Shown piece after piece: positions 1 to 64,000 of a DNA stretch of 64,000 nt. The position numbers and the translations under genes are program-made. The notes under the pieces were generated by a model that was not told where the DNA came from, did no database searches, and saw only the letters and a list, made by a program, of their open reading frames with translations. The stretch's first letter is position 1. Each line of letters starts with the position of its first letter. The stretch comes from Asterochloris sp. CNOR1. Lineage: Eukaryota; Chlorophyta; Trebouxiophyceae; Trebouxiales; Trebouxiaceae. The DNA lies in contig OZ017755.1 in assembly GCA_963969365.1 (NCBI GenBank), forward strand, positions 2,232,001-2,296,000. The letters run 5' to 3'.

Positions 1-2165
1 CCTGATTGCTGTTAATTACTTTTATCATCTGCCACGCCTGGAGGGCCTCCAGATCAAGTCTGGAATACTCAAGGAGGCTCCAGAACTGACTGCTGAGCCA
101 CCCCAGCAGGAAGTTGCACTGACTGACAAGCCTCAGCCGGGGAAGGAGGATGCCACTGCCGAGTCACAACAGCAGGCTGGCAATCCCGGGAAAAAGCGCA
201 AGAGGAGCAAGCAGGAGAGGGAGAGGCCAGAGGAGTGGCAGCAGAGGCAGGCCAGGCAGGCAGAGGCAGACGAGCGCCATGCACAAGCAAGGCCAGCCCT
301 GGAGCAGGCCCTCCAGCTGTTGAAGCAGCACCTGGCAGCGCTGCATAGAAGTAGCCTGCCAGCAGGGCAGCCTTGCCAGCAGCCGGCAGACAACCACGCA
401 TGCCTTAGGGCTGCAACAGAGCCAGGATCTGCAGGCCTTAATGGGAGCCTGTTGGCTCCTAAAGGCCCAGATCTTGGCCTTTGGGGGCTATCTGACGCCC
501 CTCTGCCAGCTCCAGACCTTGACCTGTTGAGCCTGGCACATATGAAGAACACACTGCACCCTGCGATCCGCTTTCCAGCCGCTGGGCCACATGACCCAGG
601 TGCCTCAGCGCCCCTGTTTGACACGCTGGTTGCTGCCCCATCTCAACACCTGGATGAAGTTGCTTGGGCACATGAAACACCAGTAGTGCTTCCAGCTGGC
701 AGCCGCTTCCTCATTTCAGATATCAAAGAGCTGCACTCGCTTATTCCAGGTGATCGCTACTCTTTCGTTGCATGAACCCGCGCTGCACCAGATTGAGAGC
801 CAACATGATATGGCAGCCTGTGCTTTTGCTCTTCATGGTGTCTGCTTCCCAGCATGCTGGCATGCTTCGCAAGGCCAGCCACTGGGTGGTGTGGGGCAAT
901 GCTGTCGCTACAGCCCTTACAGCAGCCGGGAGGGGATTCGATGCATCCCCTACTGAGTCCCCAGAGCCCGAACATTACTGAGGCGTGCCCACCTCCATGG
1001 CCCTGCTGAGTTCCCTTGTCCCCTTGTCTGCGCAGGAAGCAGCGAGCTGGGGTTCCACTGCATCCTCCTGGACCCCCCCTGGGAGAATGCCAGTGCCAGA
1101 CGGGGAGCCAAGTACCCTATGCTGCCTTCACGGAATTTGAAGGCCATTCCCATGCAGCGCCTCATGCACCAGGTGGCCTCCCTGCCTGGCTGAGGGCAGC
1201 TGCACCTGTACTGGCAGCTGCAGTGCCCCCAGCATGATATTTTGAGAGGCCAGCGGGTAGCACCGTTTCACGCTGTTTCTGGACTGACTGCCAGATCTGG
1301 TCACATATGGTGTTCCCAGGTTGATCTCCACGGTGGGCAGTGTTGCACAGGCTGCTGCAGTACCTTCTCCATGCTGCAGTGCCCTGCATCAAGCCAAATT
1401 TCTGCTGCCCGATGTGCAGCGCACAGCACTTTGTTGTCTTGTTGAGCTATCTCTGCCACTTGTGCAGGAGGGGTGCCTGGTTGCCATGTGGGTGACCAAC
1501 AGGGAGAGGCACCGCCGCTTTGTGGAGCAGGAGCTGCTCCCCTTCTGGGGCCTTCACATCGTGGCCACCTGGCACTGGCTCAAAGTGACGCCTGCAGGGG
1601 AGGCTGTGACACCGCTGGTGAGCCACACAGAGCAAGGTCTGGACCATCGTCAATTAGCTGCACAGGGGCCAAGGCCTGCCTCTCTGTGCCATCCTACTGG
1701 TCCTGCAGACTCTTGAGCTCACCAGCGACCAGCAAGTTCTTCAGCAAACTTCTCCAAAGAGGATAAATCAAAGACATTCAAAACCCCCGCTTGGCTGCTG
1801 TCCTGCAGGATGCTCCAGGCCGGCACCCATATGAGGTGCTGCTCCTGATGCAGCCTGACCTTCAAGGTAGCACGTCTGCCGGCCAGCGCAAGGTGCCAGA
1901 GAGGCTGACCCTGATGTCAGTGGCCCTGCAGCATTCACGCAAGCCTCAGCTGGCCTCATTGCTCCAGCACTGGCTGCCAGAGAGGCCCAGGTGTCTTGAG
2001 GTAGGAGCTCTAGTGTTGTGATTGCTGCTGCCTTGGCGTCTTTGCCAGCCAAGTCCCTGTTTGCTGCAGATGTTTGCTCGGGAGCTGAACAAGGGGTGGA
2101 CAAGTTGGGGCAATCAGGTGCTTCATTTCCAGCAACTCAGTCAGTTCACGAGGCAGTTGGCATGA
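1..2165 (+). CDS. METTL4: METTL4-type N6-adenine methyltransferase (5' end outside window)
   Basis: MT-A70 family methyltransferase of the METTL4 branch, which in other eukaryotes methylates adenine in DNA or in U2 snRNA; the substrate here is unknown. Visible exons are 1-749 (open from the left edge), 1036-1172, 1468-1617, 1809-2000 and 2070-2165, and all junctions keep phase. The catalytic motif DPPWENASARR lies at 1071-1103. It is followed by GCLVAMWVTNRERH, then WHWLKVTPAGEAV, then HPYEVLLL and the C-terminal MFARELNKGWTSWGNQVL, which is the family's order of motifs and its usual ending. A basic KKRKRSK stretch near 191-211 may be a nuclear localisation signal. The first exon also encodes a Glu/Gln/Ala-rich, probably helical region. 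The start codon lies upstream of the window. I am confident of the family; the substrate is inference. Confidence 0.9.
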
Positions 2166-3607
2166 CTTCAAAGGCTCATTCAAAACCCATTGGGGATATT
2201 TCATTCAGAAATTCCATTCACTGTGAGCATCACAACAACAAGAAGCAGCAAGTCTTAAAGTGGATGGCGTGATTGATAGCTACATGAGTTCTTGAGGTTG
2301 CCTCAAACAACAACAATGTCGCAAGCTGGAAGAACAAATTCAGCGTGATCATTCACAGAAAGCGCATCAACAAAGGAGAGCAGCAATGTCTAAAAGGGAA
2401 TGGCGTCTTTGATAGCTATATAGTATCTGAAGGGTGCCTCAAAAAGGGAGTTGCCAGCTTTTCGTGCACAACACCAGATGATAGCACCGCAGGGCCAGCA
2501 GACAATGGCAAACAGCACCATCATGATGAACTGCATACAGATCCTGCAGATATCAGTACTGCTGTGCACAGGAGTGCCGACTGGCTTGGCAAATACTTGC
2601 AGCCCTACCGCAAAAGTGGGGCCAATAATCTTGCACCGGCACGGGTTGTCTGGCGAACCAAACTCACAACAAACTGCAGGAGGAGAAAAAACACCCCTTC
2701 AGCTTCTGGGGGGTGACTAGAAGTGAGCAATCAGCACAAGAGGAGCAGGAGGATCTTCCCTCAGCGTTTGGGGGAATGGCAAAAGTGTAAAAGGAGTGAG
2801 CAGAGAGCTCTACTTCAGACATTCACAGACTGCTGGACTTACTTGGGATGAAGAACATGGCTCAAAGAGCGGGTTGCCACACTGGGCTGTCACTGCTCGC
2901 TAGATAAACAATTGCAACAATCCAGCATCTGCAAGCTCTGCAAAGGACTGGAGTACGCTCACTCAGCCAACAACACGTAGCCTCCTGGCTCTAGCTTCGT
3001 CGTTGACCTGGCACATTTAGAGTCTGTTAATGATTACCAGAACCATCAAGTTGAGGATCAGGCTGACATCAGTCACTTGGAGCACAGTATATAGTGCCAA
3101 GTGGGGCAGGGCAGAGTGTTCACAGCTAGGGAAAGGCTTAACCAGGTCTGATGCAGTAGTGGTCCCTTTCAGTCTCATCACAACTGTACAGCTAGCCATG
3201 ATGATTGTCCAGGCTGCACACGCTTTGAAGAGAGTTAGCACCTCACACGATGTGTGATCCAACCAAAGGCTGAGCCTTTGCCAGAAACATGTGAAAACAA
3301 TGCTGGGCGGCGTTGCCTGACAGATGGCTTGCCGCAGAGGCCCATTTTGATGTTCTAGGGATGGCAGACCTCAATGCAGCTGCGCAGGGCATACAGGAAA
3401 TTTGCTGAGATGACAGCATCACACCAGAGGCAGGCAACTTTGAGGTGTCAGAACATTTGAAAAGGTGATATGCAGCTCCTTGGAGCAGATGTGTTCAATG
3501 TGTTGTGAGTGAATGATGCAATGAAATCTTGACAGGAGGGGCATTGGCAACCCCATGCAATCTCAGGGCAAGCCACTGATAACCTTGTGATGTGATACCC
3601 ACATGAT
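2166..3607. other. Convergent intergenic region with imperfect repeats
   Basis: This lies between the METTL4-like stop and the stop of the minus-strand F-box-like gene, so it holds both 3' UTRs. Apart from the imperfect repeat at 2232-2441 and a weaker one near 2697-2800, I see no coding exon. Short open frames near 3017-3262 exist on both strands and look accidental. Confidence 0.5.
2232..2441. repeat. Imperfect ~65-bp direct repeat downstream of METTL4-like gene
   Basis: The segment from about 2232 to 2308 (AGCAGCAAGTCTTAAAG..., then GTTGCCTCAAA) recurs at about 2379-2441 (AGCAGCAATGTCTAAAAG..., then GGTGCCTCAAA). The two copies share TGGCGT, TTGATAGCTA and GCCTCAAA blocks in the same order. 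It is outside any gene model. Confidence 0.6.
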
Positions 3608-5030
3608 TTATACGCCCCAACCGGGACGAGCAGCAACATCTGCAGGCAGATCGGCCCAGCGCTCAGCTTCCTCCTCAGCTGTTTCTTGTGCCAGCGCATT
3701 GTGAAGAGTATCTGGGTGAGTCATCCTGTAGCCTGATGCACTGACAAAGTCCATCAGGGACTGCCCAGGGGGAACCGAAAGGAGTTTGACTGCAGAGGAC
3801 GAAGAAATCTAGAGCGTGCTGGTGCAAAAAGGTTGTCTGCAGGCTGCAGACAATTACATGTGGACGTGCACGTGTATACGCGTTTTTGGCGCACCTGACT
3901 GGTAGTCGTAAAGGGGGCTGGACGACGTGAAGTACTTCGCAAAGTTGAAGAACACATCACCACCCCACGGCATGGGCTCACTGATGCCAGTCGGCCACAA
4001 GATGTCAAAATCGATGGATCCCTGCATTTGCAACACGACCTCAAGGTCAGATCAAAGCAGCTAGCATTGGCTAGGTGAAAGGCTAGAGAGGCATTTGCGC
4101 TGCAAGGCTCACTGTGGGGTGTGAACCCCTCACCTTCCAGTGCCTGGCTGTTGCAGTGACAGGGTGCCATGCGGGGCTCTTCAAAGTGAAATCACGATTA
4201 TGGTGCCTCAACGTCAGGGATGACGTGCTAGCATGCCTGAGGTCACTCTCCCCGCGTACATCCAAAAATAACCTGAGTGGCAGCAGGTAGCTTGACGGGA
4301 AAGTACAGACCAAGCATGCAGCCTGGCAGGCATTCCCGCACGTGCTTGGCACACAACACAGATGCAGGCAGTAGACAAAGCGCAGGGCCAGTGCTGAGAA
4401 AACAGCTGCCGTAAATGACAGACTGCAGAAATGGGCAACCACTCACCTGATGCGGTTGTGTGGGTGGGATTTGCAGGCTCTGCAGATTGCCAGCCCCAGC
4501 AGCTTGCACTCGTACCATATGCAGGTCGGCGCCACAGGGCGGTTCCTTTTCCACAGGCTGCGGCAGTGCAACGCTAGGTACGCCACTGCATGGGCGCCAT
4601 TTTCATCCAAAACTAATTCCTGCAGGTGGGGAGGGACAGCATTTGTAAGCTGCGCCACAATCTTGTTGCTGAGCAGCAGCACAGACCTGCAGCTTGCCTG
4701 GAAGGTTTCATAATATAGAGATGCGGGCGCTACCACCAGAGTTTCCTCTGGCCACCTCTGCTCTGCCAGGCGTTTCCAGAGATGTTCTGAGCTTGCTGCA
4801 GACAGGTTGCAGATGGGGCTTGCTCCAGACCTCGGGTTGCAAGAAGACCACACGGCTTGTGAATACCCGCCTTCTGAGCACCACAGCCTATTGATGCGCA
4901 GACAGAAACCAATGGAGCGGACATCCAGCCCCAGTGCAAGGAGTATTTGGCTGACCAGCTCTGGCTGGCTCAAAGCAGTCTGGGCAGGCAGTAGCCCGGT
5001 CGCTCGTGAGGCCACACTTGCAACGGCCAT
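3608..5030 (-). CDS. F-box-like protein
   Basis: The first exon starts at ATG 5030 and runs to a GTGAGT donor after about 4447. It encodes roughly 194 residues, with LSQPELVSQILLALG near the start followed by SEHLWKRLAEQRWPEE, the spacing typical of F-box modules (an LPxEL-like helix, then a W-x-x-LWKxLxxxRW pattern). A later exon from about 4021 reads GSIDFDILWPTGIS and FFNFAKYFTSSSPLYDYQSG. The last exon, 3789-3608, reads SLMDFVSASGYRMTHPDTL and ends PADVAARPGWGV-stop. Phase between the second and last exon fits; phase between exon 1 and the second exon does not with the sites I chose, so one junction or a small exon is missing. If it is an F-box protein it would select substrates for an SCF ubiquitin ligase. 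The family call is tentative; that a gene is here is firmer. Confidence 0.5.
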
Positions 5031-5224
5031 GTTGCCTGAAGCCCAGCAGTTCTGTTTCTGTTCGTGTAGATCTGAAATCTAAATGCGAGAAAGCTGGAGA
5101 GGATACCGGGGCTCTTTACATATCAGAGAGTATTGAAATAGAGTAGAGAGCTGCAGTAGCTTTTCATTGATTGATCCCCACGGCATTGCCGCCGGCTGCA
5201 TTGTAGTGCGCATATCGGGTTGGC
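5031..5224. promoter_or_regulatory. Divergent promoter region
   Basis: Only about 194 bp separate the two start codons of the minus-strand F-box-like gene and the plus-strand membrane-protein gene, so this must carry both core promoters. A TTTACATAT stretch at about 5115-5123 is AT-rich, but no specific element can be called. Confidence 0.4.
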
Positions 5225-8200
5225 ATGCAAGACCTCAACTCATTGGTAGGTGGCCTCACAGAAAAGTGGCCCCAGCTCTGTTGGCTGAGGTAAGGCCCCT
5301 GGCTTGCAACTCCCAGGCACATGCACCATTGTGTCTGACATTTGTCACTGCTCATGCAGCTTGGCAGTGCCCTGCGAGGGGTTTCTGGTTAGCAAAGGCA
5401 ACTTGGCACAGCCTAACACACAGGCCCTGAGCCTTTTGGCCCCGGAGTCATCTCTGGCTGGCAGAGTGCTGGCAGAGGGTTCGATGACATGCACAGTCCC
5501 GCCAGACCTGGCATCTTCCCCAGCAGCTGAAACGTGAGCTCAAGAACTGGCTGAGCAGTTGCTGCCCCCAATGTGGCCCTGCTGAAGTGGAAAGTGCCTT
5601 TCCACAGCCCATGATGGCTTCCATCTGAAGTGAGCAGCCCCTCCCTTGTTGTTGGCAGGCACAACTTCACGACAGACCAGTACTGCACTAGGTCAATGAG
5701 TTCCCCAAAGCTGCAGTGCAGTTCTTTCTGCAAAGTCAAGGCACACACTGCACCTCCCAGTCAAGGCACATATGCTACCAGCAGTAGTATCCTGAGCAGG
5801 CACTCTGCTGTGCAGGCTGCTGTGGGATGCAGTGACGGCAGCACGCTGTGGTGCCCGCATACTGCAGGGCTGGCCGATCAGAGATGGCCAGGGCGGCAGA
5901 GGGGTCTTGTCTGTAGGGTTAAGCCCGTGCATGGCAGCCCCACCACGGTGAGGGCACCAGCACCCCATACAGTGCTATGGTTCCATGCCAGGCTTACTGC
6001 GAGGAGGATGTCTGGTGCAAGCGGCTGCAGAAGCTACTCACCTGAGACCCGTCACAGCTACTTCACAGCGCTTGATGCGCATTCTGCTTGGCGCGCTGGC
6101 AGAAAGCACAAAGTGCATGTGTGCTTGCAACTGCTGCAAATTGCAGGGCGGGCCAGCTAGCCCTGTAAAGTGCTCCTCCTGTCTCAGATTCTCAAGTGCT
6201 CCCCCACACGCAGACCATGCTGGAAGATGCTCGAAGTGTCAGCGGCAGACTTGGAATGCCCTGCAGGCTGCAACAGGACCTGCAGCGCCTTCTCGCTCTG
6301 GTGACTCGCCACCTGGAGGCCCTGGCACAGCCCATGAGGGAGGGGGCCGCTGCATTTGTGGGCCTGGGAGCACTTGAGGGCTCGCAGCCAGCGCTGCGGC
6401 GGATGCATACCCCCCACCCAGGTGTGTGGCCCTGCACTGGTGGACAGAGTAATCTGCACGCCAGCCTAGTGCCACTCAGTGCCCTGAGCCCTGGTGACCT
6501 TCCATGTGAAGGTCACGGCACAGCCAATGAGGGATGGCCCTGCTTCTCATGCGGGTGTGTGGGCTGTGCGCTTGTGCGGGTGCATGCATCCCCACCAGTG
6601 TGTGGCTGCTGGGAGCCGGGCTGGACCAGAACATATGGATGTTGGTCAAGGTTGCGGCAGTGGCCGGTCTATCATCAGTTGTGAACAAAGCAACCTGCAT
6701 ACCAACGCCATTCGGTGTCTGAGGACTGAACCAAGTAGACTCCGGCGGCAAGATTGGTGATGGCCAGCTGTGGGTCGGCGAGTCCTTGTGCGAAATGCAG
6801 GGTGGCTCAAGCTGGGCTGTCATCTGAGCACTGAGGCGCCCTGTCACACTGACGCAGAATACAGGCTGGACCCTTGGTTGGACCTCCTGCAGGTGTTGGG
6901 GAGCTGCCAACCTGCCGCAGCGAGGGTACACCACAGCCTGGGAACCTGCTGCAGCGGCCTGCCAGCAATGTTTGCAAGCTTGAGGCACAGCAGGAGGCCG
7001 CTCCACGCGGCCCAGACGACAGCGACCTGGGCGGTGCCTCCAGCATGCGCATTTCAGAGGTGGGCTTGTAGACGCATCTGCTTGGGTGGTTGTTGGTGCA
7101 AGCAAGTCTGTGTGCGTGAGCTTGAATTGCGCGCAGCCTGGCTCAAAGCACTGGAACTCGTCAGAGATTGCATACTGCAGCAGCAAGAGGGTGCATCATC
7201 AACCCTTGAGGTCATGAATTGATTGCTAAGCCGGTCCCCGTTCTCTGCATGTCTGTCTGCAACAGCACGGGACGCGCTGAACAGAGGCCCTTAACAGAAG
7301 TGCTCAGGTGCAGGGGACTGTGCGGTCCAGCCTCAGCGGCAGATCGCCCAGTGGTGGCGGCACTAGTAGCAGTGAGACTGGCAGCAGCTTGACGCACGTC
7401 GCCAGTGCAACAGATCTGTACAGGCCTCGCTGCCGCAGCCTGGGGACTGGCACGGGTAAGCTCTTCCCTGCATCTGCTGCACACACTGTGCACTGTGTGC
7501 TGCTGAGTACCCTCCGTAGTCTGCTTTCATGTCATGTATCTCTGTGCTCCTCTGCCGACGTTGATCTGCTTGGCGCTGCCATGCACTGGGCATGGCGCAT
7601 CAGGCCATGGCTGCAGATGATCGCACGGAGCACCACCAAGGATGCCAATGGACAGCACCAGTTTGCAGCACCATGAACTTGCTGACAAGTGCATGCTACA
7701 CAGGCCGCCTGCCGCTCAGCATTCCTTATGTTGTCGCTACTATTATTTGTCTTGTCTGCCTTAGCATTCCTTATCTGAGGCATGAGTTCCTTCCCCGCAG
7801 GCACAAGCGCCGCGCATGACGATGACGGCTTTGCAGACCTGGTGCTATGCTCTTCTGCACCACAGGGTAGCCTGGATGGCATCCGGCGCCTGAATGGCAG
7901 TCAGCACCGTCCTGCTCCTGTGCAGCCCTGTGGAACGCCATTTGCTGCAGAGCGTGAGCAGGTCCAGCAGGAGCAGGGCAGAGGGTCTGTGGACAAGGTG
8001 CGGCCATGGTACCCATGCCTCCTCACCAACCTCTCACTGGCACAGCTCCTCTGTTGCGTTCGTCCAGGGCAAGACACCTGCCAGCAGGTTCCTGTAAGCC
8101 TCTCGCCGTCACTGGTCAGTCATCATGTCTGCCTGGGAAGAGGCGTCTGCTGTGCCTCAGTGAGACGCTGCCTGTGTTGCCCTGCACACACAGAAGCATG

Positions 8201-10018
8201 CCATTGCTTGTCTGTGGGCCACTGCTGCCCTGGCAGCTCTCAATGCCAGATGTCCCTGCCTGCGTGCCAGGCTGGCTGGCTCGCATAGCAACCTGTGCCC
8301 TTCTGCAGGCAGCTGCTGCTTTCCCCATGTGGCCCGAGGGGCTTGCGCGTCCCACCAAGGCGCACTCAGACCCCTCAGTGCTGCAGACCATCGTGGTCGA
8401 CCTTCAAGCCTCGGCATTGAGGCTGACTTACAGGAACCCAGTGGTGGAGCAGCGCTACCAGAAATGGTATGCAGAGCAAGTGGCCAGGGTGAGTTGGGGC
8501 TTCACTGGCCGCCGGTGCTGTGAATGGCCCTTTCTCTATGCCTGAGCAGGCACAGCTGATCATGCCCTGCCTGCAGATGTGAGGGTGGCCCCTGCATGGC
8601 TGCTTTGCACAGGCCGTTCCAGTCAAGCAGTGCCTGCTGAGGGCAGGCAAGGCGTCCTGCACTCAGCAAAGCCGCTGTTGAGGCAGCTAGTGGGACAGCC
8701 CAAATCAGCTGCTGATCTGATGCCTGCAGAGAGACTTTCTGGGCTTTGTCATGGCCATTCTCATCTGGGTGGCTTTAGGTGAGACCTGAGTGCTCTCAGC
8801 CCCACAGAAAGCATCAGCTCCCAAGAAAAGGCACGGCATGTTTTTCGATGCAGTTTGCTTGCATGGATTTGGCTGCATGCACTGACTGCGCCAATTGGCG
8901 CCAACCTGTCAGACATCTGGCAGGCTGACTTTTGGCTCATTTCGTCTCCTTGGCTGCTGCAGCTGTGGGCCCTCTGAAGCTGCACCACTCCTCGCAGCTG
9001 CACTCGCCTGCCATCGGCGTCCAATTTGCTGCTCTTGGTGCACTTGTCCTGCACCCAGCTTGGTGAGCCTTACGTTACTTCTTCTGCTAGACCAAATTGT
9101 GTGCCGCTGGTGTGAGCATAAAAAGATGGCCAAGCCTTTGTGGACCTGTGTCAGCACAGTGAAGCCAGCCCTGTCCATGCTGTTACACTTTTTTGTTATT
9201 CCAGCAAGAACATCAGCATGGTTTGCGCCTGCGCTGTTCCAGCAAGAACATCAGCATGTTTTGCGCCTGCACGTGGTCCAAACAGACCCCCTTCATGATG
9301 CAGGTACAAGGCACACAGGGCCGCTGTACTGAGCACGCTCATACTGTTCCTCGGCATACATCTGTGCACAGTTGTCAGCCCTTCGGTGGTGGCGGCTGTG
9401 GGCCCTGCCCGCGTCGCATCAGATCCTCTCTACTTTGCCCGAGCCAATGCTGTGGAAGGGCTCATTTTGCTTGGTCTGTTTTTCCCGGTGAGCATGTCCC
9501 TGCAGGAAGCCTGGCTTGCTGGAGGACTTTGCTTGCCGTTCCACAGTGACACACCAGCCGCTGCACTCACTGCACCTCAGCCCTGGAGCACAGTCTGAGC
9601 TGATACCTTTGCTCACCCCTGGCTGGATTGCAAGTGTACTGTCATGACCTGCCTCCTTGCGCCTCTGTTCACATCACCGTTGCAGTGTTCTTGCCCAGCG
9701 CCTTGATTTTGGGCTTGCTGCAAGCAGCGCAGCCTGCCCTGCCGGATTCTTGCCTGGTTGCCGCTCACATCTCAGCTGTCCTCTTACTTGCAGCTCCAAT
9801 TTGGCTACTTTCTGCCTGTTCAACTCCTCAATGTGGCAGCAGCGCTGGTCAACACCCCATCACTCTGCAACACGCTTCCAATGGGACAAGCCCAGTGCTG
9901 GGCCTATAGCTCTGTCAGCCTCATTCTGCTAGCAATGGCAGGGCCAGTGGCACTGAGCAGGTGGCAGAACATCCGCTACATGCGCAACTTTGAGCATCTG
10001 GCGGTCGTTACGACTTAA
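5225..10018 (+). CDS. Multipass membrane protein of unknown function
   Basis: Phase-checked exons are 5225-5289 (MQDLNSLVGGLTEKW...), 5360-5533, 5659-5947, about 6189-6421, 6893-7059, 7314-7455, 7801-7866, 7951-7997, 8309-8488, 8730-8778, 8963-9062, about 9374-9489 and 9794-10018. The junctions around the 6189 and 9374 exons are less sure. The N-terminal half is polar and Ser/Gly-rich, including SDGSTLW and SLSGRSPSGGGTSSS. The C-terminal half starts with TYRNPVVEQRYQKWYAEQ, directly followed by a membrane helix (DFLGFVMAILIWVALG). Further hydrophobic segments follow: GVQFAALGALVLHPAW, VEGLILLGLFFP and AYSSVSLILLAMAGPVAL. It ends RNFEHLAVVTT-stop. A short basic/aromatic stretch leading into a membrane helix is common in membrane-anchored signalling proteins, but I recognise no domain and assign no function. 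Confidence 0.7.
6310..6612 (+). repeat. Exon-edge echo in membrane-protein intron
   Basis: The source is the exon end and donor at about 6310-6441. The copy at about 6497-6612 repeats GCACAGCC-ATGAGGGA, then the GTGCATGCAT...CCCACC run and a GTGTGTGGC donor-like end. It lies inside the following intron (6422-6892). Confidence 0.6.
9199..9274 (+). repeat. Near-exact 38-bp tandem duplication in intron
   Basis: TTCCAGCAAGAACATCAGCA plus the adjoining TGGTTTGCGCCTGC occurs at 9199-9236 and again at 9237-9274 with only a few changes. The high identity suggests it is recent. Each copy carries a CCAG acceptor-like site. Confidence 0.8.
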
Positions 10019-10406
10019 CACAAGCCAAGGATGCTGACCTTTTCCGGTCGTGATCACAAGAGGGTGCGCAAGCAACCCTCCAGAACTGCTATGAAATCTT
10101 TGGTCTTCTGTCCCAAAACCCAGCACAGGTTTCTGTGCCTTGGCTCCATGTAGCTGTTGGTCAGCATCAGTTGTCCTGCTAAGCCTTCTTCAGGTATTGT
10201 GACTGTGCTGATATCACTGTACTAACATTCTTTCATCGATGTCAAAGCAGACTGTAAGCAAGCATGTCATGAAATAACGTTTGTCAGCAGCTTAAGAGTC
10301 GCCAGTGTCTGTCATTCAGGGGCCTTCAGGACAGATGGGTCTGTTACAAGGTGCCTCCTCGCTAGTTTCAGGGTAGGGTGCCAACATGATGCCAGTGAAG
10401 GGGCTC
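10019..10406. other. Convergent 3' intergenic region
   Basis: This lies between the stop codons of the membrane-protein gene (+) and ftsZ (-). It contains TGTAA on the plus strand at 10253-10257 and on the minus strand at 10348-10344, the chlorophyte polyadenylation motif, which may serve the two genes. Nothing else is recognisable. Confidence 0.4.
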
Positions 10407-13400
10407 TCAGGAGAGCAGGGTCTGGCGGAAGGTGCCTGATCGCCGATTCCAGGGCAGGCTGCCACTGCTGCTGGTGGGGGAGGGGCTGGGGGTTGGGGGC
10501 ACGTCCATGGCCTTCCCTGTCAGCACCGCCTCCTCGTAGTTTTGAGAGAACCCGGTCGCGATGATGGTCACATGGATCTCGCCCTCATACTGGTCATCGA
10601 TGACGGCGCCGAAGATGACGTTGGCGCTGGGGTCGGCCAGGCTGGTGACCACCTCTGAGACCTTGTTGACCTGCAGGTGGGCACAAGGCTGGATCTCTGG
10701 GATGGTCCCATGCTGAGCGCAGAAGGCCCTCATGCAGGTGTGAAGGCTGTGCATGGCGCCTGGCTGCTGCAGAGGTGGGGCACTGCAGGCAGCCAGAATA
10801 TGCATTGGAATGACTCGGCAAGGCTGCAGCTACAAGGAAGCCTGTGTGGCAAGCACGGCAAGTGCATGCTCTCGGAAGGTCCGGGGCAGGACGCCCTCAA
10901 GCTCAGGACCACATGAGCCTGCTCCAGCCAGCTGCCACTCACAGCGGCTGCACCAGCGTGCCGACACAGCAAGCACCCCCACCTCCTGAATGGTGAGGTC
11001 CCGCCCGCCGGTGATGTTGAAGACAATCCCTGTTGCTCGCTCGATGCTGCGTTCAATCAGGGGCGCGGATGTGGCTGACTGCAGAGGCATGGGCACAGGC
11101 ATATGGGCGGCCGGCGGCCCAAACAGCGGGTGATGCAAGCACATCAGGCAGTTCCATGCAGCGTCCTGGAAGAACTGAATGCTGATGCAGCAGCGCTGAT
11201 GACACACAGCCATCGGAGATGCGGCTGTTTGTTTGGAATTGAGGTTGTGCATCACGGAGGACATAGCAGGAGGGCACCCTCACTGCAAGAAACATGCAAC
11301 CACCTCATTGCTGCACACTGTCAGGCAGGGCAGGGTGTCACAGCAGGCAGGCAGCATGTTGGCTTACGGCCGCAGCCTCCTCCGCCCGATTCTTGCCACT
11401 GGACACCCCCACGCCCAGCATGGCCGTCCCGCTGTTGCACATGACGGCCTTCACATCCGCAAAGTCCACGTTGACCAGGCCGGGAATGGTGATGATGTCA
11501 GAGATGCCCTGCACGCCCTGCAGCACGGCAAGGTGTGCACCTGAGTGGAGGGGGGAGGGTGTCAGAGAAGCCCTGCACTCCCTGCAGCAGATGACAACAC
11601 ACGAGCTCCCCATGCAGATTGTGTGGGGGCCTCAGCTGGCAGCATTGTCAGGAGCATTGCTGACGCCTGGGAGGCCCTGCACACCCTGCAGGCGCAGCAA
11701 GGCTGGGGTCATGGTGGTGAGCATGATGCCCCTGGTGTGTGGTAGGAAGGCCCTGCAACCTCTTCGGGGCACAGGAGGCCACACATCAGTGCCTGCCCTG
11801 ATGCTGTACAGCCATGCATGGCCACCCTGACAGGCCTGAACAGGACTGCTCTGTGCCAGAGACCGCTCACCTGGCCCAGTGCACTGATTCCCAGCAAGGG
11901 CAGCCTTTTGCATCACGCTTGTTGCCCCTGAGCTAGCTGGCGCTATCGTCCTGCGCTTGCCGCAAACCAAGTTGGCCTGCCTTGCGCAGCATGTTGGCTG
12001 CCAACAGGAAGGCCCTGTGCAGCACCCTCCTGGTCCTGTGCTGCAGCAGCTGCTGATCAGGCGAGAGCTCACCTGGCGCAGCACGTCGTCTGCCAGCAGG
12101 AAGGCGTCCTGCAGGGCGGTGCTCTCTGCCACGACGGCCAGGAGGCGGTCGTTGGGGATGACGATGAGGGTGTCCACATTCTTGCGCAGGGTCTCAATGC
12201 CCTCGTGCGCCTGCAACACAAGGCACAGACAGGAGAGATGGTGGGGTGAGGAGCTGGACTGCATTTGGTAGGGTTATTCACAAAAGTAGGGTTGATCTAA
12301 AAAAGGTGTCCGCTCTGCACAGGGTCTCAATGCCGCCGTGCCTCTGCACAAGGGGGAAGGGTCCTTCTGAGGCGGCAAAACGCCAGGCCAGCTGCTAGCA
12401 CTGGTTGGCCATGGCCTTGTGCTGGCGAGTGATGCCCTTGCGGGCGTGCACATACCACAGTGCGGGCTGGCCCCCCCGTGTCTGACAGATGAAGGGAAAG
12501 GTTGCACAACGGCAACCGTGCAACTCATTTGTATGTGGGTACAACACCACCAATAGCGGAGCTGCATGGCAGGATCTTAACGGTGCACATTGCCACTGCT
12601 GGCCAGGCATTGCACTTGCCTGATTGCCACGCCGCCGCCCCTCAAAGGTGAAGGGGAAGGTGACCACGCCCACTGTGAGGATGCCCAACTCCTTGGACAG
12701 GCGCGCCACCACTGGGGCAGCACCAGTGCCCGTGCCGCCACCCATGCCGGCTGTGATGAACACCTACACCGCAAAGTTTATAGAAGCTTAGGTCTGTGCT
12801 ACATTTGCAGAGCTCGTCCGATGTACCATCATGATGGTGAGTGGCTGCAGGGTGACAGGCAATTTCCTCATGTGCTCATCCCCTTGCAAAGCGCCAACAC
12901 AGCAGCACCTGGGCATACTTTGCCGTGCGTAAGGGCTGTGATGGATATCTGTGGCACATGAGGGCCAATATTGACCATCTGTATGAGTCAGGTGGGTTCA
13001 GTTTGCAAGCCACCCCCACTGCCGCTCCAGGGAATACAGGCAGCATGCAGGCCAATTCAATAGACAGAGTGCCTGGCCTTTCCAGCGGACGTCCCTGCTG
13101 GGCAGTCATACCAGCTGTGTCGGACACCTGCAGCATGGGAAAACCAGTTGCGCCACCCTTCGAGCAGCTCTCATGTCTGGATCTCCCCCAGCCAAGTCAA
13201 ACAGCTGCACAGGCAAGCAAAACTTCCATGTGAGGCAGTCTTCTGAGGCAATACGCTGAGGCTGCGCCCAAGAGCCCAGGGCAGGCCCCCGCATCAATAT
13301 GATGCCAGCTGCAAAGAGAAGCAGACACCAGAAATTATGTGACTGAGGCACCCTGTCTTAGCAAGTCACAGTGAGGCAGCAGATATGAAGCAGGGGCAGC

Positions 13401-14944
13401 CTGGCACCAGCGCTGCGCGCGAACTGCCCAGCGCACAGGCTGTGCTCAGGAGTGGTGAGCAAGAAGGGCGTCTTGGGGCAATCAGTTATTGAGATCAAGC
13501 ATTTGATGGCATGGAAGGGCAGCAGCACCAAGGATGCAGTCTTGTGAAGGAGAGCTGGTGTATGGGCAGGCAGGCTCACCATGTCAGCGTTGCCGACTGC
13601 GGCCGCCAGGGACTCCTGCGACTCCTGAGCGGCCTGCTCCCCAAGCTCAGGCTTGCCGCCGGTGCCTGCAGGCACGCAACATGTCAAAGATGTGGTGGCT
13701 GCCCAGCTGTTGTTCAGCACTGGCTCGCTGCCAATACCTGCACATAATGGCATCTGCAGTCATAACACAGGTTTCCCAGTCAGGCGGCCAGCAACACACT
13801 GGCAGCAGTCAGAGATATGGTAGACCAGCCGCTGTGCAGCACTGGCTTGCTGCCAATGCCTGCACATGATGGCGCTGCAGCCAGGAAGCAAGTGACCCAG
13901 TTGTTGCAGTACTGGCCTGCTGCCTGTGGCTGTGGGCACAGCAACACAAAGGCAGTCAGCAAGGTGGGCACCTGACCTGTCGGCAGCACTGGCTTGCTGC
14001 CTGCGCTCGTAACCCCACGGTGCAAGCACAGGGACACCAAGCTGCTTCGTCAGCATTGCAGAAAGGGTGCCCCCGTCGACCACAGACAAGCCGGGTCTCT
14101 TGAGCACCGGGTGCATCCATCAGCTGAACAGGCAGCACGACGGCTCACCGAGTCCCCTCGTCAACTCGGCCCCCATCTGGACCTTGTTCATGGCCAAGGA
14201 GTTCTCCAGCGCCTGGGCATCTGTGTTCAGAGCCCAGAACTCAACCCCCTGCAGGTTTTGGGGCAGTCAAGAAGGCAGCGAGCGCCCACCATGCTGTGTG
14301 TGGCTGAACGCACACGCCGCCATGCCGGCAGTGCATGCAGGCTTGGCTCACATCAGAGCGAATAGCTGCAGGCGCAGGCCTGCATGGTGTGTGCGGGGTG
14401 GAACTAAATTGCAACCTCCAGCTCAGCCTGCTTGTGCCTCAGTTTCAGCCTCACCTGCAGCCCTGAGGCAACCATCCTGTTCACAGCATTGTTCCCTCCA
14501 CCGCCAACGCCAATGACCTGCAGGGAGGCATGGGGCTCCGTCTGGTGCTGGCAGGGCACCTGGAGGCAAAACAGCATATGCTGCAGCGCAGGCATGGGCT
14601 TACCTTGATCCTTGCATCGCCTCCTGCACTCAACAATTCGAAATGTGCTAAGAAAGTGTAGGGCATGACAAGTGCAGGCTTTGCGTAAGTCAATCTTCAG
14701 ACAAGACAGGTTGCCACTCCGCAGGCTTACCTGCAGGTCCATAGCCGTTGCCTGCATAGGAGGCAAGGACATGCAGGCTTCTCCTGCTGGCACCACCCCT
14801 GCTGGGGACAGCAGCCAGAAACTGACTTTGCCTCCCTCCCAAGCTTCTTGCGATGCAGGGCTGCGCAGCCAAAGGCCTGGCGGACACTGCCAGCTGCTTG
14901 GAGGCCACTGGCACCCACTGACACCGCCCAGCCAAAGAGCTCAT
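10407..14944 (-). CDS. ftsZ: Plastid division GTPase FtsZ
   Basis: Tubulin-like GTPase that forms the stromal ring for chloroplast division. Ten exons, all phase-consistent: 14944-14731, 14623-14604, 14517-14455, 14248-14149, 13665-13580, 12763-12620, 12210-12073, 11517-11368, 11078-10983, 10670-10407. They give about 424 residues, normal for the family. Residues 1-75 are rich in Ser/Arg/Ala and look like a chloroplast transit peptide. [15 protein letters not shown] opens the GTPase domain. LNTDAQAL, the tubulin signature [13 protein letters not shown], the T6 loop region [11 protein letters not shown] and the T7 region [14 protein letters not shown] follow in order. The C-terminus ([20 protein letters not shown]) lacks an obvious IPxFLR-type core peptide, which leans towards the FtsZ1/A class, but this is weak. 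The second exon is only 20 bp. The intron after exon 6 uses a GC donor (CAG|GCAAGT at 12620/12619). Several introns hold exon-edge echoes. Confidence 0.96.
11492..12125 (-). repeat. ftsZ intron 7 with echoes of both flanking exons
   Basis: Intron 7 spans 12072-11518. The donor-side exon edge (12068-12125 on the plus strand) is echoed at 11980-12031 and 11866-11917; the latter keeps the CTCACCTGG donor complement. The acceptor-side exon edge (11492-11531) is echoed at 11558-11590 and 11652-11702, both keeping CCCTGCA...CCTGCAG. Together these copies account for much of the intron. Confidence 0.7.
12170..12355 (-). repeat. ftsZ exon 7 start echoed in intron 6
   Basis: The plus-strand sequence GCAGGGTCTCAATGCC at the start of exon 7 (source 12170-12223) recurs at 12306-12355 within the preceding intron, with GTGTCC on one side and a CTCTGCACAAGGG acceptor-like end on the other. 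Confidence 0.75.
13640..14014 (-). repeat. Four echoes of ftsZ exon 5 acceptor edge in intron 4
   Basis: The exon 5 start (plus-strand GGCTTGCCGCCGGTGCCTGC, 13650-13669) is echoed four times in intron 4 as variants of CAGCACTGGCTTGCTGCC. The copies lie at about 13709-13750, 13831-13872, 13900-13939 and 13979-14014. On the coding strand each reads like CAG-GCATTGGCAGCAAGCC, so several still carry an acceptor AG. Confidence 0.65.
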
Positions 14945-15295
14945 GTTGGCGAGGGCTGCTTGTGTGTCTTAAAACGGGCTAGTTGATGCCCTGATGCCAG
15001 GCCTAGCAAAAAGGCAATTGATCCGTCAGATTCGCAAGCGCCCAAGCCAAAATTCCTCTTGCTTTCTGATGAAATCAAAACTGAGGTGCTTGGGTGCTGG
15101 GGACTTGTTCTGACAGGCAGGCTGCAGACAGCGGCGTTGTACAGAGTGTCATATCAGGTGCAAGGGACATAATTGACATAATCAACACCGGGGGTTGGCC
15201 GGTCTTCATGTCATGTTCATATTGTGGGTGGACTGTTTCGGGAAGGGGTTCTTGGAAGCCGGCAAGCGATGTGATAGCTATCAATTCTGCCAGGA
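14945..15295. other. Promoter side of ftsZ and 3' end of reductase 1
   Basis: This is the gap between the ftsZ start codon and the stop of the neighbouring minus-strand reductase gene. It should hold the ftsZ promoter and the reductase 3' UTR. No motif stands out. Confidence 0.4.
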
Positions 15296-16435
15296 TCAGT
15301 TACCTTGACCAGTCAGAGCCTGGTGCACTTCAGCAATTCCCTGAAGCACATCTTCCCGGTGAGCTGCAAAGTCCTGTGGTGCTTGAGACAGGATGACACC
15401 CTCTAGCTGGTGCTGGATGGTGAGCATGAGCCCTGGCATGGTGGGCACGACGTTCATCTTGAGCCCTTGCAGCACCTGCACATTCTGTGTTCAGAGTTGC
15501 AGCTCAGGTGTCTGTGCAAGATGCACTGCCGCCAGTGCATGCTGCTACCTGGACACAGCCTGCAGCATTGCCTTCAGAAAACCAGAGCACGCACCTGTTT
15601 GAGCTGAGCTGCTCCCTTGCCTCCCCCATGGCTGCCATAGCTGACAATCATGGCTGGTTTGCCGTTCCAGCTGCGATAGAGGTAATCTAGGGCATTCTTC
15701 AGAGCTGCAGGATAGCCCCAGTTGTACTGCATGGCAGGGCAGCCATCTGTCAGCTGGTTTTTACAGCAAAGTCAACCTGCAAGGTTTGAATCAGCTTACC
15801 TGGGGAGTCACAAACACCATGCCGTGCAGAGAGTCAACCTTCTGCTGCCAGGCCTTGGTGTGATTATGTACAGGTGGGTGCATGGCAGGAATGCCAGGCT
15901 CATCGAGCAGGGGCAGAGCAAAAGAGGCCAGATCAACCAACTCAAATTCAATGTCTTTGTGGCCTGCACTGCTGGCAAGGTCATAAACCCAGCGTGAGAT
16001 GGGCTGGCAGTTGGCTCCTGGCCGTGTCGTGCCCATGATGATGCCAATCCTTTTTTGTTGCAGCTTTTCTTCTTCTTGCACAGGGCTGTAGGACCAGAGG
16101 AGGCCGCAGCCTGTGGCAGCTGTCAGGCCCAGGCTGACCAGGATAGCGGGCTGCAGAGGGAAAGGGGCTTTGCAACAAGGCAAATGTGCCAGCCCAACTC
16201 AGACGCAGGGCTCAGGCAAAACTCACCCCTTTGGCAGCACTGCCCCCGCTGGCTGTGGCAAGGTGCCTGAGATGCGCAGCCTCACCAGCAATGGGTGCTG
16301 GGTTTGCCTGAAATCGAGGGCCTTGTCAGCACTGGGTAGTGGATCACACTTGAGCCTGCCAATCAAGTGCACCTGGCCCGATCTTAGACATGCCACTAAA
16401 ATTAGTGGATTTCTGGAGGTCAGTCTCCTGGACAT
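15296..16435 (-). CDS. NADPH-dependent FMN/quinone reductase, copy 1 (N-terminally extended)
   Basis: Flavodoxin-fold reductase of the NADPH-dependent FMN reductase family; such enzymes reduce FMN or quinones with NAD(P)H. Exons 16435-16373, 16307-16227, 16150-15800, 15726-15595 and 15475-15296 are all phase 0 and give about 268 residues. IGIIMGTTRPGANCQPISRW is the phosphate-binding loop of the flavin site, YNWGYPAALKNALDYLY the family's second signature, and SYGSHGGGKGAAQL the third. The first two exons encode an Arg/Ser/Ala-rich leader, and the third starts with a hydrophobic stretch (AILVSLGLTAATGCGLLW). That suggests targeting to an organelle and a membrane anchor, absent from copy 2. 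Lies head-to-tail with copy 2. The family is clear; substrate and location are inferred. Confidence 0.88.
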
Positions 16436-16674
16436 GGTGCCCTGGACACTCTTATTGTTGCGGCCAGGGTTGAGATGGCCACAGCTGGTTAAACGAGCAG
16501 AGGAAAGCAGGGTTACTCGGCTGCCATCTCGGCTCCACGGGGAGCGCAACAGCTAACAAATCATCGCCAAAACGTCTACATGTCAACATGTTTCTGCTGT
16601 GGGTGGGTTGTTTCAATGCAAACAAAATCCTTGTAAGGCCTCAAGTGATGTGATAGCAGTCAGCGCAGCCAGAA

Positions 16675-17446
16675 TCAGTTGCCTGAACCTGCAACAGCTT
16701 GGTGCACTTCTGCAATCCCTTGAAGCACATCATCGCGATGGGCTGCAAAGTCATGTGGTGCTTGGGACAGGATCACGCCCTCTAGCTGGTGCTGCCTGGT
16801 GAGCTTGAGCCCTGGCATGGTGGGCACAACGTTCATCTTGAGCCCTTGCAGCACCTGCACATCCTGTAGGTTTAGTGTTGCAGCTCAAGCTTCACACTGC
16901 ATTGCCGCCAGTGTCTGCTGCTGCCCGGATACAGCCTGCAGTGTTGCTTTAGACACATGCAGAACACACACCTGATTGAGCTGAGCTGCTCCCTTGCCTC
17001 CCCCATGGCTGCCATAGCTGACGATCATGGCTGGCTTGCCGTTCCAGCTGTGGTAGAGGTAATCTACGGCGTTCTTCAGAGCTGCAGGGTAGCCCCAGTT
17101 GTACTGCATGGCAGGGCAGCCATCTGTCAGCCGTTCTGCACCATTGATCAACTTGCAGGGTTTCCATTCAGCTTACCTGGGGGGTTACAAACACCATGCC
17201 ATGCAGAGAGTCAACCTTCTGCTGCCAGGCCTTAGTGTGGTCATGTACAGGTGGGTGCATGGCAGGAATGCCTGGCTCGTCGAGCAGGGGCAGAGCAAAA
17301 GTAGCCAAATCGACCAGCTCAAACTCAGTGCCATTGTGGCCTGCGGTGCTAGCAAGGTCATAGACCCAGCGTGAGATGGGCTGGCAGTTGGCTCCTGGCC
17401 GTGTCGTACCCATGATAACGCCAATCATCTTTGGTCGACCCGTCAT
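16675..17446 (-). CDS. NADPH-dependent FMN/quinone reductase, copy 2
   Basis: Paralogue of the downstream copy. Exons 17446-17177, 17103-16972 and 16854-16675 keep phase and give about 193 residues. The start MTGRPKMIGVIMGTTRPG puts the flavin-binding loop at the very N-terminus, so this form is probably cytosolic. The three exons shared with copy 1 have identical boundaries, and the last two are the same length (132 and 180 bp). Flanking intron stretches are also alike, for example the CATGCAGAGAGTCAACCTTC run. This marks a whole-gene tandem duplication followed by divergence at the 5' end. Small replacements such as DIEFELVDLASFAL against GTEFELVDLATFAL show both copies remain under constraint. 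Confidence 0.9.
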
Positions 17447-17690
17447 GGCAAAGATCAACAGTCACATGTCTTGCTGCATGGTGCAGGCAGCACGCACTTG
17501 GCTTATGGCTGCGTGGGTTTGCCCTTGCTGACATGAGCCAAGAGTGGCATGGCATGATATTTGACCTAGCTAGCAGGAAGAAAGCAGAGTCTCACCCATT
17601 CCCATCTGCAATAGATGCATTTGGTGGCACTTTCCTCAGCTTAGATTGCCAGTGGAGTACTAGACCACTGGTCAATTGCTGAGGGATAAC
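17447..17690. promoter_or_regulatory. Divergent promoter region
   Basis: About 244 bp between the start codons of reductase copy 2 (-) and the coiled-coil gene (+). It must hold both promoters if these starts are right. No WD-repeat coding sequence is visible here that could extend the coiled-coil gene. Confidence 0.35.
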
Positions 17691-20600
17691 ATGGCAGAGC
17701 AGGAGAGCAGGGCAGCAGGACAGGCTGAGCAGTTGCGGCAGCGCCTGGACTCCTTCAGAGTGCAACTGCAGACTGCCCTTCAGTACAATGCTGAAGCACA
17801 GGATGGCAGGCTGCCGCCCAGCGAGCTCATCATGAACGCAGCGTTGAGCATCAAGCTGCGGCAACAGGCAGCACAGCAGGTGATGGCCATTCTGCATCAA
17901 GACACATGGCAGCTTGAACGATAGGCGTTCATTGTGTGTGATCTCCCACTGAGCCCTCTCTGAAACACGCAGGTTGCAGCAGTGCAGCAGCAGATGCAGC
18001 AGGAGGCGGCAGCAGCGCAGGCTGAGGCTGATGCATGCAGGCAAGGCACAGCCTTCAATGCTCTGTCTATGCTCTCGTCCTGCAACCAGACGTCTCTCAG
18101 GTCCCACCCATCCGCTCAACTGCCTCTGCAGACACGAGTGCTGGGACAGCCATATAGTGCACGAGTGCAGGTGGGCGCTGCCAACGCCATTTGGTAACAC
18201 TGCTTCCTGCAGCGTGCATCTGTCACTGTGCTTGCATCAAGCAGGACAACAACCAGCAACCCTACACATGCTGTTGGTGCAGCATGGCTCCAGCCCAAGC
18301 ACTGTGGCGCAGCATTGCCAGCCCTGCAGCAGCAGCAGGCGGCCTGCAGCTCCCTGCGCAAGACGTCAGCATCAGTCAGCAGGTGGCAAATTTGCCCGTC
18401 AGGCAACGTAACCAGCAACAACAGCGCCGTCTGCAGTGCCTCACCTTCCTAAGACAGGCAAGCCTGGAGCAGGAGTGCCGGCACAATGCCCAGGGGATGT
18501 CAGGCCATACCTGCACCAGACCCCTGGGGCCCTGTGCAGCCCTTACCGCTGAGCATGCTGCGACCCTCTCAACACACCCCGAGCACACAGATGGGCTGTC
18601 TTCAACATAAGAGCCCCAAGCAGCCTCAGCGGCATGGCCGCCTTTCTGAGCTTGGAGCCTGAAGCAGCCACAGAGCTGTCGCCAGCCCATAGGCCTGGCA
18701 TGGCTGCCTCACCAACCAGGCCCTGACCCTCTCCAGGCTTGTGGCCTGAGCACATGTGTGGCTACAGGTGGAGCTGCAGGAGTGGCAGCGCCTGTCCTAC
18801 AGCATGGGGGCCACCGGCGTCTGCATGTCACAGCTGGCTGCGCTGCCCAAGGGGCTGCTGGCGGCCCACAGGGCTGGAGGTGCAGCCCCTGCTGCCGAAC
18901 TGGACAGGTCTGGCAGCCCGGCGATGCACCCATCCAGAGGAGCACTGCTGGGCACTGGAATACTGCAGACAGTGGACAGGTGCGCAGTGGACAAGCGCGT
19001 TCTGATGGTGATATCATCGTGTAGAGTTATAGCCTAGGTAGCTCATGCCTCGCTGGGGCTGGGGCTGGGGAGCCATCTGGGCTCAAGCCTAGATGGCTTT
19101 TCCAGATCGTGTGGGCAGCACCTGGGTGCAGCAGACACCACCTGTCACCAAGCAACCCACATTGCTGCACACCCAGCACGGGGTGTGCTTTCTGCCACGT
19201 GACCCCTGCTCTCTGCAGGGGCAGCAGTGGCCTGCTGTATGCAGCCATGGAGCTGCACTGCCCCACCAGGCGGACAGCTCAGGTGCAGTTCCTGCATCTC
19301 GAGCTGGAAGCGTTGAAGGCGGAGTTCAACGCGCAGTTCACCCGCCTGCAAGAGCGCAAGCTCAAGCTGACTGCCGACCTGCAAGCCAAGCTGGACAGAG
19401 TCCGGGAGTTGGAGGAGCTTCTGGGGCTGCCCAAATCTGAGGTGGACAGCAGCTTGCTGGTGAGTGTTCACTGCAGCTTCTATATGCCTGTATCACAGAG
19501 CTGGACAACAGCACTTTGCTAAGTGGCAGTCCTGTCTGTTCCAGGTGTCAGGCAGATTGCCGCTGAAGCGTTCTGGGACGGCCCTGCATGGTGCCAGTGC
19601 GTTTGTTCAATGTTGCTGCAGGAGGACCGGCCTGCAGACGTGACGCTGCAAGTGCACCGCAGCGAGGTGGCAGCACAGCCCTGGCTGACTGCCGAGGAGC
19701 GGGAACAGCTGCGGGCAGAGGCTGTGGCGGCAGCAGCTGCAGAGGAGCACAGCAGGCAGTCCAACGTGGGACGAGCGCTGCAGGAGATGCTGGGAGGTGC
19801 GCAGGCATGTGCTTGCCTCTGAGGCTCTGCCTGGGTCCTGTGCATGAGGAGGGGGCAGCAGCTGCTGCAGAGGTGCATGGCAAGCGAACCAGACTGGCAG
19901 GGCACTGCACGAGGTGCTGGCAGGTGTGCAGACATGTCCTTGCCTAGGCGGGCAGGGGCCAGTCTCCTGCACACAGGGCCTGTCCTGGCTTGACTGCATG
20001 CCTGCAGCGATCAAGTGTCCCCTCTGTGCCACCTGTTGTGTCTCAACAAGGTGTCGTGCTGCCTCTTGCAGCAATGGCCTGCCTTCTGCGCTGATACAAA
20101 GACCTCTCTGCCACCACTCTCGAGGTACTGTGGCCAATCTCATGCATCTGCATGGCAGTCTCAGTGCCGCCTATGGTACAGGCGCAGCCCCAGGCGCCGC
20201 TAAGGCTGGCCGAGGGGGTGGCAGCACATCCACTGCTGCTGACAGAGGGCTGGTGGAGGAGCGCTGGATGGCTCTCCCTGATGCAGAGCTCACAGCCCAG
20301 CAGAAGGCCACCAAGGCTGAGTTCGTCAAGAAAATGCAGGTGCGCTGTTGCCCTCCCATTGGTGCGCTGTGCATATGCAGATGCCGCAGAGCTCACTGTC
20401 CAGCAGGCCGTCACCCAGGCTGAGGTTGGCAAGGAGCTGAAGGCGGACTGCTGCTCTTGCATTGATGCGCTGCACACCAAGGTGCACGGCTCACTGCCTG
20501 GCCAGTCTCACCAAGGCTGAACATGTTAGCCAAGCTGCTGCGGGCAGCATGCAAGCATGCGTCCCTTGCTCTATCCCCGCCAATGTGCTGCAGCCTTGCA

Positions 20601-23600
20601 TGCATGATGCTGGCGTCAGAGCCTCTGACTGGTGCCATGAAGTGACTCCTGCCTAAGGCACAAGACGCGGAGTGCAGGAGGGTTTGTATGCAGCAGATGC
20701 TTGTCCAGGGCCACTGCTGGCCCTGGGCCACTGCTGGAACAGCACTTTTTTGCTGACTGCTGCCGGCAGAGGCTGCGGTGGAGAGTGCAAGTTGCTTCTG
20801 CCCCAGGGCTGCCCCTCCAGTTGACATTTTGCCTGCAGAGGAACCAGGAGGAGCACGAGAAGCAGAACCGGGCCCACAAAGTGGAGCTCAGGCTGCTGCA
20901 CCAGCAGATGGATGAGGCCTGTGGAGCCTTTGACAGTTCGCTTCAGGTGCGGCGATCTTCCACATTGCGCAGCATTGGGCAAGCTGCACATCACACAGGG
21001 CTGAGTGGAATGTCTACCTGGCTTGCTGCTGGCGCGCCACGCCATGCCATGTCATTGCCTGGTACCTCACAGGCACCTGGTGCACTTGACAAGCAACCTG
21101 CAAGATTGCCAAGCGCAGCTGCATTGCCATAGCCCTTTGATGCATGGCAGGGAGTGGCTGCTGAGGGGCACCTGCTTTGCCCAGCCCTGTCGTCAGCCGA
21201 CAACAGCAGCTGCCCACACCAAGGCTCTCCTGCAGAGGATGTCTTGAACACCAGCTGCAGCCTTGGCAGCATCACCTGACAGCCCATAGCGATGTGTGAT
21301 GTCGAGGCACCGAGCAGAGTGCAGAGCTCCCGCCAGCCCTCAGGCATGCCCCCAACTCAGCTGCATGTAACACCAGACCTGCTGGATTCTGCAGGAGCTG
21401 CGGGTCAGGCGCGAGCGCACCCTGCTCGGCCTCCACAATCTGGAGCTGTCCCAGCTCAGCCTGGCGCAGGCAGCTGAGCAGCAGGTGCTGCTTCAGCAGG
21501 CTGACGCAGCCATTTCTAGTGGACTGGCGGCCAGCCTTAGGGCTCACCAGGAGCACTTGCCGCAGCTGCAGGCAGCACAGGAGGAACTGATCAGGTCAGC
21601 GGCAATGAGCTCGTGCCTGGAAATCTGTCATGTCAAGGCCCCTGCCTACCTGCTCTTTCCAGTCGTGTGCTTGACTTTGATATAGCTGGCCAAGCACTGT
21701 CCAAGCGAGTCGGAGCGCAAGCTTCAACCTGTTTGCACGCTATGTCTGGCATCAACATGAGAGACTGGTTGCCCCACAGCAGCAGGTCAACTGCCTTGCA
21801 CACTCAAGGGCCCATCTCTGCGACTGGTCCCCTGCGTGCACCTCTGTGATGGCTGCCTGCAGGTTGAAGGCGGGCCTGGCAGCCCTGCAGCAGCACCAGA
21901 GGGCCACTGACCGGGTCTGCAGAGCCCTAGCGCAGCGCTGCCCCGGCAGCACCGAGCTGCAGCACATGTACCATGACGGCACCAGGGGGTTCACTCCCGT
22001 TCCTGACGCTCTGGCAGTTAGTCCAGAGCTGCTGGTGCAGCAACCAGCCCTGCCGGAGGCAGCAGCAGCTCCACTGCTGCATACTCAGCCGGCGGGGACC
22101 AAGCCGCTGCTCACTGAGGCTGACAGGCCGGCTGAGGTTGACGCTGAGGACTGGGCCCACCTGGTGCAGCTGAGGGATCTGAGGCTGACAGTGCAGAGGG
22201 AGGCTGCCAGCGTGTCGCAGCAGGGCAAGGGCCTGCAGCAGCAGATAGACAGAGCCCTGCTGGCGGAGCAGCAGATGCTGGGCCAGATCCAGCTGCAGAA
22301 GGAGGTGGGCAGCACTGTTGCAAGCAAGGCCAGCCCACAGCACCGTGGACTGGACACCACCCTGTGGGCCATGCATGAGCAACTGGCCTGGCAGTGTCCG
22401 ATGCTGGCGGTGCCCTGGCTGGCTTGCTCAATTGCATGTGGAGCCCCGACATGTGGAGCTCCGGCATGTGGACAGCAGCAAGTCCTTGGTGCATTTATAC
22501 CACAGTGCCTTGCACAGCAGGGCAGCGTCGACTGTAGCAGGGCAGCTACTGCAACATGAGCTTTGAGCAGGCCTGTCTTGGGCTGCAGAGGCTGGAGCAC
22601 AATAAGAACGAGGCCCTCCACCACGCATATAACCTGGACGTGATCAGCATGCTGAAGCAGGGGCAGGTAGAGGGCCTGGATGGGCAGCTCATGCCAGACA
22701 CCTCTGACCTAGTCATGCTGAGCAGGTAAGTATGTCAAGGTGCAGCTCATTGAGGCTCGAAGGCTTCTAAGAGGGACAAGCAGGTCATGGCAGACACCTC
22801 TGACCTGAATATGCTGAGCAGGTGAGCATTATCAAACACACACATCGGGGCTGGGAGGCACGCTGAAGAGATGGCCAGATCATGCCAGGCCCTGTCTGGC
22901 GTTGGACTGAGCACGGACTTTCTGGCGTGCAGAGTGGTACACCTCAGGCGTTACAATCAAGCTTGCGACACGGTTGTTGGAGCGAGCTGACAGCAACGCT
23001 GCACTCCTCTTCTGCCGACAATGAGCAAAGTTGTGGGGCAAAGGGAACCAGCATCAATTGCTCATTCTGTTGTCAGCTGGCAGAAGGATGACTGAGCCGG
23101 CGTCAAATCTGCTTGTTCTGTTGGCAGCTGGACGGGCCTAACCAAACCAGCATCAACTGCTTGCCCTGTTGGCAGCTGGCAGGGTGCTGACTGGACCCAT
23201 GCCCGGGACATATGCCTGGTGATGTGTGTTCTGCAGGGATGTGATCGCGCTGCTGAATGGGGCAGTGCGTGAGCAGGGTACGGCAGCGGTGGCCCTCATG
23301 CAGGGCCTGCTGAAGCTCAAGCGGGTAGTGGCCGCTGACAAGTGGGATTGCGACGCGGCCCAGCTGAGGCTGCACCACATGCAGGAGGTGCGTGGTCCCC
23401 CTTGAGACAGTCCCTGACGAGTGGGTAGCGACGCAGAGCTGAGGATGCACCTCATCGAGGAGGTGCATGCTGGCCCTTGAGCAGAACGGGTGCTGTAGAA
23501 AGCTTCAGCATCCTATGCTGAGACTTATAAGTTGGACTGCAATGTAGCCCAGTGGGGGAAGGTGCGCCCTGCTGCTGGATGAAACATTCTCACATGCTGG

Positions 23601-25550
23601 GAAGATATCAACGCTGACCTTATTCACGCTGGGCTGGATGAAGTTTGCCATGGCTGGCAACAGTACTGCTGTGGCCATCATGCAGGGGCTTGGGGCAATG
23701 CAGCTGCTGCATGTGACCGCATGGGCCAGCATACAGCTGCTATCAAGGTGCTGCCTGCAGCAGGTGAGGCAGTCTGCCTGTCGACTCTGCCACTGAGGTG
23801 CTGCCTGCAGGAGTTAAGGGAGATGCAGCTGCTGCATGTGACTCGCAAGGTGGCCCACGTCATCCCCGACTTGGAACTGCTGGCCAGCTCGCATGATACA
23901 AAGTCGTCTGCTGTCATGGACAGGCAGCGCACGCTGGCCAGCAACCGCCTCAAGCAGCACCAGCGGCAGGTGAGGGGGCGCTTGAGGGTGAAGGATGGTG
24001 CGGCTGGGTTTTGGCTGCGCGGTGCCACAAGCAGGACAAGCTGGGGGCCGGCAGGTGTAGGTACTCTGGTAGAGGTTGTCCTGTGGTCAGCAACTGCCTC
24101 AAGCAGCACTGGTAGCAGGTGTGTGGGTGCATGCTGGTGCAGAGCCCTCTAAAGGTGGGTGCCTGCCTGCAAGTGCAGGAACTCTGGAAGTTATAGCTTC
24201 AAGTCTGCAACTGTCTCGAGCAGCAGCTGCAGCAGGTGGGTGTTCGCAGGTGCAGGAAGCTCTGGTGCTGGTTGTGTATGGCCAGCAAGCGCCTCAAAGC
24301 AGCACCAGCCATGCGGCTGCTTGTGACAGGCACCTGCCGAGCCTCGCATGACCCTGCAAGTCACATGCTGCGTGCCATGTACGCTCCTGGCAGCTGCAAC
24401 GTGGATGGCTTACACTGCCCTGCATGTCAAGAAGCCTAATGCCTGGCAACAGGACAGAGACTGCAGAACCCCTCTGTAGGTGGGCAAGCCTGCATCTCAA
24501 TCAGCTTCCCGGGGGTTGTGCATGCATCTATCATGGTCGCGACACCAGTTGGCAAATTGAATTATGCAGATTTTCAACTTGTATGTAGATGACCGTCCCC
24601 TCGTGTGCAGGTGGCAACCCGTGAAGCACAGTGGGCCCAGCTGACACATGAGCTGGCAGCCTGCTTTGCAGAGAATGAGGCAGCCATGCAGGACACCGAG
24701 GAACAGAGCGCAGCAGTGCAGCGCTGTCAGCACTTGCAAGATGTTTTGAAGGAGCGCCAAGGTGTGCGTTCACTGGGCTTGGTGTCATTTGTGGCATTGA
24801 TGGCTGGTGATATTGGGAATTGTTGTCTGGACACCTGTTAGGACAGGGACAGTGCTGGACCTTGGCTGGCAGGCTGGAGAGGACAGGCTAGAACACTTCC
24901 AGTCTTTAGCAGGACGTTCTGAAGGACTGGGCGTGCGGAAGGCTGTCAGGCATACCAAGCTGGGCCTGAAGTCTTGTTCTTGAGATCCATGCTGGGCGTA
25001 GGCACCAGACTGTGTTGTGCTCTCGATGTGCGAAGTGCACCCTGCTGCTGGGTACCATGGGGCATGTGGAGACCTGGCTGAGCGCTTGCAGAGCCAGGCT
25101 GTGACATGTGCTCCTCCTTTGCCCTGTCTGCGCTCAACACACATGTGCTGCCACTGTCTGACCCCTTCCCTCCTCCGTCCTGCTCTTCCTGAGTGTGACC
25201 TGACTACTGCACTCAGAGCCACTGTGCCAAGTTTGATGCCTCTGTCTTCCTGTCTTGGAAACCCAGGCTGTGACCCATGTCCTCTCCTTATCTGCAGCCA
25301 GCACTCTGTGCTGCCAGTCTTTGAAACCTGCCCTGTCCTGGATGCAGAGGACCGACGGGCAGTGCAGAAAGTGCAGATGAATACCGCTGCCAGCATGCAT
25401 GCCCTCCGTAAAATCTGCAAGGCCCAGCAGCATGACATTGAGACCTTGCGTGCCCAAACAGCGACATGGCTTCAGCGCAGCATGCCCTCCTTTGCCATGT
25501 GCCGCCCCCTGCCTGGCACCCCTGACCTCAAGCCTGAGTACCTATCGTGA
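17691..25550 (+). CDS. CFAP43-like flagellar coiled-coil protein (C-terminal type)
   Basis: Long, mostly helical protein resembling the C-terminal coiled-coil half of CFAP43 (a T/TH-complex axonemal protein). Phase-checked exons include 17691-17879, 19283-19459, 19622-19796, 20182-20339, 20839-20946, 21395-21594, 21863-22304, 22589-22725, 23237-23387, 23811-23969, 24611-24761 and 25348-25550. The parts between 17973 and 18979 are less certain. Telling segments are EERWMALPDAELTAQQKA, then HKVELRLLHQQMDEACGAFD, then DVISMLKQGQVEGLDG, DVIALLNGAVREQGTAAVA and EMQLLHVTRKVAHVIPDLE. It ends IETLRAQTATWLQRSMPSFA. The family normally has N-terminal WD repeats; none are seen, and the model starts in coiled coil. 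CFAP43 rests on recalled pattern likeness; CFAP44 or another axonemal coiled coil is possible. Confidence 0.6.
19728..19973 (+). repeat. Exon-edge echo after exon 19622-19796
   Basis: The source at 19728-19843 covers the exon end, donor and early intron. The copy at 19852-19973 repeats GCAGCAGCTGCAGAGG, GAGGTGCTGG/GAGATGCTGG, GGTGTGCAGACATGTCCTTGC and TCCTGCACA in order. Period about 122 bp. Confidence 0.75.
20276..20560 (+). repeat. Two echoes after exon 20182-20339
   Basis: The source at about 20276-20372 is followed by a copy at 20373-20476 (GATGCCGCAGAGCTCACTGT... then GATGCGCTGCACA) and a weaker one at 20480-20560 (CACGGCTCACTGCCTGGCCA, CCAAGGCTGA). Period about 103 bp, with divergence rising away from the exon. 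Confidence 0.75.
22682..22900 (+). repeat. Echoes of exon end and donor after exon 22589-22725
   Basis: The source reads CATGCCAGACACCTCTGACC, then ATGCTGAGCAG|GTAAGT. The copy at 22779-22826 reads CATGGCAGACACCTCTGACC, then ATGCTGAGCAG|GTGAGC, so its donor is still intact. A third, weaker copy starts near 22868 (CAGATCATGCCAGGCC). Confidence 0.85.
23046..23190 (+). repeat. Three ~49-bp tandem repeats in intron
   Basis: Variants of CATCAACTGCTTGCCCTGTT followed by GGCAGCTGG occur at 23052-23081, 23102-23131 and 23150-23179. They lie in the intron before exon 23237-23387; no exon source is evident. Confidence 0.75.
23336..23571 (+). repeat. Two echoes after exon 23237-23387
   Basis: The source (GACAAGTGGGATTGCGACGC...GAGGTGCGTGG) is copied at 23412-23484 (GACGAGTGGGTAGCGACGCA...GAGGTGCATGC). 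A weaker copy lies at 23519-23571 (AAGTTGGACTGCAATGTAGC, AAGGTGCGCCC). The coding frame is not kept. Confidence 0.7.
23683..23850 (+). repeat. Acceptor-side echo before exon 23811-23969
   Basis: ATGCAGCTGCTGCATGTGAC from the exon start (23823 onward) also occurs at about 23697-23716 in the preceding intron, followed by CGCATGGGCC against CGCAAGGTGGCC. GGTGCTGCCTGCAG also appears twice (near 23749 and 23797), so the acceptor itself was duplicated. Confidence 0.75.
23936..24310 (+). repeat. Three echoes after exon 23811-23969
   Basis: The exon end CAGCAACCGCCTCAAGCAGC plus CAG|GTGAGG is echoed at 24088-24120 (CAGCAACTGCCTCAAGCAGC, then GCAGGTGTGTG), at 24204-24240 (GCAACTGTCTCGAGCAGCAG, then GCAGGTGGGT) and at 24281-24310 (CCAGCAAGCGCCTCAAAGCA). 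An ACTCTGG...GGTTGT block between copies repeats as well. Confidence 0.85.
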
Positions 25551-26505
25551 AGGAGGCTGCACTGATATGCAACTGACAGAGCGCATGTTGCATGGTACTG
25601 TGTGTTCCTTCTCTGTTCTTGGTTTGTTGTGCCAGCTGACAGACATCACGTGCCCTTGGTAGATTTGAAGGCAGCATGAAACATCCACTGACATGAAGGG
25701 TGCTATGGGAGAATATGACTTGCTGTCACACACCAGTCTGAGGCATTAAGGATAGGCAAGTCAACTGGCTCTGGACCTAGCAGGCAGAGCGGTGATTGAA
25801 TGACTTGAAGTACGAGCTTGTATTGCAGCAACAAGCCCTGAGCAACCTTATATCCAGATGCAGATGTATGCCCATGTTTGCAGAGGGGATGATCAGCTGC
25901 AATGTCAGGCGGGCATAGATGTCCAGCGTATTGGCAGCTGCCTGCTCCACATGAGACTCCTTTTACAGCCTCTCCCATGCAAATAGTTGCTGGGGCATGC
26001 CCAACACCCATGGAAGTAGGAAGCTGCTGCCTGTGGCGATCAGCAAAGTCCACAGCGTCCTGGGGCATATTATCTCATTTGCATGCTCCCTTGTGCACGG
26101 TGAAGCCAGCAGAGACCTGTCTCCTGCAAGATGCACTTGCCACCCATGCATTACAGGAAAATCCCACCTGCAATCTCCTGCTGGGGTCGGTTGGCCCTCT
26201 GCTTGGCTACATGAGCCTTTTATTTATTTATGTGCGTATTCCTCTGTATCAGTGCAGCCACCTTCTGCTCAATGTCTGGCATGACTGTCTGGCATGTGTG
26301 AAGACCTGGTCAGATAGGGTGACCAAGCAGGCTGAAACCAAGCAGGCTGGAACGTGACATATGCTAATCAATCAGCTTTCCATGTAGTGCACTGTCTATA
26401 GATGTGCCTTTCGTGAATATATCTGAGCATTCATAACGCAGTCATAAAGCTTCACAGGAGGCGATCCTGGGCACTGGACCAGCTTGCTCTCGAGAGTCTG
26501 CTGGG
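25551..26505. other. Intergenic region upstream of ABC transporter
   Basis: About 955 bp between the coiled-coil gene stop and the transporter start, holding the former's 3' UTR and the latter's promoter. A short tandem AAGCAGGCTG motif occurs near 26323-26350. No exon with convincing coding character was found. Confidence 0.4.
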
Positions 26506-29500
26506 ATGCAGACCAGTGGCCTGATGCATGGAGTACAGCATGAACCAGAGGAGTCACCAGGCTCTGGCAATGCTCTCCCGGCCACCAATGCTTCAATACA
26601 GGACAGGCTGAAGGTGGGGCCACAGCAAGATGCTGGCACCAGAGCCGCAGCTTCAGGAGAGGCAGAGGAACAGGAGCCGGCTGTCTCACACATCAGCCAG
26701 GAGGCGCCGCCAGCAGCTAAGATGCCTCACACAGCCTCGCAGCGCGTGCGTCTGGTTGATCAGGCCCTGAAGACGCAGGACATGGACAACGGCGTCTTCC
26801 TGCAGAATGTCCGAGATAGGCTTGACAGGTGATCACCAACATCACTAAACTCCCAAATCTGAGAAGGCATTCCATTCGACTTCATACAGCAGGCATTGAA
26901 GTTGGCCGGTGCTGGTCTGTGAAAGTCAGATGCTGTGCTCCAAATGGACGGACTCCCTCCAAACATGGTGCTGGCATCTCCCCATCAGCCTGCTGCACAG
27001 AGCTCTGCTCCTCTGTGCCTCAACCTCTGTTTCAACCCTACTTCATTGGCCCCTTGCCAAGGAAGCTGCACATCCCAGAAGGTGAAGGCTTGAGCTGCCC
27101 CTTAGTGGTGGAGGCTGTGCAGGCAAATTCTGTCACTCTGCAACTAAGCATCACCAATGCACCTTCCCACCTGCACTCCCAGGCAGCCTCGCCTCAGCTG
27201 CCAGCATGTCCCTGAGCAGCTGTTCTGGTGGGCCTGCAGAGTGGGCATCCACCTGCCATCGGTCACAATTCGCTTCAGGGGCTTGACTGCCAGCGCGACA
27301 GCCGTCTCTGCAGAAAATGCTCTGCCCAGCATCTGGAACAGCTACAAAGGCTTTGTGGTGGTGAGCCAGGGATGGACTTACTTCTGGAGCCTTGGCTTAG
27401 CTCTGGCATGCTGTTACCGTCCTAGCTCCAGCAAGATATCTTCTGAATACTGCGTGCTTGAATGTCATTTGTACAGCCCAGCACATGCCAAACATTGGGG
27501 GCATTTCCTCTCAGCTGACAATGCTACCTGCAGGGCTGGCTGCAGAAGGGGCGCCTGCTCAAGCAGAACAAGCTGGAGATCCGCATCCTCAAGAAGATCA
27601 GTGGGGAAATTCGCCCGGGGCGGCTGACACTTTTGCTGGGCCCTCCCTCCTCAGGTGGCGGCCCAGCTTGAGCATTGTGGCCTATGCTGCACTCACTATG
27701 CAGGCAGTCATCAATGGGCTTTTGTGCCTCCGTGAGGATGTGCCCGCCTCATGCTTCACAGCATTTGGCTGTGTGCTTGGTGTGGGCTCTTGCTGTCCAG
27801 GCTGTTTGAGGCCACCTCTGGATCAGTTGTGGTCCGCCACAGGCTTGCTGTCAGCCCTGCACAAACTTTTGTGCCCGCCCCTTTGCGTCACAGTACACAG
27901 CTGTGTGCCTGCTGTGACTGCTTCAGTTGCAGCTGCCTCGGGGTTGTTAGTGGTTGGCCATGGGCTTAGTGTGAGCACTTGATGCCATGAGTCCCAGGTG
28001 CCCCATTGTTTGCAGCCAATGGCCACGCTGCGTTTGTCCTGTTGCCCCTATGCTGCAACCCCCTTTCTATGTGTTGATGCTGTCAAAGTCCAATGCTGCA
28101 GGCCTCTTGCGCCTATCTGCGCAGCTTAGGGCACTTTGTGCCGTGGTGATTGAGGCCACACTCCTTACACATGCTGCGGTTGTCACAATATGTACTCTTG
28201 CAGGGAAGAGCACCCTGCTCAAATCTATGGCTGGGCGGCTGAAAGATTCAGGGCTCAAGCTTGGGGGCGAGATCACCTTCAATGGCTTCACCCTCGACTC
28301 CTTCATCCCTGAGCGCACGGCAGCCTATGTCTCACAGAATGACAACCACATGGCAGGCAAGTCCCAGCAGAGTGAGGTCTGGGGCATCTGTGCAGTGTCT
28401 GGGGTGTGTGCACTTCGCAAGCGAAGGGGCGCTGAAGGCATCACATGGCTGCAAGACTGCTTTGTTTGCATGCCGTTCATGCCTGGCTCACGTCTGCCTC
28501 ATTCGCTGTGCTCTGACTTGTTGTGTGCTCTGAATTGCTGAAAAGCCAAGCAGACTGGGGCTGGCAGGTCGGCTCGTTGGCTCAGCTAGGCCATGTGGGT
28601 CAACAGTCTCGTTGTCTGCTCTGCAGAGTTGACAGTCCGGGAGACTCTGGACTTTGCTGCCAGAGTGCAGGGCCCAGACTTTGGTGAGCAGTGCTTGACA
28701 GCAGTCGCCATGGAAACAGGGGAGACATTGCACCCAATGCTCAGCCTGGTCGGCTCAACTCCTTCAGCAGAGAGTCTCAGCATCAAGTATTGCGACTGAA
28801 CAGCTGGACTTTGCGCCTTCCATGCACCACTTGAGGTGGCTCTGCTGTCTCCTGCCAACCTTGACTTGTGCGGCCCTGGGCCAGAGAGGGCCGCTTTGTG
28901 CAGTGTGCCTCTGCAGCTGCCTCCAGGACAACTTCTGTGTCCCTGACTGCCTGCCTGTGTTGGCCCACAGATGAGATCCATGAGCTCCATGAACGGGAGC
29001 AGGAGCTTGGCATCAAACCTGACCCTGACCTGCTTGCCTTCATGAAGGCCAGTGCCAAGCGTGGCAAGCGCCACAGCATCATGACTGATTATGTCATGAG
29101 AATACTGGGCCTTGAGGTATGCGATGCTGTGGGATGTGCCAGTCCCGGAGTTCTGCTGCTTCTGGACTTACATTATGCATCTGCTGCCCAGGCGCCACTG
29201 GTGCTTCCATGCTGGTTTGTGTGGTCAGCTGCATGCTTTCAGGGCAAATCCCTTGCCTTCAAGGGTGGACCCAACATTGTCTGCATGTGCAGAGTACAGG
29301 CACTCATGACTTGGTGCAGCCCCCCAGATAAACTCTAGGAAGCATCTGCACACATGCACTTACTCATCTGCGCTGTGCACCAAGGCACCTGCGGACTGCA
29401 GGTCTGCGCTGAGACCAAGGTGGGCTCCCACATGATCCGTGGCATCAGTGGGGGCCAGAAGAAGCGCCTTACGACAGGTGGGGTCTTGGTGCAGGGCAGG

Positions 29501-32500
29501 TTTTCACTATGTGTCCCCTGCTGCTGCGCTGCTCATGAGGCAGGTGCCTGGCAGGACCTCTGACAGATGGGCACAACTTCAGGACCTCTGGCGCTGTCCT
29601 TGTACTCTGCAGCGCATGTCTGCAGGCGGTGCTGCTCTATTGTCAGCACCTGCTCAAGCACTCAACCATGTCTGTACAGGCGAGAATGTTGTGGGGCCCA
29701 CCAGAACTCTTCTCATGGACGAAATCACAACGGGCCTGGATGCAAGCACAGCGTTCCTGGTCTGCCGCTGCATCAAAAACCTAGTCCGCCTCCGAGAGGT
29801 GAGTGTTGGCCGCCTCCCTGCTTGGACTGCAGTTCTAGTGCTTCTGTGGCTGATCTCTCAGGTTATGAGGGCATGGCCATAGAAGGGGACACATCAGCTC
29901 AGTCATCTCATCGAAATCCAAGCACCACTCGTGTGGAGGCTGCTGCCTGAAACCGAACATGTGTAGCATATGTTCAGGTCGGGGCTGCAGCCTGAGAAGG
30001 CTGCTCATGACTCGGCACATCCCTACACTATGAATGGTCTCAGGCTGTTCAGCGTGCCAGGACTGCTTCCGGCATTCACACCAGTGCATGACATTATAGC
30101 TGCCCTCCTTTCTGCAGTGTACTGTTGTGATCTCCCTCCTCCAGCCTCCGCCAGAGACGTACGATCTGTTTGATGACATCATGCTGCTGGCAGAAGGTGA
30201 GGGAGGCTGCTGCAGAGGCTCAGCGCCACTGCCGCTTGCGAGGCGCCTGCCCTGTACAAAGCACCTGCGCCTGCCCGCCACAAAGGTTTCGCGCCTGCCC
30301 CTGCTCTGCTTGCCCTCTGTAAGGTTGCTGTGCAGCCTGAGGTAGGTGGCCGCCAGCTGTATGATCTGGGGCAGTGCTGCCAAGGTATCGAGCCCTTAAG
30401 CGCCTTCCATATCTCGCTCGTGCGGTTGCCAGCTCACGCCCAGCGGGTTTCGCTCATGCAGGCTATCTCGTGTACCATGGCCCACGCAAGGAGGTCCTGC
30501 CATTTTTTGAGTCTGTGGGGTTCCATCTGCCGGGCAGGAAGGGCGTGGCAGACTTCCTGCAGGCAAGCTTGCTGCTGGCTGGAGCACCTTGCATGCTGCA
30601 GGCCAGCCAGGCCAGTGCCAGCATCTGCATGAAAGGGACAACCTTGGGTCAGCTTTGTGAGGAAGAGCGTCAAGGTTTGCCAAGCTAGAGCTGTGCCTGC
30701 ACTGCTGTACCAGAGCTCTTACTGTGTGGATCGCTGTGAGCCATCAGCATTTTGGAGCAGAATTTGAACGGGATTGCACATCCGGAGAGGCGTCCTGCCT
30801 TGAAAGTGCCACAGTCTCAAGCTTGTGGTGATGTGACCCCAGGAAGTCACCAGCAGAAAGGATCAGGAGCAGTACTGGAACAAAGCAGACCCCTGGAAGT
30901 TCATCCCGGCGCAGGAGTTGGCAGAGATGTTTGCCAAGAGCAAGCGTGGCCAGGCCAATGCAGCTCAGCTTGCTCAGGAGGCCGCCTGCACCGATGAAGG
31001 TGGGTGCTGCCTGCACAGATGCTCAGTGCTGCTTCATGTGCCATGCCAGCAGCTATCACCTCTGCGTTACACACTTGTGCAGCTTGCACCCTGTCCTTGC
31101 ATGGACTACCCTTTGCGTCTGCATCCATGAATGATGTTCCTGCCATTCCTTCTGCCCTTCAACTTTGTCAACGTCTGCAGCTCTGTGCAGCTGCCATGGC
31201 TTCAGGCCCGCTGCCCAAGGCGTTTGAGGCATGAATGTGGAGAGTCTCTTGTCTTCATTACTGTTCTCGCTAACCTGCTTTGGGGTCAGCAAAAGGGCCG
31301 CGAGATAGTCGCCCTAGCAGCCTGTTTGCATTCACCTGTCCTGTTCGGCTGCAGCATTCAGCATGTCCCCTTATGCTGACCTAGGCAGGTGCGGCCGCCC
31401 TGGCTCAGCCTCCCGTGCCTGAAGCAGTCTGCTCAAGGTTCTTGTTGCTGCAGGATAGGGGGCCCCACTGCTTTCCTGCTTAGCCCCATCAAGCTCTGCA
31501 GTCTCTGTTTGTTCGGAGTCACGCATGCGGGTCGATCACGTTGTCTGGCAAGTCCCTTCAGCAGCGCTTGCAGCTCTGTGCTGCACTGCTCTGCTTTGAC
31601 CTTCCCCTTTGTGACTGTGCCCTGCGGGCCTGCTGCTGCAGGGCGGGCAGCTCTTGTCCACCGGCGCTTTGCTCTGTCACGCTTTGCAGCCACCAAGGCA
31701 CTGCTGCGTCGCGAGGTGACGCTCATGCAGCGGAATGCCATCGTGTACGCCTACAGACTCTGCCAGGTCAGTGCTGGGGGCATGCAACGGCTGCGTGCAC
31801 CATGAACCACCTTGTGAACAGCTTTTGACTTTCTCCTGTTTGCCAAGGCCCATGTTGCTGTAATCTATTTTCAAGCTTTCTTCACAGCTGCATCGCACTG
31901 ATGCAGTGTCGATGCCTGCAGGTTGCCATTGTTGTTTTTGCGTACTCTACAGTATTCCTCAGGACAGGCCTCCACCCTGACGGCATCAATGATGGCCAGA
32001 AGTACCTGGCAGCCCTCTTCTTCACCACATACTTTCTCAACGCATCTGCATGGTGAGCTGTCTGCAATGAGGCTTCAGCAATTCCCACTCAGCTGCTTTC
32101 TGCCCACGGTCAGCCAAGACCAAAGGCTGCACTTCAGCTGGGCACTGGCTTCATCTGCTGTGTGTAGCTCTAGCATACAGCTAAGGAAGGCTGCTGACCA
32201 GTCCCTGTGGTGACTCTTGTGTTGCTGCTCCTGCAGGTCTGAACTTGCCATTGCGGTGAGTCAATATCTCATGCCATCAGTCAGGCATCGTGGCCGTGAG
32301 CAGGCACTAGCTTGGCACAGCAAGGCCTCAACATGCTGCCAGGATCTGTGCCAGGCACCAGATGTGGCTGCTTGGAAGACCATCTCCTTTCGTTCACTCA
32401 TGCTGCCTGCTGCTTGGGCATGCAGCTGCATCACCCAACTGCCCTCTCATCCTGACAACCGCCCTGGGTTCTGTTCTGCCTGCAGCTCCAGTCTGCTACT

Positions 32501-35500
32501 GTCTTCTATCGCCAGCGAGACCAGCTGTTCTTCCCTGTGGAGGCCTACAGTCTCCCTGTCACCCTCCTGCGCATCCCCTACTCTGCCATCATTGCTGTGG
32601 CATGGACCTCTTTCTGTTACTTTGTGATAGGCTTCTCTCCACAGCCTGGCAGGTGAGCATAGCAGCGCATGGCAGTTCCAGGACTGGGCCCTTCTGTTGT
32701 GGCGCTTTGTCCCTGCATACTTGGCTGTGCCCATGCCATATTGCATCACAAGGCGCTCATGCCGGCCAAATGTTCTCGACTGTAGACTGGATTGGCACCA
32801 TCACAAGTGCTAGCCAGGCCATGCTGGCATCACCTTATGCTTTTGGCCGCCACTTGACTCTGCACCGCCATCAGCTCAGGTGCTGGTGATGGCCAACAAT
32901 TGTTGCTTTGTTGCCTGCAGGTTTTTCCTGTTCCTTCTCTACACCTTCTTGGTCAACCAGCAGGTGAGTATTGGCCAGGCAGTCATGGCGGTGCAAGGAG
33001 CAGCACCACTTCTCCCCTCACCATGCACTTGATGTTTGATGTTTCGATCTGCAGGCCATCACTATCTTCAGAGCCATTGCTGCCGTCGGCAGGTGAGGCA
33101 TGGTGTTTGCTGCTGCAAACTAGAGCAATGCTTCATCATCTGGCAGGCTGCAGATATTGTCAGGCTTGACATGCAACTTCCTGCCTGCCCGGGTGCAGGG
33201 AGGTGGTTTTGTGCAACGCCTTCTGCTTCTGCTACATTGGCTTTGGCCTACTGTGCAATGGCTTCCTGGTCCTCCAAAGTGAGCAACCTGGCTCCTTTGA
33301 CGGTCTGACAGTTGCTTGTGTCACTCAGAGCAACGCTGGCCAAGCGCTGGCCAGACACAGGGTTGCCTGCCCTGAGTCTGCTCTGCCGTCAGCTGGTCAG
33401 GCGCTGCAGCACTCACAATGCTTCTCACATGGTGTCAAACATGTTGTGTTGCTCTGCATGCTGTCAGCCCATCAGCTGCCAATACATGGCAGTCATGGGA
33501 GCTAACGAGACTGACAGATGGCTCAGCTAAGGCACCAGAAGTGGCCTGCCCGCCTGCTGGTTACATTGGCGCTTGGCAAGCCCTCCGCCTCAGACAACAT
33601 AGCTTTCTGACCGCCCTGCAGTAAACCTGCCTGCCTGGGCTGGCTGGCTGTACTGGATCAACCCACTCAGCTACGCTTTGCGCGCACTGGTGCTGAATGA
33701 GTTTGAGGCGCCGAGGTGGCACAAGCCGTCGCCCTATGACCCGGCTAGGAGCCTGGGCACCTTTATTCTGGACACCTTTGACTTCAACCATGCACGCTGG
33801 TGAGCTAAAGAGCACTTCTGGGACCTTTCTTGTGTATGCCGCAAAGCATAACAGGAAAAGAAAGAGCCCTCAGACCTGCGCAGTGGTGAGGCCTTGTGGT
33901 GCCTGCTATGTGTGGAGGCCTGCTACCTGGTGCCTGCTACATAAGGCCTGCTTTGGTGGCTCTGCCAGATACATGAACGCCTGCACGTTGACACTAATGA
34001 CCTCTGAGAACCCTGATCGACATTCCTGACACCTATCAGTGTGCCCATGCTTTTAGGGCCTGCGCTCTTGGTGTGTCCTTGGTGCTGCTGTTTGCTGGTG
34101 CTGCTGCTGTGCAAGATCTCGCCAGTTCCCCACGAGATTGAGGCATATCATCTGGAGATGGAGCCTACAGATACTACACTTCCAAAACATCACCTGCTGC
34201 AACTTAATCCTTGGGGCGTCGATACTAAGCTGCCTCAGCCGCCAGCTCACCCGCAAACATCTGCGTTACCGGCTTTGCAGGTGGACGGGTGCTTCTGTGG
34301 GCGTCTTGGTGGCTTTCATCCTGGCAGCCAATGTGGTTATTGTGGTTGGGCTCAAGACGCTGCCCCCGCCAGGCAGGCGCCAGGCAGTGGTCCCCCCTAG
34401 CAAGGACAAGGAAGACCAGCCTGCACCTGAGGCCCAGCCTGGGAAGCCACAGCGTCAGCCTGGGCTGCGGCAGAAGGACTCCCCAGGCAGCGAGCCGACC
34501 AGCTCTGTGGGCCACAGCAGCGGGGGCCTGGCGGTGGCACCTGACAGCAGCCGCTCCCTGGGGGGCGCAGCGCCTCTGGAGCCTGTCAGCAGTCGCTCCA
34601 TTGGTGGGGCGACGCCAGGGCACAGCGACAACCCTGAGGGGCCTGAGGGGGCAGTGCTGGGCTTCCAGCCCATCACAATGACCTTCAGGTATTGGTGTTC
34701 AGTACGCTGTTGAGTCTGACTGCAAGAGCGATACCAAGCCTAACGTGCAGCCCCGGGCTTTGAGCCCTCTAGGTCCAGGTCTGTGCACAGAGCACTGCTA
34801 AGCCCACCTGCGCAAGTGATGAGAGGCCTGTCGGGGTCAATGCCAGGCTTGCAGCAAATCAGGTCGACCTTTGCATGTCACAGGCACCATTGCTCAAACC
34901 CTCAGATGTGGGCGTCTGACAAAATGGCTGCATCCCCTTGCTTCATGCCATGGGCACATCTGGCCGTTGCAAGCCTTGACGCAAAGCTGAACAGGTGGGG
35001 TCACTCTGACCCTGCAGTCCCTGGCGTCACTACTGAAGCTGCCAAGCGCAAGAATAACCAGGCCACACTTTGCATGTTTGAGGCTACACATGCTGCTGGG
35101 GTACCTGCAGGGACCTGCACTACTTTGTCGTGGTTGGCGCCGCGGCTCAGAAGGGCCGCAAGGCAGACGAAGGCGCCAAGGCCACCGAGATCGACCTGCT
35201 GCACTCCATCACAGGAGCCTTCCGGCCCGGCGTCCTCACAGCTCTCATGGTGTGTGCTGGCGCACTTCGCTGCTGTGAGACATTGGCAATGCTTAGCTTC
35301 CCTGCTATTTAGATATTATCAGCCACAGGGGCATGCTCCTGCTGCGCTTGTGTAACTCTAGATGTCCCTTGGTACGCCTGCCTGTGCTTGCAGCTGGCAG
35401 ATGGCACTGCAGCACAGGCTTGTTGCTCTTTGTGGCGGAAGGCACTGCAGCAGACTTGTGACTGTATATGTAAGACACTTCTGTAGTGGGCCACACATTG

Positions 35501-38500
35501 TCCAACAGTGCTTACTTTTGCGTGCAGGGCGCCACGGGAGCAGGCAAAACCACTCTGTGAGGTTGCGCTTTCGTCACATGCTGTGTGTCTTGGGCGCCTG
35601 GTGCGCCAGATGCATTGCCGTCAATCGTGGATGTGGCTGATACTCATGTTGTGCAAATGCAGGATGGATGTGGTGTGCTGCAGAAAGACAAGTGAGGCCA
35701 CGACAGTCTGCATGTTCTTTTGGCTGCTCCTGTGTCGAGCTTGTGTGCATTCTCACGAGGGTTGCAATCCTTTGCCACAGCCAAGCCCCAGCAGAAACCT
35801 GCTAGGCCCCTTGCAGGGGACCTCAGATGTCATGCTTTCACGATGGGCAGCCTGAGTCCAGCACGTCTCCTATCATTTGTGACACTGCCCTGTCTTCAGG
35901 TGGCCGAGTGACAGGCGAGGTAAAGGTGAATGGACACCCTCAGGTGGCCAGCACTTTCACTCGGGTCTCAGGCTATGTCGAGCAGGTGGGGGGCAGACGT
36001 CTCAGCCTGTGTCACAGCATGCTCTGACAGCAAGCTTGGCTGGTATTGACAGTTGTGGGCAATGCCTGTCATGAGCGACTCAACATCATTCTACTCTTGC
36101 CCCATGTTGTTGTCGAGGTGCCTGCAGCGTTTAGTGGTGCACGTCATGCTAACACGCAGCCATGCTGGCTGTGCACTCTACAGCATGCTGCAAAGCATCT
36201 GCACATGTCAAGCCAGTTTGCATCTACCGCAGTCAGCTCTGGCCTGCCTGGTGCAGAATGATCTGCATAGCCCCCAGGCCACCATAAAGGAGGCTCTTTG
36301 GTTCTCAGCGCGGCTCAGGCTCGGCCCTGAGGTCAGCAACAAGGTCATGTGGGGCTTCATCTATCAGGTGGGTGCTGCATTGTACCTCGCACGTCCAATG
36401 TTTGGGTGGAAATGCTGCATATTGCCAGCCTACAGCATCTTTTGCTTCCAGCATCGCTGCGGCCACCTTGATGCCTGGTCACCACCATGAAGCAATCCCT
36501 TGAGAGTGCCAGCTGCGGGTGCAGGTGATGGAGCTTGTTGAGCTCACGCCGCTGCAGAATGCACTGGTTGGGCTGGCAGGCGTGACTGGGCTGTCTGTGG
36601 TGAGTGCTGAAGGCTCACACAATGTATGCTTGGCACAGTCGCCAGCTGCAAAGTCTCACTCTGGCAACAGCGTGCTTCACTCGGACTGCGGTTAGGATGT
36701 TTCTATTGCCGGCCTGGCCTCGCACATTGCAGCGTTGCTAATGTCCAGCACGATGGCAGGCTGATGAGCATTTGGCGCCTGGCTGCAGGAGCAACGCAAG
36801 AGGCTGACCATTGCTGTGGAGCTGGTGAGGCCTCTGGCCTGCAATGTCCTTGCTCTGAGCTTCATCAGGCTGCATGGCCTTCATTACATGGAATGCTAAG
36901 CGAGCTGCTCATGCCTGGAGCTGCTTGTTTGCCCATCATGCTGGTATCTGCCTTTGTCAGGAGGCTTGGGCTTTGCTCTGTGGCAGGCACATGGCCTTGT
37001 TGCCCCATGTTGGGATGCTGCTCTGCAGGTGGCCAACCCTGCTTGTGTGTTCATGGACGAGCCCACATCAGGTAGGGGACCCAGTGGCTGCAGTGCTGCT
37101 AAGGGACTCTCAACAAGTCTTGCACCTGCTGTGCGAACCTCTCACCAGAGGACATGCACGCCCCTGGACTGTCAAGTCATGCAGCAGCTGATTGCACTTT
37201 TTCTGTCTGAGTAATCTCTGTGGCCTCAGGCTGCCTCCCTGCATCAGTCCAGAAGGCCCTGGCTGCAGCTGCAGCCTACTAAGTCTTCCTGAAGCATAAG
37301 GCTGCGTTCATGTCACTGTGTGGCTTGCAGGTCTGGATGCGCGGGCTGCTGCTGTTGTGATGCGGGTGGTGCGCAACATTGTGGCAACAGGGCGGACCAT
37401 CACTGTCACCATCCACCAGCCTGCCATTGACATCTTTGAGGTGAGCTCAATAAGACTCACTCACTTGAAGTCATTGCTTGCTGCTGTCAGTACAAGGGTG
37501 CTGCATTCCATGCATGTGCACGCTGTGTGCAGGCCGGCAGCCGCTGTGTTCACTCATGCTGCAGAAGCTGCACTAGCATCAGCCAGTCAGCAGCTGGCAA
37601 GATAAAAAAGGCATGAGCCTGGCAGCAGCTCAGCTCATAGCTGTCCTGTGGGTGCTCATGCCTTGCAGGCCTGTCATGAGCTGTTGGGGTGCTGCCTGTG
37701 GATCACTAGCCTGCAGCCCTTTGACACCTTGCTGCTGACGAAGTGGGCGTGCGTCTGTGCTCAGCCTCCTGCGCTGCCTGCAGGCCTGTCATCACACGCT
37801 GCACCACTGTCTGCAGGCCTTTGACGAACTGCTGCTGATGAAGCGTGGGGGGTACGTCATCTACCAGGGGCCCCTTGGGGAGCAGTCCAGCGCCATGCTG
37901 GAGTACTTTGAGGTGAGCTGTGGCTTCAGCAGCAGCTCAGACACGTGCAGCCACAGAGACTGTGAGGTGCCAGGTTGGCTTGTGACCGATAAGAAATCTC
38001 AGGGAATGAGCGCTTAGGCCGGTGGTTTCTGGTGCTCTTCCTGAATGCACTCCATTAGCCTCCCAGCTCCTGGAGCTTCCTGCAGCAGAGAGGATCACCA
38101 TTTGTGTCAGAAGCAGCTTTGTTTGCAAATTGTGTCGACATCTGGCTCGAGCAGCATCCTGAAAAGGCAGGCCATAATTCCCTAGCTTGGCCGAGTGCTG
38201 CTGCTGGCAGCAGTGGCCACCTTGCGCATTCACTGCTGCAACTGCTGTGCAGTCAGGGCATCCTCGCTGTGAGGCGTGTGCCAAGGGCCAGCAGCAGTGC
38301 AGCTGTGGTGCCTTCTGCTCTAAGACATGCCGTTACTGCCTGCAGTGCAGCTTTGACACCCCCCCCGCTCTGAGATGAGTCTGTGCCTCTCTGCAGGTCA
38401 TCCCAGGTGTCTCTGCTCTGAGGCTCTGCAATGTGCTTTTATATCTCTTGAGGCCATTCCAGGCGCACCCATGCTGGAAAGTAAAGCTGCCAGCTGCGGT

Positions 38501-41500
38501 GCAGCTGTAACGCCCCTGCTCTGAGACGTGCCTTTGCGTATCTGCAGGCTATTCCAGGCGTGCCATGCATCGAGTCAGGGTACAACCCTGCCACCTACAT
38601 GTTGGAAGTCAGCACAGTATCCTCAGAGGAGCGGATTGGCAGGGATCTGTCAGAGGTTTACAGGGAGAGCCAGCTGTGCAGGTGTGGGGGCTGCACAGAC
38701 GCAGCAGATCCTGCTGCGGCAACATGTGCACTTCATGGGTCAGGGTGTGGCACATCTGGCGACCCTTCCCCTGCCTGCGGTACGAATTGACTAACAGGAC
38801 TGTGTCTTCATAGCTCGACTGTTCAGCATTGTGGGCTGCAATTGCAGACATAAACTGACTCCTCTTACATCTTACACACTGCTGGGGCCTTGGCTGCCCC
38901 CAGGCTGTACCCTTGTGCAGGAAAGACCTGCCTGCTGCTACAGTACTGTCATGCTGACATCGCAGGCAGGGGTAACTGCATTGACCCTGTTCCTGCACCA
39001 CTAGGTCTTTGCCCAATCAGAGCTTTTTCCACTGCTGGTGCCCATATTGCTGCCAGGCTGTGCTCACTGCCCAGGGAGAAAATCATTGTGCAGAGCTGAC
39101 CCAGGCCCCAGCCAGCATCTGGGATGCTGCGGGCGCACCTCCTTTGCCTACCTTGCGCAGTGCAAGTGGGCTTGCGTGCATGGCGGGCCCACATGTGGTT
39201 TGGAGGCGTTGCTTGACCATGTGGCTTGGGTGCTTTGATTGGCCATCTGGCTCGTGCATTGCTCGGCCATGAATGCAAGCATCTGCTGCCCCTCAGGGAG
39301 ATTGAGCAGATGGTGCTGCGGCTCAGCCAGCCGGCCCCTGGCAGCAAGCCACTGGCCTTTGATCACCCTTTCCCCCAGTCCACCTTGGCCCAGCTGTGGA
39401 TCTGCCTGCGCAAGAATTTTGTGTGCATGTGGCGATACCCCCAGTGTGAGTGCCCTGCCTCGACGCTTCTTTAGGCTCCGCTTTCTGTCCTTGCCAGCCA
39501 AAAGTGGTGGGCTTTGCCTCGGCTTTGCATAGCAGGTTTGAAGAGCGCTTGAGCAGTGTAAGCTCTGCTCCTGTTGCTACCTGAGAGGATACACTCTCCA
39601 GTTATTGTGGATAGGGACCTCAAGCTGTTGCTTGTCTATGCAGATAATGCTGCGAGGTTCACGGTCACTGTGGCCTTTGGACTGCTCATGGGCTACGTCC
39701 TTTGGGGCACAGGCAGAAAGAGGTATGAGCTTCTGCTGTGTCCAAGTGACCATCAGACTGATCAGGCAGCAGTAATGCTCAAGAGTGCAAAGCACAGAGG
39801 CACTGTTTGGGCCTGATCCAGCTTTGATTTGACCTGCGCTGCTGCTGCTGGTGCAGTGCTTCAGGGACAGGAGTCGTGCCTGGCAGCAACTGGACTGGAA
39901 AGTTGCTGACATGCTTTATGCTGACATATGGGCAGCAGCCGTGTGGGGGTTGTAACGCAGATGAAGCCTGCTCAGCAGATGCCGTCATTTTGTCCCTGCA
40001 GGAACACTGAGACGGGCATCCTGCAGCTCATTGCCTCCCAGTACCTGGCAGCCCTGATCGTGGGATTCGTGAACTCTGCCACCGTGCAGCCCATTCTGGC
40101 GCTAGAGCGCCCTGTCATGTATCGGGAGATGGGGGCAGGTTCGTCTGAACATTCATGGACTGACTCTTGCACAAGCAGCTTGTGCCTGCATTGCAGCTCT
40201 TCAGTCGTTGCGCCTCATTGTTTATCAAGAGATGGCAGTTCAAGCTGCCTCTCAATCGTTGCCTCCTGCACAAGCAGTCTGTTCAGCATCGCAACTGTAA
40301 TACTGCAGCAGAGTAGACAGCACGTGCGTGCTGCCCTTGCTTGCACAATAATCTGCAGCAGCTCAGGCTGCCCTGCACCTGTGCTGTGTCACAGAGCATG
40401 GTACGAAGCCTGCTGGTCTCCCACTGTCCGGGCAGCTGCGTCACTGTGCTGCAAAAGCACGCATGCTGCAGGCACCTTTGGATGGCAGCCCCCAGAAGCT
40501 CCCTTGCTGCATTGCCGAGCATGCCTTAGGCGCCTCTGCGCGCAGCCTCCCCATGGCCAGCTCCCAGAAGCTGCTCATTTGCTAATCTGCAGCTGGATTG
40601 TGCCCACGTCTCCCTGCACCTGCAGGCATGTACAGCCACCTGCCCTTTGCCCTGGCCCAGACCTCCATTGAGCTGCCCTACATAGTCATCCAGGCAGTCT
40701 TGTTTGCTACAATCACATACTGGATGATGGAGCTCGAGACTAACCCAGGCACGCTGCTGAACTTAGTAGTTTACATGGCTAGCAAGGCTGGCCTGCGCTG
40801 CGCCACCCCCTGCTGCTCTGCTGCATGTCTGACTGACATCAGGTCTGCTGGGGGCAGCCCAGATGCATGTGCTGTATTGCACGGTGCTGCAAGGTTGTCC
40901 AGCTTCTGCTGCCTTGGCCTCCATCAAGGTCTGCGCTCTGCTGCGAGGCTCCCCAGCTCCTGCACCACCGAACCTCCTCACGAGACTCGCGCTAAACTGC
41001 CAAAGCTCCCCCTGGCCCCGCTGCACTCCCGCCCAATTCCAGACCAGCATTGAGGCTTTCTGCCCTTGCCAGGCTCCCTCAGCTCGGCTGCGCCCTGCTG
41101 CACTCTTGCCTCCCACCAGTCCAGCTGGAGGCTTCAGCGCTGCACTGCAATCTGCACCCCAGCCTGCCATTGCCCCTGCCGTGTTCCCTGTGTCCCCCAG
41201 GCCCCGCTGCGAACAGCGTGCCAGATCTTTGCTGTGCCAGCATTTGTTGCGCAAGACACCACCAAAGGTTGCCCCGACACTTGCGTCCTGCCCTGCAGGC
41301 AAGTTCTTCTGGTATCTCTTGATTGTGTTCCTCACCCTCAGCTATTACACATATTACGGCATGGTGAGTTCTGCAATCGGGCTGCTCTTGTGGCCGTTTG
41401 TGCCGGTCTTGATGGCGGCTGGCTGTAAGCCTGCTGTGTCCTCATAGCTGCTGCCTGCCTAGACCCGCATTGCTTGATGCTGATGATTGTGAGCCTTTTG

Positions 41501-42182
41501 TGTGCTCCCCACTGCTGCCTCATCTAGACATGAACGTGCCAGTCTTGTTGTTGACCAGCGGCAGTTGGAGCCCTCTGTGTCTGCTAGCTGCCTGCAGCAC
41601 GTGCAGTCTGGCTGCTGCAGGTGGCCATCGCCTGCTCCCCGACAGTTCAGATGAGTTCAGTGGTGGCGACTTTGTGTTATGCTACATGGAACCTGTTCAG
41701 CGGTGAGCACTGCAAGTCACCCAGATGACACCTGGAATGCTACCAGTTGATATGACCCTTTGTGACCCCCAAATGTGTCTCTGTGTGCAGGCTTCATCAT
41801 GCCGGCACCACAGATAGGCTGGTAAAAGTGCAGACACTGACCCACAAGCTGCTCCTTGCATGACCCGCCCAGCTCATGCTGCGTGGCTGCATTGCCTGAC
41901 ATTGTGACTGCCGCCTTCAGGTGGTGGCGCTGGGCATTGTATGTTTCGCCGGTCTACTGGACAGTATATGGCACCACAGTGACGCAGCTGGGGGACTTGG
42001 ACCAGGAGGAGTTGCTGCTGAATGATGGAACCTCCACCACCATCTCCAGCTACCTCAGAGATTCTTATGACTTCAAATATGGCCTCAGGGGCTGGATCAT
42101 ATTCATCTTGTTTGGTTATGCCGCAGTATTCATGGGATCGACAGTTTGTGCCATCTGCAAACTCAATTGGCAGCGTAGGTAG
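26506..42182 (+). CDS. Full-size PDR-type ABCG transporter
   Basis: Plasma-membrane-type ABC exporter with the (NBD-TMD)x2 order of plant and fungal PDR proteins, probably exporting lipids, terpenoids or toxic compounds. The N-terminal exon 26506-26828 ends [11 protein letters not shown] and joins [15 protein letters not shown] (27240-27357). NBD1: Walker A GPPSSG|GKSTLL split by the intron 27655-28203, signature [13 protein letters not shown] (~29441-29477), Walker [14 protein letters not shown] (~29710-29748), H-loop region [20 protein letters not shown]1 includes [19 protein letters not shown] long polar linker (34350-34690) leads to NBD2: [10 protein letters not shown] (~35527-35560), [36 protein letters not shown] and [24 protein letters not shown]2 includes [20 protein letters not shown] and ends [10 protein letters not shown]-stop. 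I count about 40 exons. Two NBD1 junctions are notable: the one above and a GC-AG intron at 28357. Some TMD exons remain unplaced. Confidence 0.94.
37666..37856 (+). repeat. Acceptor-side echo of NBD2 exon ([12 protein letters not shown])
   Basis: The real exon starts after CTGCAG near 37817 with GCCTTTGACGAACTGCTGCT. About 105-115 bp upstream lies CTGCAG-CCCTTTGACACCTTGCTGCT (near 37712-37737), preceded, as in the source, by CAGGCCTGTCAT (37666 and 37781). The copy includes acceptor and exon start. Confidence 0.85.
38366..38572 (+). repeat. Two echoes of exon start at 38548
   Basis: The source GCTCTGAGACGTGCC...CTGCAG|GCTATTCCAGG (38517-38564) has copies at 38366-38412 (GCTCTGAGATGAGTC...CTGCAGGTCATCCCAGG) and 38413-38475 (GCTCTGAGGCTCTGC...GAGGCCATTCCAGG). 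Only the first copy keeps CTGCAG. Confidence 0.85.
40104..40282 (+). repeat. Donor-side echo of exon ending at 40138
   Basis: The source 40104-40181 (GAGCGCCCTGTCATGTATCG ... GGGCAG|GTTCGT ... TTGCACAAGCAGCTTG) is copied at 40207-40282 (GCGCCTCATTGTTTATCAAG ... CTGCACAAGCAGTCTG). Period about 103 bp. The copied coding part reads RLIVYQEM against RPVMYREM. Confidence 0.75.
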
Positions 42183-42241
42183 CACCAGCTTGACACCAAT
42201 TCTTTTCAGAAACTCTTTGCACCTGTGAACTTGAAGTATGT

Positions 42242-45200
42242 TCATTCAGATATATGCTGTTTAGCTGCCTCCAGCAATGCTGCAGGATTCCTCAAAGCGT
42301 CAGCATTCAGGAGGTCCTGCAAAGCGGGCGTGACAAAAGAGGCAGCCCGCTGCAACACTTCAGACATGAGCTGATACGCTTCTCGATATGTGGCAGTCTG
42401 AGCAGGATCCTTTGTCGATGCAGCGGGACTTTTACATGCGCACAAGACTAATTGCTCTGGGGAGTGCTCATACATGTTCAGTGGAGATGCCAGATGCCCC
42501 TTACACGCTGGAGACGCTGGAGGGGCAGGGAGGGCTTGGGGAACCCTGTCTGTCAGCTCAGCTGCCGGCGCTGTGCAGGTGTCAAGCTGCACTTCAACAA
42601 CGTCTGCACGCAGGCTCAGATGCACCCTCAGAGGCTGCTGCTGAGTGAGCCTGCAGTTTATGGCGTCACTGCCTGGAAGGTGGTTGCGGAGGACAGTGAT
42701 ACTGTACAGCAAGGGGCGTTCCGGTTCTACTGAATCATGTGCACAAGCTGGCGCAGGACTGGCTCTGGGGCTGTGTCCAGCACTGGGGGTGCTCGGGCAG
42801 TGAGCAGCGTCCCCTGTGGCAGAAAGCTGCTGGCAGGCCTCTGAGGAGCAGGCACTCAAAGCCTGTGTTCGTACATCGGAGGTTGTTTGGCTGACCTGAT
42901 CTGACTGTGCTGGCCTGACCTGGCCAAGTGGAGCGTGCTCAGCAGAAGCCTCAGCAGCCTCCACCTCCTGGCCTCGGATATTTGACCTGCTCAAGCAGCT
43001 TGCATTGGCCTGTGGGCTGCTGGCGGGGGTGGCTTGCTCTGGCTCTGCGCTAAGTCCAAACAGTGCGCCCTCCACAGCGCTGTCCAGCAGAGCAGACACT
43101 GATGGCACTGATGAGCTCCTGCACGGCATTTGGGCAGGGCAAGCTGCAGGGTGAACCTCTCAGTGTGGTTGCTGCTCCAGGCAAGGCGCTTGACATTTGC
43201 GCAGCTTCTGTGAAGTCGAGGCTTGCTGCCACGATTTCAGTCAAGTCACAGCAAGGACTTTCTCAAGGTGGCTATACATAGCAATCATCCATTAGATTTA
43301 TGATGCCCCAGCCAGCCAGTAGCACACGCAGCGGAGCAGTCGCTGGAGCCCCGGTGAGCTTCATGTATGCTTGGCCTGCTGATAGAGTGTTCAGGCTGTC
43401 ACGCAATGCCTCCAGCAGAGGCTGCTGGGAAGCAGCACGCTTGCCTTCCAAGGCTGTAGCGCGCCTCCACTTCGCAGCCGGCAGCGTCCTGCAGCCAGGC
43501 TACCACAGCTCCACTGCTGCCAGCTACATCCCTGCACATCTCCCCTGGTGCAGCCAGCGTGCCGCCATCACAGCTAGAGCCAGAGCCAGGATCTTGGCTG
43601 TGCTCAACGCTTGCCTGGACCTTTCCCAGGGTAACTGCAGCGGAGCAGAGCGCTGCTTCCTGCTCAACAGCGCTCTGGGTTGCTGCTGCAGGGCGCAGCA
43701 GCAGCGCTATGCTGCCAGGCACCTCACTGTGCTCTGCACAGTTCCCTTCTTGCTGTTGGTTGGAGGGCCGCCCTTCAGCGTGCTTCCTGACAGCATCGAT
43801 CTGCTGCAGCTTAGCAGCCACCTCTTCAGGAGTCTCGCCCACGTCTTGGCTGTGGCGTTCCGCAGTCTGCCCTGCAGTCAGGCAGGCAGCAGGCATCAAT
43901 TCACACCATTGGAGCACTGCAATCTGGCATACTGCATGCATGGAGGCATGAGATTAGCATCCGCTTTGTTGGGGCCCGCAGCTTCAGCTGCTCAAATTTC
44001 CTTGGGCTGCTGATGCTCATGCCTCGCATGTCTACTGGTCCACAGGCGCTCTGCTGCGGGAGGCCGCCTGCTGGCGCAAGCACTGTCTGCCTGTCAACAG
44101 CATTCAATGTAGCTATCTCACCATGCACACCTCCTTCAGGCCCTTGCTCAGATGGCGTTGGGGCAGCACTTTCAGCTGCCATGTGAGGTGTGCTGCCAGG
44201 CAGTCTGCTGCAGTGCACTGGCCTGCCGCCGCCACTGCCAGTCACCTTACTGCTGCTAGGCTCCGGTGCAGCTGCCTGCTGCAGGCTCAGCCCGACAGCA
44301 GCAGCACAAGGCTCCTTCTCTGTCTCAGCTGCTTGCCGCAGGCCTGGCCGTCCAGCGGCAGCACAGAGACCCTCCTCGGGCTCCCACAGTGTCCTAGCCT
44401 CTGCAGCAGCAGCCATGCCTTGTGCAGCAGGCCCGCCACTGGCAGGCTTGGCTGCGAGGGAACTGGCAGCAGGCTGCTCAGCGGAGGCAACAGCTGCCGC
44501 AGGCGGCGGCTGACCCGGTCCAGCCCTACCAGGGACCACTGAGCCTGTCTGCAGGGGCTGGAGCCTTTCATCGCCTGGCCGTGTGCAGCTCAGCACTGGT
44601 GCCTCTAGCCAGCGCCCAGCAGCTGCACCACCACACCCAGGTGCCAGCTGCTGTGGCTTTGAGCTGCCACTGTCTGCCCCTAAGCACTCATGCACTGCCA
44701 GTAAGCCCCTGGCCACGTCATCATTGGTGCCCAGAGGGCTGAGTGGCCTGCAGACCGTCAGTCCCTTGCAGCTCGATGGTGAGCTGGCTCCCTCTGAGCT
44801 GACGGGGCCTGCCGTGGCAGGGCTCAGCGTGGTGAGCCCTGCCTGAGGCTGCTTGCCCTGCTGCTGGCTGTTGCAGGCACCAGCCACGCCTGCTGAGCGA
44901 CCGTCGCCACAGGAGCTCCTGACGCCTTCTGGGGATTCCCGGTCTGCACCTGCCTGGCCTGCTGCTTGGCTCATCTCTTCTCCATGTTCAGGGTGTTCTG
45001 GGGATGCCTGGCAGCGAGACACATGCTGCTGGAGGCATCCTGCTGCAGCAGCAGGGACGCCCTGCAGGTCCCCTGCCAGGGGCGCTGATTGCCTGCCATC
45101 AGCGAAGCTGGAGGCTAGACTGGCTTCACTGCAGTGTCCACCAGCAGCCTGCAGGGGCGTGGCACCCCCACCTGGGCTCAAGGCTCTGCCTCTGCCGTTT

Positions 45201-47153
45201 GGCAGCCTGCTGCTGCCCTGCTGGCCAGCCTGGGACGTGCACATGCTTCTGCCTGTGTACTCTGCCAGCCCGTTGCCACCAACGTACAGGGGACTGCCAG
45301 GGCCCTCACCCAGGGGGGCGCCCTGGAGCGCCGATGGCCACAAGGTATCGGCGTCAGCTAGAAGCCCCGTCTCAGCCCTGGTCTGGGCCGGGAGCAGTCC
45401 AGCTGCTGCCTGCTGGGTGGCAGCGTTCTGCACTTGTGTGCCACGCTGTGGGGTTGCAGCAACTGATAAGCTGGGCGCAGACACAGACCCAGGGCCAAGC
45501 TGCAGCTGGCTGGGGTGGACGCTGGACACGGCGTCTGACAGGTGTGTGGCCTGTGTGGGCGAGACTGTGCATCGCGCGTCAGCTGCAGGCCTTGTTCCTT
45601 GCCGATGTGCAGATCCCTGCAGGGTCACCTGCAAGCAGCAGCTCAGCATGTCAGACTGCGACAAAGGTTCTGTTCAGCTTTGGGGTGTTGGGCTGACTCG
45701 TCTGGGCTTGTGCACGGGAAGTCTGCAGCGTATTGAGCACAGGCAGGTCAGCCAGGGAGTGGCTGGCACAAGCAGGGTGGGGCCTGCACCTTCAACAAGC
45801 GGGCTGCTGGGGATTGCTCGAATGAACATTGAGTTCCATTCAGGCTGTCGAACAAGCACATAAAGCACATGCAAGTGCCTGGTGCCAGCACTGTTGGCTT
45901 TTCTGCGGGGGTTGCAGACCTGAGGCAGCCTTCACACTGCAACGGGATCCACGCACCTGCCTCCGCTTGCGCCACGCAGCCAGAATGTCCTCCTCTGGGC
46001 TGCCTTGCCAAGGGACCGATGTATCCTGCAGGCAGGAGATAGGGGCTTCGCTCCCAGATCGCCACGTGTGAAGTGCAGGGCCAGTGCAGCGCAGCTCAAC
46101 TCTCAAGCTGTCCCGCAGTGTTGGCGCTTACAGGGATCCCCACCTCAGTCAGGGCCACACCAGATGCACTGGCATGCAGCTACAGTTGCACAAAAAGCCC
46201 TGCTGCGGTGTTCTGGCACAATACTGCCAGGCAATATGCCCAGCTGCAGAGCTGCGGCCCTCTGCCCTGACGGGCCCTGACTGCAGAGCAGCCAGGCAGA
46301 CGTTATGCCCAGGGCATGTTGCCAGCCAGGCTGCTGCAGATGCCCAGACATAACTCTGTTTATTTGTACAATGACAGGGACCGCTGCAGGGCAGTTCGGC
46401 TGACTTATTGACTTGCCTTGGGCGTCTTGCTAGCCGAGCTGCCAAAGATGCCGGACTCGCTGCTGCAGCTGGCCCCCAAGCTGTTGGCAGCCAAGCAGTC
46501 GCCATAGGGCTCCTGTCTGGTGCTAGCACCCTGCTGCAGCAGGAGGTGTGCCCGCAGAATGGCAGCGTCAGTTGCACCATCAGCGATGCAGCTTCTTTGC
46601 TGGGCCCTGCTGCTCCTGTGAGGCAGGCCTGCCTGTTCTCCAGCCTGCCGCCACCAAAAGCAGTGCCCAGGCACATCTGCATGGAGGAGCAGCAGTCTGA
46701 GGCCCTGATTCCCTGGTCGGGCCAGGTGCTTTGGTGCTGGGCAAGCTGCGTCACTGCTGCACGCACAGGCAACCTGAAACTCAAGACAAGGGGCCGCAGA
46801 TTGCTGGGTCAAGCGCAGACAGCATGATCACCCTTGGGATGGTGTCCAGCGCTGCCCCCAGCTGACTCAAGCTGACGTTCACGCCTGGACTGGGGAGGGG
46901 CATGACGGAAGCGCTCGATTAGGCTCTGGACAGCGCTACCCCTGTCTTTGTGGAGACCACCTGACGTTGCAGACATACAGATATGCTAAGCATAAAGCCG
47001 GACGGTATAAGCATTGGCAGGCTGACACCCACCAGCATCCAGCGTGTTGCTGTCAAGCTTTGGCAGGACATGTTTGGAGCTCTTGAGCTTCTGCAACTTA
47101 GCCTGGCGCTCATAGGCAGCTTGGGCTGTCAGGGAGTCACGTTGTGCTGGCAT
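42242..47153 (-). CDS. Long low-complexity protein, unknown (possible centrosomal type)
   Basis: Start chosen at ATG 47153 (MPAQRDSLTAQAAYERQAKL, then QKLKSSKHVLPKLDSNTLDA), exon 47153-47033. Next is an exon about 46923-46832 with SLIERFRHAPPQSRRERQLE, then a piece near 46646-46413, then 46025-45957 with GSPEEDILAAWRKRRQ and a clean GTGCGT donor. A large Gln/Ala/Ser/Gly/Pro-rich stretch follows (about 45629-43950), then TPEEVAAKLQQIDAVRKHAE (about 43840-43780), and a C-terminal part ending YQLMSEVLQRAASFVTPALQ, DLLNADALRNPAALLEAAKQ, HISE-stop. The early SLIERFR and EEDILxxWRxRRQ motifs recall animal PROSER3-like centrosomal proteins from memory only. Several junction phases are unresolved. 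It ends only 60 bp from the transporter stop (convergent). Confidence 0.55.
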
Positions 47154-47661
47154 TTAAAAGGGCGCCAACGGGATGGTCAAAGTGTGTTGACCAATGCTGC
47201 GATAGATCTTGCACCTTGAGGACCAAGGTGGCGGAGCCATATGCCCATCGCTAGACTCAGTGGTGGACTTAGTGATGTCATCTGACTTTAGGCTCTTGAG
47301 GCTGGGACGCATGGAGTTGATGCAGTGCAAGTTCGCAGGATATCAAGGCAAACATTCTGTCTGCTCGTCACCAGAAGCAGCTTCTTTATTGCAATATGCT
47401 TCGAAGAGGGCCGGGAGAGCTAAGGATGCAGCCTGTACCTGCCCAGCAAGAACTGAAGCAATCTCAAGCCGAGTGACCTCCAAACATATACACATGTGGG
47501 CTTGCATGAAATGGTCCCCAGCTGTGAGGCCCAAGCCGCTCCAGGTGCATGGACTAGCCTGACAAGGTCCCCAGCTGTCTGGCCTCAACTGGTGTGGTCA
47601 CCAATGCGATGTCCTGAAAGGAGTGGACTTCAGGTGTGCGGCAAGCTCGGTCAAAGGACCC
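47154..47661. other. Intergenic region between RPF1 stop and downstream gene
   Basis: About 508 bp on the 3' side of RPF1 and the 5' side of the minus-strand low-complexity gene. It holds an RPF1 3' UTR and a promoter. AAATG with a preceding TTTTA at the chosen downstream start is the only notable context. Confidence 0.35.
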
Positions 47662-50600
47662 TCAGATGAAGAATCTCTTGCGGGAGCGATCCATCTGCTT
47701 GTGATTGTACATCCACTCAAATTCGCCGTGCTTGCTGTCAAAGGTGCCCTTCTGCATGCTGCGCAGCTTCAGGGTGAAGCGCGGGCCCAGCTCCTGCAGC
47801 CTGGCCACCACCCGCCGAGACTTCTGCTTCTCGCCAGGATCCCTCTTCTCCTTCTCCTCAAAGATGTAGCGGTGGTGCCTGCAGGCCGCACAACCAAAGC
47901 TTACGCAAGCGGCGCATGCAGGTCAGGCAAGGAGGCCGCATCAGCATGCCTTATCTGTATGCAGCAGTTGCGCCAGCAGGGAGTGGAGCAGGGAGGTCAT
48001 GCCTGAAATCAGTATGGCTCAGCTGCATGAGGTGCAAGACTGCACTGGCAAGCAATGAGGGAACAACTTCTCAGCGTCAAGCCACTTTGTAAGGGATCCC
48101 GTAGACCAGTGCTGCGTGACCAAGAGGGGTGATGCCGTTCAGCAACGGGGCAGTCTGCATGCCCCTGTACCACTCAGAGAGCCTGTCACTGTAGGTCTTG
48201 CTTACAGCCGACAACACCCTTGTGCATTTACATGGCGAGCTCCCGGAGTTTGCCAGGTATGTAAGGCTGCTTGTTAAGGCCTGGTCTCTACTCTGCTCAG
48301 TGCATGCCGCCCAGGGACAGGCAGATGCAGCCCGACTTGAAGAAGATTTTAGAGCAGCTGATCATGGAAGGTGTCAACATGGTGCCCTTTGAGGCATAGC
48401 AACATGCATCAATCAGCACGACAGGCAGCTCCCCACCTAAAGAAGATGTAGTCTCGCTGGTTGTGGAAGGTGACTGCGCGGCGACCCTTGAAATTGGGGT
48501 CCTGGTTGAACAGGGAGGCAAACATGCGTCCCACGCGCTGGCCCAAGCGTGTGTTGAAGTTGTTCAGGATCAGCTCAGGCTTGTGACTACTGGCACGGCC
48601 ATGACCCTGCAGGCCATGAGGTTTATGATTCTGAAAGTTGCAGCTTGTGCTGCCGGCTGGAAGCAAGCCCGGACACTGCTACTGGGCTTCTGACGTCCTC
48701 TCAGACTCGGGGCTGCGCAGCAGAGCAAGGCTCTGCATGCAGTGCCGGTTGGTAGACTGACAGGGCGTGGTTGTGCTGGCGGCTGCCGGTGAAAGTGCAG
48801 CTCAGGCTTTTGGCTGTTGGTTCACCTATGCCCCTGCAGGGAGTCAAGGCAGGCTGGCTTCAGTGTTGCAGCAGGGTCAGCTTGTGCTGGTAAGCCGAAC
48901 CTGGGAATGGACCTGCTGCGTGGCCTGCAAGGGCTATAGTGCAGCCATGCTAGCGCAGTCATGGCGTGCAAGTATCTGAGGTCTGAATTGACTGTGCCAC
49001 TGGCACGGGGCTGCTATACACACACCCTCCTGGCGGGGCACCCACACTGACGTTCAGGCTTGTGGACGCTTGTGTGGCCAGGGCCCCGCCAGCTTGCACT
49101 CCAACTCAGCATCGTGCCATGCTGCAGGCTGGTGGTGCAGCCTGTACATGTAGGGCTGGACTTAGTGTGGCGGCAATTTGAAGGGTGGGAGAGTCATGCT
49201 TTGCACTGACTTGACAGGCAGCTGCAGCTTGGCTCAAGGCCTGTGTGTACTCTCCCAGGACCTGCCCCGCACCTTGATGTCTTTGCTCAGCACTAGCCGC
49301 CTAATGGCAAAGTGCGCTGTGGGCCCCCCTGGCAGGTGGACGACCAGCATCCCGTTGACCTGCTTGTGGTTCTCGTTGAACACCACAACGTCTGTGAAGT
49401 CCCTGTCCGTGGCGTACTTGACAATCTTCTTGATGGCAAAGCCCTGGAGCATGGGACAGGGGTGTTGGCACATGGCCTGGCACGCCCCCAACTGCTGCGG
49501 CTTGCATGCAGCTCAGCTGGGTCCCCAAAGCTGGCGCAGAGAGGGGGCACAGTTTCTGGCTGCCCCCAGACAGAAGGCCAGCAAGCAGTCCACAGGCAGC
49601 CTGCGGCCTGCAGCTGTTGTCCAGAGCTCAATTGCCTAGCGCGCCCTCAGCAGGCAGGCAGGCCGTGGGGTGGAGCTGCAGCGTCATCAGCAGCTGATGA
49701 TTAAGGATGCTCACAAACCCACCTGGCGTTTGTAGTATGTTGCATTGGGAAAAACTGTGAGGATGTCAGTCAGAAAGTTCTTCATGACCATGGTGGGCCT
49801 GTAGCATGTCGTCAGCAGGACATTGGGCGGCCGTGCCTTCGCAAAGTGCTCTGCATCCACAGTACTCATGTCAGAGGACGGGGAGCTGAGCAAACAGGCT
49901 AGCCTGTGTTGTCTGTGCTGTCTGTGCTGTGGTGCAGACATGCAAGCTGAGGATGGTTACAAGCTCGAAGTGCGGCGGGCCTGCACCACAAGCAGCACGA
50001 AGCATTGCCTCACTCCAGGGCTGCCCCGCCTCGCTTGGCCAGGGACAGGCACAGGCTGCCCAGGCAGAGCAGGAGCACAGTCAGGCACAGCACAACAAGC
50101 TGTGCCTTGGTCAAGGAGCTGCAGTGGTCCACAACTGCGCCACAAAGCGCCTTTGCAGTGCAGCCAGCACGAACTACCTGGCGGCTGACAGGAGTCACTG
50201 ACCCACCTGCAAACTCGTCCTGAGCCTCATCAGCCTCAATTTCTGGGTCATCAGGCTGCACAACTGTGGCATCGGGCTCCCGCATGCTCTCAATTGTCTG
50301 CAGCGCAGTGCAACACTGCCATTACTGGAACAGGTATCTGCTTCGCACTGCAAGGTGACGCTCAGCCCTGCCTGCTGCTAATTGTAACACCTGTCTAGCC
50401 AGGCTGGGTCGGCAGCCATTATGTCATTCTCCACATTCTTACGGGTGTGTCAGCAACAAAGGCAGCTGTGTAATGATCATCACAGCATGACTATTCTTTG
50501 CTGTGCTTATCTGCTGGCTGCGTGACAGTGGCAAAGCTGTGTGGCCCTGAGGCGCCTACTGACCCTGGGGATTTGCTTCTGCGGCGGCTTTAGCCCGAGC

Positions 50601-50898
50601 TGCTCTGCTTTAGCAGTGTCTGCCCGGCGTTTCTCACGCCGCTGGCGCTTCTCCTTCTGCAGGCATCGCCGGGGATGTGCAATTGAGGGGAAGGCGTCAC
50701 CCAGAGCGTTGTTTGTGGCCAAGCCGGCACAGATGTGTTGAGTTGCCTGCATCTCACCTGCTTCTTGTGCTTAAGCTTCCCATACTCCTCAGATCTCTTC
50801 TGTCTGTTCTTGATGTGCGCCACCTGCTGCCCAACGCTCAGAGTAACTGGCTCATCTGCAAATTCAGATGATGGCTCCGGCTGCTTCCTTTTGCCCAT
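47662..50898 (-). CDS. RPF1: Ribosome production factor 1 (Brix domain)
   Basis: Nucleolar Brix-domain protein needed for 27S pre-rRNA processing and 60S subunit assembly. Seven exons, all phase-consistent: 50898-50758, 50656-50564, 50297-50207, 49850-49723, 49443-49273, 48606-48437, 47878-47662. They give about 336 residues, the usual RPF1 length. The N-terminus [36 protein letters not shown] and the basic [20 protein letters not shown] match the family's charged leader. The Brix core shows [62 protein letters not shown] and [11 protein letters not shown]. The C-terminus [20 protein letters not shown] then [19 protein letters not shown] is diagnostic of RPF1 rather than IMP4 or SSF1. Confidence 0.96.
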
Positions 50899-51379
50899 CG
50901 TTCCCGCCTTGATCGCACAAGCGTGACTGAGATTGGCGTTTGCACATGCACTGCTGCTGACCTATACTTATTATAATTTTCGTCGTACAGCAGGCCACAG
51001 CTGGGGGCCCAACGACTGTTTCATCGATAGTTCACGGGTGATGCACTTGTAAGATCATGCCAAGCATCCAACTTGAGCGTCAACGGCCGATGACGAGGTC
51101 AGTCCACTCAAATGGAGTTGGCCTTCCCGCAACAACCGTTGCTGCTGTTAGTGGTGCAGGGCGTGTCAGCATGCAGGTGGGCTGCAGCAGTGCATGAGCA
51201 ACTGACACCTCGCCCACCAACCCTGAATTTGAGCCCACCAAGTTTTCATCCTGCAGATAAGCGATGCTCAGGGAAACAGTGCTTCCGTTGCTGTACCGGC
51301 AGAACCTCTGGCAGCACCAGCACCTCTTGCAGCACCAGCACCCCTGGCAGCACCAGCACCTCCCGCAGGGGTGGTTGTG
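50899..51379. other. RPF1 promoter side and LINE 3' flank
   Basis: Upstream of RPF1 and downstream of the LINE fragment. It contains an AT-rich stretch CTTATTATAATTTTC at about 50967-50981, which could be part of the RPF1 promoter. It also holds the 18-bp repeat at 51310-51365. Confidence 0.4.
51310..51365. repeat. Three 18-bp tandem repeats at LINE 3' end
   Basis: GGCAGCACCAGCACCTCT and close variants repeat three times, about 15 bp beyond the LINE reading frame's stop. A simple-repeat tail at the 3' end is common in non-LTR elements, so it may belong to the element. Confidence 0.8.
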
Positions 51380-52547
51380 CTATGGGCGTCGCCGCCTGCG
51401 GGGACCAGGCCTGCAGTTGGTCTGTGGTACATAGTTGGCAGGCCATAGTGGCTGGCCCATGGCCTCCAGTAGACGGCTGTGCTCTGGCAAGGCCTGGCAT
51501 GCGAACCAGCCCAGTGAGCGCAGCTCGCAACCTGCAAACACACTGGCTAAGTTTCTGTGCTCTCGCTGGAGGTCAGGGCAGCTTGCACGGAGACCAGACA
51601 TGGCTGGGCATGTTGTCAACATGTGCAACTCATCTTCCACAGCACCAGTGGAGCATAGGCGGCATACCCTTTGCTCCCTGGGTGGGCGCACAGGCTTTAT
51701 AATCCTGTCTGTGCAGACCCTGAGATCACTGCAACTGAGCCTTAGGCGGGCCAGTGCCCGCCTGTGGTTGGCAATCTTGACATGATGCAGGTATGGCTCC
51801 AAGCCTTCCTGCAGCTTAACGTCACGGAAGTATTCAGGGACAGGGATGGGCCCTGGGCTGCTGCAATCAGCCTTGAACTTGCAAACCTCTGCTGCAGCAG
51901 CCATGCCCTCAGCGTCAGTCACGTCTGTGCCAGGGCCTGGGACCCCCCAGTATGTGGCTGCCCAGCGCACAGGTCTGTCCTCCTCCATGCACTGGGCACG
52001 GGACTGGAAGCGAGCCGCCACCCTAGCCCAGTGCACAGCCAACGGATATGTGCCAAACTCTGCATACACAGCAGCGGTAGGTGCACGCCGAGATACGCCC
52101 AGGATGCCGCGCAGGAAATCCCTGTACACCTGCTCGGCTGGCTCAGCCCACCGCCGCTTGGTTGTGTCCTTGCAGCAGGTGCCGAACCAAACCTCGCAGC
52201 CGTATGACAAGATGGGCAGCACCTTAGCATTGAACAGCTTGAGGATGCAGTCCAAGCTGGAGATGCCCTGCCGACAACATCGGTGCCGCACAGCAAAGGC
52301 AGCCCTTCGTGCGCTTGCATACAGTTGTGCAATGGCCTTCCTGAATTCACCCTGTGTCTCCAGTGAAAGGCCAAGGTACTTGAATTGGTGGACCTTCTTC
52401 AGGGCCTTGCGGTTGTAGTGGAGCGTTGGCAGACTGGCCAGCGCAGGCCTGCGACCTAGCTCGAGTGCCATCTCCACATCTTTAGGAGGCTGTTCGCAGC
52501 AGGCAAACTGGAACAGCTTTGCAGGTTTGCCGCCGGTGCATCAGATG
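51380..52547 (-). mobile_element. 5'-truncated LINE (non-LTR retrotransposon), C-terminal ORF
   Basis: One open frame runs from an in-frame stop near 52548 to the stop at 51380, about 385 codons (the first ATG, at 52477, gives 365). VHQFKYLGLSLETQGEFRKA, then KLFNAKVLPILSYGCEVWF, is the region just after the reverse transcriptase catalytic core (the KYLG... and Y-G-x-E-x-W motifs). CRLCSTGAVEDELHMLTTC is the C-terminal zinc knuckle (C-x2-C...H...C) of many LINE ORF2 proteins. It ends GPRRRRRP. The catalytic YxDD region, endonuclease and ORF1 are absent, so the copy was truncated on insertion and is dead on its own. The intact frame suggests it is not ancient. I cannot place the clade. Confidence 0.88.
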
Positions 52548-52643
52548 ACACCGGTCGGCACGCATCAGACATCGACTCAGTAGCCTTCAATCTGAAGGTG
52601 CAAGCACATTTGGTAGCCTCTCAATCCCCATGCTCTGCCTCCA

Positions 52644-54334
52644 ATGACAGCCAGATCCATCACCCTCCTGCGTACGGTGGCAGCGCAGCATATGCTCAGG
52701 CAGTCGGGCAAGCCACGAGTGATCCTCATTGGTTGGTTGGGTGCTCAGCAGCGACACTTTGTCAAGTAAGCTGGTCATTTATGAGTCCTGTAGACCTGCC
52801 CACCTGCATGGCCACAACACCATGCCATGGCATGTCATGATGGCCGTCATGCATCACTGTAGGTATGCACAGCTGTGGCACAGGTTGGGTCACCCCACAA
52901 TGGGAGTGCGACCTCTGACACGCGACATCCTGTTGCCCCTTCTGTGCGACCGGGCAGCAGCGAAATTTGTACAGCAGCTGACCCGCTGCCAGGCAGAGAA
53001 TCCACAGGAGCGGATGCTGTTTCATGTCTTCAGGTCAGCTGCTGCCTTCAGCATTGACCTGAGGACTCGCTGCCCCCCAGACTGCCCGCATGTTGAACCA
53101 TGCAGTACAGCACATTCTACCATTGACCTCTGCTCTGTGAGTCCTGTGCCCCCGCACTAAGCTGCACTAGGTGGTGCTGGTAGTGGTGCTCAACTTGAGG
53201 TGCATGCGGGGCCGCTTGTAGCAGCCAGGGTTGTTTGGGAGGCCCTCCCGAGAGCCCTCCCGAGAAGCTTAGGTGAACGACTTGCCGCAGCAGCACGCTG
53301 CAGGTATGTGTGGCCCCTGCATCGGCTGATGAGACAGGGTCTGTGGCAGCACTTGTTCGCTGTATCTTGGCAGTGGCTGCACGATGTCCAGGCTGCAGAC
53401 AGTTCCCCTGCCTTCCGTGCACACACAACATGCTGCTGACTCTGCCCTGCCACAGCAATGCAGGATTCATCTTCCTGGGCACCTGCCTGAGGCTGCTGGC
53501 CCTGCAGAGCCCAGGACTGCGCGGGCAGCTGCTGCCGGTCCCGCAGTGGCCAGACATCTTGCAGCAGCCTTCCAAAGAATTTTGGGGAGGGGCGCAGCCG
53601 TCTGTCCCCACTCTCATGCAGCCAGCTGTTGGTGTGGTGATTGACTCGGCACCCAGCAGGCTGACCCCTGACATTGCCGCCAGGTGAGGGCGGGCCAGGC
53701 GTGACCTTGCTGCTGGTGGGTGCAAGGGACCTCCTGTTTGCCATCCAAGCAGATGCAAAAAAGCAACACGACAGAGCGCTCTTCAGGCCTGTGGCAGCTG
53801 ACGCCTGTGTGTCAACCTGTTTGTTTATGCAGGTTGAACTCACTGAAGAGTCTGTCCCTGACCCCAATTTTGCAGGGGTTTCACAGCAGCAGTCCTGGGG
53901 CGCCCAGCTGCTGACATCGAGGAGCAGCATCCTGTGCTGGTGAAGGCAGCCCAGGCTGCCTTCAGGCCTGTGCTTGGCTTTGGCCCCATTTCGACCCGTC
54001 AACGCGAGGTGAGGCTCCAGCCCATGGATCAGGGTACCAGACAACCAGCAGAGGGTGCCTGCATACGCAGAGGCAGATGTCCCCAGTCTGCCTGCAGATC
54101 TGGCATTCGTGGCAGATTGCGGCACCGGTGGCGCCTCAGCTATACCTCCACTCCACCTGTGATGCCCTCATACCTCCAAGCGAGGTGCAGCTATTCAGGC
54201 AGATGCAGGAGAGTCGAGGCTTGTGGACTGCAACTAAAGAGTTTCCCGACAGCCCCCACGTTGAACACTTCAGGTATCATCCTGAGGAGTACACTGAACA
54301 GTTACACAGTTTTGTCAAGGCTGTCAGCAGTTGA
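52644..54334 (+). CDS. TMEM53/DUF829 family protein
   Basis: Alpha/beta-hydrolase-like DUF829 protein; animal TMEM53 sits in the nuclear envelope, while the algal role is unknown. Exons 52644-52765, 52863-53033, 53456-53683, 53876-54008 and 54098-54334 all keep phase and give 296 residues, a normal length. PRVILIGWLGAQQRHFVKYA at the start, FHVFSNAGFIFLGTCL in the middle (the family's H-x-F-S-N-G-G equivalent, here with Ala for one Gly), then VVIDSAPSRLTPDIAAR. The end reads YLHSTCDALIPPSEVQLF then FPDSPHVEHFRYHPEEYTEQ, which holds the usual D and H of the fold. Start chosen at the first ATG in frame (MTARSITLLRTVAAQHMLRQ). Confidence 0.93.
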
Positions 54335-54692
54335 TATCTCATTCGTTGTACATTTTCTTGGCGCTCCAAAGTGCTGCCCAAATCAAACAAATGATAAATA
54401 AGTCAACTAAACACAAAGGCCTGGTGCCACAGTACAGCACTGGAGCTGCTGAATGGTTCTTGGTTGTGTTGCTGAGTCAATCTGAGATGCCCCACCAGCT
54501 TGACTGGCCTACTGCCTCTGGTAGCTTGGGTGTACCCTGCTTGGGACTGTTTGCTTTGGTGCCATTGTGCTCGGCATGCGTCTGTGAGTGCCTTTCAGAT
54601 CAGATCACAGACCCCTTAACATCTTGTTTGGAGGTAGCCTGGCTGGTCTGCTTGCGTAATGTGTCATCCAGCACCTGCACGAAGCACTGACT
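54335..54692. other. Convergent 3' intergenic region
   Basis: About 358 bp between the TMEM53-like stop and the stop of the minus-strand repeat protein. It contains an A-rich stretch AATGATAAATAAGTC near 54388-54402. No coding exon seen. Confidence 0.4.
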
Positions 54693-57600
54693 TTACTCAG
54701 CAATTGCTGTGTTGCAATGCAGCGAGTTCCTCAGGTTCGCGGAGCTGTGAGGGCAATGGCATGTCTTTGAGGTGTCACAAACCTGCCCAGCTATAGCAGC
54801 AATGGGATGCTTGCGCACACTCAAATTGCCGGAGCACACAGACTGTGACACAGTAGAGGGGAGAAGTGCGGCCTGCTCTGCAGGTTGCAAGGCTGTAATC
54901 ACCGTATGAAAATGACCCACCTCTGGGCTGGCGACATGGGGGTTAAGGGTGGAAACTGGTGGAGGTGGCGTGCCATTCGTGTACTCCAAGACTGCGCCAT
55001 ACAGGCTGCCAGCCACCTGTAAAACGCAGAGGGTGAGGTGAGGCACTGTGCGAAGCGTTCATGTGGCCAGCTGACATGTGCACAACCTCTATGCTCTAGA
55101 GGGCTGTTAGCAAGGAAGTCATGTAGGCCCTGATGTCGTCCCAGCAAATCGTCCTTACGCACCAGAAACCAGCTGCATTTGCGGATTGTGAGCCCTGACG
55201 AAGGACAAGTCTCTGCTGAAGATAAGGGCTGCCTTGGAAGCCTTACCTGGGCGCCTGTGAGCACCACATATTTAGTGACGTTGAACTCTGTTGCGACTGT
55301 CTTCTTGACGGCCCACCAGCCCAGATATGGACCGAGCAGGCTCAGCTGCACACCAATCTGCAGCGGCGTGCAGCACAGGCCCTCAGGTGTGGGCTTCGCT
55401 TCTTGAGCAGCAGGCTGAGAGGGCGTCCATTCTACAAAAGCAGGCATCACAGGCCCCCAACCGCATGGTATGTGTGTTTGGGCCCTCTCAGCAGGTGGAG
55501 GTGCATTTGAGTTGTGTGCTGTGGGTGAAGCTGCAGGGATCACTGCAGCTGCCATGCCTTGCATGACAACAGAGCAAAGAAGGCGCCAGGGTCATGGCAG
55601 CCTTGTCACCCAGGCGGGATGGGCCCAGCATGCCTGACCCCGAGAATGCCTGGCTGGATGTGTGCAGCAATCCTGCTCAGTGCGATCTGCAGCTCCAGGG
55701 TTGACAGGAGGTGCACTCAGCAGGCAGCCCGGTGCAGCACTGGCTGTTGCTCAGTGTGATCTGCAGCTCCAGGGTTGACAGGTGGTGCACTCAGCAGGCA
55801 GCCCTGTGCAGCACTGGCTCGCAAGTGCCGTGGAGCCCTGTCTGGATGGTCTGATTGTGAGACAGAGCCGCGCAGGGTGCCCGCAAGATGCTCCATGCTC
55901 AGCCTGCAACACAGCCCTAAGAGCCACACTGGGACAGGGCACAGCTGAGCCTGCACCCTCAATGTACAGGCAGCTCATCTCAACCTCACAGCCTGTGCCT
56001 AGCCAGTGCCCAGGACAGACACAGCCTTCCCCCAGCCCTCAGGCAACAGCCTAAAGTTTGACTGGACACTTCACAGAACAGCTCAGCCTGGGCAGGCAGC
56101 TCACCTCGATGGTCTTGTAAGCAATCCTGGGGGTGCTGAGCGCCACGGCACCAGCTGCTCCATACGTCAGCAAGCCAGCTGCCACCACAGTCTGCAGCAG
56201 GCAGAGCCAGCCTAATCAGGGCAGGGGTGCGGCAAGGAGTTGGTGCCTGCATGTGCACTGCAGACAGGTTTTGGTGCACAACACAGCAGACGGGCAGCAG
56301 ATTGAGCAGCTTCTGCAGCCAGCATCCAGGGCCCTGACAGGCACAAGACACTGTGAACGCTGCCTGCTAAGCAGCCACCCTGCCTGACTGTCAGGCCTGT
56401 TGCTAAAGATGCCCCAAGGGAGGCAGCCTTCCAGTACGCTTTCTCGGTCTGCTCACTGCTGCTCAGAACAGGCTGCAACATCAACATGTATGAGGCCCAA
56501 GGTTGACCCCCTCACCTCAGCTGCAGGCTTGACCTCCTGCCGGGCCTGCTTGACGAGCTGCACCCCAACCAGGGCTGCACGGTGCGTCAGGGCAGCCTCG
56601 CCCCTCAGCAGAGCCACTGCCTTGTCTGTGGCCACTGCCGCGACCGTCCTGCCCAGGTCCACAGCAAAGAAGGCCACAGCTGTTCCCTGCATGCAGATCA
56701 CAGCTGTACTCAAAGGCTGGGGCACCAGGGGGGGTTGGGTATCTCCAGATGCTGCATGCCTTGGGCGCAGAGATGGCAACAGCTGCTGTCTGCAAGAGGG
56801 GCATTGCATGTGACCACTTGTGCTGCCCCCTTGGCACTGGCACACTGCAGGCATAGCACCTAGTCAGTGGCCACGACCTTGACCATTCTGCCTACACTTC
56901 AGATGCATGACTGGCTACACCTCCTCCCTGCAGGCATGGCACAGCTGCAATGATACAGAGATGAGCTGACACCAGCGATGCCCAGATCCCACCCTGAGAG
57001 GGCCACAGCCGCAACCTGCAGGCCCGTTGATGCTGCCTGGTACCAATTTGCGGCTGCACTGCCACAGCTGCAGGATGCCAGGCGCCCAAGAAAGCATTGG
57101 TGAGGGTGCAGCACATGGTCAGTCTTGCAGGAAGGCATGAACAACGACCATTGTTGTTTTTGAGAGTGGAGGGACCCGTTGCTTGGAGTGCAGGCCGGCA
57201 GATATGCCACATGGCCGTTATGCACAACTGTCAAGCATATCCCATCATCTGTGCTGCCAAGCACGGCATCTGGAGTCCATCCCGACAGAGCCTGGTGGCT
57301 GCGGGTGCAGTGCAGAGGTCTGGTGCACTTATGCACAGTCAGAAAGCCCATCCTCTGAGCCGACAATGCAGCACGCCTGGGGAGGCACCATGCCACCCTG
57401 CCAGACACGAGCTGCATGCAGACTGCCGTGCATAAGCGTCTGATGCGCCAGCATGCAGCACTGCCAGCCTGTTGGATATCCCAGGACGCGAGCCACCGAG
57501 CACAACAAGGCAAGGGCGTGCTGCAGTGCTGCCTGCCAGACATGAGCTGCACTCAAGCACTGAGCACAAGTGGTACACTGCCAGCCAATGAAGAAACCCA

Positions 57601-60600
57601 CCATGAGAGTCGCTGTCCTGAGCGCAGCAATGGCATTCTCTGCTGTGGCATAGGTGGTGGCCCAGACCCATTCCGTCCCAGCAGCCACATAGAACACATA
57701 CAGGCGGACGCCCATGCGCACGACATGGGTTGCCTGCACTGTGTTGGCCACGAGGGCACCATACGTGAAGACTGCGCCAGTTGCGAATCCCTGGACAGCA
57801 GAGGCTGCAAGCTCCTGGCAGCCGTGGATGACCATTCCTGCAGGCAGACAGATTGTGTTGCCTGCGCAGTCAAGCTGCAAAGCTGTTGTGCAGGAGAGGC
57901 GGCAACTGAGAGCGCTCATGTCGGGAAGCAGGTGATAAGCTTTGTAAGTGCTGTAGCTGTGCAGCAAGGCATCGGCTCAGCCTGTTGGCTGACATGGATA
58001 TCACCAGACGGGGAGGTCCTGTGGATTGACATGGCAATGTGCTGTGCAGTAAACCCCAGCAGCATGCTGGCTCTCGCGGGCAGTCAACTTTGCAGGCAGA
58101 GATGTGTGCATCGCCTTGGGGTGTGTGGCAAGGCGGCATCCCTGTTTGGCTGGTGGTCGCAGTCATGCCTGGGGCAGGGACGCATGCTTTGCCAGGGGAC
58201 ACGCCTATAGGGTGTTGATGGGACCTGCTGGCTACATCTAGTTCTGAATGGCAACTCCCGGTTGCTGTGGACTGCTGGACTTCCGGGAAGGGAGGCTGGG
58301 GTGTGACAACAGGGTGAGAGGCTCGTGCCAAGTGGGCAAAAGGATGCACCTGCCCATCAATGTTTTATTTTCACAACAAGCCAATGATGACATGGCAGCG
58401 GCCAGTAAGGCCAGGAGCCCACAGTGTACCCGCAACTGCTGCACAGGGACGCAGGCATTCGATGCCGTGGACTCTGCAGACAGTGCTTGTCAGCAGTTCA
58501 GGACTGGTCCTACTGCCTGGCTGCACAGCAGCTCTTGAGTCAACAAGTGGCTGCTAGCAAAGTTGGTGGGCCCTTGGTAGATATTTCCCACAGGGAGCTC
58601 ACCGGCAGCTGCTGTGGGGTGGTTCACTGCAAAGGCCACCCAGCTGCCAGCCTGCACAGCCTTGTCCCTCAGCAGCGCCAAGATCTCCTGCAGCAGTGCT
58701 GCGGCATCCTGCCTCGAGCTCTGCACGCGCCTGGGGAGCATGCGTGCAAAGTCTTTGCTCGCGGCGGCCCACTGCAGCACATGAGGCAGGCAATTCAATG
58801 GCTGCTGCACAGCGCAGGCCACAAGTTGATGTGCACGAGGCAGGTCCCCTTTTGCAGCCAAGAGGTGACAAACACCAGGCGCGTCCACCACTGCTGTAAC
58901 TTGCCCTGCATGTCGTGCGGTACTGCTGGCCTCTGTAGAGTTGCTGGAGTCAGGAACAGGAAGGGGCCGTCAGTGCTTCACAGCAGCTGTGACTGGACCC
59001 TGTGCCCACGGGCATTCCATGGGTCCCCTGCAGGAGCTCAGTCTGACAGCAGTCATGGGCTATGCACAGCACATAGGCACCCCACAAAAGCTCACCTGGT
59101 CAAGCTTGTCCCACGTCAGCGCCCACAGCTCGTCCAAGCTCTCAAACAGGACCCTGATGCGGTGGGTCAGCCCCGGAGCAATCTGCACAGCAGCAAGCCG
59201 CCCTGTCCATATAGCTGAACATGATCGATTCAAGCTTCTGTGTGCATTGTGGCCTGTGCATGGGCTGTTGCGCAGAAGGCGGGGTGTGCCTCAGTGACTG
59301 GGTTAAGCATTAGCTGAGCGCAATTATTTGGTGAGTGTGGGCTGTGCTCAGGAAATGGGTTGGCTGTGCGCAACAGGTGTATTGCAAGAGCTGTGCGCAG
59401 CCAGACAACACGTCGCAACTGCTACAGGGTTGGCCGCGAGCTGAAGGTCCTTGTGGCAGCAGCCAATCATGTGCCCCTGGAGCTGTTGAGATCGGCACAC
59501 TTGCATGTCTATGCTTGAAAAAGCAGCTGCAAGCTGGCCACCGACAGCCAGCTGTAATGGTTGTCATAGTGGCTGGGGTTTCCATTCCTAAGACGTATTG
59601 GCCAAGACTGTAAGACGCAGGCGTTACTCGCCTGATTGCGATATTGCAAGTGTCCTTCAGCACTCAGGTTGTGTACAGATGAGTCGCTCACCTGGTTGCC
59701 CTTGTCCTCCAGCAGGCTCAGCCCCTCAATGATGAGCTCCCTCAGGTAGTGAGGGACCTGCCGCAGATCCCTGACTTGCCTGCGGACTGCGTGCACGGGA
59801 CGGGGCGCAATCTGCATGGCAAATGGTGTGTTGCTGCTGCACCGGTAAAGGCAGGCCCGTCACACAGGAATTTTTTAGGGTCGTTTGGCCCCTGCGGGCC
59901 AGGTGCACCACACAGGGTAAAATATGCAGCAGACTGGTGTGTTTTGCATCTGCAAGGACTTTGCATGGGATGAACACATTGTCACCCTAGGTTCCTGACT
60001 GCCCTGCGTGCTGCTGCCACTGCTGGAGCAAAATTTGCAATGCAGGCAATGCCGGGTGGGGCAGCATGGATGGCGCATGAGGACCAGGCAGCCTATCAAA
60101 AAAGCGTGCTGCAGCTCACAAGACCGCTGTGCGGGCTGCAGGTGTCAGCGTGTATGTGAGACCACTTTAAGTCGGCCTGTGCGGGGGTGTGCAGCAGGCA
60201 AGCCTGCTGGACAAACCTGCATGGGGCAAACCTGCTGGATGCTGCACATTTTGTGACAGGTACCAGGCAGGCCTGCGGATTGCAGCATCATTTCTAAAGG
60301 TGTGCTGTGTCATGCAGACTGCACCTGGGCTACAGCCCGTAACAAGGGCTTGAACTCCGCCACAATTTCTGACTCTGCCCTGACCACTTCTTAGCAGGGC
60401 ATGCCTGCACTGCTGTCCCTGCACCAGCGCCGCGCACAGCAAGCCATCTGCACCACGTTGCCCCTCATATACTCTCAGCTTGCCAGAGCCAGCAGGCTGC
60501 TGGCCTCGGACCCACCACCGCTCCAACAGTGGGCACACACAGTCTTACCTTCCCAGGCTTGTCGGCCAGCAGACTGCCAGCAACCCCTCTACACAGCTTT

Positions 60601-63600
60601 GCAAGTGCAGCATCTCATCCATTCAGCCAGCAGGCTGCCAGCATCTCCTCCAGAACATCATGCAAGTGAGCTGTCCCACCTGCTCACCATTGTTTGCCAG
60701 CAGGCCCACTGCAAAGCCATGCAGGTGCATTGTCTCACCTGCTCAGCCTTGTCAGCCAGCAGGTTGCCGGCCTCGACCACCACCTCCAGGGTAAAGCTGG
60801 GGGCAGACTTGACCACATTCATCACCAGCTGCTGGGCAGCCTCCTCATCTGTCAGCCCATACTGCAACACATGGATGAAGCAGGGGTGCCTCAGGGCAGG
60901 GCATGCCCTTGACAGGCAGAAAGCATTGATTGAGGACTGTCATGACAAGTGCCGTCATCCCCATCCAGTGATACTGCAGCACAGGGCAGACGTAATATGG
61001 GTTGCACAAGGCATTGCCTCTGCCAAAGTTGAGAAGGGGTCCCTCTGGAGTCAGCTGCAGGGATCAGTCAGCTGCTGGGCAGCCAAGTTTCTGTGTCAGA
61101 CCAAATGCAACACCAGCTAGTGATGAGCCGCAGCTGGAGAATTGTGAGGCAGGGAAGACAAACCCCTCGACACTGAGCGAGGGTCGTCAGCGGCCGTCAG
61201 GGGTCTACTGAGGCTTGCACATCAGCCACACAGGCAAATGGACTCAGGGCTGGGGAGGATTACCTGTGTATGGACGCAGTCCACTGACAGGAGATAAGGG
61301 GAGGGGTGCGCCTCCTGTGTCCCTTGCTCTCCAGGGCCGCAGGCAGCAGAAGCAAAACCCAAGAGAGACAGATTCGGAATTGCGAGGCCACGGGCCTTGC
61401 TGCACAGAGGAACCTGTTTGGCAAGAGTTCACCCTCTCTGCCCTGATTTCGCAACCTGGCTGTGCCCGCAGCTAGCTGGGAAACAGGAGAAATGGCAGAT
61501 GGACACGCTCTGGGCTGGCGTCCTGCAGGGTGGCCGCGCCCACCTGCAGCCAGTGGACTATACAGACAGCCTGCAATGGCAGGTGCACACCTTCTGCGCC
61601 TTCTGCTTGATGATCTGCTGCACCTCCTCCACCAGCACTCTGGCCTCCAGCCCCGCCCGCTCCACCTTGCCAGTGGTCTCAGGCGCCACCTGCAGGACGC
61701 CAACACCTCATAGGTGGTTTTGCTGCGCTGGCTGGCTATGTTGGTGGTCTGAGGTGACGGCTTCAGCACGCACACCAGACAAGTCAGAGGGGAGCCTTGT
61801 AGCAACACATAGCCCTCAGCATGAAAGGGACTTGTGGAGGCAGCAAACTTGGACAGTGCGCATGACTCATGAGGTCAACTAGTGCTGAGTCACTTGTGCC
61901 TAGTCAGGCTGTTGTCAAGATGCGCTGCATGATGGATGAGCAGCGGCTCAACTGTGCCGCTCACAGAGCAGCGGCACCCACGTTGTTGCTCCATGCAATG
62001 ACTGCAGTGCGCATGCTGGCAGCATGACTGCAGCAGGGGCAGGCCTGCATCAGATGGGGAAGCTAGGGCCATACACAGCTCGCCCGCTCCAGCCTGTCCT
62101 GGAACTGATACTGCAGCTCACCTGCTCTATCTGGTCCCACAGTAGGCAGGCCACAGCTCAAAAAGCTGGCCACATCCATCTTGTCCCAACATGGGCGGGC
62201 CACAGCTCACCTGCTCCATCTTGTCTCGAATGAGGCGGGCCACGTCCGCCACCGCCTCCTCGCCAACCTGCGCCAGCTCCTGAGCCTTCTCAGGGGCATG
62301 CTTGACAGCGTCAGCTGCAGCTGAGCCTGCCTGCACACGGACACACATGAGCATGTGAGGCCATGCCCGGCTGCATCATGCAGCTTTGTGGGAGCCACCC
62401 CTGCTGCAAAGCATGTTTTGGGACGACGCGGCAGATGGCTGACAGCCAGCTGTCCTTGTGAACCTGAAGCAGACACGTTGCCCCAGCTGACGGCTTTGCA
62501 ACTACAGAACGGCCGTGAAGGGGCCCAACCTGCTCAGCTAAAGCACTGGGTGGACACAGCGCCCCAGAAGTTGAGCGCACTTAAAGCGCACACTCCCTGG
62601 CGATAACAAAATAGTTTGAAATTTATGCTTGAAGGCAAACTCTTGCTTGTCATACCGAAAGCTTTTGGCACACCTGACCGCGACTGCACAGCAGCACATG
62701 GGTTTGATTGCCAGCCTGCTTGGCTGCCTTGACGGTCTGCAGGATGCATAAGGCAGCCACCCCCACATGCTGGCAGGATCAAGGCTTGTACATCTGGCTT
62801 GGTTTCATAATGCTGATGATGACAGTACCAATCTTTCTGCCTTGCATGGCTGTCTCGACAGCCTACAGGACGGCAAAGGCAGCACCTCCCATGTGCTTTT
62901 GCAAGCGGAGGGGTGCTCACCTGCTCAGCCTTCTCCACTCCAATGACAGTAGCCCCAAGCCCAACCTTGCCAGCCTGCTTGGCTGTCTCAGCAGTCTGCA
63001 GGACGGCAAAGGCAGCCACTCCCACTGCCATCTCTGCCAAGTTCTCCAGCTTGTCCGTAGTCAGACTGGCAGCCCCAACTGCCACCTCAAGCCCCTGCAT
63101 TAGCAGCGTATACATCAATGCGTATCTCTGGATGCCAACAACAATGCCAATTTTGTCAGCACTTTCAGAATCAGTACGGTGACAGAGTGGACAGTGTGTG
63201 GCAGCCCAGTGCCATGCCCAGCCCCAACACCAGCAGGAAGCTATAAGCTGCTGGGATCAGTCTAGCCGCTACTTGTGCCAGAAGAGTATTTTGCCAGAGA
63301 CCCAGCTATCCATGACAGCGACGGCAAACAAACCTCCAAGAGTAGCAGCAAAACCATACTGGGTACTGTGGGCAGCCATTGGCTTTCCAGGCTTGAGCAT
63401 GGCCTGCAGTGTAGCTGGCTGACTATGCACTCAGGTAGAGGCAGCACCGCGCAAGGGGACTAGCTGGTGCATCAGGTCGCGAGCCTAGCGTTCCTGCTGG
63501 CATCTTAGCACATGGGGGTCACAGGTACCAAGACAGATCAGCGCCTTTCAACAGATGTGTCATAGATGGAGACCAAAAGCAGCTCGTTGACCTGGTGTTG

Positions 63601-64000
63601 CCGGGTGCCTGTTGCAGGCAGGCAGTGCATGGCAGCCAGTCACAAGCACAGCGTTGCCCAGGATAGTGCTTGAATGCAAAGCTCCTCACTGCAGTGAGGC
63701 TTGCAAGTATATCCTCTACCTGATGCAGATGCTGTCACTCAGTTGGCAATCCTGGCACCGGCACAGGCTTGCAGGTAGCCCTCTACCACATGCAGGTGCT
63801 CATGCACCTGGCTGACTCTGCTGGCATTGGCGCCACCCATGACTTATCTTTGACTGGCAGAGCAGCTGACGTGAATGTCCCACTGTGTGCAGGTGCTGGC
63901 ACATCAGTTTAGCGGTGCAGCCCAGAAGCATGCACCTCACCTTGTGCAGGTACTGGTACAGCTGGTTGGCAAAGCTGGCAATGGCACTTGCTATGTCGCC
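54693..64000 (-). CDS. Ala-rich helical repeat protein built from phase-0 exon modules (5' end outside window)
   Basis: Enters from the right edge. Exons found: 64000-63941 (IASAIASFANQLYQYLHK), 63094-62921, 62330-62211, 61689-61591, 60861-60739, 59811-59692, 59182-59096, about 58893-58603, 57837-57602, 56686-56516, 56191-56105, a piece ending at 55247, and 55016 to the stop. Most are exact multiples of three in phase 0 (174, 120, 99, 123, 120, 87, 171, 87 bp), each following CAG and many ending in Gln at CAG|GT. The modules end alike: GVEKAEQ, RDKMEQ, LLADKAEQ, LLEDKGNQ, TWDKLDQ. They are Ala/Val/Lys/Glu-rich and amphipathic. The C-terminal half adds more hydrophobic parts (GLLTYGAAGAVALSTPRIAY, LLGPYLGWWAVKKTVATEF). 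This resembles lipid-surface or LEA-like helical proteins in general character, but I do not recognise the family. Confidence 0.6.
55677..55822 (-). repeat. 73-bp tandem duplication in intron
   Basis: CTCAGTGCGATCTGCAGCTC and the following ~50 bp (55677-55749) recur at 55750-55822 with very few changes. It is among the most similar duplications in the window, so probably recent. Confidence 0.9.
57363..57590 (-). repeat. Two-copy ~120-bp intron repeat
   Basis: On the minus strand, GGCTGGCAGTGTACC...CTCATGTCTGGCAGGCAGC (57587 downward) recurs as GGCTGGCAGTGCTGC...CTCGTGTCTGGCAGGGTGG (about 57472-57393). The first copy begins just past the donor of exon 57837-57602. Confidence 0.65.
60478..60778 (-). 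repeat. Four echoes of exon 60861-60739 donor edge
   Basis: On the plus strand the source (60736-60777) reads CACCTGCTCAGCCTTGTCAG, then CCAGCAGGTTGCCGGCC. Echoes lie at 60677-60718 (CACCTGCTCACCATTGTTTG, CCAGCAGGCC), 60611-60650, 60545-60588 (TACCTTCCCAGGCTTGTCGG, CCAGCAGACTGCCAGC) and 60478-60517. Period 60-67 bp. Two echoes keep a donor (complement CACCTG or TACCTT). Confidence 0.85.
62083..62248 (-). repeat. Three echoes of exon 62330-62211 donor edge
   Basis: The source at 62209-62248 (plus strand CACCTGCTCCATCTTGTCTC, GGCGGGCCACG) is copied at 62170-62207, 62119-62158 (CACCTGCTCTATCTGGTCCC, GGCAGGCCACAGCT, donor intact) and, weakly, 62083-62118. Period about 40-50 bp. Confidence 0.85.
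62711..63029 (-). repeat. Two echoes of exon 63094-62921
   Basis: The source at 62979-63029 (GGCTGTCTCAGCAGTCTGCA, GGACGGCAAAGGCAGCCACT) is copied at 62847-62896 (GGCTGTCTCGACAGCCTACA, GGACGGCAAAGGCAGCACCT) and 62720-62770 (GGCTGCCTTGACGGTCTGCA, GGATGCATAAGGCAGCCACC). Period about 130 bp. The nearer copy is the more similar. Confidence 0.9.
63721..63987 (-). repeat. Three echoes of exon at right edge
   Basis: The source at 63941-63987 (TGTGCAGGTACTGGTACAGC, TGGTTGGCAAAGCTGGCAAT) has copies at 63884-63920, 63789-63835 (CATGCAGGTGCTCATGCACC, TGGCTGACTCTGCTGGCATT) and 63721-63764 (GATGCAGATGCTGTCACTCA, GTTGGCAATCCTGGCACC). Confidence 0.75.

Follow-up and report, generated by a model that had tools for sequence, protein, structure and literature searches.

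Introns of a lichen alga (Asterochloris-like, genome of 56.4 Mb) carry imperfect direct copies of the edges of their own adjoining exons. These exon-edge echoes are real, chance being excluded, and look like fossils of ordinary mutation; a novel mechanism directed at exon edges seems less likely to have produced them. Most tests were carried out on 284 kb of DNA, made up of the window (the whole stretch of 64,000 nucleotides analyzed) and 22 stretches of 10 kb. Eighteen of the latter were taken at round positions picked by the analyst, one per chromosome, and the other 4 head a list of 100 randomly drawn places; 8 loci from a tubulin search (L001-L008) were left out of the sample. Self-BLAST counts of direct and inverted matches, the comparison of repeats with shuffled DNA and the splice consensus refer to 244 kb. 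Exons were called by an ab initio gene finder, and later relabelled if shorter than 50 bp or weak in coding score. Exon models of the PDR transporter and Ala-rich genes, both of which match Astpho2 gene models, were checked against the proteins of this relative.

A first-pass annotation had reported echoes in at least five genes of the window. Exon-intron matches were found in all five that it named, and the arrays lie at the same coordinates or close by. Products of two of the genes are recognized by Pfam, as FtsZ (PF00091) and, in the CFAP43-like gene, as the Cfap43 coiled coil; one piece of the "membrane protein" gene gave no Pfam match. No Astpho2 model of CFAP43 was found among the 8000 candidates of limited length sharing most words, and the window gave no matches when scanned for Rfam families and tRNAs. 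Features of the window are listed below, with the offset between copies in bp and their identity.

6295-6371/6488-6564, plus strand: exon-intron echo, "membrane protein" gene (offset 193, 69%; predicted exon 6267-6421)
11483-11525/11547-11589, 11980-12022/12072-12114 and 12183-12215/12316-12348, minus strand: three short duplications, ftsZ gene
19775..19945, plus strand: donor-side echo, CFAP43-like gene (offset 127, 84%)
20283-20369/20386-20472, plus strand: donor-edge copy, CFAP43-like gene (offset 103, 75%)
22684-22733/22780-22829, plus strand: donor-side echo, CFAP43-like gene (offset 96, 84%)
23362..23481, plus strand: donor-side echo, CFAP43-like gene (offset 75, 82%)
23681..23842, plus strand: acceptor-side echo, CFAP43-like gene (offset 125, 84%)
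23935..24309, plus strand: donor-side echo array, CFAP43-like gene (copies at offsets 149, 266 and 344)
37711..37843, plus strand: acceptor-side echo, PDR transporter gene (offset 100, 82%)
38362..38561, plus strand: acceptor-side echo, PDR transporter gene (offset 151, 78%)
48571..48840, minus strand: acceptor-side exon-intron echo, Brix-domain gene, assigned by position (offset 227, 77%)
55674..55819, minus strand: clean two-copy tandem duplication (offset 74, 96%; 2 bases between copies)
60636..60763, minus strand: donor-side echo, Ala-rich gene (offset 59, 72%)
62114..62243, minus strand: donor-side echo, Ala-rich gene (offset 89, 80%)
62708..63025, minus strand: Ala-rich gene, exon 62921-63094, the inner part of which recurs twice in the intron (62843-62891 and 62708-62766)

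The pair at 20283-20472 was counted as mixed, not as edge, because the gene finder put a doubtful exon on the second copy. By eye, a weaker third copy extends to about 20530 in this array, and a third, more worn copy to about 22900 in the array starting at 22684. The array at 55674-55819, intron-internal according to the Astpho2 protein, is the cleanest of the longer tandem arrays in the window. Copy pairs of the Ala-rich array at 62708-63025 are 62708-62766/62967-63025 and 62843-62891/62976-63024.

Self-alignment of introns with their flanking exons, the check proposed by the first-pass annotation, was applied to 403 introns bounded by confident exons in the 284-kb sample. Matches to the own adjoining exon (score of at least 16) were found in 65 of them, against about 1.0 expected from shuffled exon-intron pairings, and exons of the same locus not touching the intron matched in 24 of 12,500 trials. 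Direct repeats at 8–600 bp make 181 pairs at a score of at least 20 in 244 kb, whereas a third-order shuffle, one per stretch, yielded none. Self-BLAST of the same 244 kb, in which one array can give several matches, detected 74 direct and no inverted matches at 40 bits, and 105 direct and 2 inverted matches at 35 bits; 69 of the 74 are separated by 500 bp or less.

Donor and acceptor sides are both affected, as had been proposed, and to a similar degree (31 donor and 34 acceptor cases among 65 edge pairs). That the copies reproduce the exon edge holds for the 50 of 65 edge blocks which reach or cross the junction, but some blocks stop short of it: 6 of 65, those at 6295 and 62967 among them, end over 30 bp within the exon, and the exonic block 6295-6371 ends 50 bp short of the junction. 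Periods, first put at about 45–135 bp, have a median of 107 bp but spread more widely (5th–95th percentile 38–255 bp, in a scan limited to 25–600 bp). Echoes are more frequent in longer introns, being found in 5 of 88 introns of 200–300 bp and in 40 of 120 of 450–900 bp. The suggested tie to long introns is supported, although the trend is in part trivial, since every copy adds intron length.

The best reading of these data, and probably the correct one, is that short tandem duplications occur anywhere, and that the exonic copy is frozen by selection. Duplications of 12 bp to a few hundred would arise genome-wide, those still visible when old measuring about 100 bp. When a duplication crosses a junction, splicing would continue at the junction still contiguous with the remaining exon, and the extra copy would land, nearly neutral, inside the intron. 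The gene models of the relative suggest that the splice site in use is the one at the intact exon. Purifying selection would hold the exonic copy while the intronic copy decays, and exon-intron pairs would lose similarity at about half the rate of intron-intron pairs. Losing it more slowly, they would stay visible for longer, so that introns would seem to echo exon edges. The duplications presumably originate from break repair with fill-in, or from slippage in the case of short units.

Alternatively, edges may have been duplicated preferentially, perhaps mainly in the past, by a mechanism of repair or replication linked to splice junctions or to the ends of transcribed exons. This is unlikely, but placement counts speak in its favor. 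With corrected exon labels, edge pairs number 65 against 33.7 at random, and intron-intron pairs 31 against 46.9; pairs in noncoding DNA other than introns likewise fall short of the random expectation (4 against 10.5), which counts against the neutral reading. Targeting of edges had been read from the first raw counts (66 edge, 22 intron-intron) and was rejected as such, the labels containing false small exons, as mapping the Astpho2 proteins back showed; with confident exons the counts became 65 edge and 31 intron-intron pairs. Sorted by identity, observed and expected edge pairs are 23 and 11.9 in the oldest class, 23 and 13.4 in the next, and already 14 and 5.8 at 0.82–0.88, the corresponding intron-intron figures being 5 and 13.6, 14 and 16.9, 4 and 8.7. 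Against an edge bias, edges are not clearly favored among the youngest duplications. At identities of at least 0.88, in 13 pairs only, edge pairs are 5 against 3.2 at random and intron-intron pairs 8 against 6.8, as compared with 60 edge and 23 intron-intron pairs at lower identities (Fisher test of young against old pairs, p 0.024). None of 17 head-to-tail pairs of at least 0.90 identity is an edge pair (1.3 expected), though such pairs rarely span a junction because 15 of them have units of 12–38 bp. The excess is confined to identities below 0.88, yet it does not change smoothly with age, and the small young sample leaves room for a modest edge bias. The earlier proposal of a process favoring exon junctions finds no support in the youngest pairs, placed as at random, whereas the accompanying caution, that exons may just be the part that can be recognized, agrees with an edge excess sitting in older pairs, as it predicts.

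Simulations, labelled with true exon positions and not with gene-finder calls, bear on both readings. Constant-rate neutral models, run with uncorrected (66:22) and corrected (65:31) labels, were rejected: they gave edge to intron-intron ratios of 0.79–1.00 against the observed 65:31, about two-fold short, which favors an edge bias, and site-rate variation did not rescue them. Moderately rising rates gave 1.16–1.47 (uncorrected labels, observed 66:22). Uniform duplication with constrained exons and a free age distribution (indel 0.15) yielded 20.2/24.9/13.6/10.4 edge pairs against 23/23/14/5 observed, and 5.9/10.2/5.0/4.9 intron-intron pairs against 5/14/4/8, a flexible fit, as eight counts face eight to ten free rates. 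The model fitted to edge pairs alone predicted 48, 5 or 0 intron-intron pairs, depending on the indel setting, against 31 observed. Uniform placement with older ages thus accommodates the counts without an edge bias; duplication rates would then have been higher in the past, the heaviest past age bins needing at least about 16-fold the youngest rate, for which there is nothing independent in support. As constant rates fail, and the fit is obtained only if most duplications are old, a place is left for a modest or ancient edge bias. Edges would then have undergone duplication at about twice the rate of intron interiors, perhaps during an early episode in which short tandem duplications were many times commoner than at present, and much of the length of long introns would be junction-derived, a scenario given about one chance in five.

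Homology beyond the aligned block is what whole random units leave, which also weighs against edge bias. For the sequence between the copies, the best z exceeded 2 in 17 of 51 edge pairs and in 6 of 19 intron-intron pairs, compared with 5 of 70 random controls, a residual homology expected of worn whole duplication units. At identities of at least 0.84, at least 89% of the period is covered in 6 of 9 noncoding and 5 of 15 edge pairs (uncorrected labels), and pairs short of the full period keep traces of the missing part. Copies are direct, local and head-to-tail, as short tandem duplication by break repair or slippage requires. End joining of overhangs would be expected to leave short filler bases and hardly any microhomology at the junction. 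In 6 single-pair non-exonic arrays (identity of at least 0.88, gap of at most 12), 5 have 1–8 bases between the copies and 1 a 1-base overlap; gaps of 1–2 bases may be point changes, since the base beside a block mismatches by construction. The 17 young pairs include 5 gapped, 2 abutting and 10 overlapping ones, and 8 of the 10 overlaps have units of 22 bp or less.

Intronic copies decay as neutral DNA, nearly frame-blind. Mismatches by codon position are 0.230/0.205/0.280, the third being somewhat higher, and changes of codons include 114 synonymous and 314 nonsynonymous ones. CpG sites decay about twofold faster (mismatch 0.430 versus 0.221). Periods show no preference for multiples of three (18/21/26 by remainder). 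Both the frame-blind decay and the periods argue against functional copies, acting as mutually exclusive or alternative exons, or as spare splice sites under selection, which is very improbable. Junction-anchored blocks do keep AG in 41 of 45 acceptor copies (27.7 expected), but this excess is largely an anchoring effect: among copies located by their exon sequence only, 18 of 36 have an intact AG and 8 of 46 an intact GT. In that set, both acceptor bases, A and G, match at 0.61, a little higher than the bases around them (about 0.5), and the donor bases, G at 0.43 and T at 0.39, match less well than the exon side. Retention of splice sites is not clearly above chance, and the impression that many copies keep a splice-like site is not borne out. 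Astpho2 proteins also omit the copies at 38362 (PDR, where the protein sets the exon start at about 38548) and at 62708-62891 (Ala-rich). Nor is the reported rise of divergence with distance from the exon general. In 18 multi-copy cases (3 of 21 were dropped, both offsets being one copy), the copy closest to the exon has the higher identity in 7 (sign test p 0.48) and the higher score in 13 (p 0.10); at 62711-63029, BLAST identity is 86% for the near copy and 83% for the far one, but 0.72 and 0.85 over the scored exon-edge part.

False ab initio exons inflating the edge class are equally improbable as the source of the excess. Such small exons do occur in introns of the PDR and Ala-rich genes, and at least one is an echo, but edge pairs stay at 65 against 33.7 after relabelling, and at 55 against 28.7 with all doubtful arrays removed, and the 403-intron test was built on confident exons only. 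Birth of the introns by duplication is the least probable explanation: the consensus donor CAG/GTGAG and the consensus acceptor CTGCAG/G have CAG/G in common, and exon-edge echoes do lie within introns, but own donor and acceptor flanks match at 17.22 of 60 positions against 17.37 when shuffled, and none of 392 introns reaches 32 of 60, although very old births would be invisible. Introners or other dispersed repeats were rejected, as all-versus-all BLAST of the 403 introns gave no cross-stretch pair at E 1e-5 and 3 at 1e-3; the only 2 intron pairs at 1e-10 belong to FMN reductase paralogues. Comparison of the recent paralogue pair 15251-16058/16630-17435 revealed no gained copy.

The first-pass annotation knew of no named process of this kind, but the formation of small tandem duplications through break repair is well documented, and Ma, Lan and Niu reported in 2016 one that crosses a boundary in the potato RdRp gene (PMC4974935), where a second, intronic duplication of 83 bp left the gene structure unchanged. 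As in potato, short tandem duplications cross one intron-exon boundary in the alga; there the duplication made a new intron, whereas the algal copies decay in existing introns of many genes. Among small insertions in human DNA, tandem duplications are described as the most frequent kind, and have been tied to end joining of overhangs (PMC5730883, PMC8355091); small tandem duplications in rice (Vaughn and Bennetzen 2014) are cited in PMC5730883/PMC8355091. Products of staggered-break repair are likewise direct head-to-tail copies of tens of bp, but that repair was shown in mouse and human cells, whereas what is visible in the alga is old products of a presumed repair. In two green algae, tandem-repeat density is highest in introns, with more repeats near intron-exon junctions (G3 2013, PMC3887541); these are mostly short motifs (e.g. 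GT/AC), and the available portion of that paper does not mention exon-edge copying. Intron creation by segmental duplication (Rogers 1989, Hellsten 2011, via PMC4974935) similarly places tandem-duplicated exonic sequence beside splice-like signals, but it predicts homologous donor and acceptor flanks, absent in the alga. Genome-wide decayed exon-edge copies are not described in the literature searched, the coverage of which was partial.

Echoes can mislead ab initio gene finders, as the false small exon 38397-38432 is an acceptor echo. If an edge bias were true, it would amount to a novel way in which introns lengthen. If the neutral reading is true, echoes are a dated fossil record of tandem duplication: as the frozen exon preserves the state from which the intronic copy started, neutral mutation spectra, indel rates and duplication history would be readable from one genome.

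Decayed tandem copies of exon edges (echoes) reside in the adjoining introns, both within the window and on the chromosomes sampled; the pattern is real, and specific to each intron's own exons. Ungapped direct repeats (score of at least 20, distance 8–600 bp) amount, in 244 kb, to 181 pairs in 105 arrays, as against 0 pairs in a third-order shuffle control. Self-BLAST found 74 direct and 0 inverted matches at 40 bits, 105 and 2 at 35 bits. Among 403 introns flanked by confident exons, matches (score of at least 16) to the own upstream exon edge were identified in 39, to the own downstream edge in 29, and to either in 65, with 1.0 expected from shuffled exon-intron pairs; this is the comparison called for in the first-pass annotation, and it bears out the claim made there that introns echo adjoining exon edges. 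Non-adjacent exons of the same locus matched in only 24 of 12,500 trials, so the signal is not gene-wide composition. No sequence is shared by introns from different stretches (all 403 compared by BLAST, E 1e-5). Array spans account for 17,018 of 180,649 intron-labelled bases (9.4%).

The assembly measures 56.4 Mb in 21 contigs, 18 of them chromosome-sized; the window occupies 2232001–2296000 of contig C10, and contig C20 measures 110,056 bp. A. glomerata is described as having a 56 Mb genome, 9 introns per gene, a mitochondrion of 110,932 bp and a chloroplast of 217,546 bp (PMC6652019). Exons were predicted by a two-strand hidden Markov gene finder, self-trained on the studied sequence, which converged on the donor CAG|GTGAGC and the acceptor CTGCAG|G. 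Back-mapping of two proteins from Astpho2, a JGI code which we take to denote Asterochloris, supported the larger exons and revealed false small ones, one of which (38397–38432) is an echo. Array classification and later counts are restricted to exons no shorter than 50 bp that reach a coding score of 4, at the loss of some true short exons. The predicted PDR transporter is 90% identical to jgi/Astpho2/6227 and the Ala-rich protein 82% identical to jgi/Astpho2/6224, both over the full query, the reference models being possibly predictions themselves. Mapped transporter exons are mostly 90–100% identical, so much of the gap at the whole-protein level reflects gene-model differences. Together these features mark the source as a lichen photobiont of Asterochloris type. 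Other features of the window are the following.

1–2162: gene with an MT-A70 methyltransferase domain (PF05063), placed by predicted exons
15251–16058 and 16630–17435: tandem NADPH-dependent FMN reductase genes (PF03358), ~86% alike including introns
~17691–25447: gene encoding a CFAP43 coiled coil (PF25828), in a lichen alga; CFAP43 is by name a cilium protein, and this gene holds more window arrays than any other named gene
~46400–50900, minus strand: Brix-domain protein (PF04427), placed by predicted exons
~51762–52489, minus strand: predicted protein stretch, presumably similar to the C-terminal region of a reverse transcriptase from a non-LTR retrotransposon; Pfam gave no match, the query sequence being flawed
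54603–63115, minus strand: Ala-rich gene in which motifs including LADKAEQ, LLEDKGNQ and TWDKLDQ recur; its Astpho2 relative P0122, which has no Pfam family, is the sole homologue among the matches listed (protein search, 8000 candidates scored)

In 284 kb, 111 arrays were sorted into exon or exon edge-intron (65), intron-intron (31), exon-exon (8) and mixed (3) arrays, and arrays outside introns (4). Edge arrays lie at donor (31) and acceptor (34) sides. The junction is reached or crossed by 50 of the 65 edge blocks; 8 stop at most 10 bp from it, 1 at 11–30 bp, and 6 deeper in the exon. Residual homology (z >2) in the stretch between copies was found in 17 of 51 edge pairs and 6 of 19 intron-intron pairs, against 5 of 70 controls. 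Many units, at least, are therefore whole tandem duplications in which the intronic portion, decaying in both copies, has eroded first. The top-scoring near repeat of the sampled stretches outside the window is a tandem array of many copies in stretch L022 (3425–4230), its units being ~102 bp long and as much as 93% alike.

Edge pairs exceed random placement (65 vs 33.7), and intron-intron pairs fall below it (31 vs 46.9). Pairs were sorted by identity, taken as a proxy for age.

Edge and intron-intron pairs by identity class
at least 0.88: 5:8
0.82–0.88: 14:4
0.75–0.82: 23:14
below 0.75: 23:5

Placement is consistent with random (p 0.57) in the youngest class, which without any doubtful array counts just 2 edge and 5 intron-intron pairs; pooled, the older classes depart from randomness (p 3e-7), and young and old ratios differ (Fisher p 0.024). 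The excess appears abruptly just under 0.88 identity, without a smooth age trend. Young head-to-tail duplications, counted from a unit length of 12 bp upwards, number 17; none sits at an edge, where 1.3 are expected (and a further 1.4 in the mixed class), and the shuffle control contains 0 arrays. The process favouring exon junctions proposed in the first-pass annotation finds no support in these young copies, but may have acted on old ones. An excess in old and not in young pairs is what survival with one constrained copy predicts.

Duplication biased towards exon edges, perhaps mainly in the past, would account for the overall excess and the older classes, and draws support from the shortfall of neutral simulations, whose edge to intron-intron ratios are too low at constant (near 1, with an excess of young pairs) and rising rates (1.16–1.47); the youngest class and the 17 head-to-tail units speak against it, and we regard it as unlikely. 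Only a free age distribution, a flexible fit weighted heavily to the past, approaches the counts of both classes. The simulations constrain the support for survival with one constrained copy, and suggest either a higher duplication rate in the distant past or some additional advantage of edge copies in origin or persistence.

Intronic copies look dead. Mismatch to the exon by codon position is 0.230, 0.205 and 0.280, the last including the exon's own silent changes; codon changes are nonsynonymous in 314 cases and synonymous in 114, and nine in-frame stops occur. Array periods number 18, 21 and 26 by class modulo 3. Mismatch is 0.430 at CpG sites vs 0.221 elsewhere. Of copies detected by exon sequence alone, 18 of 36 retain AG, and 8 of 46 retain GT. 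Alignment of the FMN reductase pair shows a gained exon-edge copy in neither gene. Echo duplications left no visible sign of having founded introns: an intron's donor flank resembles its own acceptor flank no more than shuffled flanks resemble each other (0/392 introns).

Six young single-pair arrays have their copies close together, and in 5 of them 1–8 bases separate the copies. Fill-in followed by end joining could produce such spacers, but gaps of few bases are possibly point changes and the junction evidence is weak. Short units in the young set of 17 mostly overlap rather than show a gap, which hints at slippage or partial extra copies. No other small insertions of the human genome are reported to be as common as small tandem duplications, which are tied to end joining of overhangs (PMC5730883, PMC8355091). 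A published duplication in the potato RdRp gene spans an intron-exon boundary (PMC4974935), and intronic tandem repeats of two green algae are described as concentrated near intron-exon junctions (PMC3887541). Ordinary short tandem duplication, which would produce the copies, combined with purifying selection, which would hold the exonic one, is probably the best explanation of the echoes.
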